Below are positions 1 through 64,000 of a stretch of 64,000 nucleotides of DNA, piece after piece; position 1 is the first letter of the stretch, and the number at the start of each line of letters is the position of its first letter. The stretch is from Planotetraspora mira. Lineage in GTDB: Bacteria; Actinomycetota; Actinomycetes; Streptosporangiales; Streptosporangiaceae. The notes beneath the pieces were generated by a model. It did no database searches and was not told where the DNA came from. It worked only from the letters and a program-made list of their open reading frames with translations. The stretch lies in the NCBI RefSeq assembly GCF_016863275.1, contig NZ_BOOO01000022.1, positions 62,001 to 126,000 of the forward strand, given 5' to 3'. Both the position numbers and the translations under genes were made by a program.

Positions 1-733
1 CTTCAAGCCGGGAACGGTCATGATCGCCGACTATGTGGCCGAGCACCTCAAGATCAAGGTGGGCGACGACGTCAGAGTCGGAACCGCGAAGAAGGCCACC
101 CCGCTTCGTGTGGTCGCCATCCTCGACTCACAGTCGTTGCTGCCGTCGATCACCGTGCCGGAGCAGTTCTTCGACGAGCGCTTCGGGAAGACGGACGACA
201 ACCAGATCCTGATCACCGCGGCCGACGGCGCCGACCTGGACAAGGCACGGGCGATCGTGGACGACGCGACCCAGCCGTACCCGGCGGTGAAGGTCACCAG
301 CTCCACCGAGATCCGCGGTCAGTTCGACGAGGCGATCAACGGCATATTGTCGGTGATCACCGGTCTGCTCGGCCTCGCGATCGTCATCTCGCTGCTGGGC
401 ATCGCGAACACGTTGTCGTTGTCGGTTCACGAGCGGACGCGTGAGTCGGCGCTGCTGCGCGCCCTCGGCCTGAAGCGCGGGCAACTGCGCGGCATGCTCA
501 CCGTCGAGGCGCTGATCCTCGGTCTGGTCGGCGCCCTCGTCGGCACCGTCCTCGGCATCGTGTACGGCTGGGCCGCGACGACGACGATCTCGGAGTCTGT
601 GAGCTTCCGGCTGCCCGTCGGGCAGATCGCGTTGTTCATCGCGGCGTCCGGGCTGGCCGGAGTGCTGGCGGCCGTCCTTCCCGCCAGGCGCGCGGCGCGG
701 ACGTCCATCGTGGGCTCCCTCGCGAGCGACTGA
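1..733 (+). CDS. ABC transporter permease, FtsX/MacB type (5' truncated by window edge)
   Basis: The frame is open from base 2 at the left edge, so only the C-terminal part of the permease is present. It starts in an extracytoplasmic domain and then shows an FtsX-type permease domain with three predicted membrane helices, near visible residues 115-137, 166-190 and 207-226. The helices are joined by the family-typical cytoplasmic loop [13 protein letters not shown] and end in PARRAARTS. Permeases of this kind work with a separate ATPase to export lipids, peptides or drugs, or to transmit mechanical signals. The partner ATPase would lie to the left of the window. The gene converges with the immunity-like gene at 743, leaving only 9 bases between stop codons. 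The substrate cannot be told from this fragment. Confidence 0.9.
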
Positions 734-742
734 AACGCGTGA

Positions 743-1006
743 TCACGCAGGTGGGGGGAGGGGGGTGGGCCACTGCTCGGCCACGTCGTTCGGGCCGAGC
801 AGTGGTCGTATGACGATGTCACCCGTCGTGCCGTCGATGACGACGCAGCCGCCCCCCACCGTCTCGGGGGGGACTGTCGGGTCCTCCGGCTCGTCGTCCG
901 CGATCCAGGCCACGTAGCCGCCGTCGAAGGCGAGCATCTCCGCCTCGGAGCCGCGATCACCGAAATAGCGCTCCGCCAGCTCCCGCGCCTGGTCGGGCGA
1001 GACCAT
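743..1006 (-). CDS. Imm35/YrhB-like putative immunity protein
   Basis: This 87-residue protein starts MVSPDQARELAERYF and resembles the YrhB/Imm35 fold: an N-terminal helix followed by strands that include GGGCVVIDGTTGDIVI. From established knowledge, Imm35-type proteins often sit directly downstream of polymorphic toxins. Here the ATG overlaps the stop codon of the toxin-like gene in a TGATG arrangement, so the two are probably translationally coupled, as expected for a toxin and its neutraliser. The start at 1006 is chosen because of that overlap; the frame stays open upstream inside the toxin gene, but that part has no protein-like pattern. There is no signal peptide, so it should act in the cytoplasm. 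Neutralising activity is inferred from context. Confidence 0.7.
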   Translation of the reverse strand: MVSPDQARELAERYFGDRGSEAEMLAFDGGYVAWIADDEPEDPTVPPETVGGGCVVIDGTTGDIVIRPLLGPNDVAEQWPTPLPPPA

Positions 1007-2817
1007 CAAAGGCGCTGCCCTTCCCGGTCGATGACCACGCAGAAGACCCCGGTGACGACCTCGTACGGCGGTTCGACCGCCATGTGACCCCGCTGCGCGT
1101 CGATCCACAGGACCTCGTCCCGGCAGTTCACGGCGTTCCATGCGTGGCTCCCACCACCCGGCCAGCGGGTGATGAGCATCGCGCTCGCCCCGTGACCTCC
1201 GAAGACCAGGCGCTGCGCGATGGCCACGTAGGCGCGACGGCCGTGCCCGACATACTCGAACCGATGCCCCAGCCACTGCTCGGCGCGGGCCACTCCCCCG
1301 GTCTCACCGGTCAGGAGCGGCTTTCCCCCCGCGTCGAACTCAGGCTGACGGCGTGCGGCCACGACCGGTTCCCCGTGCCAGGTCGACATGACGGCGAGCG
1401 CGCAGTCGACGGCGTTCGTCGACCTGAACGGGTCCTCCGTCGGCCCTTCCGCGTTGATCAGGCGGATCCACATGCCCCGTGGATCGGGGAAGCGCCCGCT
1501 GACCGCCTGGACGAGACTCTCCTGGGCGAGGATCTCCTCGGTCCCGGGCCTCGACTCCGCGAGCCCGCCCGGCTTGCCGTACGGACGCGTCGCCTCCAGC
1601 CGCGGTGGCCTGCGGACACTGTCGAACCAGTCAGGCTCGAGGTTCTCGCCCGCGTCGCCCAGGACCCGGGATCCGGCCGGTTCCCGCGCAGGACTCTGTC
1701 CCCGCGCCGGGACGTCCGACTGCGGTGCGACGTCTGACCGCGGCGCAACATCTGACCGCGACGCGACGTCTGACCGCGCCGGGCCCTGGCCCCATTTCGG
1801 ACGTTCTCCCCAAACCGGAATGCCAGCATCGGGTGCGGCGGTCTCAGCGACCACGCCCTCGGCCGACACGACCGGCGACGGGTCTGCCAGGCCCTCCCCG
1901 TCGGAGGCGGGCGCGTGCGGCAGTGCCGACGCCGGAGCCGGAGCCGGCGCCTCGACCGGCACCGCGGCAACGGCCTCAACGGGCCCTTCAACAGGTGCCG
2001 GAGCCGATGCCTCAGCCGGCACTTCAGCCTGTGCTTCGGCCTGCGTCCCCGACTGTGCGTCGACCTGCGTTCGCGGCTGTGCTTCGAACTGCCTTCCCGA
2101 CTGCGCTTCGGACTGCCTTCCCGGCTGTACGGCCGCGTCGGCGATCGCCTCGCTCACCGGATCGGCTGCGAACGCGGCCCCCTCCGGCGTGTGGGTGGCG
2201 GTGTCGTCCGTGTCGTCCGTGGCATCCGTGGCATCCGGTGCCGCGCCGACGGCGCCCTCGGCCGCGTCCGTGACCGCCGCCGCACCGTCATCCAGGCCGT
2301 GATTCGGGCCGTGATTCCGGCCGCCGTTCAGACCGGCATTCAGGCCGTCAGCCAGACTGTCGCCCGAGGTCTCGCTCGGGCCGTTCGGCGTGCCGGCCAG
2401 CAGGGCATGGGACGCTCCCTTCACCAGGCCGTTCCGCGCACCCTTCGTCAAACCGTTGAGCAGGCCGCTCAGCAGCCCGTTCGACGTGCCGTTCGACGTG
2501 CCGTTGGACGTCGCGTTGGTCAGGCCGTTCGCCATGCTCTTCGCCGGACCGTTCACCACGCCGCCGGCCACGCTGTTCGCCAGGCCGTCCGGCAGGACGA
2601 CCGCACGCACCTCGGCGTGACGATTCTCCTGGCCGCGACCTTCCGTGCAGAGATCCTCCACGTGGCGATCGTCGAGGTGCCGGTTCTCCCCGGACGCCGG
2701 AGTCTCCGCGGCCTTCTCGTAATCGCGCCACCTACGCCCGTCTGCGCTCACGATCGGGTTGTAGACACCGGTCGGCAACCGCCACCGGGCATGCCTGCGA
2801 GTCGTCTCCTGAGTCAC
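1006..2817 (-). CDS. Papain-like toxin (toxin glutamine deamidase type) with long low-complexity linker
   Basis: The C-terminal third of this roughly 603-residue protein matches the Tox-PL papain-like fold. It has a Cys in NAVDCALAV (about residue 472), a His in GGSHAWNAVN (about 558) and an Asp in WIDAQRG (about 573), which form a plausible catalytic triad. Family members act as glutamine deamidases or proteases in bacterial polymorphic toxins. Residues 1-50 look like a small ordered domain. Residues about 60-400 are low-complexity, first Gly/Asn-rich (NG repeats), then Ala/Pro/Gln-rich. There is no signal peptide or membrane helix, so the export route is unclear. The GTG at 2817 is preferred because GGAGGGGG lies 9 bases upstream; a GTG at 2841 is also in frame. 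It overlaps its presumed immunity gene. Confidence 0.7.
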   Translation of the reverse strand: MTQETTRRHARWRLPTGVYNPIVSADGRRWRDYEKAAETPASGENRHLDDRHVEDLCTEGRGQENRHAEVRAVVLPDGLANSVAGGVVNGPAKSMANGLTNATSNGTSNGTSNGLLSGLLNGLTKGARNGLVKGASHALLAGTPNGPSETSGDSLADGLNAGLNGGRNHGPNHGLDDGAAAVTDAAEGAVGAAPDATDATDDTDDTATHTPEGAAFAADPVSEAIADAAVQPGRQSEAQSGRQFEAQPRTQVDAQSGTQAEAQAEVPAEASAPAPVEGPVEAVAAVPVEAPAPAPASALPHAPASDGEGLADPSPVVSAEGVVAETAAPDAGIPVWGERPKWGQGPARSDVASRSDVAPRSDVAPQSDVPARGQSPAREPAGSRVLGDAGENLEPDWFDSVRRPPRLEATRPYGKPGGLAESRPGTEEILAQESLVQAVSGRFPDPRGMWIRLINAEGPTEDPFRSTNAVDCALAVMSTWHGEPVVAARRQPEFDAGGKPLLTGETGGVARAEQWLGHRFEYVGHGRRAYVAIAQRLVFGGHGASAMLITRWPGGGSHAWNAVNCRDEVLWIDAQRGHMAVEPPYEVVTGVFCVVIDREGQRL

Positions 2818-2942
2818 GTGCTGCGGCCCCCTCCCTGACACGTAATCAGGGTGCCGATGGTAGAGGCGGCCTCACCGCCGTCACAGCGCCTTTCCCAAGT
2901 CCAGAAGGAACGCCGGTGGCCTTCAGCGGTGTTCGTCCAGGT

Positions 2943-4655
2943 TCATCCGACCAGAACGCCGATGGCGTGGTGGCCCGTCGCGCCATCAGGAGCGGGCGGA
3001 GCATAATTCGGCGTCTGGGTGTAACCGCTCGCATCGGTCGCGCGGACCGTGATGACCCGCTTTCCGGGGGCGAGGTCGGTCTCGATCGACCACTGCCTCC
3101 AGGTGTCCGGGCCGTTCACGGCGGCGAGCTTCGCCTCCCGCCACTCGCCTCCGTCCACCTGGACCTCCACCGCGGAGATCCCCTTGTGCTGGGCCCAGGC
3201 GACTCCGGCGATTATGGTCGGGCCGTGCGGTACGGCGTCACCGTCCCGCGGGACGTCGATCCGGGACTCCGTCTTGATCGGGCCCAGCGGAGACCAGCCG
3301 CGTGGTGTCCAGTAGGCCTCGTCCTGGTCGAACCGCGTCACCTTGATCTCGGTGATCCACTTCGTGGCGGACACGTAGCCGTACAGGCCGGGGACGACCT
3401 GGCGGACGGGGAACCCGTGCGCGGCCGGCAGCACCTCGCCGTTCATCGCGACGGCGAGCAGCGCGTCCCTGCCGTCCATGACCACGTCGACGGGGGTGCC
3501 GCAGGTGAAGCCGTCCTGCGACACGCTCAGCAGCATGTCGGCGCCCGACCTGATCCCCGCGTCTCTGAGCACGTCGGCCAGGCGCGCGCCGAGCCAGCGG
3601 GCGTTGCCCACGTACGGCCCGCCGACGTCGTTGGACACACAGGTCAGCGTGACGTCCGCCTCCATCAGGGGACGCCTGAGCAGGTCGTCGAAGGTGAGCT
3701 CGACCGGCTTGTCGACCAGTCCGTGGATCTTCAGCGTCCAGTCGGTCGGATCGACCGAGGGGACGACCAGGGCGGTGTCCACCCGATAGAAGTCGCGGTT
3801 GGGTGTGATGAAGGGCGACAGGTCCTTGAGGTGCAGGTCCGCACCCGCCGGGATCGGCTTGGCCGCGACGGCCGGCCGTGGCAGCGTCTTCGCGACGGTC
3901 CTCCTGGCGAGGTCCACGTCCTTGGAGGCCCCGAGCAGGCGCCCACCGAACCCGGCGACTCCGGCGACCCCCACCCCCACGGCCACACCGGTCAGCAGGC
4001 GCCGCCGGTCGAACGTGTAGAGGTCGTCGCCCGCCCGCATCACGGGCGGCATCTCCGCGGGCTGCGGGACCGGCTCGTTCCCGTCCTGCTCGTTCGGGTC
4101 CGGCTCCCCCTCGTCCGTGTCGCGCGCCGGGTGCTCCGGGTCGGTCGTCCACGCCGACGTGCCGGCCGCGGCCGGATACTCCTCCGGAAGGTCGTCCCAG
4201 TCGTTCGACTCCACCCGGCGGAACAGCAGGGAGAGCGCCCACGCTCCCGCGCCCACACCGATGAGGGACGGCAGGATGTCGAACGGCCCCGAGTCCGGCC
4301 TGGTGGCCGCGGCCCCCGCTCCGACGAGGCCGAACAGCAGCAGCCCCGTCATGCCGTAGCCGATCCGCCGGCGGGAGATCACGCCGAGACCCGCGGCGAT
4401 CAGAGCCAGGACCACGACGATGCCGCTGATCAGGACCAGCTTGTCGTTCGACCCGAAGTTCCTGATGGCCCAGTCTTTGAGCGCGGGCGGGGTCCGGTCG
4501 ACCACCGCGCCGCCGACCGCGATCACCGGTGACGCACTCGCGTTGGTCAGTCCGGCCGCGAGTTGGGCCACGCCGAGCGCCACCGCTCCCGCGACGACCC
4601 CGATCAGGGCCGCCGCCCACCAGGGCAGGCGAGAGCCGCCGTCGTCCTTGTTCAC
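2943..4655 (-). CDS. Membrane-anchored molybdopterin-dependent oxidoreductase (sulfite oxidase family)
   Basis: The 570-residue protein has four predicted membrane helices in its first 150 residues, an acidic cytoplasmic linker, and a further helix near 220-240 after RRRLL. This is followed by a sulfite-oxidase-type molybdopterin domain (about 270-455) and a Mo-co dimerisation domain (about 460-565). The likely molybdenum-ligand cysteine is Cys339 in VTLTCVSNDVGG. The catalytic part should face outside the membrane. Enzymes of this family oxidise sulfite or reduce oxidised methionine or other S- and N-oxides; the true substrate is not visible. The gene stands between the toxin gene and rdgB with about 45 bases to the latter, so read-through from the rdgB operon is possible. 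Confidence 0.88.
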   Translation of the reverse strand: MNKDDGGSRLPWWAAALIGVVAGAVALGVAQLAAGLTNASASPVIAVGGAVVDRTPPALKDWAIRNFGSNDKLVLISGIVVVLALIAAGLGVISRRRIGYGMTGLLLFGLVGAGAAATRPDSGPFDILPSLIGVGAGAWALSLLFRRVESNDWDDLPEEYPAAAGTSAWTTDPEHPARDTDEGEPDPNEQDGNEPVPQPAEMPPVMRAGDDLYTFDRRRLLTGVAVGVGVAGVAGFGGRLLGASKDVDLARRTVAKTLPRPAVAAKPIPAGADLHLKDLSPFITPNRDFYRVDTALVVPSVDPTDWTLKIHGLVDKPVELTFDDLLRRPLMEADVTLTCVSNDVGGPYVGNARWLGARLADVLRDAGIRSGADMLLSVSQDGFTCGTPVDVVMDGRDALLAVAMNGEVLPAAHGFPVRQVVPGLYGYVSATKWITEIKVTRFDQDEAYWTPRGWSPLGPIKTESRIDVPRDGDAVPHGPTIIAGVAWAQHKGISAVEVQVDGGEWREAKLAAVNGPDTWRQWSIETDLAPGKRVITVRATDASGYTQTPNYAPPAPDGATGHHAIGVLVG

Positions 4656-4701
4656 AGTCGAACGCTACGCCCCACTCGTACCGGAAGGTCTTACGGGTGG
4701 A

Positions 4702-5304
4702 TTACAGAACGACCGCTTCGATGACCGGCACGAGGGCGCGGAAAGCCCGGCCTCGATGGCTGATCGCGTCCTTCTCTCCCGCTGACATCTCCGCCGTCGT
4801 ACGGCTCTCGCCGTCCGGAACGAAGATCGGGTCGTAACCGAAGCCGTTGGCGCCCCTGGGCTCACGGATGATGTGGCCGTGCATGGCCCCCTCCACCACG
4901 TGCTCCTCACCCGAAGGCAGCGCGAGCGCGGCCGTACAGGCGAAGTGGCCCTGGCGACGGCCGTCGGGGACGTCCGAGATCTGGGCCAGGAGGAGCCACA
5001 GGTTGGCGACGTCGTCACCATGCGTGCCGGACCAGCGGGCGGAGAAGATCCCCGGCATGCCGTTCAGGGCGTCGACGCAGAGCCCGGAGTCGTCGGCGAC
5101 GGCGGGCAGGCCGCTCTCCCTCGCTACGGCGTGTGCCTTGAGCAGCGCGTTCTCGGCGAACGTCAGGCCCGTCTCGGCCACGTCGGCGATGTCCGGGAAG
5201 TCCTCGAGCCCCACGAGTTCGATCGGCAGGCTGGACTCCTCCAGGATCCTGCGGAGCTCCACGATCTTGCCGGCGTTCCTGGTCGCCAGAACCACCTTGT
5301 TCAT
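4702..5304 (-). CDS. rdgB: Non-canonical purine NTP pyrophosphatase (RdgB/HAM1)
   Basis: This 200-residue protein begins [21 protein letters not shown], the family nucleotide-binding signature with Asn10 and Lys13, and later has [10 protein letters not shown] and FGYDPIF. The enzyme hydrolyses dITP, dUTP-like and XTP nucleotides to monophosphates and so keeps deaminated bases out of DNA. The start codon overlaps the stop of rph (ATGA), and rph-rdgB adjacency is conserved across actinobacteria (rphA and Rv1341 in M. tuberculosis). Length and start are typical for the family. Confidence 0.95.
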
Positions 5305-6029
5305 TCGGCCGCCGCCGCGAGCGCCTCGGCCTGCAGGCGGGTCAGCTCCGCGCAGCCGCCGGCTGCCAGGTCGAGCAGGCCGTTCAGCATCACCCGGTCG
5401 AAGGGCGCCCCCTCGGCGGTGCCCTGCACCTCGACGAAGTCGCCGCCGCCGGTCATCACCACGTTCATGTCGGTCTCGGCCTTGACGTCCTCGGTGTAGC
5501 AGAGGTCAAGCAGCGGCTCCGAGCCGAGGACGCCGACGGAGACCGCCGCGACCGAGGTGACCAGCGGGTCTCCCGGGCACATCTTGCGCTTGCGCATCCA
5601 GGCCACGGCGTCGGCGAGCGCGACGTAGGCCCCGGTGATCGCGGCCGTCCGCGTGCCACCGTCGGCCTGCAGCACGTCGCAGTCGAGGATGATCGAGTTC
5701 TCGCCCAGCGCCTTGTAGTCCACGCAGGCACGCAGCGAACGGCCGATCAGCCGCGAGATCTCGTGGGTCCTGCCACCGATCTTGCCGCGGACCGACTCAC
5801 GGTCACCGCGCGTGTTCGTGGCGCGGGGCAACATGGCGTACTCGGCCGTCACCCAGCCGAGGCCGCTGCCCTTACGCCATCGAGGCACGCCGCTCTCCAC
5901 GGAGGCGGCGCACAGCACCCGCGTGCCGCCGAACTCGACGAGCACGGAACCCTCGGCGTGCGCGAGCCAGTTCCGAGTGATGGTCACGGGGCGAAGCTGA
6001 TCGGGACGACGTCCATCTGAACGAGCCAT
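5301..6029 (-). CDS. rph: Ribonuclease PH
   Basis: RNase PH is a phosphorolytic 3'-exonuclease that trims tRNA 3' ends. The 242-residue product opens with [15 protein letters not shown] and carries the family motifs [17 protein letters not shown] and [24 protein letters not shown] split along the first 130 residues. The start at 6029 is supported by an AGGGTGA ribosome-binding sequence 6 bases upstream; an earlier in-frame start at 6038 has no better signal. It lies 5 bases after the metallo-hydrolase gene and overlaps rdgB by 4 bases, so the three are probably one transcript. Confidence 0.95.
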
Positions 6030-6034
6030 AGGGG

Positions 6035-6787
6035 TCACCCTAGGTCATAGACGGCGCCACTCCGAGCCAGCTCCATCCTGCCGGCGAAGCCGCCGCGCGA
6101 GGCGTCGTCCAGCACCCTCTTCTGGTCGTTCCAGGGGACGAGATGGGTGAGGACCAGCGTGTGCGCCCCGGCCCGGGCCGCGTGTTCCGCCGCCTGCCGT
6201 CCGCTGAGATGGAGACCGGGTGTGAGGCCCGGGCCGTCGACGAAGGATGCCTCACACAGCAGCACGTCGGCGTCGTGGGCCAGCTTGACGAGCTCGACGG
6301 ACTCGCCGGTGTCCGCGGAGTAGGCCACGGAACGGCCGCCGTGGGTGACGCGGAAGCCGTAGGTCTCGACGGGATGATTCATCGGCGCGGCCGTCACCTC
6401 GAAGGGGCCGATCTCCCGCGTGCCGGGCGAGAGCCGCGCGAAGTCGAAGGACTTCTCCATGACCGGTTCGTCGGGCATGCCGTACGCGGCGTTGAGCCGC
6501 TGGGCCGCCCCCGCCGGAGCGTGGACGGGCACCCGCGGCAGCGGCCCGGCCGGCGAGTACGTGCGGACGACGTGATAGGAGCACATGTCGAGGCAGTGGT
6601 CGGCATGCAGGTGCGACAGGCAGATCGCGTCCACGTCGTAGATCCCCGCGTAGCGCTGCAGGACCCCCAGCGAACCGTTGCCGAAGTCGAGGAGCATCCG
6701 GAATCCCTCGGCCTCCAGCAGGTAGCACGACGAGGGGCTCTCCGGGCCGGGGAAGCTCCCCGAACACCCGATGATCGTCAACTTCAC
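6035..6787 (-). CDS. MBL-fold hydrolase, Rv1339-like cyclic nucleotide phosphodiesterase
   Basis: This 250-residue protein has the metallo-beta-lactamase fold. The metal-binding motif is HLHADHCLD near residue 59, followed by SADTGES and [11 protein letters not shown]. It lies between murI and rph exactly as Rv1339 does in M. tuberculosis. Rv1339 has been reported as an atypical class II cAMP phosphodiesterase; older annotations call the family ribonuclease Z-like or arylsulfatase-like. If activity is conserved, it would lower cAMP and so influence any CRP-type regulation, for example at the site upstream of atpI at 58157. The start overlaps the stop of murI by 4 bases. Assignment as a phosphodiesterase rests on synteny and fold, not on residues unique to that activity. 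Confidence 0.85.
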
Positions 6788-7611
6788 GCGGACCTCCCGA
6801 TGTCGGACTCGTCGCCGACCGCCGCGAGCTCGACCGCCTGGATCTCCGGCCCGAGGAACCGCTGTCCGAGATGCTCGAACAGAGCGGTGTCACCCGTGGC
6901 CCCGAAGCGGTGGAGCGGATCGTCCGCTCCACCGGCCAGCCCCCGGTCGTGCAGGATGCGATAGACGTCCTTGGCGGTCTCCTCGGCGCTCGACACGAGG
7001 GTGACCGCGTCTCCCGCGACGTAGGACAGGGCGCCCGTCAGAAGCGGGTAGTGCGTGCAGCCCAAGATGAGGGTGTCGCAGCCCGCGTCCTGGATGGGCT
7101 TCAGATAACCGCGGATCACGTCGATGAGCTCCTCGCTCATCGTCTCGCCCCGCTCGACGAAGTCCACGAGGAGCGGAGCCGCGACCCCCACCAGTTCGAC
7201 GTGCGGCGCGGCGGCGAAGGCGTCGTGGTAGGCCATCGATTCGATCGTAGCCCACGTGCCGATCACGCCGACTCTGCCGTTCCTGGTCGCCCGCACGGCC
7301 CGGCGGGTGGCGGGCTGGATCACCTCGACGACCGGGACTCCGTAGCGCTCCCTGGCGTCCCTGAGCACGGCGGCGCTGGCGCTGTTGCAGGCGATCACCA
7401 GCATCTTGACGTCGTGCTCGACCAGGTGGTCCATGACCTCGAGGGCGTACCTCCGGACCTGGGCGATGCGCTTGGGCCCGTAGGGCTGCCGCGCCATGTC
7501 GGCCACGTAGAAGATCGATTCGTGGGGCAGCTGGTCGAGGATCGCCCGGGCGACGGTCAGACCGCCGACGCCACTGTCGAAGATCCCGATCGCCCCGCTG
7601 TTGTCCGGCAC
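6784..7611 (-). CDS. murI: Glutamate racemase
   Basis: The product supplies D-glutamate for peptidoglycan. It contains [17 protein letters not shown] at the N terminus, the first catalytic cysteine in IACNSASA and the second in LGCTHYPLL, at the usual spacing. I place the start at the GTG at 7611 ([11 protein letters not shown]), which gives the normal family length of about 275 residues. An upstream in-frame GTG at 7644 would add 11 residues with no family similarity and would read through the degenerate repeat core at 7627. It overlaps the downstream metallo-hydrolase gene by 4 bases. Confidence 0.95.
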
Positions 7612-7626
7612 GCTTCCCAAGGTTAG

Positions 7627-7814
7627 GGGATCATGCACGGCCACTCACGGTAAGAATCCTCACAACGCCCCCCCGAACTTCCCGGGCGTGATCATGCACA
7701 GATTCGGTGACGGCACCGTTGACCTGCCACGATCCCGGTCGTGATCATGCGCAGGTTCGGAGAAAGCGGCCTCACCAGCGGAAACACCCAGCGTGATCAT
7801 GCAAACAGGCGCGG
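7627..7814 (+). repeat. 53-bp repeat array A (three cores plus one degenerate core)
   Basis: Cores reading rightward start at 7688, 7741 and 7793; a degenerate core, GGGATCATGCAC, lies at 7627. The intervals are 53 and 52 bases, and 61 from the degenerate copy. Units at 7688 and 7741 keep the second box at unit positions 33-39 (TGACCTG and the weaker TCACCAG). The array fills most of the space between the 3' end of the thioesterase gene and the 5' end of murI, both of which are on the opposite strand. The unit at 7688 is an open 18-codon frame ending at the TGA of the 7741 core; the 52-base step breaks that frame in the next unit. Confidence 0.9.
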
Positions 7815-7849
7815 AATCCGAACCGGCGCGGCCGGGCCGTACGGAAGGG

Positions 7850-8644
7850 TCAACCTCGTCCCACCCTCGCGAGCTGCCGAGATTGGGCCACCAGGCGACC
7901 CGCCGAGTCCCACACCTCGACGTCCTCGTCGAACCAGCCGTCGCTGATCAGCCTTCCGCTGCCCAGGAGGGTCAGCCATCCGGGGGCCGGCAGCGCACGC
8001 AGGTGCCACGTCAACTCCACCGTGGGCGCCCACCCCCGCGCTCCCGCCGAGAACACCACCGGCGGCAGTGCGTCGACGGCGAGCGCGAGCACGAACGGAT
8101 CGGGATCCTGCGTCTCCGCCATCCGGAAATAGGCCCGCGCCTCCGGCCTGCCGGTGGGCTCTCCGGCGAGCCATCCGATCGTCGGCGGATCGAATCGCAA
8201 CTCCATCTGCGCGTTCAGGTTCATGTTCGATTCGGGCTTGGGGTCCGGGAGTTTTGCACATTCGGACAAATCTGGCATAAGGCTCGCCGGCCCGTCCGTC
8301 CATTCCGGAGTGGCGGCCGGATCCAAGGTGGCCGTCGTCACCAGGGTCTCGATGAAGGACCGGCCGTCCTGCACCAGCGTCGCCCGGGTCATCGTGGCCG
8401 TCCTGCCCGACTTGAGCCGCTCGATCCTGACCGTGGCCGGTCCGGGCGTCACGGCCCGGAGGAATTGGGCGCTCGTGGACACCGGATGCGCGTGCGGCGA
8501 CTCGTCGACCACCGCCCGCAGGACGGTCGCCAGCAGGTAACCCCCGTTCAGGGGCCCGCCGATCGAATATCCGTCATCGAGACACACGTCATAGGTGGTG
8601 TCGTCGACCCTGATCGCCTGCGTCGCCTCGTCGAACTTGGTCAC
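7850..8644 (-). CDS. Acyl-CoA thioesterase family protein (double hot-dog)
   Basis: This 264-residue protein looks like the TesB-like or 4HBT_3 thioesterase family. GGPLNGGYLLATVLRA forms the first hot-dog helix region, followed by SAQFLRAVTPGPATVRIERLKSGRT, and a second hot-dog half ends with EDVEVWDSAGRLVAQSRQLARV. Such enzymes hydrolyse acyl-CoA thioesters, often of medium or branched chains, in the cytoplasm. It is transcribed away from the DUF3352 gene. In M. tuberculosis a rhomboid protease gene (Rv1337) occupies the space between cysM and murI; here this thioesterase, the DUF3352 gene and two repeat arrays lie there instead. Confidence 0.85.
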   Translation of the reverse strand: MTKFDEATQAIRVDDTTYDVCLDDGYSIGGPLNGGYLLATVLRAVVDESPHAHPVSTSAQFLRAVTPGPATVRIERLKSGRTATMTRATLVQDGRSFIETLVTTATLDPAATPEWTDGPASLMPDLSECAKLPDPKPESNMNLNAQMELRFDPPTIGWLAGEPTGRPEARAYFRMAETQDPDPFVLALAVDALPPVVFSAGARGWAPTVELTWHLRALPAPGWLTLLGSGRLISDGWFDEDVEVWDSAGRLVAQSRQLARVGRG

Positions 8645-8713
8645 AACGCTCCTCGCACGAAAGCCTCAACCGAACCTTGTTCTAGTGAGTACTTTAGCGG
8701 AGGTCCACGCCTT

Positions 8714-8729
8714 GTCACGGATATGTGAC
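8714..8729. promoter_or_regulatory. Candidate operator GTCAC-N6-GTGAC
   Basis: A perfect inverted repeat (GTCAC, six bases, GTGAC) lies in the 168-base AT-richer gap between the divergent thioesterase and DUF3352 genes. Its size and position suit a dimeric repressor or activator acting on one or both promoters. No regulator gene is adjacent, so the binding protein is unknown. Confidence 0.35.
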
Positions 8730-8812
8730 GCAATCAACTTTATGGCCAAGGTTTCTCCAATTTATTGGCACAATTGGTAGATCATCCGACAAATGCATAC
8801 GGGGCGTGAACT

Positions 8813-10420
8813 ATGTCTGCCGAAACTCCTCCGGGGGCTTCATTCCCGGAGAGTCCGGACCCTGATCGGACCATCGAACACCGGACACCACAGCTCGGTC
8901 GGGCTGCCGCGAACGACGCGCACACCCAGCAACTGCCGTACGGCCAGGCCGAGGAGCTCGGGTTCAATGCTCCCGACGGGACCGGAGGCGCACCGGCCAA
9001 GCGCGGCCGCGGCTGGCTGCTCGCAGCCATCTCCGCCATCGTCGTCGTCATCCTCGGTGGCGGCGGCGTATGGGCGTTCTCGCAGCTGAGCGGTGGGGGA
9101 ACACAGCCGCAGGAGGTGCTGCCCGGCAACGCCATCGCCTATGTGCGGCTGGACCTCGACCCGGCGGCCAACCAGAAGGTGGCCCTGCTGACCATCGCCA
9201 GGAAGTTCCCGGGGATCAAGGACTCCCTGAGCGACGACGATCCGCGCAAGGCCCTCTTCGAGGCCATCAAGGGCGACTCCCCCGACCTGTCGAAGGTCGA
9301 CTACGCCAAGGACGTCGAGCCCTGGCTCGGCGAGCGCGCGGGCCTGGCCGTACTGTCCGCCGGCGCCGGCAAGGAGCCCGACGTCGCGGCCGCCGTGCAG
9401 GTGAAGGACGAGGCCGCGGCACGAGAGGGCATCGCCAAACTCGGCGCCAAGGACGAGTTCGGGCTCGCGTTCCGCGACGGTTACGCGATCCTGGCCAAGA
9501 CGCAGGCGGCGGCCGACGGGTACGCCAAGGCGGCGCCGCTGTCACAGAACGCCCAGTTCAGCGATGACACCTCTGCCGTCGGAGAGCCCGGCGTGATGTC
9601 GTTCTGGATGGATCTCGGCAAGCTGGCCGACTTGTCGGGCGCCGCCACCACCGCAGGCCCGGCGGCGCTGGAATCGATCAAGGGCACGCGCTTCGCCGGA
9701 GCCCTCCGCTTCGACGGCGACTACGCCGAACTGACGGGGATCACCCGGGGCGGTCCCGGGAACGCCCTCAAGGGGCAGCCGATCAAGATCGCGGAGCTGC
9801 CGGCCTCGACCGTGGGCGCCGTGTCGATCTCCGGCCTCGGCGACGGGTTCGCGGCGCAGTGGCCCAAGATCCAGCAGGCGGCGGAGGCGAGCCCGGACGG
9901 CCAGATGGTCACGAAGAGCCTCGAGCAGTTCCAGCAGCTCTACGGCATCTCCGTTCCGGATGACATCGCAACCCTGCTCGGCAAGAGCCTCACGATCGCG
10001 CTCGACCAGGAGGGCCTCGACGCGCAGCAGCCGAACGTCGGAGCGGTCCTCACGACCGATCCGGTCAAGGCGCAGACGATCGTGACCAAGCTGGAGGGGA
10101 TCCTCGCCGGGTCCGGCGCCCCGCTACAGCTCGCCACGAAACCCGGCGACGGGCAACTGGTGGTGGCGAGCACGCAGACGTACGCGGACAAGCTGGGCAC
10201 GAAGGGGACGCTCGGCGAGAGCGAGTCCTTCAAGCTGGCCGTTCCGGACGCGGACGCGGCCAACTACGCCATGTACGTCGACCTCGACAAGCTCGAGCCG
10301 CTCTACCTCAGCGGCCTGAAGGGCGAGGAGAAGGCCAACGTCCAGGTGCTTCGCGCGATCGGGCTGAGCGGGAACTACACGGGCGGAACCAGCATTACCC
10401 TGCGGGTCCTGTTCAACTGA
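8813..10420 (+). CDS. DUF3352 domain-containing single-pass membrane protein
   Basis: The 535-residue product has a cytoplasmic, acidic, Pro/Thr-rich N terminus of about 62 residues and one predicted membrane helix (about 64-87, WLLAAISAIVVVILGGGGVWAF). A long extracytoplasmic DUF3352 region begins with LPGNAIAYVRLDLDPAANQKVALL. DUF3352 has no established biochemical role; proteins of this type are common in filamentous actinomycetes and are probably displayed outside the cell. The gene appears to be transcribed alone, with an 18-bp terminator hairpin just downstream. The ATG start has no competing upstream choice. Confidence 0.85.
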   Translation: MSAETPPGASFPESPDPDRTIEHRTPQLGRAAANDAHTQQLPYGQAEELGFNAPDGTGGAPAKRGRGWLLAAISAIVVVILGGGGVWAFSQLSGGGTQPQEVLPGNAIAYVRLDLDPAANQKVALLTIARKFPGIKDSLSDDDPRKALFEAIKGDSPDLSKVDYAKDVEPWLGERAGLAVLSAGAGKEPDVAAAVQVKDEAAAREGIAKLGAKDEFGLAFRDGYAILAKTQAAADGYAKAAPLSQNAQFSDDTSAVGEPGVMSFWMDLGKLADLSGAATTAGPAALESIKGTRFAGALRFDGDYAELTGITRGGPGNALKGQPIKIAELPASTVGAVSISGLGDGFAAQWPKIQQAAEASPDGQMVTKSLEQFQQLYGISVPDDIATLLGKSLTIALDQEGLDAQQPNVGAVLTTDPVKAQTIVTKLEGILAGSGAPLQLATKPGDGQLVVASTQTYADKLGTKGTLGESESFKLAVPDADAANYAMYVDLDKLEPLYLSGLKGEEKANVQVLRAIGLSGNYTGGTSITLRVLFN

Positions 10421-10456
10421 TCGTTCAGCTGACGTTTCAGCTGGCCCGGGAACGCC

Positions 10457-10495
10457 ACGACCCCGGCATGTGATCCGATCACATGCCGGGGTCGT
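10457..10495 (+). terminator. Strong terminator hairpin after the DUF3352 gene
   Basis: An 18-bp perfect stem (left arm 10457-10474, right arm 10478-10495) closes a 3-base CCG loop. It lies 37 bases after the DUF3352 stop and just before the left-pointing repeat array B, so it should end transcription between the convergent DUF3352 and cysM genes. No U tract follows, as is usual for GC-rich actinomycetes. Confidence 0.8.
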
Positions 10496-10512
10496 CCGCT
10501 TCCATGTGCCAC

Positions 10513-11864
<1,352 letters not shown>

Positions 11865-11941
11865 CGCGGCTCAGTCTCCTTGATCGGTGGTCGTCATGAT
11901 GTTGGACACCCACCTGATTGGAACATGGTCAGGCGGGGCGG

Positions 11942-11965
11942 GATTCCGTCCGGGACGGATTCTCA
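11942..11965 (-). promoter_or_regulatory. Possible attenuator hairpin between leader peptide and cysO
   Basis: On the minus strand, directly at the end of the leader peptide, the sequence TCCGTC-CCG-GACGGA forms a 6-bp stem. It could act with the leader peptide to tune cysO-cysM expression according to cysteine supply. The stem is short and no alternative pairing was proven by hand, so this is tentative. Confidence 0.3.
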
Positions 11966-12061
11966 GCGACAGTCGTAGACGACGACGGAGGGGGTGTGCG
12001 CGAAAAGGAACCTCTGCAGGGCAACGCGGGACGACACGGTACGGATGTCGTCGCGAGGCAT
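11963..12061 (-). CDS. Cys-containing leader peptide upstream of cysO-cysM
   Basis: A 32-codon frame starts with ATG at 12061, 9 bases after the stop of the Mec gene, and ends at 11963-11965. The peptide begins MPRDDIRTVSSRVALQRFLF and ends VVVYDCR, with its single cysteine as the penultimate residue. I recall closely similar short peptides, annotated as putative leader peptides, before sulfur-metabolism genes of other actinomycetes. In mycobacteria, cysteine-rich leader ORFs act as cysteine-responsive attenuators. The 100-base gap between its stop and cysO is longer than needed for operon genes and fits a regulatory leader. Function is inferred from position and composition. Confidence 0.7.
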   Translation of the reverse strand: MPRDDIRTVSSRVALQRFLFAHTPSVVVYDCR

Positions 12062-12070
12062 GCGGCAAGT

Positions 12071-12484
12071 CTAGCCGTAGGCCTCGACGATCTTGACGTC
12101 CTCCTCGGTCACGACGCCGTCGACGATCCGGTAGGAGCGGAACTGCGGCTCGTCGTAGGCCGTGGAGACCAGGACGTAGTGCGTGTCCGGCTCGGAGGCG
12201 TAGCTGATGTCCGTACGCGAGGGGTAGGCCTCGGTCGCGGTGTGCGAATGGTAGATCACCACCGGCACCTCGTCGCGGTCGTCCATGTCGCGCCAGACGC
12301 GGAACTGCTCGTGGGAGTCGAACCGGTAGAACGTCGGGGAACGCTCGGCGTTGTCCATCTGGATGAACCGCTCGGGGCGGTCGGACCCCTCAGGCCCGGC
12401 CACGACGCCGCAGGCCTCGTCCGGATGGTCCGCACGCGCGTGAGCCACGATGGCGTCGACAAGCTCACGGGAAATCGTCAGCAT
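12071..12484 (-). CDS. mec: Mec metalloprotease (M67/JAMM family), CysO-cysteine hydrolase
   Basis: The 137-residue protein has the full JAMM zinc signature: Glu23 in PDEACG, then His79, His81, Ser89 and Asp92 in HSHTATEAYPSRTD. From established work on the M. tuberculosis homologue (Rv1334), it cuts CysO-cysteine to release free cysteine and regenerate CysO. Because CysO here ends with two residues after the diglycine, Mec may also trim the CysO precursor. It lies 9 bases after the DUF2017 gene and precedes the leader peptide and cysO in the conserved cluster. Confidence 0.95.
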   Translation of the reverse strand: MLTISRELVDAIVAHARADHPDEACGVVAGPEGSDRPERFIQMDNAERSPTFYRFDSHEQFRVWRDMDDRDEVPVVIYHSHTATEAYPSRTDISYASEPDTHYVLVSTAYDEPQFRSYRIVDGVVTEEDVKIVEAYG

Positions 12485-12493
12485 GCGGGAAAG

Positions 12494-13018
12494 CTACCAA
12501 AGGGCCCGGACAAGGGTGTCCTGCAGGTAGGTCAGCCAGTCGTAGGTCACGAACGCCGGATAACGCGGATCGTCCTCGGACATGCTCGCGATCTCCTCGT
12601 GGACCTCCTCCGTCACCTCCAGCCGGATGCCGAGCGCGAGCCGTACGTCGTTGATCGCGCGCAACCAGGCCAGGGCCTGCTCAGCGGTGAGCTGCACCTT
12701 CCCGGGCTCGACCGTCTCCAGCAACGTCGTGGCGTCGGCCCGCTTCCCGTCGCGCAGCGTCGCCTCGGTGTAGCGGCGGAACTCGCCCGCCGCCTTGTCG
12801 TCGTCCGCGTACGCCGCGGGGAACAGCCGGGCCAGCACCGGATCCGACGGCGCCTCGGGCGACCCGATGCCCAGAGCCCGTTCGAGGGGGTCGTCGCCCG
12901 TCGCGCCGGGCTCCACGAGATCGAGGACCTGGGACACCAGGGAGACGAGGAGCGAGACCTCACCGGCGTCGAGCTTGACGGACACGCCCTTGCCCGATGA
13001 CTTGAAACCCGTGCTCAT
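12494..13018 (-). CDS. DUF2017 protein, AosR-like
   Basis: This 174-residue protein matches DUF2017 (KLDAGEVSLLVSLVSQVLDLV near the start, LGIRLEVTEEVHEEI near the end). Its place between clpS and mec matches Rv1332 (AosR) of M. tuberculosis. AosR is reported as an actinomycete-specific redox-responsive regulator that, with SigH, controls the mec-cysO-cysM cluster. The copy here contains no cysteine at all, so a disulfide-based switch within this protein is impossible. I place the start at the ATG at 13018 (MSTGFKSSGKG), which matches family length. A small Gly/Ala-rich extension from 13039 is possible. Confidence 0.85.
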   Translation of the reverse strand: MSTGFKSSGKGVSVKLDAGEVSLLVSLVSQVLDLVEPGATGDDPLERALGIGSPEAPSDPVLARLFPAAYADDDKAAGEFRRYTEATLRDGKRADATTLLETVEPGKVQLTAEQALAWLRAINDVRLALGIRLEVTEEVHEEIASMSEDDPRYPAFVTYDWLTYLQDTLVRALW

Positions 13019-13102
13019 CGGCCCGGCCCCCGCTCGCATGAACGCTCACATGAACGCCCGCACCGATGCCCGCTCGGATGCCCGCCCGACACGCCGCCCA
13101 CG

Positions 13103-13405
13103 TCAGGAGTCCCGCTGGACGGTGGCCCACAGGCCGTAGGAATGCAGAATCTGGACGTCGCGCTCCATCTCCTCGCGCGCGCCGCTGGCGACGACGGCCC
13201 TGCCCTTGTGGTGAACGTCCATCATCAGCTTCTCCGCCTTCTCCCGCGGATAGCCGAACACCGCTTGGAAGACATATGTGACGTACGACATTAAATTCAC
13301 CGGGTCGTTCCAGACGATCGTCAGCCAAGGCAAGTCTGGCCGCACGTCCGTCGACGGACGCTCGACCTCGGCCGGAGCGGTACTACCCACAGGACCATCC
13401 TGCAC
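13103..13405 (-). CDS. clpS: ATP-dependent Clp protease adaptor ClpS
   Basis: ClpS delivers N-degron substrates to ClpA/ClpC-ClpP. The core [24 protein letters not shown], read in two parts, and [17 protein letters not shown] are characteristic. The protein ends [13 protein letters not shown]. The exact start is uncertain: GTG codons at 13408, 13405 and 13390 are all possible. I give 13405 as a compromise that yields 100 residues, close to the family norm. It is divergent from pncB with fewer than 40 bases between likely starts, the same arrangement as Rv1331 and pncB1 in M. tuberculosis. Confidence 0.9.
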
Positions 13406-13441
13406 CACGCCGGTCGTAGTCTTCGACACGTGCGCACGACC

Positions 13442-14713
13442 ATGGGCTCCGCCCTGCTGACCGACCAGTACGAGCTGACGATGCTCCAGGCCGCCCTGGC
13501 CGATGGTGCGGCGCATCGGCGGGCGGTCTTCGAGGTGTTCGCCCGGCGGCTGCCCGGTGGGCGCCGATACGGGGTGGTTTCGGGGATCGGCCGCTTCCTC
13601 GACGCACTCGAGGAGTTCCGGTTCGAGGAATCAGATCTCGACTACCTCCGGGCCGCGGGCATCGTCGACGAGCCGACTCTGGCGTTTCTCGCCGATTACC
13701 GGTTCTCCGGACATGTGTACGGCTACCGCGAGGGCGAGGCCTACTTCCCCGGTTCACCGATCATGGTGGTGGAGGGCACGTTCGCCGAGGCGGTGCTGCT
13801 GGAGACCATCGTCCTGTCGATCCTCAACCACGACTGCGCGATCGCGTCCGCCGCGTCACGGATGGCCCACGCGGCCGGCGGCAGGCCGCTGATCGAGATG
13901 GGCTCCCGGCGCACCCACGAGATCGCCGCCGTCGCCGCGGCCAGATCCGCCTACCTGTGCGGCTTCTCCTCGACCTCCAACCTCAGGGCGGGCCGCGTGT
14001 ACGGCGTGCCGACGGCGGGAACGGCGGCCCACGCGTTCATCCTGCTCCACGACTCGGAGGAGGACGCCTTCCGCGCCCAACTGCAGTCCCTCGGGATGGA
14101 CACGACCCTGCTGGTGGACACCTACGACGTGGCGAAGGCCGTGCGGACCGCCGTGGAGCTCGCCGGACGCGACCTGGGCGCCGTGCGGATCGACTCCGGC
14201 GACCTGGGTGCGGCGGCCCTGGACGTGCGGCGGGCGCTCGACGCGTACGGCGCGGAGGACACCAGGATCATCGTGACCGGCGACCTGGACGAGTTCTCGA
14301 TCGCCGGACTCGCCGCGGCCCCCGTCGACGGCTACGGCGTGGGCACCGCCCTGGTCACCGGGTCCGGGTGCCCGACGGCCAACCTCGTCTACAAGCTGGT
14401 CGCCCGGGAGGACGCCTCAGGCCGGTTGCAGCCGGTGGCCAAGCGGTCCGTCGGCAAGCCGAGCAAGGGCGGCCGCAAGTGGGCCTACCGGGAGACGTCC
14501 GGCGGGACGGCCACCGCGGAGATCGTCACAGGCGCGCCGGTGGAGTCCGGCGGCAGGCCCCTGCTGGCCGAGCTGGTCAGAGACGGCCGGGTCGTCGGCC
14601 GTGAACCCCTGGAGGCCGCCCGCGAACGGCACCGCGCCACGCTGGCCGAGCTGCCTTCGGCCGCCCACAGCCTCTCGCCCGGCGACCCCGCCGTCCCCAC
14701 CGTCTTCAGCTGA
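13442..14713 (+). CDS. pncB: Nicotinate phosphoribosyltransferase
   Basis: The enzyme makes nicotinate mononucleotide from nicotinate and PRPP in NAD salvage. The 423-residue product begins [19 protein letters not shown], a highly conserved start, and contains [26 protein letters not shown]-type loop [19 protein letters not shown], and IRIDSGDL-like [17 protein letters not shown]. An upstream GTG at 13430 would add four residues, but the ATG at 13442 fits homologues better. pncA follows 71 bases downstream, so the pair probably forms a salvage operon turning nicotinamide into NAMN. Confidence 0.94.
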
Positions 14714-14784
14714 TCGCAGCTGATCACACCGAGGCCGGCGCGCGAGAGTCACGCCGGCGCCCTCCCTCGCCGTGAGGAGACCGA

Positions 14785-15357
14785 ATGAGAACCGCGCTCG
14801 TCGTCGTGGACGTCCAGAACGACTTCTGTGAAGGCGGCAGCCTCGCCGTGAACGGCGGCGCCGAGGTGGCCGCCGCGATCACCCGGCACACGAGGCGGCA
14901 CGCCTATGACCACGTCGTGGCCACCGGCGATCGGCATGTCGACCCGGGAGGCCACTTCTCGGCCGAACCCGACTACGTGGACACCTGGCCCGCCCACTGC
15001 GTCGCGGGCACCTCTGGAGCCGACTTCCATCCCGCCTTCGACACCGCGGTCGTGGAAACGGTCTTCAGCAAGGGCGCGCACGAGGGCGCCTACAGCGGAT
15101 TCGAGGGAGCCGACCCGTCGGGCGTCGGCCTCCGCGAGTGGCTCGGCCGGCACGACGTGGAGGCCCTGGACGTCGTCGGCATCGCCACCGACCACTGCGT
15201 CAGGGCGACCGCGCTCGACGGCGTGCGGAACGGCTTCGCCGTACGGGTCCTGCTCGACCTCACCGCCGGCGTCGCCAGGCACACGACCGACCGCGCCCTG
15301 AGAGAGCTCGAGAAGGCAGGGGTCGAGCTCGTCGGCACTCCTGTGGTGCGCCCCTGA
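14785..15357 (+). CDS. pncA: Nicotinamidase (PncA)
   Basis: PncA deamidates nicotinamide to nicotinate, the substrate of the preceding pncB product. The 190-residue sequence shows the triad Asp9, Lys96 and Cys138 (VVVDVQNDF, VFSKGAH, ATDHCVRAT). The iron or zinc site is Asp49, His51, His57 and His71, the same numbers as in M. tuberculosis PncA except for the first Asp. A GAGGAGA ribosome-binding site lies just upstream of the ATG. A homologue of this kind would be expected to activate pyrazinamide. Confidence 0.95.
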   Translation: MRTALVVVDVQNDFCEGGSLAVNGGAEVAAAITRHTRRHAYDHVVATGDRHVDPGGHFSAEPDYVDTWPAHCVAGTSGADFHPAFDTAVVETVFSKGAHEGAYSGFEGADPSGVGLREWLGRHDVEALDVVGIATDHCVRATALDGVRNGFAVRVLLDLTAGVARHTTDRALRELEKAGVELVGTPVVRP

Positions 15358-15571
15358 CCCGGCGCCGTCACGGACGGGTACGCCCGCCGCCGATCACGCT
15401 GCTCTCCTACCGCCGCAGGCGTCCCATGCGCCGCCTCCAAAGCGGCCTGACCCCGGCCGCATGCGTCCCACGCCCCGCCGACACTCCGGTCATGGGACGT
15501 TCAATGCCTTCACCACGATGCGTCATGGGTGTATTACGTAGAGCGACATCTCCTCGTGATTGGCAGCCTCG

Positions 15572-16207
15572 ATGTTCGCGTTCGTGCTCGGCCTCTCCTG
15601 GCTCATCCTGACTCCGGTGTGCGTCTGGCTGCTCTTCGGCCGCGGCCACCGCGGGCTCGCCCGCGGGGCGGCGGCCCTGACCCTGGCGGGGTTACAGGCG
15701 GGCACGTTGCTGATGGGGTTCCTCGAGGAGCCTCCCGCGTCCATGGCGTCGCACCCGCTCGCCCGCCCGGCCGGCTCCCCCTCCCACGCCGCCTCTCCCT
15801 CTCATGCCGCCTCTCGTGACGGCGCCGCCGCCACGCCCCTGGCGTCGGTCACCGCCCGCCCCTGCGCCATCCATGCGCTCACCCCCGGGTCCGTACGGCT
15901 CTCGCGTCGCGGCACCGAAGTGGACGGCATGACGGTCTACTGGGCCGCCACCCCCCATGAATGCGGCACGGCCTCCGTGGCCCTGCGGCCCGCCGGACGG
16001 CGGTTGCGGATCTGGCTGGAAGAAGGAATCGCGGAACACCACGAGGGGGCGCACGCGCTCCCCGTCACGGTGGCGGGCGGCCAGGCGTCGCTCGACCTCC
16101 AGCTCAGCCCGCCGCTGCGTCCCCGCCCGCACTACGTGGCGATCGACGCCCGCACCGGCCATCGCATCCCGCTCAAGCCGGGAATCCCCGCGTCCCCCGG
16201 GACGTAG
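15572..16207 (+). CDS. Hypothetical membrane-associated protein
   Basis: I do not recognise this 211-residue protein. It starts with two predicted membrane helices (about residues 3-22 and 30-53), then a Pro/Ser/His-rich spacer with a short duplicated motif (SPSHAAS). An extracytoplasmic or soluble beta-rich region carries two cysteines (ARPCAIHAL and PHECGTAS) that could form a disulfide. The ATG at 15572 is preferred over a TTG at 15560. It converges with the helicase gene and shares a terminator hairpin with it. Codon use is normal for the region, so it is probably a real gene. Confidence 0.6.
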   Translation: MFAFVLGLSWLILTPVCVWLLFGRGHRGLARGAAALTLAGLQAGTLLMGFLEEPPASMASHPLARPAGSPSHAASPSHAASRDGAAATPLASVTARPCAIHALTPGSVRLSRRGTEVDGMTVYWAATPHECGTASVALRPAGRRLRIWLEEGIAEHHEGAHALPVTVAGGQASLDLQLSPPLRPRPHYVAIDARTGHRIPLKPGIPASPGT

Positions 16208-16241
16208 AGGGGACGCAGCAGGAACGTGGAAAGAAGTGGCG

Positions 16242-16267
16242 AAGCCGGGCCTCGCGGGGCCCGGCTT
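16242..16267. terminator. Bidirectional terminator hairpin
   Basis: A 10-bp stem (AAGCCGGGCC / GGCCCGGCTT) with a 6-base loop lies between the convergent hypothetical gene and the helicase gene, 3 bases from the helicase stop codon. It can serve both strands. Confidence 0.7.
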
Positions 16268-16270
16268 GCC

Positions 16271-18025
16271 TCACTTACGCTGCGTGGCCCACTTGCGGAT
16301 GATCGCGATCCGCTCGCGTATCTGTTCAGCGGAGGCCTGGGCGATGGCCGGACCTCCACAGGCCCTGCGCAGCTCCGCGTGGATCACACCGTGCGGCTGC
16401 CCGGTGCGGTGGTTCCACGCGCCCACAAGCCCGTTGAGCTCCTTGCGCAGCTCGTGCAGCAGCTCATGCGGGGCGAGCACGGGCTCGGACTCCGAGACCG
16501 GCTTCACCTTCCGCTTGGCGGCCTGCTGATCGGCCTGGCGCTTGCGCAGCAGTGACGCGACCTGGTCCGGCTCGAGCAGCCCGGGAAGGCCGAGGAAGTC
16601 CTCCTCCTCGGGCGACCCGGGAGCCGCGGCGGTGCCGAACTCGCCGCCGTCGAACAACACCCGGTCGAAGGTGGCCGAGGCCTCCAGCGTCTGGAAGGGC
16701 AGCTCGTCACCCAGGGCGTCGGGCTGCTTCTTGTCCTGCTGCGCCTGCTCCAGGAGCAGGTCGTCGAGCCCGTCCTCATCGCGCTGGCGGCCGAGCACGT
16801 GGTCGCGCTCGGCCTCCATCTCGGAGGCGAGGCCCATGAGGAGGGGCACCGACGGCAGGAACACCGAGGCGGTCTCCCCGCGTTTGCGGGCCCGGACGAA
16901 GCGGCCCACCGCCTGCGCGAAGAACAGCGGGGTCGAGATGCTCGTGGCGTAGACGCCGACGGCCAGGCGCGGGATGTCGACGCCCTCGGAGACCATCCGG
17001 ACCGCGACCAGCCAGCGCGCCTCGGAGGTCGCGAAGTCCTTGATCTTCTTTGAGGCGCCGGGGTCGTCGGAGAGCACGACCTGCGCGCCCTCACCGGTGA
17101 CGGTCCTGATGTGCCGGGCGTAGGCGCGGGCCGACTCGTGGTCGGTGGCGATGACCAGGCCACCCGCGTCGGGCATGCCCCGCCTGACCTCGGTGAGCCG
17201 CCGGTCGGCCGCCTGGATGACCTGGCGGATCCAGTCGCCCTTGGGATCGAGCGCGGCCCGCCAGGCCTGGGAGAGCTGGTCCTTGGTGAGGGGGGTGCCG
17301 AGCGTGGCCGTGATCTCGTCACCCGCCCGCGTGCGCCACTTCATCTCGCCCGAGTAGGCCAGGAAGATCACGGGCCGGACGACGCCGTCCGCGAGAGCGG
17401 GGCCGTACCCGTAGGAGTAGTCGGAGGCGCTCCGCAACGCGCCCTCGCCGTCCTCGACGTAGGAGACGAAGGGGATCGGGCTGTCATCGGACCGGAACGG
17501 CGTGCCCGTCAGGCCGAGCCGCCGCGTCGCGGGCTCGAACGCCTCCCGGACGCCGTCTCCCCACGACTTGGCGTCGCCCGCGTGGTGGATCTCGTCGAAG
17601 ATGACGAGCGTCTTGCGCGCCTCTGTGCGCGCCCTGTGCAGGGCGGGATGCATCGCGACCTGGGCGTAGGTGATGGCGACGCCGACGTAGTCGCGGGAGG
17701 TGGCGCCCTGACTGTTCTTGAACTCGGGGTCGATGCCGATGCCGACCTTGGCGGCGGCGTCGGCCCACTGGCGCTTCAGGTGCTCGGTGGGCGTGACGAT
17801 CGTGATGGCCTTGATGGCCCCGCGGGTGAGCAGCTCGCTGGCGATCCGCAGGGCGTAGGTCGTCTTGCCCGCCCCCGGCGTTGCGACCGTCAGGAAGTCT
17901 CTCGGCTCGCGCTGGAGGTAGAGGTCGAACGCCTCCTGCTGCCAGGCGCGCAACTTCGTGGCGGTGCCCCAGGCGGCGCGATCAGGGTAGGAAGGGGAGA
18001 GATGGGACGCGGCCGAAACGCTCAA
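16271..18025 (-). CDS. DEAD/DEAH-box superfamily 2 helicase
   Basis: The 584-residue protein has superfamily 2 motifs in order: Walker A ATPGAGKTT (residues 48-56), motif II DEIH (144-147), motif III LTGTP, and the helicase C lobe with VRMVSEGVDIPRLAVGV and QAVGRFVRAR (motif VI). The C-terminal region is charged and may bind nucleic acid or a partner. It is related to UvrB/type III restriction ResIII-like translocases that are widespread and solitary in actinomycetes. No methyltransferase or nuclease gene is adjacent, so a restriction role is unlikely. Its precise job is unknown. Confidence 0.88.
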   Translation of the reverse strand: MSVSAASHLSPSYPDRAAWGTATKLRAWQQEAFDLYLQREPRDFLTVATPGAGKTTYALRIASELLTRGAIKAITIVTPTEHLKRQWADAAAKVGIGIDPEFKNSQGATSRDYVGVAITYAQVAMHPALHRARTEARKTLVIFDEIHHAGDAKSWGDGVREAFEPATRRLGLTGTPFRSDDSPIPFVSYVEDGEGALRSASDYSYGYGPALADGVVRPVIFLAYSGEMKWRTRAGDEITATLGTPLTKDQLSQAWRAALDPKGDWIRQVIQAADRRLTEVRRGMPDAGGLVIATDHESARAYARHIRTVTGEGAQVVLSDDPGASKKIKDFATSEARWLVAVRMVSEGVDIPRLAVGVYATSISTPLFFAQAVGRFVRARKRGETASVFLPSVPLLMGLASEMEAERDHVLGRQRDEDGLDDLLLEQAQQDKKQPDALGDELPFQTLEASATFDRVLFDGGEFGTAAAPGSPEEEDFLGLPGLLEPDQVASLLRKRQADQQAAKRKVKPVSESEPVLAPHELLHELRKELNGLVGAWNHRTGQPHGVIHAELRRACGGPAIAQASAEQIRERIAIIRKWATQRK

Positions 18026-18177
18026 CGACGCCTCCCCGCGCTCGTTAGGACAATGGTGTATCTATCGGTTCGCTCCCTCACAGTGACCTCAGGGTAGTCG
18101 GACCCACCGACAAGACGTGCCGAGCCGACGAGATTCGAGCCACCGCACGCCTCCTGTGGTATGGGCGTCCGCGCAGA

Positions 18178-18918
18178 TCAGTGCACGCCCGCCATGACCG
18201 TCTCGATGTCCGCACGTGAGCGGGGATCGTCGGGGTGGGCGAGGCCCAGCAGCACCGTGCTCTTGCCGTCGGGGCGGGTGAGCAACGTCACTCTCATGAA
18301 GGCCGGCTGGTTCACGACGTCGCGGTACTCCGCCCGGACGGCCCGCGTGTGGCCGGGCCGTCCGCCGATCGTGATGTCGCGGTCGTCCACCACCTCGACC
18401 TTGTCGCCGTGGAGCAGCAGCTTGGCGTACAGGCCGCTCAGATCGAGTACGGCGGGGCCGAGACCGTCCGGGTCCACGTGCGCCTCCGGCCTGGCCATGA
18501 CCGTGGCCAGGTCGCCTCGGGCGGCGACGGAGGTGAAGCCGGTCACCGGCGCGACCATCCCCTCGGTCCACTCCGGCGGCAGCGAGTAGGACACCCCGGC
18601 GAGCGGATCGGCGACCATGGGCGGAGGCGCCGTCTCACTGCGATTGAGGATCACGAGCACCGCCCCGCCGATCACGACGGCGGCGACGGCCACGGCGGCC
18701 CCGGCGACGAGGAGGCGTTGCAGCCACCGCGGCATGCGGCGGGGCGGTTCGACGGGCGTGCCGTACCAGACGGCCGAGGGCGGAAGGTCGTCGTCATGCG
18801 CGGGCGGGTCGTCGACGGGCGCGGGCATGAGCGGAGGTGTGGGCATGAGCGGGGGCATGGGCTTGGGCGTGTCGTCGTCGGCGGGCGGCCACACGCGGCG
18901 CGTCCACTGATCGTTCAC
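18178..18918 (-). CDS. Hypothetical protein with proline-rich cytoplasmic N terminus and one membrane helix
   Basis: This 246-residue protein has a Pro/Met-rich N terminus (PMPPLMPTPPLMPAP), one predicted membrane helix (about residues 70-95, LLVAGAAVAVAAVVIGGAVLVI) and an extracytoplasmic domain beginning GVSYSLPPEWTEG. That opening is typical of the small lipoprotein-like or DUF domains found in actinomycete secreted proteins. The GTG at 18918 is chosen because GGGAGG lies 5 bases before it; a longer frame from 18951 reads only low-quality sequence. It is probably monocistronic. Function is unknown. Confidence 0.7.
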   Translation of the reverse strand: MNDQWTRRVWPPADDDTPKPMPPLMPTPPLMPAPVDDPPAHDDDLPPSAVWYGTPVEPPRRMPRWLQRLLVAGAAVAVAAVVIGGAVLVILNRSETAPPPMVADPLAGVSYSLPPEWTEGMVAPVTGFTSVAARGDLATVMARPEAHVDPDGLGPAVLDLSGLYAKLLLHGDKVEVVDDRDITIGGRPGHTRAVRAEYRDVVNQPAFMRVTLLTRPDGKSTVLLGLAHPDDPRSRADIETVMAGVH

Positions 18919-19074
18919 GAAGCCTCCCGGAGCCGGAGGAGCCGGGCGCACGTGGGACCGAGCCGGCGAGCGCCAGATCGATCACGAGCGACCCGCGTCA
19001 CCATGAGCGCTGCTGTGGCAGTTACTCACAGAGACGGTGCCTCGTCAACGAAAATCCGGGCATTGCTATCGGAT

Positions 19075-20043
19075 CTAGACAGCCGGAACGGTCGGCCTGC
19101 GATAGAGGTCCCACATCTGCCGCATCCGGACCGCCTGGCCCGCGGTGAAGTTGGTCATGCACCGGTCCTGGGCGTAGTCCATGAAGTTGTGGACGGGGTC
19201 CTCCCCCGGCTCCGTGCAGGTGTCCTTGCCGGGCGGGCAGCCGGTGGTCGGGTACGCCTCGGGCGGGGTGTCGTCGACCGCGTCCCCCGGCGTGGCGCAG
19301 CCGTTCTCGAAGGTGTGCAGCAGGCCGAGCCAGTGGCCGATCTCATGGACGGCGGTGAAGCCCTTGTCGAAGTTGCGCAACGGGCCTCCCGGCACGCTGC
19401 GCCAGTCGATGACCACACCGTCCAGTTGCGGCTCGCCCTGGTACCAGTACGGGTAGGTCGCGTAGCCGAGGACCAGCTCGCCGAGCTGTGCGATGTAGAG
19501 GTTGAGCGTCTCCGCGCCGCCCACGCGCAGCTTGGTCTTGATGGCCGCCTCGTTGCCCAGCGGGTCGCGGAACCAGTCCTTGTTCAGTGTGTGGGTGATG
19601 CCGGTGAGCACGAAGCGCACCCCGGTGTCGACGCCGCCGAGCCTGCCTCCGTAGGCCGCGTTCAGCGTGTCGACCTGCCGCTTGACGCCCGCGTCCGAGA
19701 GCCCGAGGGCACCGTCCTTGATCACGTGCACCCAGAGGGGCACCATGATCTCGCCCGTGGCCGGCACCCGGCGCATGCCTCCGGACTCCTCGAGCCGGCG
19801 CCGCAGGTCGGCGGACATCCGGGCGATCTCTTCCGGCCCCGGTTCGCGCGGCTCGACCGCGTGGGTGAGGCCCTCGGCTCCAGGGCGGAGGGCCACACCT
19901 TCGGACGGCTCGTCGACCGGGCACTCCGCCTCGGCCCTCACCTCAGCCGGGTCCGGCCGGCTGTCGGCGCGGGCCGCGACAGGGAGGCCGCCGCCCAGCG
20001 TGAACAGGCATGCCATGAGGACGGCTGTCGCACACCGGGCCAT
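19075..20043 (-). CDS. Secreted zinc metalloprotease, M43 (pappalysin-like)
   Basis: The product has a signal peptide (residues 1 to about 26, cleavage near AARA) and a propeptide-like acidic region. A metzincin active site, HEIGHWLGLLH, lies at residues 233-243. The Met-turn follows in HNFMDYAQDRCMTNF. Six cysteines in the C-terminal half suggest disulfides. M43 enzymes cleave extracellular proteins; the substrate is not predictable here. The 322-residue length is typical for actinomycete members. The gene is flanked by unrelated genes and probably has its own promoter. Confidence 0.9.
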   Translation of the reverse strand: MARCATAVLMACLFTLGGGLPVAARADSRPDPAEVRAEAECPVDEPSEGVALRPGAEGLTHAVEPREPGPEEIARMSADLRRRLEESGGMRRVPATGEIMVPLWVHVIKDGALGLSDAGVKRQVDTLNAAYGGRLGGVDTGVRFVLTGITHTLNKDWFRDPLGNEAAIKTKLRVGGAETLNLYIAQLGELVLGYATYPYWYQGEPQLDGVVIDWRSVPGGPLRNFDKGFTAVHEIGHWLGLLHTFENGCATPGDAVDDTPPEAYPTTGCPPGKDTCTEPGEDPVHNFMDYAQDRCMTNFTAGQAVRMRQMWDLYRRPTVPAV

Positions 20044-20115
20044 TCGCTCCCCCCGATCTTGCTGGTCAGGAGCCTGACGTTAGCCGTCCCGGGGGGGATC
20101 ATTTCGTTTCGACAC

Positions 20116-20367
20116 TCAGTCGTCGGAAGGTTTGCCCTTGGGCAGTCCCTCGTAGATCTCCTTGCATTCCGGGCAGACCGGATACTTCTTGGGATCCCGG
20201 CTGGGCACCCACACCTTGCCGCAGAGAGCCCGGACGGGAGCACCCGTCACGTAGCTCTCAGTGATCTTGTTCTTGTCGGCGTAGTGCGAGAAGCGCTCGT
20301 GGTCGCCGTCGCCGTGTGACACGCGCGGCGCGACATCGCTCTCGGGAAGAATCTTCGTGCTGGTCAC
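20116..20367 (-). CDS. DUF3039 zinc-ribbon-like protein
   Basis: This small protein of 83 residues matches DUF3039, with FSHYADKNKI, a CGKVW motif and YPVCPECKEIYEGLP. The cysteines suit a zinc ribbon. The family is conserved in actinobacteria and has no established function. A TAGACT hexamer lies 8 bases before the GTG at 20367, which suggests a leaderless transcript; a GTG at 20373 is the alternative start. The longer upstream reading frame overlaps the MFS gene and is not real. Confidence 0.85.
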   Translation of the reverse strand: MTSTKILPESDVAPRVSHGDGDHERFSHYADKNKITESYVTGAPVRALCGKVWVPSRDPKKYPVCPECKEIYEGLPKGKPSDD

Positions 20368-20431
20368 GAACACCGAGTCTACTGAGCGGACGGCGCCCTG
20401 ACGCCGGGCCCGCGCAACGATCCAGGGACGG

Positions 20432-20467
20432 GTACGGCTCCCGCCCGGGAACGAGCGGGAGCCGTAC
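20432..20467 (-). terminator. Terminator hairpin after the MFS gene
   Basis: A perfect 13-bp stem (GTACGGCTCCCGC / GCGGGAGCCGTAC) with a 10-base loop lies 38 bases beyond the stop codon of the MFS transporter gene and upstream of the DUF3039 promoter. Confidence 0.7.
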
Positions 20468-20504
20468 TGCCGGAAGTGGAGCCGTACCGCTGGAACAAGC
20501 GCCG

Positions 20505-22070
20505 TCAGCCCACGTGGACGGGGGCGCCCTCGGTCTTGCGGCCCGCCTTGACGAACAGCGCCAGGAGCGCCGCGATCACGGCGACGGCCGTGCTCACGAC
20601 GAAGCCGAGGTGCAGTCCGTCCATGAACGACAGGTGCGAGGCGTTGGTGATGACACCCGCGGCCGGGCCGGACAGGCCGGGAGGCGCCATGCCGACCGAC
20701 GCCGCCGACTTGAGCCCCTCCAACTGCGCGGGCGGGAGGTTCGCGGCCGCCGGGCCGAGGTAGCCGGGCAGCACGCTCGACACCTTGGCCGCCACGATCG
20801 CACCGAGGACGGCGGTGCCGAGGGCTCCGCCGACCTGCATCGCGGAGTTCTGCACGCCGCCCGCGACACCGCTGAGCTCCTCGGGCGCGTTGCCGACGAT
20901 GATCTCGGTCGCTCCCACGAAGACCGGGGACAGGCCGAAGGCCAGCAGGACGAAGGGGATCGCACTGTCCATGAACTGCGCCTCGACGCTGAGCCGCGAC
21001 ATCAGGAACATCGCGACGGCCGTGATCAGCATGCCGCCCGCGATGGTGACGCGGGGCCCCAGCTTGCCGATGAGGATTCCAGCGATGGGAGAGGCCACGA
21101 TCATGCCGGCGCTCATGGGCAACATCCGCAGGCCCGACTCCAGCGGGCTGAGCCCGTGCACGCCCTGGAAGAAGAACGTGAGGAAGAACATCGCCCCGAA
21201 CATCGAGAACGCCATGAGGATCATCAGGCCGGTGCCGATGGAGACCGAGACGTTGCGGAACAGGCTCAGCGGCAGCAACGGCTCGGCGGCCCGGGCCTGC
21301 CAGAACAGGAACACCGCGCCGACGACGACGGCCGCGACGAGGAAGCCGATGGTCTTGGGATCGCCCCAGCCCCACTCGGGCGCCTTGATGATGGACCAGA
21401 CCAGCGAGAACATCGTGACGGACAGGAGCAGCACCCCGAGCCAGTCGACCCTGGACAACAGCTTCGTCCGGCCGTCCCTGAGGACCCACAGGCCGAACGC
21501 CAGCGCCGCCACGCCGACGGGCACGTTGATGAAGAAGACGGACTGCCAGCTCACGTTCTCGACGAGCAGACCGCCGATGATCGGGCCTCCCGCGCTGGAC
21601 AGCCCGATGATGGCGCCCCAGGCGCCCATCGCCATGTTCAGCCGCTCACCGGGGAAGGCGAGCCTCAGGAGGGCGAGCGCGGCCGGCTGGAGCAGCGCGC
21701 CGAACAGGCCCTGCAGGACACGGAAGGCGATCAGCATCCCGATCGAGGAGGTCAGTCCGATCGCCAGCGAGGTCAGGGCGAAGCCCGCGACACCGATGAG
21801 GAAGATCTTCTTGTGGCCGAACAGGTCGCCGAGCTTTCCGGCGGTGATGAGGAAGACCGCCAGCGCGAGCAGGTAACCACTGGTGATCCATTGCAGGTCG
21901 GACAGCGACGCCCCGAGTTCGACGCCGATGACCGGGTTGGCGATCGCCACGACAGTGCCGTCGAGCATCACCATGATGACGCCGAGCGAAACGGCCAGCA
22001 GCGTCAGCCACGGATGCGCGTCCCCGCCGCCGTCACGCGTATCAGGTGGTACTGCTACCGCTTGAGCCAT
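20505..22070 (-). CDS. MFS drug:H+ antiporter, DHA2 family (14 helices)
   Basis: The 521-residue protein has 14 predicted membrane helices and the DHA2 signatures. Motif A-like GKLGDLFGHKK follows helix 2 and motif C (GGPIIGGLLVENVSWQSVFFIN, read in parts) lies in helix 5 and the loop after it. EmrB/QacA-type pumps export hydrophobic drugs or self-made antibiotics. It is divergent from a TetR-type gene across a 150-base gap that holds a candidate inverted-repeat operator, so it is probably repressed by that regulator and induced by its ligand. Confidence 0.92.
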   Translation of the reverse strand: MAQAVAVPPDTRDGGGDAHPWLTLLAVSLGVIMVMLDGTVVAIANPVIGVELGASLSDLQWITSGYLLALAVFLITAGKLGDLFGHKKIFLIGVAGFALTSLAIGLTSSIGMLIAFRVLQGLFGALLQPAALALLRLAFPGERLNMAMGAWGAIIGLSSAGGPIIGGLLVENVSWQSVFFINVPVGVAALAFGLWVLRDGRTKLLSRVDWLGVLLLSVTMFSLVWSIIKAPEWGWGDPKTIGFLVAAVVVGAVFLFWQARAAEPLLPLSLFRNVSVSIGTGLMILMAFSMFGAMFFLTFFFQGVHGLSPLESGLRMLPMSAGMIVASPIAGILIGKLGPRVTIAGGMLITAVAMFLMSRLSVEAQFMDSAIPFVLLAFGLSPVFVGATEIIVGNAPEELSGVAGGVQNSAMQVGGALGTAVLGAIVAAKVSSVLPGYLGPAAANLPPAQLEGLKSAASVGMAPPGLSGPAAGVITNASHLSFMDGLHLGFVVSTAVAVIAALLALFVKAGRKTEGAPVHVG

Positions 22071-22138
22071 GAATGGGTCCCCCTTGGAAAGGCCAACGGT
22101 CTAGTCTCAGGCAACGATGCGTAATTTATGTCACTGCA

Positions 22139-22184
22139 TGACAGATGACAAATCCTTTTATCCGACATACGGTGACATCTGACA
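22139..22184. promoter_or_regulatory. Candidate TetR operator between MFS pump and tetR
   Basis: TGACAGATGACA (22139-22150) and the nearly complementary TGACATCTGACA (22173-22184) form an inverted pair. Ten of twelve positions match when one arm is reversed and complemented, and the pair is separated by 22 bases. It lies in the divergent promoter region of the MFS transporter and the TetR regulator, where an autoregulated repressor would bind. Confidence 0.5.
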
Positions 22185-22219
22185 GCATGTGAACTACCAG
22201 TTTCGAGCAGGTGACAACC

Positions 22220-22852
22220 GTGGGTCTGCGCGAGCGCAAGAAGGTGCAGACGCGAAACGCCTTGATCGACGCGGCTCTCGAGCTCTTCCTCACACAGGGC
22301 TACGACGCCACGACGATCGACCAGATCGCGGCGCGGGTCGACGTGTCGCCGCGCACGTTCTTCCGGTACTTCTCGTCGAAGGAGGAGGTCGCGCTCTCCC
22401 CGCCCGCCGACAGCCAGGAGATCTTCCTGGCCGAGTTCGCGGCCCGCCCGGAGAGCGAGTCTCCGTACACGGCACTCAGCCAGGCGATGCGCGCCATGAT
22501 CGGCACCCTGCGGGACAAGGAACCCGCGGAGGCCGAGCGGTTCATGAGGGCGCGGCAACTGGTGGAGGAGACACCCCACCTGCTCGCCGGCCAGATGCGC
22601 CTGCTCATGGACAACGAGAAGAGGCTCGTCGCGGAGGTCGCCCGCCGACAGGGCACCGACACCGGGGACCTGTTACCCCAGTTCGTCGTGTCGATCTTCA
22701 CCGGCCTCGGGATGGTCTGCTACACCAGCGGCCCACAGGGGTTCGACATCATGGCCAAGCGCCTCGATGACGTGCTGAAACTGGCCGACCGTTCCCTTCG
22801 CCCGGGCTGGGATCTGGCCGCGGCGGCCGTCTCGTCTCCTGCGACCGGCTGA
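22220..22852 (+). CDS. TetR family transcriptional regulator
   Basis: The 210-residue protein has an N-terminal helix-turn-helix (LRERKKVQTRNALIDAALELF, in parts, then TTIDQIAARVDVSPRTFFRYFSSKEEV, in parts) and a C-terminal ligand-binding domain. The GTG at 22220 is preferred because AGGTGA lies 5 bases upstream; a GTG at 22211 is also in frame. Divergence from the MFS pump gene and the shared operator-like dyad indicate that it controls the pump and itself. Confidence 0.88.
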   Translation: MGLRERKKVQTRNALIDAALELFLTQGYDATTIDQIAARVDVSPRTFFRYFSSKEEVALSPPADSQEIFLAEFAARPESESPYTALSQAMRAMIGTLRDKEPAEAERFMRARQLVEETPHLLAGQMRLLMDNEKRLVAEVARRQGTDTGDLLPQFVVSIFTGLGMVCYTSGPQGFDIMAKRLDDVLKLADRSLRPGWDLAAAAVSSPATG

Positions 22853-22919
22853 AGCGGCCGCCGCGACGCGACTTCGCTCACGCGACCAGAGCAGGATGCG
22901 TGCGGGCGTGCGCCGGCTC

Positions 22920-23495
22920 TCAGTTCTGCTGGGGGTCCTCGGGGAAGGTCGCGACGAGGGCGAGATCGCCCTGCTGCCTCCGCAGGACGCTACGCCAGAG
23001 CGCGGCCGGATCGGAGTTGAAGGTGTCGCCCGGCTCGGAGTCCACGACGTACCAGGCGCCCTCCTCGAGTTCCGCCTGCAGCTGACCGCCGGTCCAGCCC
23101 GCGTATCCGGCGAAGATCCGCATCTGCGAGATCTCCCCCGCGAGGATCTCGGGGGGCGCGTCGAGGTCGACCGTGCCCAGGCGGGACATCGTGGACCTGC
23201 CCTGCAGCCGCCGCCAGCCCAGCGGCTCCTCGCCGCTCAGCACCGCGGCCAGGGCGAGGGCGCTGTCGGTCTGGACCGGCCCGCCCTCGAAGAGCACAGG
23301 GGGGCCGGTGACCAGCGGGTCCCATGAGGGGAGGACCTGCGTCACCGCGACCTCGCTCGGCCTGTTGATGACCACTCCCAGCGTGCCGCCGTCCTCGTCG
23401 TGCTCCAGGACGAGGACGACGCTGCGCCGGAAGTTGGGGTCGTCGAGCAGAGGCGTCGCCACGAGGAGCCGGCCGACGTAGATCGCTTCCGCCAT
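22920..23495 (-). CDS. YqgE/AlgH family protein
   Basis: The product contains the family core GRLLVATPLLDDPNFRRSVVLVLEHDEDG, read in two parts, followed by GVVINRPSEV and the C-terminal IFAGYAGWTGGQLQAEL region. YqgE/AlgH proteins are widespread, small and of unknown molecular function; the alginate-regulator label is historical. The start at 23495 (MAEAIYVGRL) is chosen by homology; an ATG at 23504 would add three residues. It converges with the TetR gene and follows malic enzyme by about 100 bases. Confidence 0.9.
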   Translation of the reverse strand: MAEAIYVGRLLVATPLLDDPNFRRSVVLVLEHDEDGGTLGVVINRPSEVAVTQVLPSWDPLVTGPPVLFEGGPVQTDSALALAAVLSGEEPLGWRRLQGRSTMSRLGTVDLDAPPEILAGEISQMRIFAGYAGWTGGQLQAELEEGAWYVVDSEPGDTFNSDPAALWRSVLRRQQGDLALVATFPEDPQQN

Positions 23496-23598
23496 ACCTC
23501 CCATGATGAACGAGGAATGGCGATTCGCGCACGCCACCCCCGACTCAGCCTGGGACGTCACCCACCGTACGGCCGGTGTCGCCGCAAGTGGCCGCCGA

Positions 23599-25008
23599 TC
23601 AGGCCTCGGTGAACCCCCGCGCCTTGCCGCCGGCCGACTCACGTACGGCTGCCGCCACCGCGTTGGCCACGTCCGGGTGGAAGACGCTGGGGATGATGTA
23701 GTTCGGCCCCAGTTCCTCGCTGGTCACGACGGCGGCGAGCGCCTTGGCCGCCGCCAGCAGCATCTCCTGGGAGACGCCGTTGGCCTGCGCGTCGAGCAGA
23801 CCGCGGAAGACACCCGGGAAGGACAGGACGTTGTTGATCTGGTTCGGGTAGTCGGACCGGCCGGTGGCCACCACCGCCGCGTACTCGCGGGCGTCGTCGG
23901 GCGACACCTCCGGCTCGGGATTGGCCAGCGCGAAGACCACCGCGCCCTCCGCCATCGCGGCGACGTCGTCGGCGGTGAGGATGCCCGGCGCGGACACCCC
24001 GATGAAGACGTCGGCGCCCTTGACCGCACCGCGCAGGTCGCCCGCGTACCCGTCCGCGTTGGTGTGCTCGGCGATCCAGCGCAGCGAGTCGTCCAGGTCG
24101 TCCCGCCCGAGATGGACCGCACCCAGGTAGTCGCACACGACCACGTTGCGCGCGCCGGCCGCCAGCAGCAGGCGCAGCACGGCGGTGCCGGCGGCGCCGG
24201 CGCCGGCCAGCGCGATCCGGACGTCTGCGAGCTCCTTACGCACGACCTTCAGCGCATTGGTCAGGGCGGCGAGCACCACGATCGCGGTGCCGTGCTGGTC
24301 GTCGTGGAACACAGGGATGTCGAGCAACTCGCGCAGCCTGCGCTCCACCTCGAAGCAGCGCGGCGCGGAGATGTCCTCGAGGTTGATGCCGCCGAACCCG
24401 GGAGCGATCACCTGGACCGTCCGCACGATCTCGTCGACGTCCTGCGTGTCGAGGCAGATCGGCCAGGCGTCGATGCCCGCAAAGCGCTTGAACAGCGCGG
24501 CCTTGCCCTCCATCACCGGGAGCGCGGCCGCCGGGCCGATGTTGCCGAGGCCGAGGACGGCCGAGCCGTCGGTGACCACGGCGACGGAGTTGCGCTTGAT
24601 GGTCAGGCGGCGGGCGTCCTCCGGGTTACGCGCGATGGCCAGGCTGACGCGTGCCACACCGGGCGTGTACGCCATGGACAGCTCGTCGCGGTTGCGCAAG
24701 GGGACCTTCGACTGCATCTCGATCTTGCCGCCGAGATGCATGAGGAAGGTGCGGTCGGACACCTTGTGGATGGTGACCCCCTCGACCGCGCCCAGGCTGT
24801 CCACGATCGCCTGGGCATGATCGGTGTCCCTGGCGGCGCAGGTCACGTCGATGCGAAGCTTCTCGTGGCCGGCGTTGGTCACGTCGAGGGCGGTCACCAC
24901 CCCGCCGGCGTTCTCCACCGCGTGGGTGAGCAGGCTTACCGCCTTGCCCCCCGCCGGGACCTCAAGGCGAACAGTGATCGAGTAGGAAACGCTTGGCACG
25001 GTGGCCAC
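23599..25008 (-). CDS. NAD(P)-dependent malic enzyme with N-terminal ACT-like domain
   Basis: The 469-residue protein has an ACT-type regulatory domain (residues about 5-80), then the malic enzyme N domain with [14 protein letters not shown] and the NAD-binding domain with [20 protein letters not shown], split in two. [17 protein letters not shown] and [11 protein letters not shown] are family signatures. It decarboxylates malate to pyruvate, linking the TCA cycle to gluconeogenesis or NADPH supply. The ACT domain suggests control by an amino acid or other small ligand. The cofactor cannot be fixed by eye. Confidence 0.92.
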
Positions 25009-25156
25009 GGCAATCCGCTCCTTTGCGGGGGTCTTTCCGACCGTACGCGCTCGGTGCGGGCGTGTTGCCGGCTCGGGCGAATCGCTCGCCCGGCTGCCGC
25101 ACCCGGCTCGACGGCATCGTGGATGTATTCCATCGTGCCATCCCCGGACAGGTGAT

Positions 25157-25786
25157 TCAGCCCACAGCCGAGGCGGCGGCCACGATCAGCTCCACACACG
25201 TGGTCACCGGGATGACGGTGCTGTCCAGAACCATGTGGTACAGCCCGGGATCAGCGGGGTCGCTCCGGTAGAACTGCCGGACATACGCCCTTCGCGCCCG
25301 GTCGTTGTCGTTCACGACCCTCTTGGCCTCCTGCTCCGGTATGCCGGAGAACGCCGCCGTCTGCAGGACGCGCCGCCGTAGCGGGCCGTCGAGCCGGACG
25401 TGCAGGGCGCCCGGATGATCGGCGAGCACGATCGCGCCGGCCCGGCCCAGGATCACGCCGCCGTGCACCCGGGCGATCTCGCGGATGACCTGTTCAGTCC
25501 GGGCGGCGAACTCGTCGGGCGTCAGCGGCATCCCGGCGGGCACGTAGAGCTCCACGCCGCCGAGCGTCACCGTCGGCAGCCGCATCATGCCGGTAAGGAG
25601 CCTGCCGAAGCCGCTCTCCGCCCGGTCGTCGTGCGCCAGCGCCTCCTCCAGCGTCACGCCGAGTTCACTGGCGACGGCGCCGGGAATCGCCCGGTCGACG
25701 AACGGCACGCCGAGCCGATCGGCCACCGCCGGCCCGATGACGCTGCCGCCTGTGCCGTACGTCGCGGAGATGGTGACGACCCGCAC
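25157..25786 (-). CDS. Cytidylate kinase-like family protein
   Basis: The 209-residue protein begins MRVVTISATYGTGGSVIGPAVA with a P-loop-like segment, and carries GGVILGRAGAIVL and FYRSDPADPGLYHMVLDSTVIP. This is the pattern of the cytidylate kinase-like (AAA_26) family, distinct from the essential Cmk linked to der or rpsA. Its substrate is unknown; some relatives are nucleotide kinases. It lies between malic enzyme and the YbbN-like gene on the same strand, with gaps of about 150 and 50 bases. Confidence 0.85.
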   Translation of the reverse strand: MRVVTISATYGTGGSVIGPAVADRLGVPFVDRAIPGAVASELGVTLEEALAHDDRAESGFGRLLTGMMRLPTVTLGGVELYVPAGMPLTPDEFAARTEQVIREIARVHGGVILGRAGAIVLADHPGALHVRLDGPLRRRVLQTAAFSGIPEQEAKRVVNDNDRARRAYVRQFYRSDPADPGLYHMVLDSTVIPVTTCVELIVAAASAVG

Positions 25787-25833
25787 GTCCCTCCTATGCC
25801 CGCGCAGCGGGCGGGCGACCTCTCAGGAAGGTC

Positions 25834-26751
25834 TCAGAAGAGCGCGTTGGCGAGGTTCCGCCGCGCCTTGGAGACCGAGGGGTCCTCTGCCGGCAGCGCG
25901 TCGAAGAGGCTGAGCAGGTGACGCCTGGCCTTGTCGCGGTCGGCGCCGTTCGTGCGCCGGACGAGCGCGACGAGCCGGTCGAAGGCGTCGTCCACCTTCC
26001 CGTCGAGCGTCTCGAGGTCGGCGGCCTGGATGTGCACGTCGACGTCGGCGGGGTCCGCGGTGGCACGGCGCATGACGTCGGCCGCGTCGAGGTCCTGGGT
26101 CCGGCGCAGGAGGCCGACCCCCGCGAGGCCGATCTTCGCGGCCTCGTCATCCGGCGACTTCGCGCGCAGGCGCTCGTAGGCCGCGGCCGCCGCGTCGAGA
26201 TCGCCCTTGTCCATGGCCTCGTCGGCCGCGAGGAGGTCCGGGTCGACCCGCTCGGCCTCGCCGCCCTCCTCCTGTTCCGGGGCGGCTTCGGCGAGCTCGA
26301 CGCCGAGCTGCTCGAAGACCTGCTCCAGCGCCTGCCTCAGCTGCGCCTCGGGCAGCGGCCCCTCGAACAGGGGCATGAGCTGGCCCTGGAACGCCAGATA
26401 GACGGTGGGGATCGCCCGCATGCGCAACGCCTGGGCGAGGTCGGGGTTCGCCTCGACGTCGACGCGGGCGAGCAGCCACGCGCCGGCGGCCTCGGCGGCC
26501 AGCTTCTCCAGCGTGTAGCTGAACTGCTGAACCTGTTCCGCTCTCGGCACCGTCGCCTCGACGATCACCGGGACGCTCATCGAGCGCTCCACGACGTCGG
26601 AGTTGAAGGTGGCCGAGGTCGCCTCGATCACGTCCGGGGTCGCTCCTGGCCCTTCGGCCTCGCGCCGTGCCTGCGCTTCCAGAGCCTGCTTACGCGCACC
26701 GAGGTCCACGGCGCCGTACAGGGATCCAGGTCGAGAGAAGTCCGCTGCCAT
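25834..26751 (-). CDS. YbbN/CnoX-like thioredoxin-TPR co-chaperone
   Basis: Residues about 40-145 have a thioredoxin fold (FNSDVVERSMSVPVIVEAT, LLARVDVEANPDLAQALRMRAIPTVYLAFQ in parts) but lack the CxxC motif. Residues 170-300 hold tetratricopeptide repeats. This is the architecture of YbbN/CnoX, a chaperedoxin that protects proteins during bleach or heat stress. The corresponding M. tuberculosis gene is Rv1324. Without CxxC a redox role of the classical kind is not expected, and a holdase or scaffold role is more likely. The length of 305 residues is normal. Confidence 0.88.
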   Translation of the reverse strand: MAADFSRPGSLYGAVDLGARKQALEAQARREAEGPGATPDVIEATSATFNSDVVERSMSVPVIVEATVPRAEQVQQFSYTLEKLAAEAAGAWLLARVDVEANPDLAQALRMRAIPTVYLAFQGQLMPLFEGPLPEAQLRQALEQVFEQLGVELAEAAPEQEEGGEAERVDPDLLAADEAMDKGDLDAAAAAYERLRAKSPDDEAAKIGLAGVGLLRRTQDLDAADVMRRATADPADVDVHIQAADLETLDGKVDDAFDRLVALVRRTNGADRDKARRHLLSLFDALPAEDPSVSKARRNLANALF

Positions 26752-26825
26752 ACCCCCAATCCTGCCGTACGCGCGCCCCTGATCCGTGCCAACCCCCGCC
26801 TCCTAGGACGACGGGCGCACCGCGG

Positions 26826-27293
26826 TCAGCCGACCGGGCGCTGGATCGGCTGCCGCTCGGTCCGGTAGATGAGGGTGGTCTCCAGGTGAAAGATCTCCGG
26901 GCGGATCAGGATGCGTTCCAGGATCAGCCGGTGCAGATGATCGGCGTCGGGCACCGCGACGTGCACCAGGAGGTCCTCCGGCCCGGCCACGTGGAACAGG
27001 GCGATCGTCTCCGGAAGGCCGAGTATGAAGGCGCGCAGCGGGTCGACGAGTTGGCTGGTGTGCGGGCGCACCTGCAGCGCGAGCATCGCCTGAAGCGAAC
27101 GGCCGAGCGCCTTGGCGTCCACTTCCGCGCGGAAGCCCGTGATCACCCCACGCCTCCGCAGGCCGCGCACCCGCTCCAGCGCCGTGGAGGGGGCGACGCC
27201 CACCCGCTCCGCGAGGTCCTTGTTGGGCAGCCGTGCGTCGTTCTGCAGCTCTGCCAGAATCGCCCTGTCGATCGAATCCAGTTCGCTGCTCAT
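26826..27293 (-). CDS. Lrp/AsnC family transcriptional regulator
   Basis: The 155-residue protein has the AsnC-type HTH (LDSIDRAILAELQNDARLPN then KDLAERVGVAPSTALERVRGL) and a C-terminal RAM ligand-binding domain. It is divergent from the PLP-dependent decarboxylase gene, with 78 bases between starts. From the usual logic of the family it probably senses an amino acid and controls the decarboxylase. No other target is evident nearby. Confidence 0.9.
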   Translation of the reverse strand: MSSELDSIDRAILAELQNDARLPNKDLAERVGVAPSTALERVRGLRRRGVITGFRAEVDAKALGRSLQAMLALQVRPHTSQLVDPLRAFILGLPETIALFHVAGPEDLLVHVAVPDADHLHRLILERILIRPEIFHLETTLIYRTERQPIQRPVG

Positions 27294-27371
27294 GAGGTAT
27301 CTCGCTTCAGAATTCGGCGTCTATGGCGTTCCACCGTCCGATGTAGTCATCATCCTGCCATGGAGTCGAAT

Positions 27372-28751
27372 ATGACGTGGGACGTGAAGGAGTTCGCCGA
27401 GGCCGCAGAGGTGACGGTGGACGAGTTGGCCGCCTACGTGGACCAGAGCCAGCGGGGCGCGGCACCGGTTCTGCGCCGCCGGCCTCCGCGTGCGCTGGCG
27501 GACAAGCTGGAGCTGGCCCGGTGGATCCGCGATGGAGGCATGACGCCCGAGGACTACCGGCGGTTCCTCGGCGACTATCTCCGCGAGGGCACCCGGCTGC
27601 ACCACCCCGCCTACCTCGGCCACCAGAGCGCCGTTCCCGACTTTCCCGCGGCGCTCGCCGACTTCGTCCACGGCGCGACCAACAATCCGATGGCGATCTA
27701 CGAGATGGGCGCCTCGGCCGCGACGGTCGAGTTCGAGGTGCTGCGCTGGATGCTCGCCAAGGTCGGTTTCCGCGACGGCGGCGGCGTGCTGACGCACGGG
27801 GGCTCCCTGGCCAACCTGACCGCGATGCTCGCCGCGCGGGCGGCCGTGGCGCCGGATGCCTGGGCCGACGGCGTCCCGGCGGACCTCGTCCTGCTGGCAC
27901 CGCCGTCCGCGCACTACTCGATCACCCGGGCCGCCGCGATCCTCGGCCTGGGCGAGCGGGCCGTCGTTCCGCTGGAGGTGGACGGCCTCGGCCGGATCGA
28001 CGTCACCCGCCTGCCCGCCGTACTGGAACAGGTGCGCCGGTCGGGGCGACGGCCGATGGCCCTGGTGGCCGGAGCGTGCGCCACCGGCACCGGCCTGTAC
28101 GACGATCTCCGGGCGATCGGGGAGTTCTGCGCGGAGAACGACATCTGGTATCACGTGGACGGCGCACACGGGGCCTCAGCCCTGCTCAGCGACGGCCACC
28201 GGCATCTGCTCGACGGCGTCGAACTGGCCGACTCGGTCATCTGGGACGCCCACAAGATGTTGCGGACCTCGAGCCTCGCCGCCGCGGTGCTCGTGCGCCG
28301 GGAGCCCGACCTGGACGCGGCCTTCCAGCAGCAGGCGAGTTACCTCTTCTACGGCGACCAGGGATTCGACCTGGTCGGCAGAGCCGTCGAGTGCACCAAG
28401 GCCGAGCTCGGGCTGAAGATCTTCCTCAACCTCGCATGGCGGGGCGAGCGGGGCATGGGCGAATACGTGGCGCGGCAGTACGAGACGGCCCACAGGTTCT
28501 GGGAACTGGCCGGGAACCGGCCCGGTTTCGTCTTCCCCTACGAGCCGGAGAGCAACATCGTCTGCTTCCGGTACGGCACAGCCGACCAGGCGGCCATCCG
28601 CGAACGGCTGATGGCCGACGGCACCTTCCACCTGACCTCAGCCGAGATCGGCGGTGTCCGCCACCTCCGGGTGACCGTGATGGCCCCGGCAACCGACGAC
28701 CAAACCCTGGAGTCCCTCCTCGACCACATCACCACCCTCTTTCCCGCGTGA
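27372..28751 (+). CDS. PLP-dependent group II amino acid decarboxylase
   Basis: The protein of about 459 residues has the group II decarboxylase pattern: GVLTHGGSLANLTAMLAAR, then WYHVDGAHGASALLSD with the PLP-contacting Asp, and WDAHKMLRTSS, whose Lys should bind PLP. Members act on glutamate, diaminobutyrate, tyrosine or other amino acids; the substrate cannot be read from the sequence. The ATG at 27372 is preferred because GGAG lies 6 bases upstream; ATG at 27360 is possible. The divergent Lrp-type gene probably regulates it. Its TGA stop is embedded in the first core of the 53-bp repeat array C. Confidence 0.9.
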   Translation: MTWDVKEFAEAAEVTVDELAAYVDQSQRGAAPVLRRRPPRALADKLELARWIRDGGMTPEDYRRFLGDYLREGTRLHHPAYLGHQSAVPDFPAALADFVHGATNNPMAIYEMGASAATVEFEVLRWMLAKVGFRDGGGVLTHGGSLANLTAMLAARAAVAPDAWADGVPADLVLLAPPSAHYSITRAAAILGLGERAVVPLEVDGLGRIDVTRLPAVLEQVRRSGRRPMALVAGACATGTGLYDDLRAIGEFCAENDIWYHVDGAHGASALLSDGHRHLLDGVELADSVIWDAHKMLRTSSLAAAVLVRREPDLDAAFQQQASYLFYGDQGFDLVGRAVECTKAELGLKIFLNLAWRGERGMGEYVARQYETAHRFWELAGNRPGFVFPYEPESNIVCFRYGTADQAAIRERLMADGTFHLTSAEIGGVRHLRVTVMAPATDDQTLESLLDHITTLFPA

Positions 28752-29206
28752 TCATGCACACATTCGGCGGCATGCCGTACGAGCTGGGCGAACTCCGCCC
28801 GTGATCATGCACAAATTCGTGTTCATGACGCTCGAGCTGGGCGAATCCAATTCGTGATCATGCACAGATTCGGTCGCACGCCACCTGACCTCGCAAGACT
28901 TCCACCGTGATCATGCACAGGTTCGCAGACATGTCGCCCGACCTCGAGAAACCCCTCCCGTGATCATGCACTGGACTCCGCCGTGCATGATCACGGGAAG
29001 GAAAACAGCAGGTCGGACGGCCGACCACAGAATCTGCGCATGATCACGAACTGGAAAGCGGCAGGTCGGCCATGCGATCGACGAATCCCTGCATGATCAC
29101 GGGCAGTAATCGCGCTGGTCAGCGGTCATTTCCAAGAACCTGTGCATGATCACGGGCAAGGTGGCCGCTGGTCGGCGGCCACCTTTCCGAACCTGTGCAT
29201 GATCAC
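28748..29206. repeat. 53-bp repeat array C: five rightward and five leftward units meeting head-on
   Basis: Rightward cores start at 28748, 28801, 28854, 28907 and 28960. Leftward cores start (minus strand) at 29206, 29153, 29100, 29047 and 28994. Every same-strand interval is exactly 53 bases. The array fills the whole 465-base gap between the convergent decarboxylase and mutase genes; nothing else is seen there. The second box occurs as CGAGCTG (twice), TGACCTC, CGACCTC, CGACCTG, TGACCAG or CGACCAG. The innermost cores pair as a 15-bp stem (28957-28971 with 28983-28997) around an 11-base loop. In the unit at 29206 the second box is also the centre of an 11-bp hairpin. Confidence 0.95.
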
Positions 29207-29216
29207 GGCAGAGGGG

Positions 29217-30899
29217 TTAGAAACGGGCGGGTTCTGAGTAGGTGCCCCATTCGGCGCGGAGGGCGTCGCAGATCTCCCCCAGGGTCGCCTCGGCCCGGGC
29301 TGCGTCGAGCATGGGCGGGATCATGTTGTCGCTCGTCCTCGAAGCGGCCGTGAGCGCCGCCAGAGCCGCGTCGACGGCCGCCTGGTCCCGGGCGCCGCGG
29401 CGTTCCGCGAGAACGCGCCGCTGTTCGACCTCGACCTCATGGCTGATCCGGAGGATCTCCAGGGGCTCCTCGACCGACGCGGTGTGGCAGTTCACCCCGA
29501 CGATCCGCTTGTCCCCCTTCTCCAGCTTCCGCTGGTAGTCGAAGGCCGCCTCGGCGATCTCCGACATGAACCAGCCGTCCTCGATGCCTCGGAGGATCCC
29601 GGACGTCATCGTCCCGTCAGACCCCATATCCCGAATTTTCGTGAAGATGGCTTCGGCCTCGGCCTCCAGCCTGTCGGTCAGCTCCTCGACGTACCAGGAG
29701 CCGCCCAGAGGATCGACGACGTTGACGACCTCGGTCTCCTCCATGATGACCTGCTGCGTCCGCAGGGCGATCTCCGCGGCCTTCTGGGACGGCAGCGCGA
29801 GCACCTCGTCCAGCGCGTTGGTGTGCAGGGAGTTGGTCCCGCCGAGCACCGCCGCCAGCGCCTCCACCGCCGTGCGGACGATGTTGTTGTCGGGCTGCTG
29901 CGCGGTCAGCGAGACGCCTGCGGTCTGGGTATGGAAGCGCAGCCACTGGGCCTTCTCGGTCCGCGCGCCGTACACGTCCCGCATCCACCGGGCCCAGATC
30001 CGCCGGGCGGCCCTGAACTTGGCGATCTCCTCGAAGAAGTCGATGTGCGCGTCGAAGAAGAACGACAGCCCCGGAGCGAAGGCGTCGACGTCGAGCCCGC
30101 GCGACAGTCCGAGCTCGACGTAGCCGAACCCGTCCGCGAGGGTGAAGGCCAGCTCCTGCGCCGCCGTGGATCCGGCCTCCCGGATGTGGTAGCCGGAGAC
30201 CGACAGCGGCTTGTACGCGGGGATCTCGGCGGCGCAGAACTCCATGAGATCGCCGATCAGCCGCAGATGGGGCTCGGGGGAGAACAGCCACTCCTTCTGC
30301 GCGATGTACTCCTTGAAGATGTCCGTCTGGAGGGTTCCGTTCAGCTTGCCCGTCGGCACGCCCTGCCTCTCGGCCGCGACGACGTACATGCAGAAGATCG
30401 GTACGGCCGGCCCGCTGATGGTCATCGAGGTGGTGACGTCACCGAGCGGGATGCCGTCGAACAGCTGGTCCATGTCCAGCGCCGAGTCGATGGCGACACC
30501 GCAGTGCCCCACCTCCCCGAGGGAGTGCGAGTCGTCGGAGTCGCGGCCCATCAGCGTCGGCATGTCGAACGCGACGGACAGGCCTCCTCCTCCCGCGCCG
30601 AGGATCATCTTGTAGCGCTCGTTGGTCTGCTGGGCGTTGCCGAACCCGGCGAACTGCCGGATCGTCCAGGGCCGCCCCCGGTAGCCCGTCGGATGGAGGC
30701 CCCGGGTGAACGGGAACTCGCCGGGCCAGCCGATGCGCGCGAATCGCGGATCGCTGGAGGTGGGCCCGTAAACGGGGTCGACCTCCAGGCCGGAAAGGGT
30801 CCGGAACTCCCCTGCCCGCTTGAAGGCGGCGTCGTACCGTGCCTGCCAGCGGGCCCGGCCGGCCTCGGTGTCGGCGTCGCGCGCGTGCTTCGGGTCCAT
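29217..30899 (-). CDS. icmA: Isobutyryl-CoA mutase-type acyl-CoA mutase large subunit
   Basis: The 560-residue TIM-barrel subunit lacks the C-terminal B12-binding domain, so a separate small subunit (not in this window) must carry adenosylcobalamin. Two substrate-pocket positions favour isobutyryl/n-butyryl-CoA over methylmalonyl-CoA. RQFAGFG has Phe where methylmalonyl-CoA mutase has Tyr89, and EYIAQKEW has Gln where it has Arg207. These are the reported F/Q signature of IcmA and IcmF. The start MDPKHARD at 30899 follows GGAGG. A perfect 18-bp palindrome lies 32 bases upstream. MeaB (36525) and the adenosyltransferase (48765) could support its cofactor. Confidence 0.85.
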   Translation of the reverse strand: MDPKHARDADTEAGRARWQARYDAAFKRAGEFRTLSGLEVDPVYGPTSSDPRFARIGWPGEFPFTRGLHPTGYRGRPWTIRQFAGFGNAQQTNERYKMILGAGGGGLSVAFDMPTLMGRDSDDSHSLGEVGHCGVAIDSALDMDQLFDGIPLGDVTTSMTISGPAVPIFCMYVVAAERQGVPTGKLNGTLQTDIFKEYIAQKEWLFSPEPHLRLIGDLMEFCAAEIPAYKPLSVSGYHIREAGSTAAQELAFTLADGFGYVELGLSRGLDVDAFAPGLSFFFDAHIDFFEEIAKFRAARRIWARWMRDVYGARTEKAQWLRFHTQTAGVSLTAQQPDNNIVRTAVEALAAVLGGTNSLHTNALDEVLALPSQKAAEIALRTQQVIMEETEVVNVVDPLGGSWYVEELTDRLEAEAEAIFTKIRDMGSDGTMTSGILRGIEDGWFMSEIAEAAFDYQRKLEKGDKRIVGVNCHTASVEEPLEILRISHEVEVEQRRVLAERRGARDQAAVDAALAALTAASRTSDNMIPPMLDAARAEATLGEICDALRAEWGTYSEPARF

Positions 30900-30931
30900 A
30901 CGGCCTCCAAAGTGTCGGATCCCAAAGAAAA

Positions 30932-30949
30932 TACTAGGACGTCCTAGTA
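30932..30949. promoter_or_regulatory. 18-bp palindromic operator upstream of icmA
   Basis: TACTAGGACGTCCTAGTA is a perfect palindrome 32 bases before the start codon of the mutase gene, in an AT-rich stretch that should contain its promoter. The size and symmetry fit a TetR- or MerR-type repressor site. No regulator gene is adjacent. Confidence 0.6.
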
Positions 30950-31111
30950 CCATCCCCAACACCCAGCCGCCCATTACGGAATGTGACCTGACCATTCCCC
31001 TTCGCATGCCGTCATGTCACACGTTGGTCGCAAATTGCCACGGATCTTTGACAAACAGATGAAATCTTCAACCATGGCTAGGGCCCTCTCAAAGTCCACA
31101 CGGAGGTGGAT

Positions 31112-32836
31112 GTGAAGCGCGTCACAGTTGTCGTCGCAGCGACCGCGGTCGTAGCGGCGACCTTGACGGCCCCGGCTCAAGCGGTGGAGACCACGCGATC
31201 CGGAGCCGCGGCCCAAAAGGCCACGACCGAATACGTCGTCCTGTATAAGGAAGGCGCCAACGCCACACAAGCCCAGAAGGCGATCGAGGCGGCAGGCGGC
31301 ACGCTCGTCAAGGTCAATTCCGAGGTCGGCGTCGCCACGGTCAGCACCACCAACGCCGGCTTCGTCGGTGCGATCAAGAACAATGCGGCGATCGGAGGCG
31401 TCGCCCGCAACCGCACGATCGGCAGTGTGCCCGACGACGCCGCGGTCACGCGGAAGGCCGCCCAGAACAAGGCGGTCGAGCGGGAAGGCCGCGGTCACGG
31501 CTCCCCTGCCAAGGGACACAAGAGCACCAAGGACGAGCCGCTGTCCGATCTCCAGTGGGACATGAAGCAGATCCAGGCGGACAAGGCCCACAAGTACGAG
31601 CAGGGCGACAAGGGCGTCCTCGTCGGCGTCCTCGACACCGGCATCGACGGGTCCCACCCCGACATCGCGCCCAACTTCAGCAAGAAGCTGAGCCGGAACT
31701 TCACCGTCGACCTTCCCGCCGACGCCAACGGCACCGTGATCGACGGGCCGTGCGCGAGTGACCCGGACGGCTCCTGCAACGACCCCAACGACGTGGACGA
31801 GGACGGGCACGGCACGCACGTCGCCTCCTCGATCGCCTCCCCCATCAACGGCCTCGGCATCTCCGGCGTCGCACCCAAGGTCACCCTGGTGAACCTGCGG
31901 GCGGGCCAGGACTCGGGCTACTTCTTCGTCCAGCCCACCATCGACGCCCTCACCTACGCCGGCGACATCGGCGTCGACGTGGTCAACATGAGCTACTACA
32001 TCGACCCGTGGCTGTTCAACTGCGCCAACAACCCGGCCGACTCGCCCGACGAGCAGTTGGAGCAGCGGACGATCGTCACGGCGGTCCAGCGGGCACTGAA
32101 CTACGCCGACAAGCGCGGCGTGACCCTGGTGTCGGCGGCCGGCAACGGAGCGACCGACTACACGAAGACGATCTCCGACGCCTCCAGCCCGGACTTCGCC
32201 CAGGTCGCCGGTCAGCAGCCGCGCACCCGCACGATCCCGCCGAGCTGCATCTCGATGCCGAGCGAGGGCGAGCACGTGATCTCCGTGTCGTCGACCGGCA
32301 TCAGCACCCGCAAGGCGTACTACTCCGACTACGGCAACGGCTACATCGACGTGGCCTCGCCGGGCGGGGACGCCTACGACACCCCCGGCAACACCAGGGA
32401 CATCACCAAGACGACGCTCTCGGCCTACCCGAAGGCCCTCGCCGTCGCCAACGGGGAGATCGACGCCAACGGCGACCCGACGGTCGACTACGTGGTCAAG
32501 GACTGCAAGGGCTCCGTCTGCGCCTACTACCAGTACCTCCAGGGCACCTCGATGGCCTCCCCCAGGGCGGTCGGCGTCGTGGCGCTGATCGTCAGCAAGT
32601 ACGGCCACCGCGACTACCGGAACGGCGGCCTGACGCTCGACCCGAGCGTCGTCGAGGGCATCCTCAAGGGCACGGCCACCAAGAAGGCCTGTCCGAACCC
32701 CGCCGCCTTTACCTACACCCGGATCCTGCCGACCGGTAGCACCGCCACCGCGACGCACACGTGTGAGGGCTCGGTGTTCGGCAACGGCTTCTACGGCAAG
32801 GGCATCGTCAACGCCCTCCACGCCGTGGGGCACTGA
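31112..32836 (+). CDS. Secreted S8 family serine protease (subtilisin-like)
   Basis: The 574-residue preproprotein has a Sec signal (residues 1 to about 24, APAQA), an inhibitor I9-like propeptide (EYVVLYKEGANATQAQKAI to about residue 105), and a subtilase domain. The triad is Asp175 (VLDTGIDGSHPD), His233 (DGHGTHVAS) and Ser480 (GTSMASP), with oxyanion Asn344 in SAAGN. Seven or more cysteines suggest disulfides. The GTG at 31112 follows GGAGG by 5 bases; a GTG at 31106 is less well placed. It is probably transcribed alone and ends at a strong terminator. Confidence 0.94.
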   Translation: MKRVTVVVAATAVVAATLTAPAQAVETTRSGAAAQKATTEYVVLYKEGANATQAQKAIEAAGGTLVKVNSEVGVATVSTTNAGFVGAIKNNAAIGGVARNRTIGSVPDDAAVTRKAAQNKAVEREGRGHGSPAKGHKSTKDEPLSDLQWDMKQIQADKAHKYEQGDKGVLVGVLDTGIDGSHPDIAPNFSKKLSRNFTVDLPADANGTVIDGPCASDPDGSCNDPNDVDEDGHGTHVASSIASPINGLGISGVAPKVTLVNLRAGQDSGYFFVQPTIDALTYAGDIGVDVVNMSYYIDPWLFNCANNPADSPDEQLEQRTIVTAVQRALNYADKRGVTLVSAAGNGATDYTKTISDASSPDFAQVAGQQPRTRTIPPSCISMPSEGEHVISVSSTGISTRKAYYSDYGNGYIDVASPGGDAYDTPGNTRDITKTTLSAYPKALAVANGEIDANGDPTVDYVVKDCKGSVCAYYQYLQGTSMASPRAVGVVALIVSKYGHRDYRNGGLTLDPSVVEGILKGTATKKACPNPAAFTYTRILPTGSTATATHTCEGSVFGNGFYGKGIVNALHAVGH

Positions 32837-32859
32837 CCGCACACCCTCCGCATGACACA

Positions 32860-32889
32860 GACGGCCATCGCCTCCGGGCGGTGGCCGTC
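32860..32889 (+). terminator. Terminator hairpin after the S8 protease gene
   Basis: GACGGCCATCGCC pairs with GGCGGTGGCCGTC (13 bp with one G-U pair) around a short loop, 23 bases beyond the protease stop. Confidence 0.75.
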
Positions 32890-32922
32890 ACCGTGTTCGA
32901 TGCCCTCGCTCCGCAACGTGGA

Positions 32923-32943
32923 GCGCGAGCGAAGCGAGCGCAG
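32923..32943. repeat. GCGAGCG-type short intergenic motif
   Basis: The sequence GCGCGAGCGAAGCGAGCGC ends next to the stop codon of the MarR gene. The same motif (GCGAGCG-N-AGCGAGCG) recurs in this window at both outer ends of the long inverted repeat (49391-49410 and 49784-49803) and before atpB (57310-57327), always between genes. Confidence 0.6.
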
Positions 32944-33489
32944 TTAAACGCTGAAGTCTCCTGCGGCGACTCGGAGCGTCTTCAGCAGGTCGAACATCTC
33001 CCCCAGGTCGGCGTCGCCGTACATGCCCATGCCGAAGCCCGCCTCCATGAGGTCGGCGGTGGCCCGGCTCACCACGTCACGGCCCTCGTCGGTGATGTGG
33101 GCCAGGACGCCGCGCCCGTCCTTGGGGTTGCGCATCCGCTTGACCAGGCCGGCCCGCTCGAGCCGGTCGACGGTGTTCGTCACGCTGGTCGGATGGACCA
33201 TGAGACGCTCGCCGATCTTGGACAGGGGCAGGGCGCCGGCACGGCTGAACGTGAGCAGCACCAGCGCCTCGTAACGGGCGAAGGTCAGGTCGTACGGCTT
33301 CAGCAGCGTGTCCAGCTGCGCCAGCAGGATCTGGTGAGCTCGCATGATCGACGTCACGGCGGCCATGGCGGACGACGGGCCGAACTTCTCGCGCCAGGTC
33401 TCCGCGGCACGTTCGATCGGGTCGAACGGCAGGTTGAGCGGCCGTGAACCGCTGAGCGGGAGCTGGCTTGAACTGGGCGGAAGGGACAC
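32944..33489 (-). CDS. MarR family transcriptional regulator
   Basis: The winged-helix core is clear: TSIMRAHQILLAQLDTLLKP, then LTFARYEALVLLTFSRAGAL, PLSKIGERLMVHPTSVTNTV and the wing KRMRNPKDGRGVLAHIT. I start it at the GTG at 33489, giving 181 residues; an ATG at 33534 would add 15 residues not seen in relatives. A TATATCGCT stretch immediately upstream resembles a -10 element of a leaderless promoter. Targets are not apparent. Confidence 0.88.
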   Translation of the reverse strand: MSLPPSSSQLPLSGSRPLNLPFDPIERAAETWREKFGPSSAMAAVTSIMRAHQILLAQLDTLLKPYDLTFARYEALVLLTFSRAGALPLSKIGERLMVHPTSVTNTVDRLERAGLVKRMRNPKDGRGVLAHITDEGRDVVSRATADLMEAGFGMGMYGDADLGEMFDLLKTLRVAAGDFSV

Positions 33490-33605
33490 AGCGATATACG
33501 GTATCGCGACGGCTTTCGTGATCGACCCGCGCACGTAGCGTAACTGAATTCATTCCTTGACCCCAGAACTCCCTCCCTCAGGGTCACGCTCCGTTATGGT
33601 TGCGA

Positions 33606-33720
33606 CGTCAAAAGGTGAGGCGGCGGCAAACCCGGTGGCCCGGGGAGCCCGGTCTGCTAAACGCGGACCGTGGCGAGGCCGATGGAAGACCAGTGCCGGG
33701 GGGAACGGCGCGGTCCCACG
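33606..33720 (+). ncRNA. Possible structured leader RNA (class not recognised)
   Basis: The 337-base gap between the MarR start and the next gene holds non-coding-looking sequence with strong secondary structure. GGTCTGC-TAAAC-GCGGACC (33651-33669) is a 7-bp hairpin and CCCGG-TGGC-CCGGG (33631-33644) another. Purine-rich unpaired patches (AAAAGGTGAGG, GATGGAAGACC) lie around them. GGACCG at 33665 could instead pair with CGGTCC near 33713, which would break the first hairpin and allow switching. Further hairpins follow at 33759-33777 and 33799-33819. I could not match it to a known riboswitch class. It precedes the membrane-protein gene at 33827. Confidence 0.3.
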
Positions 33721-33826
33721 CCCCGCTCACACAGGCACGGGGGGTGCTTGATGGGCAGCATGCCTGTCCCGGCGCGTAGCACGCGCCGTATATCGACGAT
33801 GGTGCGGCCATGGGCCGCGCCGGGCC

Positions 33827-35638
33827 GTGGGTAACCACAGAGGCGTTTCACGCGAGGAGCTCAAGCACGGCACGGTCGTCACGGTGACCGTGTTGCTGGC
33901 GCTCGGGCTCGTCGTCGCGTGGAGCGCCTTGATACCCGGCTTCATGAGCTGGGACGACATCGTGATGGCGGTCATCGGCTCGCTCCGGCTGACCGGCCCG
34001 GTCGCCGCCGCGTTCGCGGCATGGGTGGCGGTGCGCAAGCATCGCGCCAGCAACGGCCGTGCCATCACTCCGTGGCGGGCGGTGAAGGCGCCGCTCGCGA
34101 TCCTCGTGGTCGTGACCGGCTCGTTCGGCACCACGGTCCTGGTGCTCGGGCTGCGTGCCGGCCTGGGCGAGCAACCGGGACGCCTGGTGCCCAGCGGCCT
34201 GGCCATGTGCGTCGCCTCGCTGGCCCTCTACGTGGTGGTGGGCTGGATCGTCGGCTGGCTGCTCCCTCTCGTCGCCACACCGGCGATCGCCGGGCTCGGC
34301 ACCTATGTGCTTTTCACCTGGCTGGCCGGCAACTTCACCTGGGCCGACAGGCTCGCCCCCGCGACGCGGGAGCCGTACGACCTGTTCGAGGGGATGAGTG
34401 CGACCGCCTTCACCGATCAGACGTTGTGGCTGCTCGGCCTGAGCACCGCGTTCCTGCTCGGGTGGGTGGCGCTCGTCACCAGGCGCATGCTCGCGCTCGC
34501 CGCGGCCGTCATGGCCGTCATGGCCGCCGGTACGGGGGCCGCCCGGCTGGTCACCGAACCGCAGACCGTGGCCGCGAGCGAGCGCCTGGTCTACAGCTGC
34601 CAGGAGTGGCCGATCACGGTGTGCGTGCATCCCTCGATGCGCGCCGGCCTCACCGAGTTGGTGAGCACGTTCACGACGATCGCCGCCAGGCTGGCGGGCA
34701 CCCCGGCCGCCTTCAACCGGGTCGAGCAGCACTCCCCCGACGACGGCGACCAGGCGGACCCGGGGGTGGCCTTCATCCATGTCGACGACCTGAACGACGG
34801 GTACGCCGACCGCGCGGCGGGCGAGTTCCTCGACCGGCTCGCCAAGCCGTGCCCCGGGACGGTCACCGCCGGCTACCGGGCGATCGTCATCTCCTGGCTC
34901 CGCAACGAGCCGCTGTCGGCGGGGCCGCTGCCCGAGCACCGGTACGCCGCGGTGTGGTTCTCCGAACTCACCGAGACCCAGCGGCGCGACTGGCTGCGCA
35001 TGTTCTATTCGGACTTCGTCTCGTGCGGACTGCAGAGCCGGCACTTCGGCGGCGGGGCGAGGCAGGCGGACCCGAACATGACCGGATACCCGGTCAACGC
35101 CGACGCGGGCTACGCGCCCGTGTATCCGGTGGCCCCGAGCCCCGGCTACCCGTCCGCGGCGCCCGTCGTGCCGTCGCCCTCCGGACCGGCCGGACAGATT
35201 CCCGGCGTGGTCCTCACCCCCGGCACGGTCCCCGGAGCGGGCCCGGGCACGGTGCCCGGGCCGATCCCGGGAGCCGGGAGCGGGACGGGTCAGGGCGCGG
35301 GGCCGGACACCGGCACGGGGACGGGCCCGGACGGCGGCGCCTCCCCCGAGCCCGGGCCCGGCGCGTCTGCGGGTCCCGGGACCCTGCCCGAAACCCCCGA
35401 CGGCTCCGGCTCCGGGCAGGACTCTCCCCGGCGTGACGGCACCGACGCACCCGGCTCCCGACCGGATCAGGACCCGGGTTCCGACGGGACGGACCGGGAC
35501 GGGGGCCAGGACTCCCGGCGTGGCACCGACTTCCGCCCCGGCCAGGAGCGGCTCCCCGGCGACGGCACCGCGTTGTCACCCGTGGGCGCCTCCGGGGGCT
35601 TCCGCGGGCATCGCCGTCACCACGATTTCCAGCAGTGA
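33827..35638 (+). CDS. Unknown polytopic membrane protein with long Pro/Gly-rich tail
   Basis: I do not recognise a named family. The 603-residue protein has about six predicted membrane helices in residues 18-250, then a domain of about 200 residues. That domain has two paired-cysteine segments, YSCQEWPITVCVHPSMR and SCGLQSRHF, and ends near FYSDFV. It finishes with about 180 residues of Pro/Gly/Thr/Asp-rich sequence containing GTVPGAGPGTVPG-type repeats. The layout suggests a membrane-embedded N part with a soluble, perhaps extracytoplasmic, domain and a disordered tail. The GTG start at 33827 is tentative. DUF4230 follows 86 bases downstream and may be co-transcribed. Confidence 0.65.
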   Translation: MGNHRGVSREELKHGTVVTVTVLLALGLVVAWSALIPGFMSWDDIVMAVIGSLRLTGPVAAAFAAWVAVRKHRASNGRAITPWRAVKAPLAILVVVTGSFGTTVLVLGLRAGLGEQPGRLVPSGLAMCVASLALYVVVGWIVGWLLPLVATPAIAGLGTYVLFTWLAGNFTWADRLAPATREPYDLFEGMSATAFTDQTLWLLGLSTAFLLGWVALVTRRMLALAAAVMAVMAAGTGAARLVTEPQTVAASERLVYSCQEWPITVCVHPSMRAGLTELVSTFTTIAARLAGTPAAFNRVEQHSPDDGDQADPGVAFIHVDDLNDGYADRAAGEFLDRLAKPCPGTVTAGYRAIVISWLRNEPLSAGPLPEHRYAAVWFSELTETQRRDWLRMFYSDFVSCGLQSRHFGGGARQADPNMTGYPVNADAGYAPVYPVAPSPGYPSAAPVVPSPSGPAGQIPGVVLTPGTVPGAGPGTVPGPIPGAGSGTGQGAGPDTGTGTGPDGGASPEPGPGASAGPGTLPETPDGSGSGQDSPRRDGTDAPGSRPDQDPGSDGTDRDGGQDSRRGTDFRPGQERLPGDGTALSPVGASGGFRGHRRHHDFQQ

Positions 35639-35724
35639 GCCGGCCAGGTCAACCGGTTCCCCGGCGGCCTCGGCGGCGATGGCGTGGATGTGAGATCGGG
35701 CGAATAAGGGGAAGATGTCCTCCC

Positions 35725-36414
35725 GTGGACCGTCAGACCCGACCCCTCCCCACGCCGGACACCGACGAACCCGTCGCCCGGCGCCCACGCAGAGGCTGGC
35801 GATTGCTCGCCGGCTTCCTCTTCGTCATCCTCCTGGTCGTCGTGGGTGCACGCCTGACCTGGTCGTGGCTGAACCCGCTCGGGGAGGAGACCATCGACCG
35901 CAGCAGCCCGGTGCTGCTGAAGTCGATCCAGAACCTCAGCCGATACGAGGCGGCGACGGGCAACTTCCAGGTCATCGTGGACCTGGAGAAGGACGCCAAC
36001 TTCCTGCCCGACGCCATCAAGGGAACCAGGACCCTCTTCGTGGGCGTGGGCGGCGTGGACGCCTACGTCGACTTCTCCGGACTCTCCAAGGACGCCATCA
36101 CCGTCTCCCCCGACGGCAAGACCGTGACGGTACGGCTGCCGCACGCCCAGTTGGAGAAACCGAATCTGGACAACCAGAAGTCCTATGTGTTCGCCCAGCA
36201 ACGGGGGCTGTTCGACCGCGTGTCGGATTTCCTGTCCTCCTCGCCGGCGAACCAGCAGGAGCTCTACGTGCTGGCCGAGCAGAAGATCGCCGACACCGCG
36301 GCCTCGAGCGACCTGCGCAACCGGGCCGACCAGAACACCAAGGCGACGCTGGAGGGCATGCTGAAGGCCCTCGGCTTCACCACCGTGGTCATCCGGTACG
36401 GCGACGAGGCGTGA
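35725..36414 (+). CDS. DUF4230 domain-containing membrane-anchored protein
   Basis: The 229-residue protein has a short basic N terminus, one predicted membrane helix (about residues 24-46, LLAGFLFVILLVVVGARL) and a DUF4230 domain (SSPVLLKSIQNLSRYEAATG onward). DUF4230 proteins occur across bacteria without an assigned function. The GTG at 35725 follows an AGGGGAAG element 10 bases upstream; the frame is open further left, but that part is low quality. It ends just before a strong terminator. Confidence 0.85.
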   Translation: MDRQTRPLPTPDTDEPVARRPRRGWRLLAGFLFVILLVVVGARLTWSWLNPLGEETIDRSSPVLLKSIQNLSRYEAATGNFQVIVDLEKDANFLPDAIKGTRTLFVGVGGVDAYVDFSGLSKDAITVSPDGKTVTVRLPHAQLEKPNLDNQKSYVFAQQRGLFDRVSDFLSSSPANQQELYVLAEQKIADTAASSDLRNRADQNTKATLEGMLKALGFTTVVIRYGDEA

Positions 36415-36419
36415 CCCGC

Positions 36420-36447
36420 GGAGCCCGCGATCATGCTCGCGGGCTCC
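36420..36447 (+). terminator. Terminator hairpin after the DUF4230 gene
   Basis: GGAGCCCGCGA and TCGCGGGCTCC form an 11-bp perfect stem with the loop TCATGC, starting 6 bases after the stop codon. The loop and adjoining bases share GATCATGC with the core of the 53-bp repeats, which may be coincidence. Confidence 0.8.
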
Positions 36448-36476
36448 CCCGCCCGCCGGGACCATTCACGGGCGGC

Positions 36477-36511
36477 CCCTGTACGGCGAGGCTCGCGAGA
36501 GCCGTACAGGG
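36477..36511 (-). terminator. Terminator hairpin after meaB
   Basis: CCCTGTACGGC (36477-36487) pairs perfectly with GCCGTACAGGG (36501-36511) around a 13-base loop, 13 bases beyond the meaB stop on the minus strand. Confidence 0.75.
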
Positions 36512-36524
36512 AGCCTGAGGGCGG

Positions 36525-37484
36525 TCAGCCGAGGGCGGCGATGAGGTCGTCCGCGGCCGAGTAGGGATCGACGGCGCCCGCGAGCAGGCGCTCGGCGAGC
36601 CCCTCGAGCCGATCCACGTGCGGATCGGCGAGCCTGGACCTGATCTGCGCGAGCGCGATCGCCTCGATCTCGTCCCTGGCGCGGGCCAGCCGCCGGCGAC
36701 GGAACTCGCCCGACTCCTCCAAGTGGGCGGCGTGCTTGTCGAGGGCGTCGAGCAACTCCTCGGCGCCCTCGCCCTTCGCCGCCACCGTGGGGACGATCGG
36801 GGGCCGCCACGGCGTGGTCGCGAGCGCCACCATGTTGCGCAGGTCGCGCACGGTCGCCTGGAGGCCGTCGCGGTCGGCCTTGTTGACGACGAACACGTCG
36901 GCGATCTCGAGGATCCCCGCCTTCGCCGCCTGGATGCCGTCGCCCATCCCCGGAGCCAGCAGCACGAGCGTCGTGTCGGCCAGCCGGGCGACGTCGACCT
37001 CGGCCTGGCCGACCCCCACGGTCTCGATGAGGATGACGTCGCAGCCGGCCGCGTCGAGGACGCGCAGCGCCTGCGGCGTGGCCCACGCGAGCCCGCCCAG
37101 GTGACCCCGGCTGGCCATGCTGCGGATGAAGACGTCGGGGTCGGTCGCGTGGTCCTGCATCCGCACGCGGTCGCCGAGCAGCGCGCCGCCGGTGAACGGG
37201 CTCGAGGGGTCTACGGCGAGGACGCCCACCCGGCTGCCGCGGGCGCGGAAGGCCCGGATGAGCATGCCCGTCGTCGTGGACTTCCCGACGCCGGGCGCGC
37301 CCGTCAGGCCGATCACCCTCGCGGTGTACGGCTTGCGTGTCCCCGTCGCGAGCTCGGCCATGACCTCGCGGAGCGTCGCGGCGCGCTCGGGGGCGGCCAC
37401 GGCGTTCTCGACCAGGGAGAGCAGGCGGGCGACCGCGCGCGGCCGGCCGCGTCGCGCGTCGGCGGCGAGCTCGCGGACGTCCAC
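36525..37484 (-). CDS. meaB: Methylmalonyl-CoA mutase-associated GTPase MeaB
   Basis: MeaB is a G3E-family GTPase chaperone that gates delivery and repair of adenosylcobalamin in acyl-CoA mutases. The 319-residue protein has Walker A GLTGAPGVGKSTT (Lys68), the switch segment ETVGVGQAEVDVA, NKAD for guanine recognition and VAVDPSSPFTGGALLGDRVRM read in two parts. The GTG at 37484 lies 2 bases after the thiolase stop. The pair thiolase-meaB next to mce matches SCO5398-SCO5400 of Streptomyces. Confidence 0.94.
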   Translation of the reverse strand: MDVRELAADARRGRPRAVARLLSLVENAVAAPERAATLREVMAELATGTRKPYTARVIGLTGAPGVGKSTTTGMLIRAFRARGSRVGVLAVDPSSPFTGGALLGDRVRMQDHATDPDVFIRSMASRGHLGGLAWATPQALRVLDAAGCDVILIETVGVGQAEVDVARLADTTLVLLAPGMGDGIQAAKAGILEIADVFVVNKADRDGLQATVRDLRNMVALATTPWRPPIVPTVAAKGEGAEELLDALDKHAAHLEESGEFRRRRLARARDEIEAIALAQIRSRLADPHVDRLEGLAERLLAGAVDPYSAADDLIAALG

Positions 37485-37486
37485 GT

Positions 37487-38686
37487 TCAGCTTCCGTCGC
37501 GACCGGAGGGAACGCGGATGATCAGGGCGTCGCCCTGGCCGCCGCCGCCGCACAGACCGGCCGCGCCCAGCCCGCCGCCACGCCGCCTGAGCTCGTGCGC
37601 GAGGGCCAGCACGATGCGCGCCCCGGACGCGCCGATCGGATGGCCGAGGGCGATGCCGCCGCCGTTGACGTTGACCTTGTCGAGCGGGATGTCCAGCTCC
37701 TTCGCCGACTGGAGCACGACCTGGGCGAACGCCTCGTTGATCTCGACCAGGTCGAGATCGCCCGTCGTCACCCCCTGCTTGCCGAGGGCCTGCTTGATGG
37801 CGTTGGCGGGCTGGGACTGCAGCGAATTGTCCGGTCCGGCCACGTTCCCGTGCGCGCCGATCTCGGCCAGCCAGTCGAGACCCAGTTCCTCGGCCTTGGC
37901 CCGGGACATGACCACCACGGCCACGGCGCCGTCGGAGATCTGGGAGGCGGAGCCCGCGGTGATCGTGCCGTCCTTCGTGAACGCGGGGCGCAGACGGGCG
38001 AGGCCCTCCACGGTGGTGTCGGGGCGGATGCCCTCGTCCGCCGAGAACAGGATCGGCTCTCCCTTGCGCTGCGGCAGGGAGACGGGGACGATCTCGTCGT
38101 CGAACAGGCCGTTCTTGGTCGCCTGCGCGGCGAGCTGATGCGACCGGGCGGAGAACTCGTCCTGCTCCTGCCGGGTCAGGCCGAGCCGCGCGTTGTGGTG
38201 CTCGGTCGACTCACCCATCGCCACCTGGTCGAACGCGTCGGTCAGCCCGTCGAGCGCCATCGAGTCGAGCACGCCGGCGTTGCCGTACTTGACGCCCTTG
38301 CGCAGGCCTGGCAGCAGGTGAGGCGCGTTGGTCATCGACTCCATGCCGCCCGCGACGACGATGTCGAACTCCCCCGCCCTGATGAGCTGGTCGGCCAGGG
38401 CGATGGCGTCGAGGCCCGACAGGCACACCTTGTTGATGGTGAGCGAGGGGACCGTCATGGGTATGCCCGCCTTCACGGCGGCCTGCCGTGACGGAATCTG
38501 ACCGGCCCCGGCCTGGAGAACCTGCCCCATGATCACGTATTGCACCTGGTCGGGAGCCACGCCCGCACGCGACAGGGCCGCCTCGATGGCGAGGCCGCCG
38601 AGGTCGACGGCGGAAAGGTCGGCGAGCGAGCCCAGGAGCCTTCCGATGGGCGTGCGAGCTCCGGCGACGATGACGGAACCAGACAT
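37487..38686 (-). CDS. Acetyl-CoA C-acetyltransferase (thiolase)
   Basis: The 399-residue thiolase has the nucleophile Cys88 in [12 protein letters not shown], the [15 protein letters not shown] segment, NEAFAQVVL, the His in [15 protein letters not shown] and the second catalytic Cys in [11 protein letters not shown]. It condenses or cleaves acetyl-CoA units. The start at 38686 (MSGSVIVAG) follows GGAGG at 8 bases. It is the counterpart of fadA4 (Rv1323) and SCO5399. It is divergent from mce and almost overlaps meaB. Confidence 0.94.
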
Positions 38687-38795
38687 TTGAGGGGCCTCCA
38701 TCACGAGATCAGGGCGACGGTGCCACCATACCCAGCAGGCGCCGGACGACCGCGAGAGCGGCCGCCGTTGAACGACACACGAAACGGAGTCCCAA

Positions 38796-39218
38796 ATGTT
38801 GCTCAGGATCGATCATGTGGGAATCGCCTGCCACAATCTGAGCGAGAAGATCGAATTCTACGAGTCGGTGTTCGGCCTGACCGTCGTGAGCCGGGAGATC
38901 AACGAGGAGCAGGGCGTTCGCGAGGCCATGCTGCACGTGGCGGACGGCGATCAGGGCGCTTCCTATGTGCAGTTGCTGGAGCCGCTCCACCCCGACACGG
39001 CGGTGGGCAAGTTCCTGGCCAAGCGCGGCGAGGGTGTGCACCATGTCGGATACGGAGTGACGGACATCACCAAAGCGCTGGCGGAAATCTCCGCGAAAGG
39101 CGTTCGTTTGCTCGATGAAAGACCGCGGCACGGATCGATGGGCGCCTCCATCGCCTTTCTCCATCCGAAAGACATCGGAGGGGTGCTCACCGAACTGGTG
39201 GAGACATCCAGACACTGA
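38796..39218 (+). CDS. mce: Methylmalonyl-CoA epimerase
   Basis: The 140-residue VOC-fold enzyme interconverts (S)- and (R)-methylmalonyl-CoA. It has the metal-binding repeats IDHVGIAC at the start and GVHHVGYGV in the middle, with YVQLLEPL and [15 protein letters not shown] near the end. Its position beside thiolase and meaB is conserved (Rv1322A, SCO5398). The mutase matching it in function is not in this window, as the mutase at 29217 looks isobutyryl-specific. Confidence 0.95.
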
Positions 39219-39294
39219 TCCAAACGCAAGAAACGTTCATACGTAACAAGTAGCGCAGAAAGTCGGAGAGGGCCGCCAAGGCAGCGGTAGCGGA

Positions 39295-39308
39295 GTACGC
39301 TGGCGTAC
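39295..39308. promoter_or_regulatory. Palindrome GTACGCTGGCGTAC upstream of the Scy-like gene
   Basis: A 14-base palindrome lies 94 bases upstream of the Scy-like gene, within its presumed promoter region. Flanking GG and CC extend the symmetry. It may be an operator or part of the promoter. Confidence 0.35.
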
Positions 39309-39401
39309 CACCGGAGGTGGATGCCCGTGGGCTCCCCGCCTCGGATGTCCGAACCCCCCGTCCGGCCCGTGTAGCCGTCTCGACAACCAGGATCGAGCCT
39401 C

Positions 39402-40697
39402 ATGCAGTCCGACATCGACGCCCAGCTCAATAATTTCTTCGAAGACGCCCCTTCTCGGGAATTCGACGTGGTGCTCAGGGGCTATGACCGGCACCAGGTC
39501 CACGACCACTTGAAGACGCTCGACACCGAGCTGCGTCAGGCCAAGGAGCAGGTGACAGGTCTGCAGCGCGACCTGTCCGACTCGCAGCGACAGTTGCAGG
39601 AGCAGGAGCGCCCGACCTATTCCGGTCTGGGCGCCCGCATCGAGCAGTTGCTGCGCCTGGCGGAAGAGCAGGCCACCGAGCTCGTACAGGCGGCCAGGTC
39701 CGAGGCGAACGAGATCAAGGCAGCGGCACGGGTGGACGCAGCCGACCTGCGCGCCGCCGCGGAGAACGAGGCCGCCGAGAAGCGCGCCCTCGCCAACCGC
39801 GAGGCCGAGGACATGCGGAGCACCGCCGAGCGTGACGCCGAGGAGATCCGCTCCACCGCGAAGCGTGAGTCCGACGAGCTGACCTCCACCACCGAGCGCG
39901 AGGTCGCCAAGCTGCGCGCCACCGCCGACCACGAGGTCGCGGAGAAGCGCGCCGACGCCGAGCGTGAGATCGCCAAGCTGCGCACCACGACCGAGCGCGA
40001 GGTCGCCCAGCTCCGCGCGTCCACCAAGCGTGAGCGCGACGAGGTGCTGACCACGGCCAAGCGCCAGGCGGACGAGATGCGTGCGCAGGCTCAGCGCGTC
40101 CTGGAGGAGTCCGAGGCCAAGCGGGCCCAGGACGAGGCCGAGTTCGAGATCCAGCTCGCCGCCCGCCGCGAAGACGCCGAGCGGCAGGAGGCCGAGCGGC
40201 ACGCCACCGCGCAGGCCAACACGCAGAAGCTGGTCGCCGAGGCCGAGCAGCGGGCCGCGACCGCCGAGCAGCGGGCCACCAAGGCCACGCAGCAGGCCGA
40301 CCAGACCCGTCGCGAGGCGGACACGCACGCCAAGCAGTTGCTCGCGAACGCCCGCAAGAACGCCGACCAGGTCGTGGCCGAGGCGAAGTCGAGCTCCGAG
40401 TCGATCGTGAGCGACGCCAAGAGCGAGGCGGAGCGGACCCGCACCTCGATGCAGCGGCAGGTCGACGAGCTCACGCGCCAGCGCGACAGCATCACCAGCC
40501 ACCTCGCCCAGCTGCGTCAGCTGCTCGGCGGCGCGGCGCTGCCGGGCATGGAGCCCGAGCCCGCCCCGGTCACCGCGGCTCCGCCGAAGCCGGCCCTGTC
40601 GGCCGCGCCCCCGGTGAGCGAGAAGCCGGTCGTGGCGGCCAAGCCGGTCGAGCCCGCCCCCAAGGCGGACGACGACGCCGAATGGTGGCAGGAGTAA
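39402..40697 (+). CDS. Scy/FilP-like coiled-coil polarity protein with DivIVA-like N terminus
   Basis: The 431-residue protein begins with a DivIVA-like segment (EFDVVLRGYDRHQVHDHLKTL). An almost unbroken coiled coil follows from about residue 45 to 370, with internal repeats of the type TEREVAKLRATADHEVAEKR, and then a Pro/Ala/Lys tail. In Streptomyces, Scy and FilP sit next to mce at SCO5396-SCO5398 and organise polar growth and the cytoskeleton of hyphae. Here one gene of intermediate length occupies that place. A 17-bp terminator hairpin follows at 40735. The role in apical growth is inferred from synteny and architecture. Confidence 0.85.
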   Translation: MQSDIDAQLNNFFEDAPSREFDVVLRGYDRHQVHDHLKTLDTELRQAKEQVTGLQRDLSDSQRQLQEQERPTYSGLGARIEQLLRLAEEQATELVQAARSEANEIKAAARVDAADLRAAAENEAAEKRALANREAEDMRSTAERDAEEIRSTAKRESDELTSTTEREVAKLRATADHEVAEKRADAEREIAKLRTTTEREVAQLRASTKRERDEVLTTAKRQADEMRAQAQRVLEESEAKRAQDEAEFEIQLAARREDAERQEAERHATAQANTQKLVAEAEQRAATAEQRATKATQQADQTRREADTHAKQLLANARKNADQVVAEAKSSSESIVSDAKSEAERTRTSMQRQVDELTRQRDSITSHLAQLRQLLGGAALPGMEPEPAPVTAAPPKPALSAAPPVSEKPVVAAKPVEPAPKADDDAEWWQE

Positions 40698-40734
40698 CGG
40701 TCGGCGCATTCGGGGAGTTGGCGACGGCTATCTG

Positions 40735-40772
40735 AACAGGGCCCGGTGGGAACGATCCCGCCGGGCCCTGTT
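40735..40772. terminator. Bidirectional terminator hairpin
   Basis: A 17-bp stem (one G-U pair) with a 4-base ACGA loop separates the convergent Scy-like and alpha/beta hydrolase genes. Left arm 40735-40751, right arm 40756-40772. Confidence 0.85.
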
Positions 40773-40786
40773 CGTTCGCGCGCGTC

Positions 40787-41557
40787 TCAGCGGAGGGACC
40801 GGACGAACTCCGCGACGACGGCGTTGAAGGCCTCAGGCTGTTCGATCGCGGACAGGTGCCCGGCCTTCTCGATGACCGCCAGCTTCGCCTCCGGCACGGC
40901 CTGAGCCATCGCCTCGGCGTCGGAGGGCGGGGACAACTCGTCCTCGTCGCCCACGACGACCAGGACCGGCACGTCCAGGGCCCGCAACGTCTCGAAGGAG
41001 TCGGGCCGCCCGGCCATCGCCCGCTGGGCCCAGGCCACCGCTCCAGGCGGGGCCGCCTGCACCAGGCCGCGGACCCGCCCGACGACCATCCCCCGGCGCT
41101 GTTTGGTGGTCGTGCCGATCAGCGTGGGCAGGACGTCCTCCAGCAGCACTCCCGCGCCGCCGTTGAGCACCGCCGCGGCGATCCGCTCCCGGTTGGCCCG
41201 CGCCGCCTCCGTGTCCGCGCTCGCCTTGGTGTCGGCGAATATCGCGCCCATCAGGCGGTCCGGATGACGGCGGCACAGCGCCATCGTCACATAGCCGCCC
41301 ATCGACAGGCCGCCGACCACCGCCCGGTCGACGCCTTCGTCGTCGAGCAGCCGTGCCACGTCGTCGGCCATCGCGTCGACGGAAGGGTCCTCCTCGCCCA
41401 GCCGGGAGCCGCCGAAGCCGCGCAGATCCGGAGTGATCACTCTGCATTCGGATGCCAGAGCCTCACGCTGCGCGAGCCACATCGCCGATGAGAGCGGGAA
41501 GGCATGGAGCAGCACGAGGGGCATGCCACTTCCTGCCGATCGCGAGTAAAGCTGCAT
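40787..41557 (-). CDS. Alpha/beta hydrolase
   Basis: The 256-residue protein has the alpha/beta-hydrolase core: LVLLHAFPLSSAMW (oxyanion loop), nucleophile elbow GGLSMGGYV with the catalytic Ser, VVVGDEDELSPP with the acid, and KAGHLSAIEQP with the His. The substrate is unknown; relatives include 3-oxoadipate enol-lactonase-like and other esterases. The ATG at 41557 (MQLYSRSAG) is chosen for family length. The TACGTT hexamer 6 bases upstream hints at a leaderless promoter. Confidence 0.85.
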   Translation of the reverse strand: MQLYSRSAGSGMPLVLLHAFPLSSAMWLAQREALASECRVITPDLRGFGGSRLGEEDPSVDAMADDVARLLDDEGVDRAVVGGLSMGGYVTMALCRRHPDRLMGAIFADTKASADTEAARANRERIAAAVLNGGAGVLLEDVLPTLIGTTTKQRRGMVVGRVRGLVQAAPPGAVAWAQRAMAGRPDSFETLRALDVPVLVVVGDEDELSPPSDAEAMAQAVPEAKLAVIEKAGHLSAIEQPEAFNAVVAEFVRSLR

Positions 41558-41665
41558 CACGTCAACGTAACGCGCGATCGGCCGCTTGCCACCCTCCCCG
41601 CACCGAATCGCCCTCAACGCGCTCAGAGGCCGACGCTCAGAGGACGGCAGTCCGAGCGGGGCGGG

Positions 41666-42370
41666 TCAGACGGCGGTGGGCAGCGGAGCAGCCGACGGGT
41701 TGACCCGCTTGACGATCTCGTTCAACACGATCCGCACGTACGGCTCGCCCACCCACAGGTGCTTGGCCCCCTCGACCCCGACGACCTCGGCCTGGGGGAC
41801 ACGGCTGAAACGACGCGTGGCCTCCTCCGGCTGGAGGTAGTCGTCGAACTCCGGTACGAGGGCGATCAGGGGACGGTCGAACTCCGCCCAGGCGTCGAGA
41901 TCGGCGTCGGTGGCCCGGTGGAGCGGGGGCGACAACAGGATGGCGCCTTGGACGAGGGGATCCCTCCCCCACTTCAGGGCCAACTCGGTGCCGAACGACC
42001 AGCCGACCAGCCAGGGACGCGGCAGGTCGTGGAAGTCCGCGTACTCGAGCGCAGCGGCCACGTCGTACCGCTCTCCCTCTCCCCCGTCGAACGCCCCCTG
42101 CGACGTGCCGCGGTCGGAGGTCGTCCCACGGGTGTTGAAGCGCAACACGGCGAGGTCGGCGAGAGCCGGCAGCCGATAGGACGCCTTGCGCAGGACATGG
42201 CTGTCCATCATGCCGCCGTGCGTGGGAAGCGGGTGCAGGCATATCAGGGTGGCGGCGGGCGACCCGCTCTCCGGCAGCGCGAGCTCTCCCACCAGGGTCA
42301 GGCCGTCGGCCGTGTTCAGCTCGATGTCCTCCCGCTTGGCGGGCAGGACCGTCGACGCCCTGATGTCCAT
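41666..42370 (-). CDS. Alpha/beta hydrolase (dienelactone hydrolase-like)
   Basis: This 234-residue hydrolase shows ICLHPLPTHGGMMDSHV, then FNTRGTTSDRGTSQGAF, a nucleophile elbow GWSFGTELAL and EGAKHLWVGEP with the likely catalytic His. It resembles the small family typified by YpfH/CocE-like or DLH-like serine hydrolases. The start at MDIRASTV (42370) is supported by length; a longer frame to 42430 would run into repeat array D. Nothing nearby identifies its substrate. Confidence 0.8.
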   Translation of the reverse strand: MDIRASTVLPAKREDIELNTADGLTLVGELALPESGSPAATLICLHPLPTHGGMMDSHVLRKASYRLPALADLAVLRFNTRGTTSDRGTSQGAFDGGEGERYDVAAALEYADFHDLPRPWLVGWSFGTELALKWGRDPLVQGAILLSPPLHRATDADLDAWAEFDRPLIALVPEFDDYLQPEEATRRFSRVPQAEVVGVEGAKHLWVGEPYVRIVLNEIVKRVNPSAAPLPTAV

Positions 42371-42391
42371 CCCGACCCCAGCCCCTCCATC

Positions 42392-42615
42392 GTGATCATG
42401 CACAAGTTCTCCCACAGTATCCCTGACCATCCAATTCTCCCGCCGTGATCATGCGCAGGTTCGGCACCATCCCCCATGACCAGCACACCCTTCCCGCGTG
42501 ATCATGCACAGATTCGCCGCCGCCCCGCGCGACCAGGCCATACACCGTTCGTGATCATGCACAGGTTCGGACACAGCCCCGCCGACCAGGGCATCCGCCG
42601 TACGTGATCATGCAA
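42392..42615 (+). repeat. 53-bp repeat array D (five rightward cores)
   Basis: Cores start at 42392, 42445, 42498, 42551 and 42604, all exactly 53 bases apart. The second box is TGACCAT, TGACCAG, CGACCAG and CGACCAG in the four full units. The array fills the gap between the 5' end of the alpha/beta hydrolase gene and the 3' end of the small zinc-ligand gene, both on the opposite strand. The fifth core is truncated after GTGATCATGCA. The four full units are each open for 18 codons and closed by the TGA of the next core. Confidence 0.93.
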
Positions 42616-42625
42616 TGCGACACCC

Positions 42626-42943
42626 TCAGTAGCGACTGCGGCCGGGGCCTCGGTTGGCCCGGTTCCGCCAGCACGCCGTATGCCAGTGCCGCCGCTCGTC
42701 CTCGCCTCCGGGCCAGGCGGGCCAGCTCACGATGTGCGGCAGACCGGAACGGATCTCCTGCTCGCAGCCGGGGCATCGATAGGCCTTGCCGAGGGCCGGG
42801 CCGGACACGTTCCGCACCACCCAGTCGCCGTCCGGCGCGGTCTCCACCCGGTCCACGCCGGGAACCGCCTCGACCGGCCGTCCGGCCCCGCGGCCGTCAG
42901 GGCGATCGAACGGGCCGCGGCGGCGGGCACGACGCGGGCTCAC
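42626..42943 (-). CDS. Small putative zinc-binding protein
   Basis: The 105-residue protein has an Arg-rich N terminus and a compact C-terminal half. Possible metal ligands are YRCPGCEQEI, LPHIVSW and HWHTACWRNR (a CxxC pair, a His and a HxHxxxC group). Homologues in Streptomyces are often labelled ATP/GTP-binding protein, for which I see no P-loop. It is probably a small treble-clef or zinc-ribbon protein of unknown function. It ends 11 bases beyond the last core of repeat array D. Confidence 0.75.
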   Translation of the reverse strand: MSPRRARRRGPFDRPDGRGAGRPVEAVPGVDRVETAPDGDWVVRNVSGPALGKAYRCPGCEQEIRSGLPHIVSWPAWPGGEDERRHWHTACWRNRANRGPGRSRY

Positions 42944-43035
42944 GGCGACAGTCCTCCTCGAGGGGATGTGTCCTGCGAGAGATCACCTGACACAGGACAG
43001 AACGGCATATCCTCGTGCATTCTTCCAGGCCCACA

Positions 43036-44544
43036 TCAACGCGCGTACGCGCGGAATCCCGGCACGCCTGCCGTCACGAGTTGGTCGAGGAGCGGCGCGG
43101 GAGCGAATGACGGCTCGCGATACTCGGCGTAGAGCGCGCGCAGGCCGTCCCTGACCCTCTCCAGCCCGATGGCGTCGAGCATCTCGAACGGCCCGGCGGG
43201 ATAGCCGCAGCCCAGCCTCATCGCGTCGTCGATGTCCGCGGCCGTCGCGTAGCCCGAGTCCAGCATGCGGACCGCGTCGTTGAGATAGGGGTACAGCAGC
43301 GCGTTGACGACCAGTTCGGCCCGATCGCCGCACCGCACCGGCGTGCGCCTGAGCACGGTCACCAGATCCTGTACGGCTCCCGCCACGTCCTCGGACGTGA
43401 GGACGGTCGAGGCCACCTCGGCCACGCGGTCCCCCACCAGATGCAGGCCGACGAGCCGTTCGGGATGCGGGAGCCGTACGGCGAGTTCGATGACGGGCCG
43501 GTCCGAGAGCGCGACGACCACGTCGGCGTCGGCCACCGGGGTGAGATCGGACCTCTCGGCCACGGTCGACTTGAATCCGGCGGCGTCGAGGTCGGCGACC
43601 AGGCCGGCGACGTCGGGCCCGCTGCCGACGATGCCCACCATCGACACGACGGCCCTGGGCCCGGGCTCGTGGACGGCGGGCGTGGGGGCGGCGTAGGAGT
43701 AGAAACCCCGGCCCGTCTTCCGGCCGAGCAGCCCCGCGGTGACGAACTCGCGCAGGACGGGGGCCGGCGCGTGGCGGCGGTCCCGGCTCTCGCGGAACAA
43801 CACCTCGCACACCTCGTACGACGTGTCGAGACCGATGAGGTCGAGCAGCGTGAAGGGGCCCATCGGAAGGCCGAGACCGAGCTTCACGGCCGCGTCGATG
43901 TCGTCCCGGCCGGCAAGGCCTGATTCGAGCAGGCCGCAGGCGTGGTTGAGGTAGCCGAGCAGCAGCCGGTTGACCACGAAGCCCGCCCGGTCCCCGACCG
44001 TCACCGGCGTCTTGCCGAGCCGCCGGGCGAGGTCGGCGATCTCGGCGGCCAGGCCGTCCTCGGTCACGACGGTGCTGATCACCTCGACCAGCCTCATGAC
44101 CGGCGCGGGGTTGAAGAAGTGCATGCCGACCACCTGCGCGGGGCGCGAGGTCGTGGCGGCGATGGCGGTCACCGAGAGCGAGGAGGTGTTGGTGGCGAGC
44201 ACCGCGGACGGCTTGCAGATCCGGTCGAGATCCGAGAACAGGCCCCGCTTGTACTCCATGATCTCGGGGATCGCCTCGATGACGAGATCGGCGTCCGCCA
44301 GGTCCTCGCGGGAGATCGTGAAGGTGATCCGGCCGAGGAGGGCGGCCTGCTGCTCGGCGGTCATCCTGCCCTTCGCGACAGCCCTGGACGTGGAGGTCGA
44401 AAGGTGCCCGCGGCCTCTCTCGAGCGCCGCCTCGTCGGCCTCGACGCCGATCACTCTCATCCCCGCGCGGGCGAACACCTCCGCGATGCCCGCGCCCATC
44501 GTCCCGAGCCCGACGACTCCGACCGTCTCGAACGTCCGTGTCAT
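43036..44544 (-). CDS. 3-hydroxyacyl-CoA dehydrogenase with duplicated C-terminal domain
   Basis: The 502-residue protein starts [20 protein letters not shown], a Rossmann NAD-binding motif, and has [12 protein letters not shown] and [17 protein letters not shown] typical of 3-hydroxybutyryl-CoA dehydrogenases. Two copies of the helical C-terminal domain follow (about residues 185-280 and 400-495, each with a [11 protein letters not shown]-like segment), flanking a degenerate Rossmann-like stretch (about 290-390, [13 protein letters not shown]). It acts in beta-oxidation or C4-unit formation. It is divergent from nucS. Confidence 0.92.
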
Positions 44545-44601
44545 GGAGTCAGTTTTCCAGAGGGCCTCGTCACAGCCGCAAGCCCGGTAGGGTTGGCGCC
44601 C

Positions 44602-45276
44602 ATGCGGCTCGTCATCGCGCGGTGCAGCGTGGACTACGTGGGAAGATTGACGGCCCATCTCCCGATGGCGCCCCGGCTCATCCTGATCAAGGCGGACGGC
44701 TCGGTCTCCATTCATGCGGACGACCGGGCCTTCAAACCGCTCAACTGGATGAATCCGCCGTGCAAGATCCGCGAGGAGAACATCGACGGATCGGTCACCT
44801 GGTCGGTGATCCACGGGAAGACCGGCGAGAAGCTCGTGCTGACGATCGAGGAGATCCTCCACGACTCGAGCCACGAGCTCGGCATCGATCCCGGCCTGCA
44901 GAAGGACGGCGTAGAGGCCCACCTCCAGGAGTTGCTCGCCGAGCACATCACCACCCTCGGCGAGGGCTGGTCGCTGGTCCGCCGTGAGTACATGACGGCG
45001 ATCGGCCCGGTGGACATCCTGTGCCGCGACCACCTGGGCGGCAGCGTCGCCATCGAGATCAAACGGCGGGGCGACATCGACGGCGTGGAGCAGCTGACGC
45101 GCTATCTGGAGCTGCTCAACCGGGATCCGCGGCTGGCGCCGGTCAAGGGCGTCTTCGCCGCTCAGGAGATCAAGCCCCAGGCCAGGGTGCTCGCGGCGGA
45201 CCGCGGCATCGACTGCGTCATCCTCGACTACGACGGCCTGCGCGGCATCGAGCCGGAGAACCCCACCCTGTTCTGA
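44602..45276 (+). CDS. nucS: Mismatch-specific endonuclease NucS/EndoMS
   Basis: NucS performs non-canonical mismatch repair in actinobacteria, which lack MutS and MutL; it cuts both strands at mismatches and is helped by the beta clamp. The 224-residue protein begins [16 protein letters not shown] and has the RecB-like nuclease motif [13 protein letters not shown] and [17 protein letters not shown]. The C-terminal end NPTLF fits the usual clamp-binding tail. The ATG at 44602 gives family length. Gene order matches Rv1321 and SCO5388. Confidence 0.95.
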
Positions 45277-45452
45277 CGCGCTGTCTGGGTTATTCTGGGG
45301 GCCGGCGTTGATCCGACGCCCAACCTCCTTCGGCCCTCCCCGGCAGGGCCGCCCGGTGGAGGCAAAGGGGACTCGCTGCCTCGGATCGCTGGTCATCCAC
45401 CCGCCACTGGGTTCCTCGCCGGGGGTCGAGCCTTCGTGGTGTCGAGGGTCTG

Positions 45453-46013
45453 ATGACAGCGAACAAGCACTTCAAGCGTCGTGTCCGTGAACGCGCCCGC
45501 CGTACCGGAGAGTCCTACACCGCTGCCCTCAGGCACCTGCGACGCGTCGATGCCGAGGAGCGGCACATGGAATGGCAGCGCATAGAGAAGCCCGAGTTCG
45601 GCTATGCCGTACATGTCCCTGAGGATTGGGACGAACGGCCGCCGAACCTGAAGAACAGCCCACTGGAGACCGCCAGGTTCGGCCAGCCGACCGATCGCAG
45701 GCACAGCGTCATCGTCTTCCGGGGATGGCCGCGGCCGGGCTCGACCGCGGCCGACGCCGCCGAACTGGTGCGGCCGATCCTGGAATCAGCGGGATTCAGC
45801 GACTTCCAGATCACTGACGTGGAGGTCGCAGGACGCCTGGCCGCCCGGCTCGACTGCGCCAAGCACGACGCCGGCCGAGTCTGGGCCGTCCGTGAATACT
45901 TCGTCGTCCACGACGACGTGCGGTTCTGCCTCGGCTGCGGGTCGTCCGTACCGGAAGAGGACGACCTGCTCTTCACGGCCATCGCCGAGCGTTTCGAGAT
46001 CCTCGAGTCCTGA
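45453..46013 (+). CDS. Hypothetical actinobacterial protein
   Basis: I do not recognise a characterised family. The 186-residue protein starts with a basic helix pair (NKHFKRRVRERARRTGES then YTAALRHLRR), a pattern I have seen at the N terminus of other actinomycete proteins. A mixed alpha/beta domain follows, with YAVHVPEDWDERPP, FRGWPRPG and VHDDVRFCLGCGSS. There is no signal peptide or membrane helix. It lies between nucS and the ABC exporter in the same direction, with a TATTCT hexamer at about 45291 that may be its -10 region. Confidence 0.7.
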   Translation: MTANKHFKRRVRERARRTGESYTAALRHLRRVDAEERHMEWQRIEKPEFGYAVHVPEDWDERPPNLKNSPLETARFGQPTDRRHSVIVFRGWPRPGSTAADAAELVRPILESAGFSDFQITDVEVAGRLAARLDCAKHDAGRVWAVREYFVVHDDVRFCLGCGSSVPEEDDLLFTAIAERFEILES

Positions 46014-46137
46014 CGGGCGGTGCCTCCCGGCCGGCGTCTCACCCGCCGCCGGCCGGCGGCCGTTCCCTCCCGCGAAGGACCGGCGAATCATCCGATTGGA
46101 GGTGACGCGGCAGCCGTAGATCCACGAACCTATAGGC

Positions 46138-46965
46138 ATGACACACGCCATTCAGGTGCGAGGGCTGACGAAACGCTACAGCGGCGTCGAAGCGGTCGCC
46201 GGGATCGATCTGGAGATCGAACATGGCGAGGTGTTCGCCATCCTCGGCCCCAACGGAGCGGGCAAGTCGACGACCGTCGAGATCCTCGAGGGCTACCGGA
46301 AGCGGGACTCCGGCGAGGTCAGCGTGCTCGGCGCCGATCCCGGACGGCCCACCCGGCAGTGGCGCTCCCGCATCGGCATCGTCCTGCAGACGAACCAGGA
46401 CGCTCCTGAGCTGACCGTGCGCGAGATCATGCGGCTCTACGCGACGTACTACCCGGACTCCCGTGACCCGGACGAGGTCATCGAGATGGTGGGGCTCACC
46501 GAGAGCGCGGGCAAACGCATCCGCCAACTCTCCGGCGGGCAGCGGCGGCGGGTCGACGTGGCCCTCGGCGTCGTCGGCAGACCCCAACTGCTGTTCCTCG
46601 ACGAACCGACGACGGGCTTCGACCCCGAGTCCCGCCGTCGTTTCTGGGATCTGATCTCGGGTCTGGCCCACGGCGGCACCACGATCGTGCTGACCACCCA
46701 CTATCTCGAAGAGGCCGAGACACTGGCCGACCGCGTCGCGGTGATCGCCCAGGGGAAGATCGTCGCCGAGGGAGACCCGACGACCCTGGGCGGCCGTGCG
46801 ACGGCCAAGGCCCGCGTGACCTGGGCGGACGGCTCCGTTGAGACCGACACCCCGACGAAGACCGTGCTGGAGCTCAGTCAGCGCTTCGACGGCGAGATCC
46901 CCGAACTGGCCGTCACCCGTCCCTCGCTCGAGGACATCTATCTGCGCCTGATCGAGCCCTCCTGA
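46138..46965 (+). CDS. ABC exporter ATP-binding protein
   Basis: The 275-residue ATPase has Walker A GPNGAGKST, signature LSGGQRRR, Walker B LLFLDEPTTGFDP and the switch His in TTHYLEEAE. The DrrA-like class partners with ABC-2 permeases to export drugs, lipids or antibiotics. The permease gene follows 69 bases downstream. The TetR-type gene at 48066 may regulate the pair. Confidence 0.93.
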   Translation: MTHAIQVRGLTKRYSGVEAVAGIDLEIEHGEVFAILGPNGAGKSTTVEILEGYRKRDSGEVSVLGADPGRPTRQWRSRIGIVLQTNQDAPELTVREIMRLYATYYPDSRDPDEVIEMVGLTESAGKRIRQLSGGQRRRVDVALGVVGRPQLLFLDEPTTGFDPESRRRFWDLISGLAHGGTTIVLTTHYLEEAETLADRVAVIAQGKIVAEGDPTTLGGRATAKARVTWADGSVETDTPTKTVLELSQRFDGEIPELAVTRPSLEDIYLRLIEPS

Positions 46966-47034
46966 ACCGGACCCCCGCCCAGCGGCTGCCGACTCGGGCA
47001 CCAGACTCATCCCCCACCACCCAGCGAGGCCCCC

Positions 47035-47889
47035 ATGCCTGAAACAGCCGAAACCACCGACGCGCCCCCCGTCACCGCCCCCTCCGCGCCGATGCCGTCC
47101 ATCGTCAGGGTGAGCCTGGCCCGGGCGACGGCGGAGACGAAGATGTTCTTCAGGGAGAAGGACGGGGTCGTCTTCACGTTCGCCTTCCCGATCGTCCTGC
47201 TCGTCTTGTTCGGCTCCATCTTCGCCGGCGACCTGGAAGACACCGGAGTCACCGTCTCCCAGCTGTACACCGCGGGCCTGATCGGCGCGGGCGTCATGGG
47301 GGCGGGCTTCCAGAACCTCGGCATCGGCATCGCGACCGAGCGCCAGGACGGCACGCTCAAGCGGCTGGCGGGCACACCGATGCCGCCCAGTGCCTACTTC
47401 GTCGGCAAGGTCCTCGTCGTGCTGCTCATCGCGGTCCTCGAAGTGGCCATCCTGCTCGCCATCGGCGTCACGATGTACGACCTCGACCTGCCCTCCGAGG
47501 CGTCGAAGTGGCTGACGTTCACCTGGGTGTTCCTGCTCGGCGTCTCGGGCTCGGCGCTGCTGGGCATCGCGGCGAGCAGCCTGCCGAGATCGGCCAAGAG
47601 CGCCGCGGCCGTGATCAGCATGCCTTTCGTGGTCCTGCAGTTCGTGTCCGGGGTCTTCATCCCCTTCACCGCGATGCCCCAGTGGCTGATGAACATCGCA
47701 TCGGTCTTCCCGCTGAAGTGGATGTGCCAGGGCTTCCGTTCGGTCTTCCTGGGGGACGGCGGAGCCGCCCTGGAGGCCGCGAAGTCGTACGAACTCGACC
47801 GTGTCGCCCTGGTCCTCGGCGCGTGGCTGATCGGTGGCGCCGTGTTGTGCCTGACGACGTTCCGCTGGAAGAGCCGCCGCGACGGATGA
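47035..47889 (+). CDS. ABC-2 type permease
   Basis: The 284-residue membrane protein has six predicted helices and the ABC-2 transporter pattern: FAFPIVLLVLFGSIFAG, then the amphipathic RQDGTLKRLAGTPMPPSAYF loop and PLKWMCQGFRSVFLG near the end. It forms an exporter with the preceding ATPase. The substrate is unknown. Confidence 0.92.
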   Translation: MPETAETTDAPPVTAPSAPMPSIVRVSLARATAETKMFFREKDGVVFTFAFPIVLLVLFGSIFAGDLEDTGVTVSQLYTAGLIGAGVMGAGFQNLGIGIATERQDGTLKRLAGTPMPPSAYFVGKVLVVLLIAVLEVAILLAIGVTMYDLDLPSEASKWLTFTWVFLLGVSGSALLGIAASSLPRSAKSAAAVISMPFVVLQFVSGVFIPFTAMPQWLMNIASVFPLKWMCQGFRSVFLGDGGAALEAAKSYELDRVALVLGAWLIGGAVLCLTTFRWKSRRDG

Positions 47890-47991
47890 TCATAGGAGGG
47901 CCGGGCCACGATGGGTGGTCGCAGCGACGCGATCCAGCCATGACAGAGTGTCCGGTTGATCCAGATGTCAAGCCTTCTGGCCACCTCGGCA

Positions 47992-48028
47992 TATACGGAA
48001 GGTGCCCGTTTCATGGCACTTCCGTATA
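47992..48028. promoter_or_regulatory. Long dyad upstream of tetR-type gene, candidate operator
   Basis: TATACGGAAGGTGCC (47992-48006) and GGCACTTCCGTATA (48015-48028) are inverted copies differing by one base in length, separated by 8 bases. A CATAAT hexamer at about 48043 may be the -10 element of the following TetR-type gene. The dyad would suit autoregulation. It could also form an RNA hairpin ending the ABC operon transcript. Confidence 0.5.
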
Positions 48029-48065
48029 AAGGATCTTGCCTTCATAATGGAGGATTCCGGGGGGT

Positions 48066-48692
48066 ATGACGGCGCGAGGTGGAACATTGACGGGACGTGA
48101 CTACCGGGGCATGTCCGCCGCGGAGCGGCTCGCCGACCGGAGGGAACGGCTCATAACGGCGGCCTACACGCTCTTCGCGCATCCCGGGTTCCACGCCACG
48201 ACCATTGAGAAGTTGTGCACCACCGCGCGCATCTCGAACCGGGCCTTCTACGAGTGCTTCTCCAGCCGTGAGGATCTGATGCGCGCGGTCTACGACCGGT
48301 GCGTGGAGGAGACCCTCACATCCGTCAACCAGGCGATCGACAAGGCGCCGCCGACGTTGGACGAGCGGATCGTCGCCGGCATCGCGGAGTACGTTCGGTT
48401 CGTCACCAAGGACGTCCGGCGTGCTCGCGTGATGCATTTAGAGGTCCGCCGGGCCGGGAACGTGCTTACCGCCGCCCGGCAGCACACGGTCAAGGCCTTC
48501 TCGGAGATCATCGAAGGCGTCGTTCAGGACGTGCCGCACCGCCTCCCCCTCGAAACGCACCTGCTCTCCCTCGGCCTGATCGGAGCCATCACGGAGTTGC
48601 TGATCGAGTGGGTGCTCGCCAACCCCGCACCGCCCACCGACAAGGTGATCGACGCCGCCGTGCACATCTTCCGGTGCGCCTTCGGCGTCTGA
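48066..48692 (+). CDS. TetR family transcriptional regulator
   Basis: The regulator has the TetR HTH (RRERLITAAYTLFAHPGF then TTIEKLCTTARISNRAFYECF) and a C-terminal domain of about 140 residues. The start is uncertain: ATG 48066, TTG 48087 (better ribosome-binding site) and ATG 48111 are all possible, giving 193-208 residues. It follows the ABC exporter genes after a gap with a long dyad and probably controls itself and perhaps the exporter. Confidence 0.88.
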   Translation: MTARGGTLTGRDYRGMSAAERLADRRERLITAAYTLFAHPGFHATTIEKLCTTARISNRAFYECFSSREDLMRAVYDRCVEETLTSVNQAIDKAPPTLDERIVAGIAEYVRFVTKDVRRARVMHLEVRRAGNVLTAARQHTVKAFSEIIEGVVQDVPHRLPLETHLLSLGLIGAITELLIEWVLANPAPPTDKVIDAAVHIFRCAFGV

Positions 48693-48764
48693 GCCGTCCG
48701 GCCGCGGCCCGCCCGAGGACCCGGACGGCGAGCGGCCGGAGCCTGGCTGGTTACTCTGAACGAC

Positions 48765-49376
48765 ATGACGCGAGCCGATGACGACAAGCCTGTCGTGCTG
48801 TCGAAGATCTACACCAGGACGGGCGACGACGGGACGACGACTCTCGGCGACATGAGCCGGACCCACAAAACCGACCCCCGCCTCGCGGCCTACGCCGACG
48901 TGGAGGAGGCCAACGCCGCTCTCGGTGTCGCCATCTCGGTCGGCGGCTTCTCCGCGGAGGTCCGCGGCCTCCCTGACGACGTCGTCGCGGTGCTGACCCG
49001 GGTGCAGAACGAGCTTTTCGACGTGGGCGCGGATCTCTGCACGCCGGTGACGGAGAACCCGGAGTTCCCCCCGTTGCGCGTGGAGGAGTCCTACATCGTG
49101 TGGCTCGAGGAGCAGTGCGACCGGTTCAACGCGCCGCTGAAACCACTGCGCAGTTTCATCCTGCCCGGAGGCGCGCCCGCCACCGCGTTCCTCCACGTCG
49201 CCCGTACGGTCGTACGGCGAGCGGAGCGGACGGCCTGGTCGGCGCTCGAGGCTCACGACGACGTCAACCCGCTGACGGCGAAGTACCTGAATCGGCTCTC
49301 CGACCTGCTGTTCATCCTCTGCCGGGTCGTGGCGGGAGGCGACGAGATCCTCTGGAAGCCCGGCGGCACGCGCTGA
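48765..49376 (+). CDS. Cob(I)yrinic acid a,c-diamide adenosyltransferase (PduO type)
   Basis: The enzyme attaches the 5'-deoxyadenosyl group to cob(I)alamin, making the coenzyme for acyl-CoA mutases. The 203-residue protein has the signature KIYTRTGDDGTTTLGD for ATP binding, ELFDVGADL, and FILPGGAPATAFLHVARTVVRRAER (read in parts). The position near the atp operon matches Rv1314c and SCO5383-like genes. It could supply adenosylcobalamin to the mutase at 29217. Confidence 0.94.
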   Translation: MTRADDDKPVVLSKIYTRTGDDGTTTLGDMSRTHKTDPRLAAYADVEEANAALGVAISVGGFSAEVRGLPDDVVAVLTRVQNELFDVGADLCTPVTENPEFPPLRVEESYIVWLEEQCDRFNAPLKPLRSFILPGGAPATAFLHVARTVVRRAERTAWSALEAHDDVNPLTAKYLNRLSDLLFILCRVVAGGDEILWKPGGTR

Positions 49377-49388
49377 GGTTGTGTTCGA

Positions 49389-49805
49389 TTGCGCTCGCTC
49401 CGCTCGCGCGTGCTCGGGGCGCCCTGCTTGCCTGCCTCGCCTCCGGCGCGGCGGGCTCGGGGCGCCTTAGAGGCCGGGTCTTCCCTCGTCACGTCCTCGC
49501 TCGTTCCTCGCTGCGGGCGTTCCTCAGTCCAGATCCCGGCCGCGCCCCTCGCGTTCCATGTCGCGCATCGTCGACACAGGCTCAGCGTCCCTTCCCGTGC
49601 CCATGAACATCGCTGAGGACGCGGCGTCTGGACTGAGGAACGGGGGAGCAAGATGACTGACCTGCGGAGCGCAACCGTCACGTGAGGGGCGCGGCGGTGT
49701 CTGGACTGAGGAGAGAGCGGGGAGCGAGGAACGAGCGACCCCGAACGACGAGGGAAGACATCGCCTCTAAGGCGCCCCGAACACGCGCGAGCGGAGCGAG
49801 CGCAA
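49389..49805. repeat. Long imperfect inverted repeat
   Basis: The left arm (49389-49553) and right arm (49681-49805) are inverted copies. The outer 35 bases match at 34 positions (49389-49423 with 49771-49805). The inner segments TTAGAGGC, TCTTCCCTCGTC, GCTCGTTCCTCGCT, CCTCAGTCCAGA and CCGCGCCCCTC recur in order. The left arm carries an extra stretch of about 45 bases. The 127-base centre contains another TCTGGACTGAGGAACG (49627-49642). The structure fills the 430-base gap between the convergent adenosyltransferase and DUF2550 genes. I see no convincing gene inside it. Confidence 0.85.
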
Positions 49806-49806
49806 T

Positions 49807-50205
49807 TTACACAGCGTCGAGATGGGCGCTGGGCGGGGCCGACTCCAGCCAGGCGAGGAAGCCGGTCAGCGCGTCCTCGCTCATCGCGAGCGAGAGCGGC
49901 CCTCGTTCCGCCGAGCACACGACCGTCCAGTACCCCGCGGGGCCTTCGCCCGTCGTCAGCCGCCTTCGGCTGGAAACAGTGAGGCCGCGCCTCGCAATCG
50001 CGTGGCGCGGCCTCAGTCGCAGTCCGATGAAGGGGATCCAGTGGAGCTCTCCTCCGACGTAGCGGGCTACCCCGCTTCGCCAGCCCCTGTCCCCCCGGCG
50101 TACCCGACAGACGACAGTGCCCCGGCTTCGAGCCAGGGCAATACCGCGAAACAGCAGGAGTGCGGCCACGGAGCAGACGCCCAGAAGAATCGTCAGCGCC
50201 GCCAT
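49807..50205 (-). CDS. DUF2550 membrane protein
   Basis: The 132-residue protein has one N-terminal membrane helix (residues 2-23) and a basic domain with VVCRVRRGDRGWRSGVARY and LHWIPFIGLRLRPRH. DUF2550 genes follow atpC in many actinobacteria (Rv1312). The start ATG at 50205 lies 19 bases after the atpC stop, so it is probably the last gene of the ATP synthase transcript. Function is unknown. Its stop is next to the outer end of the long inverted repeat. Confidence 0.88.
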   Translation of the reverse strand: MAALTILLGVCSVAALLLFRGIALARSRGTVVCRVRRGDRGWRSGVARYVGGELHWIPFIGLRLRPRHAIARRGLTVSSRRRLTTGEGPAGYWTVVCSAERGPLSLAMSEDALTGFLAWLESAPPSAHLDAV

Positions 50206-50224
50206 CGCCGCCCCCCTTACAAGA

Positions 50225-50626
50225 TCAGACCTCTTCGCCGGCCGCACGCAGCCGGGCCGCGGCACGCTTGGCTTCCAGCCGTGCGTCCGCGTCTTCTTGA
50301 TCGGCCTCGATCGAGGCCTGGGCACGCTGCAGGGCGTCCTTCGCGGCCGCGACGTCGACCTCGGAGCCGAGCTCCGCCGCCTCCGCCAGGACCGACACGT
50401 CGTTGTCCGCGACAGACAGGAAGCCGCCGTGCACCGCCGCGACGAGGTCGCCCTCGCCGTCGCGCTTGACGCGCAAGACCCCGCCCTCGACGAGGACGCC
50501 GAGAACAGGAGCGTGTCCCGGCATAATACCGATCTCGCCGTCGACGGTCTTGGCAATCACCATGTCGGCTTCGCCCGACCAGATCTCACGTTCCGGCGAT
50601 ACGACGCCTACGCGAAGCTTTGCCAC
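50225..50626 (-). CDS. atpC: ATP synthase epsilon subunit
   Basis: The 133-residue F1 epsilon subunit (MAKLRVGVVSPEREIWSG, then IGIMPGHAPVLGVL) forms part of the central stalk and can inhibit ATP hydrolysis through its C-terminal helices. A strong ribosome-binding sequence, GGAAGGAGGAG, precedes the GTG. It is separated from atpD by a 68-base gap that holds a perfect 15-bp hairpin, unlike the other tight junctions of this operon. Confidence 0.95.
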   Translation of the reverse strand: MAKLRVGVVSPEREIWSGEADMVIAKTVDGEIGIMPGHAPVLGVLVEGGVLRVKRDGEGDLVAAVHGGFLSVADNDVSVLAEAAELGSEVDVAAAKDALQRAQASIEADQEDADARLEAKRAAARLRAAGEEV

Positions 50627-50655
50627 TTCTCAGCTCCTCCTTCCAAGGAGACAGA

Positions 50656-50687
50656 AGACGCCGGTACGGCCTGCCGTACCGGCGTCT
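50656..50687 (-). terminator. Perfect 15-bp hairpin between atpD and atpC
   Basis: AGACGCCGGTACGGC and its exact complement are separated by two bases. The hairpin lies between the atpD stop and the atpC ribosome-binding site inside the operon. It may be a partial terminator or an RNA-processing element that lowers or stabilises distal expression. Confidence 0.6.
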
Positions 50688-50694
50688 CAGGCGA

Positions 50695-53023
<2,329 letters not shown>

Positions 53024-53026
53024 ACG

Positions 53027-54676
<1,650 letters not shown>

Positions 54677-54700
54677 CTCTCTTTCGTCTCCCTATTCGCC

Positions 54701-55510
54701 TTAGCCGGCCAACCGGCGGCGGACTTCTTCGATACGTCCAGCGATGGTGGTGTCGATGAGGTCGTCTCCGATCCTGATGGAGAACCCTCCGAGCACCTCC
54801 GGGTCCACCTCGACGTTCAGGTGGACGTCGCGCCCGTACGTGGCTCGCAACGAGGCGGCGAGCCGCTGCTTCTGCGCCTCCGAAAGCGGAACGGCACTGC
54901 GGACGACACCGACCAGCCGCTCGCGCGTCCTGGCGACGATCCAGCCGAACTCCTCCAGAGCCGTCTCCAGGCTACGTCCCCGCTGGTGGACGACCAGTTG
55001 CGTCACCAGACGGAGAGTGGAGGGTGCGACCTTGTCGCCGATCAGGCCGGCGAGGAGCTCCTGCTTGCGCTCCCCCGCGATCGCGGCGTCGACCAGCGCG
55101 CGCCGCAAGGAGGGGTTGGCCGACAGGATGCGCCCGAAGCGGAACAGCTCGTCCTCGACGTCGTCGAGCTTGCCCGCCGACTCGGCCTCGGCCGCGGCGG
55201 CCGTGACCCCGATGCGCTCGATCGCGTCGGGAAGGTCGCCGGACCTCGACCACTTGGCACGGACCGCGGAGACCGCGACCTCAAGCGCGGCCTCGCCGAC
55301 CTTGCCCTGGAGCAGGCCGCGGACGGCCTGCTCCTTCTGCTCCGCGGGGCGCGAGGCGTCCGACAGGTTCCGGCGAAGCCCGTGCTCCCGGTCGAGCAGA
55401 TCGGTGACGGCGAACAGCTCATCAGCGAGCGTGCCGAGGTCGGCGGACGCCGCGACGGCGTTGAACCGCTCCTCGACCTCCGCCAGCGCGGCCCTGCTCA
55501 GACCCCTCAT
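54701..55510 (-). CDS. atpH: ATP synthase delta subunit
   Basis: The 269-residue delta subunit joins F1 to the peripheral stalk. The first 90 residues form a helical domain (RGLSRAALAEVEERFNAVAAS), and the canonical OSCP-like core lies at about 85-265 (DVHLNVEVDPEVLGGFSIRIGDDLID in parts). The length is longer than the proteobacterial form, as expected for actinobacteria. It is separated from atpF by about 80 bases. Confidence 0.93.
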   Translation of the reverse strand: MRGLSRAALAEVEERFNAVAASADLGTLADELFAVTDLLDREHGLRRNLSDASRPAEQKEQAVRGLLQGKVGEAALEVAVSAVRAKWSRSGDLPDAIERIGVTAAAAEAESAGKLDDVEDELFRFGRILSANPSLRRALVDAAIAGERKQELLAGLIGDKVAPSTLRLVTQLVVHQRGRSLETALEEFGWIVARTRERLVGVVRSAVPLSEAQKQRLAASLRATYGRDVHLNVEVDPEVLGGFSIRIGDDLIDTTIAGRIEEVRRRLAG

Positions 55511-55592
55511 CTGTCACTCACCGCTTCTCGTCCGGCCACGCCGGAAACGTGCTCCGACGAGGCGAAGCTCACCGAACCGGCTCGGGCCGACA

Positions 55593-56141
55593 TCAGCGGA
55601 CCGCTTCCGGACGGGCCTCGATCTCCTCGAGGAACCGGTCGATGGTGCGGCGCTGACGGGCTTCGTCCTCCAGCGACTCACCGACGATGCGGCCGGCGAG
55701 CTCGACCGACAACCGGCCGATCTCGGCGCGCAGCTGGGCGACCGCCTGCTGCCTGTCGGCCTCGATCTGCGCGTGAGCGGCCTCGACGAGGCGACGCGCC
55801 TCGGCCTGGGCCTCCTCGCGGAGCTCGGCCTTGATCTGGGCGCCCTGCTCGCGCGCCTCTTCCCGCAACCGGGACGCCTCCTGGCGGGCCTCCGCCAGCT
55901 GGGTCCGGTACTGCTCCAGGGTCTGCTGAGCTTCGGCCTGAAGGTCCTCCGCCTTCTTGATCCCGCCCTCGATCACCTCGGTCCGCTCAGCCAGGGTCTT
56001 CTGGATGCGCGGGGTGAGGATCTTGCCGACGACGAGGAAGACGACGAGGAAGGCGAAGCTGCCGACGACCAGCTCGTAGGCGTGCGGGATGAGGGGGTTC
56101 TCCCCCTCGGCCGCCAGGAGCGTAGTAGCTGCGATGCTCAT
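55593..56141 (-). CDS. atpF: ATP synthase b subunit
   Basis: The 182-residue peripheral stalk subunit has one N-terminal membrane helix (about residues 22-44) followed by a long charged helix with EQYRTQLAEARQEASRLREEA. The C-terminal part contacts delta (SLEDEARQRRTIDRFLEEI). A single b-type gene is present, with no b'. Confidence 0.95.
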   Translation of the reverse strand: MSIAATTLLAAEGENPLIPHAYELVVGSFAFLVVFLVVGKILTPRIQKTLAERTEVIEGGIKKAEDLQAEAQQTLEQYRTQLAEARQEASRLREEAREQGAQIKAELREEAQAEARRLVEAAHAQIEADRQQAVAQLRAEIGRLSVELAGRIVGESLEDEARQRRTIDRFLEEIEARPEAVR

Positions 56142-56169
56142 GAGTGCAGCCTTCCGTCAGAGGGATACA

Positions 56170-56406
<237 letters not shown>

Positions 56407-56460
56407 TTACTGGTCGGCCGGTGAGTCCTTCACCGGTCTGAACTACGTCAGAGTTGGTTC

Positions 56461-57249
56461 TCAGTGATCCGAGTGCAGCGAGCCGCCGATGTACATCGCG
56501 GCGAGCAAGGTGAAGAGGAAGGCCTGCAGGAACTGAATGAACATCTCGAAGCCGGTCATGGCGATGGTCATGACCACGCCGAGCACACCGAGCCCGGCAC
56601 CCATGGGGGTGAGCTTCTCGAATAGGAACCAGAATCCGACGGCGCTGAAGAAGGCCAGGATGAGGTGGCCCGCGAACATGTTCGCGAAGAGTCGGACGGC
56701 GTGCGTGAACGGCGCGATGATCAGGTTCGACAGCAACTCGATCGGCGCCAGCAGGAAGTAGATCGGCTTCGGCAGTCCCGGCGGGAACATCATGTTCTTG
56801 AAGTAGCCGCCCGCACCTTGGTGCTTGATGCCGAGATAGATCTTGATGACGTAGATCGTGGCCGCGAACACCGCGGGGAAGGCGATGTGCGACGCGATCG
56901 GCATCTGGACCAGTGGGACGACACCGAAGAGGTTCCACAGCAGGATGAGGAAGAACAGGCTGAGGAGCAACGGCATCCAGCGCTCGGCGTCCTTACCGAG
57001 GAACGGCCGGGCGACCTGGTCACGGACGAACTCGTAACCCTTCTCGCCGATGTTCTGCATCCCCCGCGGCACGAGCTGCGGCTTGGCGAAGGCGCTCCAG
57101 GCGAAGGCGCACACCAGGATGGCGCCGACCGCGGCGAAGATCACCGGCTTGGTCAGCCAGGCGGGCGCTCCGTCGTAGAGCGGGGGGAAGTCGAAGATCG
57201 ACGGCCCCGGTGCCTGGAAGTCTTCGGCAAGGACGATTGAGGAGGTCAC
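56461..57249 (-). CDS. atpB: ATP synthase a subunit
   Basis: The 262-residue membrane subunit forms the proton channel. It has five or six predicted helices, with the essential Arg in APFTHAVRLFANMFAGHLIL (split as THAVRLFANMFAGH) and a C-terminal GFEMFIQFLQAFLFTLLA. It starts the structural part of the operon after the atpI and atpZ genes. Confidence 0.96.
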   Translation of the reverse strand: MTSSIVLAEDFQAPGPSIFDFPPLYDGAPAWLTKPVIFAAVGAILVCAFAWSAFAKPQLVPRGMQNIGEKGYEFVRDQVARPFLGKDAERWMPLLLSLFFLILLWNLFGVVPLVQMPIASHIAFPAVFAATIYVIKIYLGIKHQGAGGYFKNMMFPPGLPKPIYFLLAPIELLSNLIIAPFTHAVRLFANMFAGHLILAFFSAVGFWFLFEKLTPMGAGLGVLGVVMTIAMTGFEMFIQFLQAFLFTLLAAMYIGGSLHSDH

Positions 57250-57309
57250 GTGACCACCTCAGATACCTGCTCGGACTGTGATATCCGAGACATGCTGTGG
57301 TTGTTCGTC

Positions 57310-57327
57310 CGCTCGCTACGCTCGCGC
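57310..57327. repeat. GCGAGCG-type short motif upstream of atpB
   Basis: CGCTCGCTACGCTCGCGC lies in the 135-base gap between the AtpZ-like gene and atpB. It is the same motif as at 32923 and at the tips of the long inverted repeat. Apart from this, I see nothing in the gap except a possible atpB ribosome-binding region. Confidence 0.55.
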
Positions 57328-57384
57328 ACGGGCGTTCCCTTCAACGTGATTGATCAACAGAAGAGCGTGGGAAGCCGGCAGCCT

Positions 57385-57600
57385 TCAGCGGCCGTACTTC
57401 AGGTACACGAGGTAGACCGCGAGTACCGCGCCGAGAATGACACCTATGGGGATGAACGCGTGCACACCAGTCCACTTGGCCAGCAACCAGCCGAGACCGC
57501 CCCAAACCAGGATCCCCGACAGCAGATAGCTCGGGACCGACCAGGCGGCGTCGGCGAAGTCGCGGCCGTCGCTCTCGGGCCTGCGCTCCTGTTCGCTCAT
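57385..57600 (-). CDS. AtpZ/AtpI family small membrane protein
   Basis: The 71-residue protein (MSEQERRPESDGRDF) has two predicted membrane helices, AWSVPSYLLSGILVWGGLGW and a second one through FIPIGVILGAVLAVYLVYL. AtpZ-like proteins are reported to help with c-ring assembly or Mg uptake at the start of atp operons. The start at 57600 is preferred to 57609. It lies between atpI and atpB on the same strand. Confidence 0.9.
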   Translation of the reverse strand: MSEQERRPESDGRDFADAAWSVPSYLLSGILVWGGLGWLLAKWTGVHAFIPIGVILGAVLAVYLVYLKYGR

Positions 57601-57663
57601 CGCGCGCACGACGATAGCAGGAGCCGGGGGGACTAGTCATATCGGGCTGACCCGCAAGCTTGA

Positions 57664-58086
57664 TCATCTCGGGCCCTGTCCGGGGACCTGAGCGTCGGGC
57701 TCGACGTACAACATCTTCAGCTTCAGGAATCCGCGCATCTCACCGACGGTCCACGCCAGGGTGCACGCGATGACGCTCAGAGCGAACGCTCGGGAGTTGA
57801 AGGCGGTGGTCCCCTGGAAGGCGGTCAGCATCGCCATGATGGCGAGCACCTTCACGACGTATCCCACCACCGCCGCGGTCATCATGGCCATGGGCGAGAC
57901 CCGCCCGGCCCACGAGACGACGACCAGACCAAGGGTGAAGAAGACCGCGACCAGGACGAGGCCGATGCCGGCTCCCAGCGCACCCTTGACTCCGGTCAGA
58001 ACCGCCGAGAGAACGACGGCGAGAAGACCCACTGCCAGGGTCGGCACGGCGGCGCCCTTGAGCACGCGCACGTCGTTGGCCTGCAT
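57664..58086 (-). CDS. atpI: ATP synthase protein I (AtpI-like)
   Basis: The 140-residue protein has four predicted membrane helices and matches the AtpI-like family at this locus (Rv1303, SCO5366). AtpI is reported to assist c-ring assembly. The ATG at 58086 (MQANDVRVLKG) is preceded by GGAG at 5 bases. The gap upstream holds a CRP-like site and a 7-bp hairpin, so this is probably the first gene of the ATP synthase transcript. Confidence 0.88.
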   Translation of the reverse strand: MQANDVRVLKGAAVPTLAVGLLAVVLSAVLTGVKGALGAGIGLVLVAVFFTLGLVVVSWAGRVSPMAMMTAAVVGYVVKVLAIMAMLTAFQGTTAFNSRAFALSVIACTLAWTVGEMRGFLKLKMLYVEPDAQVPGQGPR

Positions 58087-58130
58087 CGGAACTCCATCGT
58101 CGGTTGTCAAACGAGCGATTGCTACCTCTA

Positions 58131-58152
58131 GGGACGCAATGCTCCGCGTCCC
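58131..58152 (-). promoter_or_regulatory. Hairpin in the atpI leader
   Basis: GGGACGC and GCGTCCC form a 7-bp stem with an 8-base loop, 45 bases upstream of atpI and just downstream of the CRP-like site. It may lie in the 5' leader of the atp transcript. Confidence 0.4.
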
Positions 58153-58156
58153 TGTT

Positions 58157-58172
58157 AGTGAAAGCTATCACA
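58157..58172. promoter_or_regulatory. CRP-like binding site upstream of the atp operon
   Basis: AGTGA-AAGCTA-TCACA matches nine of the ten half-site positions of the CRP consensus TGTGA-N6-TCACA. It lies 71-86 bases upstream of atpI, between it and the stop of the glycosyltransferase gene. A Crp-type regulator responding to cAMP is common to actinomycetes. Confidence 0.5.
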
Positions 58173-58202
58173 AGCTCCGCGGGGTCGCCTTTACCTGCCC
58201 TT

Positions 58203-59594
58203 TCAGGAGACTGTGCCAGTGGTCACGTTCGCCGGGCGGGCAGGCGGCTGGGGAGGTGACTGGTGTTGAGCCGGCGACCGGCCGGGCACCTGGGGCTGGT
58301 TCGGGACATGGGGCCGGCCCGCCACCAGGACGTCCGCGGGGGGCGAGATCCGGGACTGATTGGGGATCTGGGCCGTGCCGCCGGACTGCGGATAGGGGTG
58401 GGCCCGGACCGGCGCACTGTGCTCGGCGGTGTCAGGAAGCCCGGGGATCACGATCTGCGTCGCGGCCTTGCGCCGGCGCAGTTCCTCGCGCTGGCGCCGC
58501 CACCGGGGCAGCCCCATCAGCACGAGCACACCGACCGCCAGCAGGATCGTGAGCGGGAACACGATGAGCGGCACTCCGCCGATCGACAGGCCGACGATGG
58601 TGAAGGCGAACAGGAACGTCCACGCGTACATGATCAGGACGCTGCGGCGATGCGAGTGCCCGACGTCGAGCAGCCGGTGGTGCAGGTGGCCGCGATCGGG
58701 TGCGAAGGGCGACCGGCCGGCGGACGTGCGGCGGACGACCGCCATGATGAGGTCCGCCAGGGGCAGCACCATGACGGCGATCGGCAGGATCAGGGGCAGC
58801 AGGACGGGGAACCTGTTGAACCCCACCGCGCTCGGCTCGACCGACGACGTGATGGTGACCAGCGACGTCGCCAGGAGCAGGCCGATCAGCATGGAGCCCG
58901 TGTCGCCCATGAAGATCTTGGCCGGGTTGAAGTTGTGCGGCAGGAAGCCCAGGCACATCCCGATCAGGATGGCGGCGATCGCGGCCGTCACGTTGATCCG
59001 GGAGCCGCCGCTCGTCTGGGAGAGCGCGACGGAGTAGGCGAACGTCGCCATGGCGGCGATGCCCACGATGCCGGCGGCCAGGCCGTCCAGGCCGTCGACG
59101 AAGTTCACCGCATTGATCACGACGACCACGATCATGATCGTGATGACCGTGCGCAGCGTCGTGTCGAGGCTGTAGGAGCCACCGAGGAACTGGGGAAGCG
59201 GGAGCCACGGGAGATTCATCCCGAAGTAGACCAGCAGGCCGCCCGCCCCGATCTGACCGCCGAGCTTGACCAGCGAGTCCATGCCCAGCCAGTCGTCCAG
59301 GAAGCCGGTGACGACGATCAGGCCGCCGGCCGCCAGCAGGGCGACGGCCGTTCTCCCGGTCGTACCGCTGGCGAACGCGGCGCCGACATAGGGCAGGTGG
59401 GTCGCCACCAGCACACCGGCGACCATGCCGCCGAACATCGCCAGACCGCCCAACCGGGGGGTGGGCACCTTGTGCACGTCTCGTTCCCGCACTTCAGGAG
59501 CCGCGCCGATGCGGATGGCGAAGGCTCTGACCGGGGGCACGAGCAGGAAGGTGACCGCTGCCGCCACGAGCGCCAAGAGGAGATATTCGCGCAC
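58203..59594 (-). CDS. MraY-family polyprenyl-phosphate GlcNAc-1-phosphate transferase (WecA/Rfe-like)
   Basis: The enzyme transfers a sugar-1-phosphate to a polyprenyl phosphate carrier, starting a cell-envelope glycan. The 463-residue protein has about 11 membrane helices, with DDWLGMDSLVKLGGQI, NAVNFVDGLDGLAAGI, NPAKIFMGDTGSML and the HHRLLDVGHSHRR loop, all family motifs. The C-terminal 80 residues are Pro/Gln/Ser-rich and probably disordered. It is the Rv1302 (rfe) counterpart before atpI. The acceptor and sugar are inferred. Confidence 0.92.
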   Translation of the reverse strand: MREYLLLALVAAAVTFLLVPPVRAFAIRIGAAPEVRERDVHKVPTPRLGGLAMFGGMVAGVLVATHLPYVGAAFASGTTGRTAVALLAAGGLIVVTGFLDDWLGMDSLVKLGGQIGAGGLLVYFGMNLPWLPLPQFLGGSYSLDTTLRTVITIMIVVVVINAVNFVDGLDGLAAGIVGIAAMATFAYSVALSQTSGGSRINVTAAIAAILIGMCLGFLPHNFNPAKIFMGDTGSMLIGLLLATSLVTITSSVEPSAVGFNRFPVLLPLILPIAVMVLPLADLIMAVVRRTSAGRSPFAPDRGHLHHRLLDVGHSHRRSVLIMYAWTFLFAFTIVGLSIGGVPLIVFPLTILLAVGVLVLMGLPRWRRQREELRRRKAATQIVIPGLPDTAEHSAPVRAHPYPQSGGTAQIPNQSRISPPADVLVAGRPHVPNQPQVPGRSPAQHQSPPQPPARPANVTTGTVS

Positions 59595-59651
59595 GGACCT
59601 AGTTTCCTGTATGGGAGAACCGTATGTGACGAGAAATCAGCACAGACCGCC

Positions 59652-60920
59652 TCATTCGTCACGGGGATATGCCGGATGCGTGGCGGTCAGCACCTTTACT
59701 CGTTGGAGCACCGACGTTACCGCACCCGGGTCGCGAACCGCGTGGGCGACGAGAGACGCGATCTCTTTCATTTCCCCCACACCCATCCCCTGAGTGGTCA
59801 CGCTGGGGGTGCCGGCCCGGATGCCGGAGGTCACGGTGGGCGGCTCGGGATCGTAGGGGATCACGTTGCGGTTGAGCGTGATCCCGGCGGCGGCGCAGCG
59901 ACGCTCGGCCTCGGCGCCGCTCACCCCCAGGTCACGCAGATCGATGAGGGTGAGGTGGGTGTCCGTGCCACCGGACACCGGCCGCATCCCCTCGGCCGCC
60001 AGCCCTTCGGCCAGTGCGGCCGCGTTCTCGACGGTCATGGCCGCATAGCGCTTGAAGTCCGGCCTGAGCGCCTCGCCGAACGCCACCGCCTTCGCCGCGA
60101 TCACGTGCATGAGCGGCCCACCCTGCGTGAAGGGGAACACCGCACGGTCGATCCGCTGCGTCAGTTCCTCCGTGCACAACAGCCCACCCCCGCGCGGCCC
60201 GCGCAGCGTCTTGTGCGTGGTGAAGGACACGACGTCCGCGTACGGCACGGCCGACGGGATCGCCTCCCCCGCCATCAGGCCGATCGTGTGGGCCGCGTCG
60301 ACGAACAGCCAGGCGCCGATCTCGTCGGCGATCCCGCGGAAGATCGAATAGTCGATCAAACGCGGATACGACGTGGCACCACAGATGATCATCTTGGGGC
60401 TGTGCCGGATCGCGAGTTCGCGCACCTCGTCGTAGTCGATGAGCTCCGTGTCGCGGCGGACGCCGTAGGAGACGACGTCGAACCACCGGCCGGAGAAGTT
60501 GACGTGGGAGCCGTGCGTGAGATGGCCGCCGTGCTGGAGGGCCATCGCCAGGACCGTGTCCCCCGGCTGGAGCAGCGCCGCGTACGCCGCGAGGTTCGCC
60601 GAGGCGCCGCTGTGCGGCTGGACGTTGGCGTGGTCGGCCTTGAACAGGGCCTTCGCCCGGTCGATGGCCAGGCTCTCGGCCCGGTCGACCACCTCGCACC
60701 CGCCGTAGTACCTGCGGCCCGGATAGCCCTCGGCGTACTTGTCGGTGAGGCTCGACCCGAGCGCCGCCATCACCGCGCCGGAGGCGAGATTCTCGCTGGC
60801 GATCAACTGGAGGCCGCCGCGCAGCCTGGCCACCTCGTCCAGCAGTACCTGGGCGACCTCTGGATCCTCCCGCGCCAGCTGAGAGAAATCCGGCCCGTAG
60901 AACGGCTCCGACCTGTCCAT
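59652..60920 (-). CDS. glyA: Serine hydroxymethyltransferase
   Basis: The PLP enzyme interconverts serine and glycine with tetrahydrofolate. The 422-residue sequence begins MDRSEPFYGPDFSQLAREDP and has LQLIASENLASGAVM, YPGRRYYGGCE, HVNFSGRW and the PLP lysine in FTTHKTLRGPRGG. The ATG at 60920 lies 32 bases after a GGGAGGAG element; the frame is open upstream but not protein-like. Upstream, AACCC...GGGTT at 60964-60985 may be a terminator of the preceding gene. Confidence 0.94.
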   Translation of the reverse strand: MDRSEPFYGPDFSQLAREDPEVAQVLLDEVARLRGGLQLIASENLASGAVMAALGSSLTDKYAEGYPGRRYYGGCEVVDRAESLAIDRAKALFKADHANVQPHSGASANLAAYAALLQPGDTVLAMALQHGGHLTHGSHVNFSGRWFDVVSYGVRRDTELIDYDEVRELAIRHSPKMIICGATSYPRLIDYSIFRGIADEIGAWLFVDAAHTIGLMAGEAIPSAVPYADVVSFTTHKTLRGPRGGGLLCTEELTQRIDRAVFPFTQGGPLMHVIAAKAVAFGEALRPDFKRYAAMTVENAAALAEGLAAEGMRPVSGGTDTHLTLIDLRDLGVSGAEAERRCAAAGITLNRNVIPYDPEPPTVTSGIRAGTPSVTTQGMGVGEMKEIASLVAHAVRDPGAVTSVLQRVKVLTATHPAYPRDE

Positions 60921-61026
60921 TGAAATCCGCCCGTATACCGGGGACGACACTCCTCCCAATGTAAACCCCGTGTCGCAGACGGGTTCTCGACGAGCGGTCC
61001 TTTGCCCAAGCTGTAGGTAACGGAGA

Positions 61027-61413
61027 TCAGGAGAATGCGTGCGGAGCCCCCACGCCGCCGGGGACCCAGCGGGGGGTGTCGGCGGCCTCGTCACTGATCG
61101 AGGTGAGCACCGCCTGGCGGTACATCCCCAGCCGGCCGCGCCATTCGGCCAGGTCATGGACATAACGCTCCGCGACGGGCGCGTCCCAGACGTCCCTGCT
61201 CCTGGCCCGCTCGTACGGCTTGTCCAAGGCACCGGTCAGCCGGTCCATCAGCGGGACCACCTGCAGCCACAGGTCCACGAGCCGCTGGTACTCCGGGTTG
61301 AACACCCACGCGGTCGGCTGGCCGCCGGGGCTGAGCAGGTCGGTCCCCGACGGGGTCGGCGGCATCTCGCCGGGCTGCATCGGAACCGGTGCGGGCGGGT
61401 CGACGTACGTCAC
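61027..61413 (-). CDS. Hypothetical small helical protein paired with the low-complexity protein
   Basis: I do not recognise this protein of 128 residues. After a Pro-rich start it has a helical region (WVFNPEYQRLVDLWLQVVPLMDRLTG) with several tryptophans and a second helix (ERYVHDLAEWRGRLGMYRQ). The GTG at 61413 is chosen because GGGAGG lies 7 bases upstream; ATG at 61428 would add five residues. It lies 37 bases after the gene at 61451 and probably shares its transcript. Confidence 0.65.
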   Translation of the reverse strand: MTYVDPPAPVPMQPGEMPPTPSGTDLLSPGGQPTAWVFNPEYQRLVDLWLQVVPLMDRLTGALDKPYERARSRDVWDAPVAERYVHDLAEWRGRLGMYRQAVLTSISDEAADTPRWVPGGVGAPHAFS

Positions 61414-61450
61414 GGTCGTGCCTCCCATGCGTTCTCGCCCTCGCGTGCCT

Positions 61451-62857
61451 TCACGACAGATCACTCCAGGGCCGCTCCCGCACGTCCGCCGGCCCCGGGG
61501 AGCGGTGACGGCCGCCTGCGGACGGGCCGGCCTGCCCGTGTTCGCCGTACTCCTCCGTCCGGGTGTGCCTCCCCTGCGGCTCTGCCTGCGCCGGCATCCA
61601 CCGGGCGTTCGGATCGGGCTCCACGGGCGCCCACCCCTCCCCCGCAGGGGTGGCCAGGCCGGGAATCGAGACGGGCCCGGTCTCGCGGCGGCGATCGACG
61701 AGCACCCACAACATGTCGTCACCCGCCCTGCCGGTGGGGTAGGAGACCACGTCGACCGGCTGGACCGCGGACGGCAACGGCATGCCCTGCCAGGTCCCGG
61801 CGGCGGACGCCGTCCGGGGATCGACTCCCGCATCCACGGGGGGCCGCTGATCGAGGCCTCCCTGACCGGTCGGCGGGCCATCGGGCACCGGCGCTCCCAG
61901 CACCAGGTACGGCTCACGCGCGGTGGCGTCCGCCGGATCGAGCGGCCCGGCAGGGCCGAGCATCGCGGGGTCGAACGTGGCGGCCGGGTCCCGTTCCAGC
62001 CCGGCTGTCAGGTCCGCGGGAGGCGTCGCGGACCGGGGGCCGGAGCCGGTGGGGCCGACCGTGTCGGGGCTTTCCTGCGTTCCCGTCAGATCCGGCAAGC
62101 CCGGCCTGTGGGGGCGGGAGTCATGGCCCCTGTCATCCTGAGGGGACCTGGCCGGGCCTGTATAGGGCCTACGGCGGTGTTTCCCGGAATCTGAGACACG
62201 ACCACTCGGTGTGCCCGTCCATCCGCTCTGAGGGCCGTCGTGCTCGCCGGGCCCGGATTGGCCGGGCACGCAGACCCCGGGCTTGGATTCCCCAGGCTTC
62301 GAGTCACCGGGCTTCGAGTCACCGGGCTTGGGATCATCCGGCTTCGAGTCCCCAGGCTTGGAGTCACCTGGTTTGGAGTCGCCCGGCTTCGGATCGCCAG
62401 GCTGAGATCCGCCGTGCACGCCGTCGCCCGGCATGGGCGCCGGCTTCATGGGGTCGCGCTTGGGCTTCGGCCGGGCAGGCTCGCGCTTGTCCGGAGGGCG
62501 AGTGGCCGGCTCACGCTTGGGGCCCGCGCCCTTCCCCTTCTCGCGAGGGCCGTCATCGGTGACGACCCTCTTCGGAACGGGCGACGAGATGATCGCCACC
62601 AGGGATTCGTGCCCGCCCTGTCGCCGCTGCTTCTCCTGCTTCTCGAGAAGGGCCAGGCGGTCGGTGACGTCTTTCACCATCCCCCGGCACGCGTCGGCGA
62701 CCTCCGCCGGGTGATGCGTCGCCTGGACCGCGACGCCGGCTCCCCGGGTCAGCTGCGCGATCCGCGCGTCGAGGGTGTCCAGTCGCTTCGCGGCCCGCTG
62801 GAGATCTGCCAGCATCTCGCGGACGAGCTTCGGATCCATCCCATCGAGCTTGGCCAT
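61451..62857 (-). CDS. Hypothetical protein with N-terminal helical hairpin and PGDSK-type repeats
   Basis: The product has 468 residues. Residues 1-85 form a charged helical region with a helix-turn-helix hairpin character (MDPKLVREMLADLQRAAKRL, then HHPAEVADACRGMVKDVTDR). A Lys/Pro-rich stretch and about eight tandem copies of a five-residue unit (PGDSK with variants PGDPK, PDDPK, PGESK) follow at about residues 155-195. The rest is Pro/Gly/Asp-rich, with a C-terminal segment (VDVVSYPTGRAGDDMLWVLVDRRRETGPVS in parts) that may be a small folded domain. There is no signal peptide. The ATG at 62857 follows GGAGG at 7 bases. Confidence 0.65.
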   Translation of the reverse strand: MAKLDGMDPKLVREMLADLQRAAKRLDTLDARIAQLTRGAGVAVQATHHPAEVADACRGMVKDVTDRLALLEKQEKQRRQGGHESLVAIISSPVPKRVVTDDGPREKGKGAGPKREPATRPPDKREPARPKPKRDPMKPAPMPGDGVHGGSQPGDPKPGDSKPGDSKPGDSKPDDPKPGDSKPGDSKPGESKPGVCVPGQSGPGEHDGPQSGWTGTPSGRVSDSGKHRRRPYTGPARSPQDDRGHDSRPHRPGLPDLTGTQESPDTVGPTGSGPRSATPPADLTAGLERDPAATFDPAMLGPAGPLDPADATAREPYLVLGAPVPDGPPTGQGGLDQRPPVDAGVDPRTASAAGTWQGMPLPSAVQPVDVVSYPTGRAGDDMLWVLVDRRRETGPVSIPGLATPAGEGWAPVEPDPNARWMPAQAEPQGRHTRTEEYGEHGQAGPSAGGRHRSPGPADVRERPWSDLS

Positions 62858-63002
62858 GGGCATGCCTCCGCAGAGATACCGGCAGAGATATCGGCGCACC
62901 TCACGGTAGCCCGGAAGGCCGCATCACAACCCCGCCGATAGCCAGACGGCATGATTCGCCCCCCACGTCGCAGGGACCACATGGCCGTACGAACTGGAGG
63001 GC

Positions 63003-63650
63003 TCAGTCCTCCGTGGCGAGGTAACCGACGACCCCGCGGAGCTTGTCGACGGGGATCGCGCCCTTGCGGAGGATCCGCGGCACGGCGGTGGTCAGGTCGA
63101 GGATCGTGGACGGCACGTTGTCGGAGCACGGTCCGCCATCGAGGTACACGGAGACCGAGTCCCCCAGTTGCTCCTCGGCGTCGGCGGCGGTGGTCGCGGG
63201 TTCGGCGCCCGACCGGTTCGCGCTGGAGACCGCCATCGGACCCGTCTCCTTGAGGAGATCGAGGGCCACGGGGTGCAGCGGCATGCGGACGGCGACCGTC
63301 CCCCTCGTGTCGCCGAGATCCCACGACAACGACCGGTTGGCGCGCAGGATGAGCGTCAAGGGGCCGGGCCAGAAGGCGTCGGCGAGGTCCTGCCCGTACG
63401 TGCCGAGGCTCTCGACCAGGGCGTTGGCGGCCCGGACCGTGCCGACGAGCACGGGAACGGGCATGTCCCTGCCGCGCCCCTTCGCCTCGAGGAGCGCGGT
63501 CACGGCGGAGTGGGTGAAGGCGTCGGCGCCGATGCCGTAGACGGTGTCGGTGGGGATGACCACAAGCTCGCCCCGCCGTACGACCGAGGCGGCGTCGATA
63601 AGCCCCGAGACCCGTTCACCCTGATTGGCACAGTCATACCGTCGACTCAC
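63003..63650 (-). CDS. Threonylcarbamoyl-AMP synthase (Sua5/YrdC family)
   Basis: The enzyme makes threonylcarbamoyl-AMP for the t6A modification of ANN-decoding tRNAs. The 215-residue protein has PTDTVYGIGADAF, the KxR-like KGRGRDMPVPVLV, FWPGPLTLIL and SSANRSGAEPATT. The GTG at 63650 (VSRRYDCANQGERV) is chosen for family length. It follows prmC, as Rv1301 follows hemK in M. tuberculosis. Confidence 0.93.
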   Translation of the reverse strand: MSRRYDCANQGERVSGLIDAASVVRRGELVVIPTDTVYGIGADAFTHSAVTALLEAKGRGRDMPVPVLVGTVRAANALVESLGTYGQDLADAFWPGPLTLILRANRSLSWDLGDTRGTVAVRMPLHPVALDLLKETGPMAVSSANRSGAEPATTAADAEEQLGDSVSVYLDGGPCSDNVPSTILDLTTAVPRILRKGAIPVDKLRGVVGYLATED

Positions 63651-63740
63651 ATGCCTATCCTGCCACGTGCCCCACCCCACTCCCTCCCCGCGACCATGCG
63701 TTAGCGAGCCGGTAGGCCCGTTCCCCGTGGTCAGGGAAGG

Positions 63741-64000
63741 TCAGTCCTGGTTCAGGCGGGCGGTGACGAAGCGGTCGCGGCCGGTCAGGTCCTGGCGGAG
63801 CCGCACGTCGCGCCAGCCCTTCTCCTCGGGAAACAGCCAGTACACCGAGTTCCCCTGCTCGTCCGCGTGCTCGACAGCGACGATTCCACCGGGTCGCAGG
63901 AGCCGCCTGGCCGTCCGCTCCACGGCCCTGACCTCGTCGAGGCCGTCGTCTCCCGAGCCGTAGAGGGCTCGGGACGGGTCGTAGTCGCGCACTTCGGGAT
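63741..64000 (-). CDS. prmC: Release factor glutamine methyltransferase PrmC (3' part; 5' end beyond window)
   Basis: Only the C-terminal 86 or so residues are visible, beginning PEVRDYDPSRALYGSGDDGLD and including RLLRPGGIVAVEHADEQG and RQDLTGRDRFVTARL. These are characteristic of PrmC, which methylates the GGQ glutamine of release factors 1 and 2. The gene is cut by the window edge. Position next to sua5 is conserved. Confidence 0.88.
   Translation of the reverse strand, partial: PEVRDYDPSRALYGSGDDGLDEVRAVERTARRLLRPGGIVAVEHADEQGNSVYWLFPEEKGWRDVRLRQDLTGRDRFVTARLNQD

Follow-up and report, generated by a model that had tools for sequence, protein, structure and literature searches.

Repeat arrays in the window

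The window, that is, the whole stretch of 64,000 nucleotides analysed here, carries five arrays of a phased repeat (Table 1). A preliminary description had counted four: the arrays are real, but the one at 28748-29206 consists of two arrays facing each other. It had also begun array 1 at 7627, with a match that lies 61 bp from the true start and out of phase, and is hence excluded.

Several of the arrays sit at the very ends of genes. The first heads of arrays 2 and 3a enclose the TGA stop codons of the cysM-like gene and of a decarboxylase gene, respectively, and array 3b starts 10 bp beyond the stop of the methylmalonyl-CoA mutase gene. Arrays 1 and 5 are each flanked by two minus-strand genes and are antisense to both. 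At the cysM junction, the opposing DUF3352 gene is without an array of its own in G000, and the hairpin downstream of it differs from G000 to G003 in both halves of the stem.

Table 1. Repeat arrays and associated features of the window
Feature	Coordinates	Strand	Description
Array 1	7688..7802	+	Three heads (7688, 7741, 7793); intervals of 53 and 52 bp
Hairpin	10459..10493	+	Downstream of the opposing DUF3352 gene
Array 2	10515..10630	-	Three heads, first bases 10630, 10577, 10524
PLP-dependent enzyme gene	10627..11574	-	PF00291; presumably cysM-like
Array 3a	28748..28969	+	Five heads, 53-bp intervals
Centre of the 3a/3b facing pair	28957..28997	.	Perfect 15-bp inverted repeat between the terminal heads; loop of 11 nt
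Array 3b	28985..29206	-	Five heads, 53-bp intervals; faces 3a
Methylmalonyl-CoA mutase gene	29217..31007	-	PF01642; taken to be mutA; synteny anchor
Array 5	42392..42613	+	Five heads, 53-bp intervals

Architecture of the repeat unit

An array is built of one to four units of 53 bp followed by a closing 10-bp head, and thus displays two to five heads in total. Heads reading exactly GTGATCATGC occur 21 times in the window, with 0.13 expected and none of 100 shuffles reaching that number. The 21 copies first reported therefore stand as heads, but the 20-bp core attributed to them is found in 16 (up to three mismatches, 0.02 expected), the remaining five being array-end heads with degenerate positions 11-20. 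The spacing was correctly described: 15 of the 16 same-strand intervals measure 53 bp and the other one 52 bp.

The second box, YGACCWG at unit positions 33-39, had been assigned to nearly all units and is exact in nine of the 16 full ones. In six more units the box has a single deviating base, and in the last, the 52-bp unit, it is displaced by one base. Nor do the remaining bases vary freely, as had been supposed, since positions 45-46, 48 and 53 are informative in four genomes and positions 27-29 more weakly so (hardly at all in G002). The resulting consensus is GTGATCATGCACAGgTTCGG...CtGACCTGCgC..AC.C....C, in which core and box form a near inverted repeat (CAGGTTCGG / CCGACCTG) and the head contains the 6-bp palindrome TGATCA. 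The information content across the whole unit has no peak at a periodicity of 10.6 bp.

Abundance and conservation within the genus

The preliminary description had made its case depend on further arrays elsewhere in the genome, and these are plentiful. The 9.03-Mb genome holds 736 core matches, with a single match for the reversed-pattern control, and each of the five genomes of the genus examined contains between 118 and 666 phased pairs. Over the window and the C1 contigs of G000 and G003, 115 of the 117 intervals of 36-105 bp between exact heads are 53 bp long and two are 52 bp. By contrast, in the 119 gaps between orthologous genes of G000 and G003 that lack arrays, an indel event occurs every 79.7 aligned bases, with a rate of 3.3 per 100 bp at convergent junctions.

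The arrays also stay in place. Among 292 orthologous junctions of G000 and G003, a comparison covering 11 of the 13 array junctions of each genome, 11 carry arrays in both, 281 in neither and none is discordant. The four array junctions of the window, including those of arrays 1 and 5, are occupied in G001, G003 and G004, and in G002 as well except at cysM, where a single head is left.

Between G000 and G003, identity reaches 0.95-1.00 at unit positions 17-19 (TCG) and 0.79 across the box, and falls to 0.58-0.59 in the spacers. The head identity of 0.99 is inflated because arrays were detected by their heads, and weight is therefore put on positions 17-19 and on the spacing. Spacer identity within arrays (0.58) is below that of array-free convergent gaps (0.70); where orthologous arrays differ in unit number, some of the units aligned may be non-orthologous, and this lowers the spacer value. 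Different loci have largely unrelated spacers: three of 2882 pairs reach 0.7 or more, and one of the three joins spacers from the same junction. Within the genus, the motif and its spacing are under purifying selection and the position of the arrays is conserved, in support of the protein-binding element maintained by selection on spacing that had been suggested.

Lineage-specific cores

The spelling of the core differs by lineage. In the congener G001 the core has switched at the same junctions: unit position 12 is G in all 31 units at the first 30 places listed, as opposed to C in 101 of 108 units of G000. In Microbispora the first unit of either arm has a distinct core, GTGATCTTGTAGTTTGTCGCA, and many heads of Microbispora and of G248 and G249 read GTGATCTTG, with only GATC left of the palindrome.

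Across the family, related arrays with other cores were recognized in 13 of 341 genomes and four of 68 genera by a criterion of three GTGATC in phase, which misses other heads and shorter arrays. One of these genera is Microbispora, in which M. rosea ATCC 12950 bears arrays. Fourteen genomes gave one or two hits, none of which resembled the array frame in the 11 genomes inspected over the first 80 letters per match. The 53-bp spacing, whose loss in other arrays had been named as evidence against a phased element, holds in those examined within the genus and is looser outside it: the 29 intervals of 51-63 bp in G111 comprise 19 of 53 bp, seven of 52 bp and one each of 51, 55 and 63 bp.

Placement relative to genes

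Placement was counted over the window and the C1 contigs of G000 and G003, which are partly orthologous and not independent, with gene positions from a purpose-made, uncurated codon-usage gene caller. Arrays occupy 13 of 127 convergent junctions (about a tenth), 17 of 509 tandem junctions and none of 125 divergent ones. All 12 pairs of arrays lying within 600 bp of each other face inward and none stands back-to-back; in four of these pairs the heads across the centre are 34 apart. Thirty-two of the 43 arrays lie downstream of a gene in its sense direction, and the other 11 are antisense to both neighbours, which rules out a strict sense orientation; at tandem junctions the latter make up 11 of 22. 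An alternation of orientation along the contig, seen in C1, was not upheld by the single arrays listed for G001.

Outside the arrays, GTGATC is not enriched as a 3'-end word (0.99 per kb at convergent junctions, 0.96 at divergent ones). The codon scores of array-flanking genes do not differ from those of other genes (p 0.19), leaving high expression of these genes unsupported.

This placement fits a transcription boundary at least as well as the nucleoid-organising role first suggested. Loading or anchoring sites of a nucleoid-associated or condensin-like protein, kept between genes as the least harmful location, would be in keeping with the phased sites under selection at the DNA level and with the occurrence of both orientations relative to genes at tandem junctions. 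The distances between array junctions, with means of 28.5 and 30.5 kb and coefficients of variation of 0.63 and 0.73, are also slightly more even than random. Anchoring would, however, not need the rule of gene-end placement without divergent junctions. Furthermore, the first exact pair on contig C7 of G001 lies near 280 kb, so that the evenness is not universal, and recognizable arrays are confined to the four genera found in the survey. An architectural role appears unlikely, if worth keeping in mind.

Dispersal beyond the genus

Outside the genus, a facing pair has dispersed in G111, in 30-40 copies: one such pair matches at least 40 loci including the query (40 of 325 candidates were scored), at least 30 of them with 80% identity or more over at least 200 bp and with differing flanks. 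Three of the window's array junctions could be compared with another genus, and only cysM bears arrays there, in G111 and G126; none were found at the cysM junction of G248 and G249. At mutA, Microbispora rosea and G126 have an empty site.

These observations would suit a miniature mobile element: a non-autonomous transposon, represented by the facing pair, with several transposase sites in each inverted end, the outermost of them serving as terminal repeat, and with single arrays as solo ends. The outermost units of the two arms are indeed more alike (0.55, 13 pairs) than units of unequal position (0.36, 93 pairs), and the Microbispora first-unit core shared by both arms points the same way. 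Against this stand the absence of movement within the genus (no discordant junction among the 292), the lack of common spacers at different loci and the persistence of a motif and spacing that would decay in a dead insertion. Inspection by eye of the sequences flanking 20 G111 copies revealed no target-site duplication, though these copies, 80-87% identical to the query, are old. Between distant facing arrays, of which eight of 11 stretches contain genes, reading by eye revealed only ordinary-looking genes and no transposase-like one, and the arrays matched no plasmid or phage by BLAST and no viral contig by exact pattern. A mobile element is an unlikely account of the arrays.

RNA folding and termination signals

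The preliminary description had also considered an RNA element acting in series. Such an element would consist of transcribed units that fold or bind an RNA-binding protein at mRNA 3' ends. The near inverted repeat of core and box and the 32 arrays lying in sense after a gene could be read in this manner. A core-box hairpin is nevertheless rejected, since pair counts and mutual information revealed no covariation in 77 units. At 12 of the 13 pairs proposed, the paired fraction is what independent columns would give, and the stem region alone folds like shuffled sequences (median z -0.19).

Pairing between successive heads, which the TGATCA palindrome would allow and which would account for the closing head, fares better. 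Head-to-head windows of 63 nt fold more stably than shuffles (median z -1.68, 18 of 44 below -2), whereas the same windows shifted by 27 nt (median z -0.19, three of 44) or taken from the opposite strand (median z -0.61, 10 of 44) do so less. The antisense arrays argue against a transcribed element, as do the heads reading GTGATCTTG, which reduce the palindrome to GATC, and G001, where only the left of the two arms has changed. Besides, a latitude of 52 to 54 nt would be cheap for an RNA. An RNA element is less likely than a protein-binding one and, even with the slight weight that the head-to-head windows add, rather improbable.

Replacement of hairpin terminators by arrays is unsupported as well. 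The raw folding energy of sequences past the stop codon differs at array genes (p 2e-8), tracking their lower G+C, but the difference vanishes against dinucleotide shuffles that control for composition (median z -0.73 versus -0.33, p 0.50). At gathering scores, Rfam has no match in the window.

A self-marking dialect resembling DNA uptake sequences, recognized by a system that imports or excludes DNA, would explain the copy number in the hundreds, the inverted pairing at the ends of genes and words differing in a few adjacent bases, but it is very improbable given the conserved positions within the genus and a receptor that would not need several phased 53-bp units.

A possible transcription boundary

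The arrays are best regarded as phased, cooperative sites of a putative DNA-binding protein, and their most likely role, tentatively put, is that of a transcription boundary. The closeness to stop codons, the location between transcription units, the absence from divergent promoters and the inward-facing pairs all lead to this reading, which draws further support from the spacing, the motif, the conserved position, the coordinated change at position 12 and the absent core-box covariation. We infer the protein, its cooperativity and the boundary function alike.

In such a boundary, a sequence-specific protein or complex would contact the unit at its head (GTGATCWTG), at positions 11-19 and at the YGACCTGC box. 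Adjacent protomers, five helical turns apart on the same face of the DNA, would bind cooperatively, and the bound row would act as a roadblock terminator or insulator halting both read-through and antisense transcription. Since 11 of the 43 arrays run against both neighbouring genes, the roadblock fits only if it is effective from either side. Specificity at positions 11-16 may have diverged between lineages, with the sites following.

Some observations count against the boundary: arrays are present at no more than about one convergent junction in ten, their neighbouring genes are unremarkable in codon score, the spacing is looser outside the genus, head-to-head RNA windows fold well and whole pairs have dispersed in G111. 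Overall, we favour phased sites of a putative lineage-specific protein that probably form a transcription boundary and possibly stem from a mobile element. The fuller scenario, in which phased 53-bp operators of a protein-dependent boundary, placed at gene borders throughout the chromosome, spread as a mobile facing pair and were then co-opted, their word co-evolving with the putative protein, is rather unlikely as a whole.

Bacterial termination is classically ascribed to a hairpin or to Rho. If the boundary reading is true, a phased, protein-dependent border at many gene ends would be a third way, with parts of a length that suits tests on plasmids. Even with an architectural role, a motif and spacing that barely change between orthologues whose spacers have diverged, together with the respelled core of G001 across the sites examined, offer a natural case of binding specificity shifting in step with its sites. 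The G111 copies open a route to asking how a scattered repeat comes to be fixed and to acquire a function.

Comparison with known systems

No paper on such arrays appeared among those retrieved from the open-licence PMC literature, and the RepRanger paper (PMC12306157) names neither Microbispora nor Streptosporangiaceae in its main text. A CRISPR array is rejected by the hundreds of core matches, the non-identical repeats and the conserved box and positions inside the 'spacer'.

REPs are high-copy, intergenic and often paired elements that have been located mainly between convergent and co-directional genes (PMC3733652), and for which functions in termination, supercoiling and mRNA stability have been proposed (PMC3733652, PMC2817692). 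Given this similar placement, the position of the arrays is by itself no proof of a termination role. The arrays share with REPs and BIMEs the high copy number, the intergenic location, the frequent pairing and the scarcity at divergent junctions. They differ in being direct phased rows of a two-box 53-bp unit without core-box covariation, whereas REPs and BIMEs (GTAG and CGTC superfamilies, with RAYT transposases) are palindromes of 20-40 bp, their stems preserved by paired changes and one end bearing a GTAG or CGTC tag; neither is a conserved tag in the array consensus.

The MIRUs of mycobacteria measure about 53 bp, lie at gene ends, in some cases across the stop codon, are oriented with their flanking genes and are near-identical to one another. 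Unit length, position and an actinomycete host are thus shared with the arrays, in which, unlike MIRUs, spacers are mostly unrelated between units, heads number two to five and 11 of the 43 arrays point against the genes on either side.

The DUS of Neisseriaceae are reported as inverted pairs at terminators, with dialects by species (PMC3630211). Lineage-specific words in hundreds of copies and inverted pairs are common to both systems, although a DUS is a single short word without phased rows.

The hallmark of MITEs, dispersed similar copies with common ends, is present in G111 and absent in the genus of the window. The ends of Tn7, Tn402 and IS21 contain several transposase sites, and the arrays recall them by their inverted rows of direct sites, by the best copy being outermost and by the G111 dispersal. 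They depart from them in being selected in place and immobile within the genus, in the commonness of single arms and in the absence of any transposase seen. Finally, the eukaryotic roadblock terminators Reb1 and TTF-I offer a possible parallel in function: as with the arrays and their putative protein, rows of sites past gene ends would stop the polymerase.

Phased arrays in the window and genome

We show that the repeats are phased, selected rows of a DNA motif with a lineage-specific core, set at transcription-unit borders and avoided at divergent junctions. The exact head GTGATCATGC occurs 21 times in the window against 0.13 expected, agreeing with the copy number of the preliminary description; its four arrays become five, since 28748-29206 holds two facing arrays. 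Its 53-bp spacing was reproduced, with 15 of 16 same-strand intervals at 53 bp and one at 52 bp. Array 1, however, does not start at 7627, where a half copy (GGGATCATGCACGG, 7627-7640) lies out of phase, 61 bp ahead of it, and the box said to mark nearly all units is exact (YGACCWG, positions 33-39) in only 9 of the window's 16 full units.

Arrays of exact heads in the window
Feature	Positions	Strand	Faces
Array	7688-7802	+	
Array	10515-10630	-	
Array	28748-28969	+	28985-29206
Array	28985-29206	-	28748-28969
Array	42392-42613	+	

The expectation of further arrays was borne out by a scan extending beyond the window: allowing up to 3 mismatches, the whole genome (9.03 Mb, 100 contigs) holds 736 matches to the core, against 1 for the reversed pattern, and 622 exact GTGATCATGC-N43-GTGATCATGC pairs.

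With the next head searched for at 51-55 bp, 77 of 79 units (window and contig C1) measured 53 bp and two 52 bp. The consensus of 108 exact-head units from G000, a genome of the window's genus, is GTGATCATGCACAGgTTCGGnganangcCcnCtGACCTGCgCnnACnCcnnnC; its congeners G003 and G002 have a similar profile, as does G001 except at positions 11-15. Among 43 arrays (window, G000:C1, G003:C1), 16 have four heads, 14 five, 11 three and two have two. The closing head keeps all 10 bp in 41 of the 43, so nearly every unit is head-bounded on both sides; its positions 11-20 are degraded, departing from the core by 5.4 mismatches on average, and the mean mismatch count climbs along the array from 0.98 in the first unit to 1.57 in the fourth. 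At G000:C1:22285-22346 (L032), heads 21 bp (two helical turns) apart precede a normal 53-bp array, a step also present in G004.

Selection within the genus

Arrays are present at all four window junctions in G004, G003 and G001, and at three of the four in G002, where the array beside the cysM-like PLP enzyme gene is cut down to one head. G002 has 118 exact phased pairs against 521-666 in its congeners and, with this collapsed array, looks as if the system were decaying. Between G000:C1 and G003:C1, 292 orthologous adjacent gene pairs were compared (leaving out 2 of 13 array junctions per genome as not comparable): 11 had arrays in both genomes, 281 in neither and none of the 292 in one only. 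Identity in the aligned arrays was 95-100% at positions 17-19, 79% in the box and 58-59% in spacers; the 99% of the heads is inflated by head-based array finding. Exact-head intervals (any spacing of 36-105 bp accepted; window, G000:C1, G003:C1) were 53 bp in 115 of 117 and 52 bp in two, with a few others beyond that range (21, 30, 31, 35 and 106), even though array-free gaps (n=119) had an indel event for every 79.7 aligned bases (3.3 per 100 bp in convergent ones). Across loci, only 3 of 2882 spacer pairs reach 0.7, one of them within a single junction. Judged from these alignments, selection maintains both motif and phase at their sites within the window's genus: conservation in place with unshared spacers points to selection, not recent copying. 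The proposed constancy of spacing thus holds within the genus and is looser outside it, with head intervals of 53 in 19, 52 in 7 and 51, 55 and 63 in one each in G111, and 53 in three and 52, 54 and 55 in one each in G126, two other members of the family.

Lineage dialects and distribution

Position 12 is G in 31/31 units of G001, and C in 101/108 of G000, 44/48 of G003 and 28/30 of G002; the hexamer AGAAST stands in 25 of the 31 G001 units, and the arrays of G001 occupy the identical four junctions. A short tandem repeat around GCATCACGCCCAAGGGTTTT adjoins its array at the mutA (methylmalonyl-CoA mutase) junction (L198).

A phase-only pattern with a cut-off of at least 4 matches recovered 13 of 341 family genomes (reversed control, 0): five of the window's genus (62-460 matches each), G111 (248), 5 of the 15 genomes in the Microbispora genus (4-108), G248 (14) and G249 (87). 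The core approximates GTGATCATGCRCRNRTTCC in G111, GTGATCTTGTAGTTTGTCGCA in the first units in Microbispora and GTGATCTTGCGAATTCTCGCA in one G248/G249 example, the box position being unchanged throughout. In a class-wide sample of 246 genomes, only two single matches fell outside the family, both resembling direct repeats in the letters shown.

Gain, loss and dispersal

Among named relatives, M. rosea comes closest in mutA (91%; the search may lack records close to the window's own genome). The mutA junction has no array in M. rosea, where the stop codons overlap, nor in G126. The cysM junction is the sole one of the window with arrays in G111 and G126 (the 42.4-kb junction is not comparable) and has none in G248 and G249; the 7.6-kb junction has none in G111, G126 and G248. 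G111 also has arrays at junctions empty in the window's genus. Array junctions thus differ between genera, and arrays have therefore been gained and lost between them.

One G111 facing pair matches at least 40 loci, query included (40 of 325 candidates scored), at least 30 of them at ≥80% identity over ≥200 bp. In 20 copies, outermost heads span 261-263 bp in nine, 208-210 in four and 315 in two (one unit less or more), with other lengths in five. Heads agree with the copies' own consensus at 0.95 and the remainder at 0.84; flanks differ, and no target-site duplication is apparent in them by eye. So many copies in differing flanks argue that whole facing pairs can disperse, via transposition or ectopic conversion. 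Such copies favour taking the arrays for mobile-element ends, which is nevertheless unlikely given arrays fixed at orthologous junctions within the genus and spacers unshared between loci. A second small repeat, about GGTTRCCTGACCGGCTCYCTAG, lies beside G111 arrays (L332, L329, L326); in L332 it is repeated in tandem with a 34-bp step.

Placement and possible function

With genes predicted by a codon-usage script, 21 of the 43 arrays lie at convergent junctions, 11 in sense behind a co-directional gene, 11 antisense to both neighbours and none at divergent junctions. Arrays occupy 13/127 convergent, 17/509 tandem and 0/125 divergent junctions (convergent versus divergent, Fisher p 1.8e-4), counts that are not independent because the two genomes are partly orthologous. 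The gene's TGA falls within the first head in 7 of 32 sense arrays. Within 600 bp, 12 facing and no back-to-back pairs occur in the same sample. In such facing pairs the outermost unit of one arm often resembles that of the other, with agreement of up to 0.95 in free positions, suggesting that conversion has taken place between them. The palindrome GCGTGATCACGC (window 737-748) lies in an array-free convergent junction with gene ends about 9 bp apart.

We tentatively regard the arrays as transcription-unit borders acting through bound protein: a single putative protein species would bind along the row, which might then form a border impassable to polymerase. A chromosome-architecture element seems improbable. 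As to borders, the folding test did not show arrays standing in for hairpin terminators once composition was controlled. At the cysM junction of G000 the opposing gene is followed by a hairpin of its own but lacks an array; the case is evidence for neither side, because in G001 it has both. A perfect hairpin, GACCCCGGCATGTGATC/GATCACATGCCGGGGTC (window 10459-10493), stands behind the DUF3352 gene, and in G003 both sides of its stem are changed; the hairpin holds GTGATC yet is no array unit.

Between the protein-binding and RNA elements earlier offered, DNA sites are favoured. Core and box resemble an inverted repeat, and 63-nt head-to-head windows out-fold dinucleotide shuffles (median z -1.68, 18/44 below -2), the opposite strand less so (-0.61, 10/44) and windows shifted by 27 nt not at all (-0.19, 3/44), because the palindrome TGATCA sits in every head; it could equally well be a DNA half-site. 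Across 77 units, however, core-box paired fractions equal independent expectation, the outer pair 21-31 excepted (0.53 against 0.41), and the strongest couplings join neighbouring columns. The 53-bp step comes close to five full helical turns (53/10.5 = 5.05), and phasing of this kind is a property of DNA. From this missing covariation, the phase and arrays on either strand relative to genes, we take the units to be DNA sites; an RNA element is distinctly unlikely.

Comparison with known repeats

MIRUs run in the direction of genes; they share unit length and phylum with the arrays, which lie on either strand. REPs, in extracts of PMC3733652, have high copy number and intergenic placement, as arrays do, but the REP palindrome and tag are absent from arrays. 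DUS, in extracts of PMC3630211, have dialects and inverted pairs, also common to both; phased rows belong to the arrays only, and an uptake-like mark is very improbable. Matching none of the REP, DUS and MIRU definitions in full, the arrays are filed here among the interspersed intergenic repeats.
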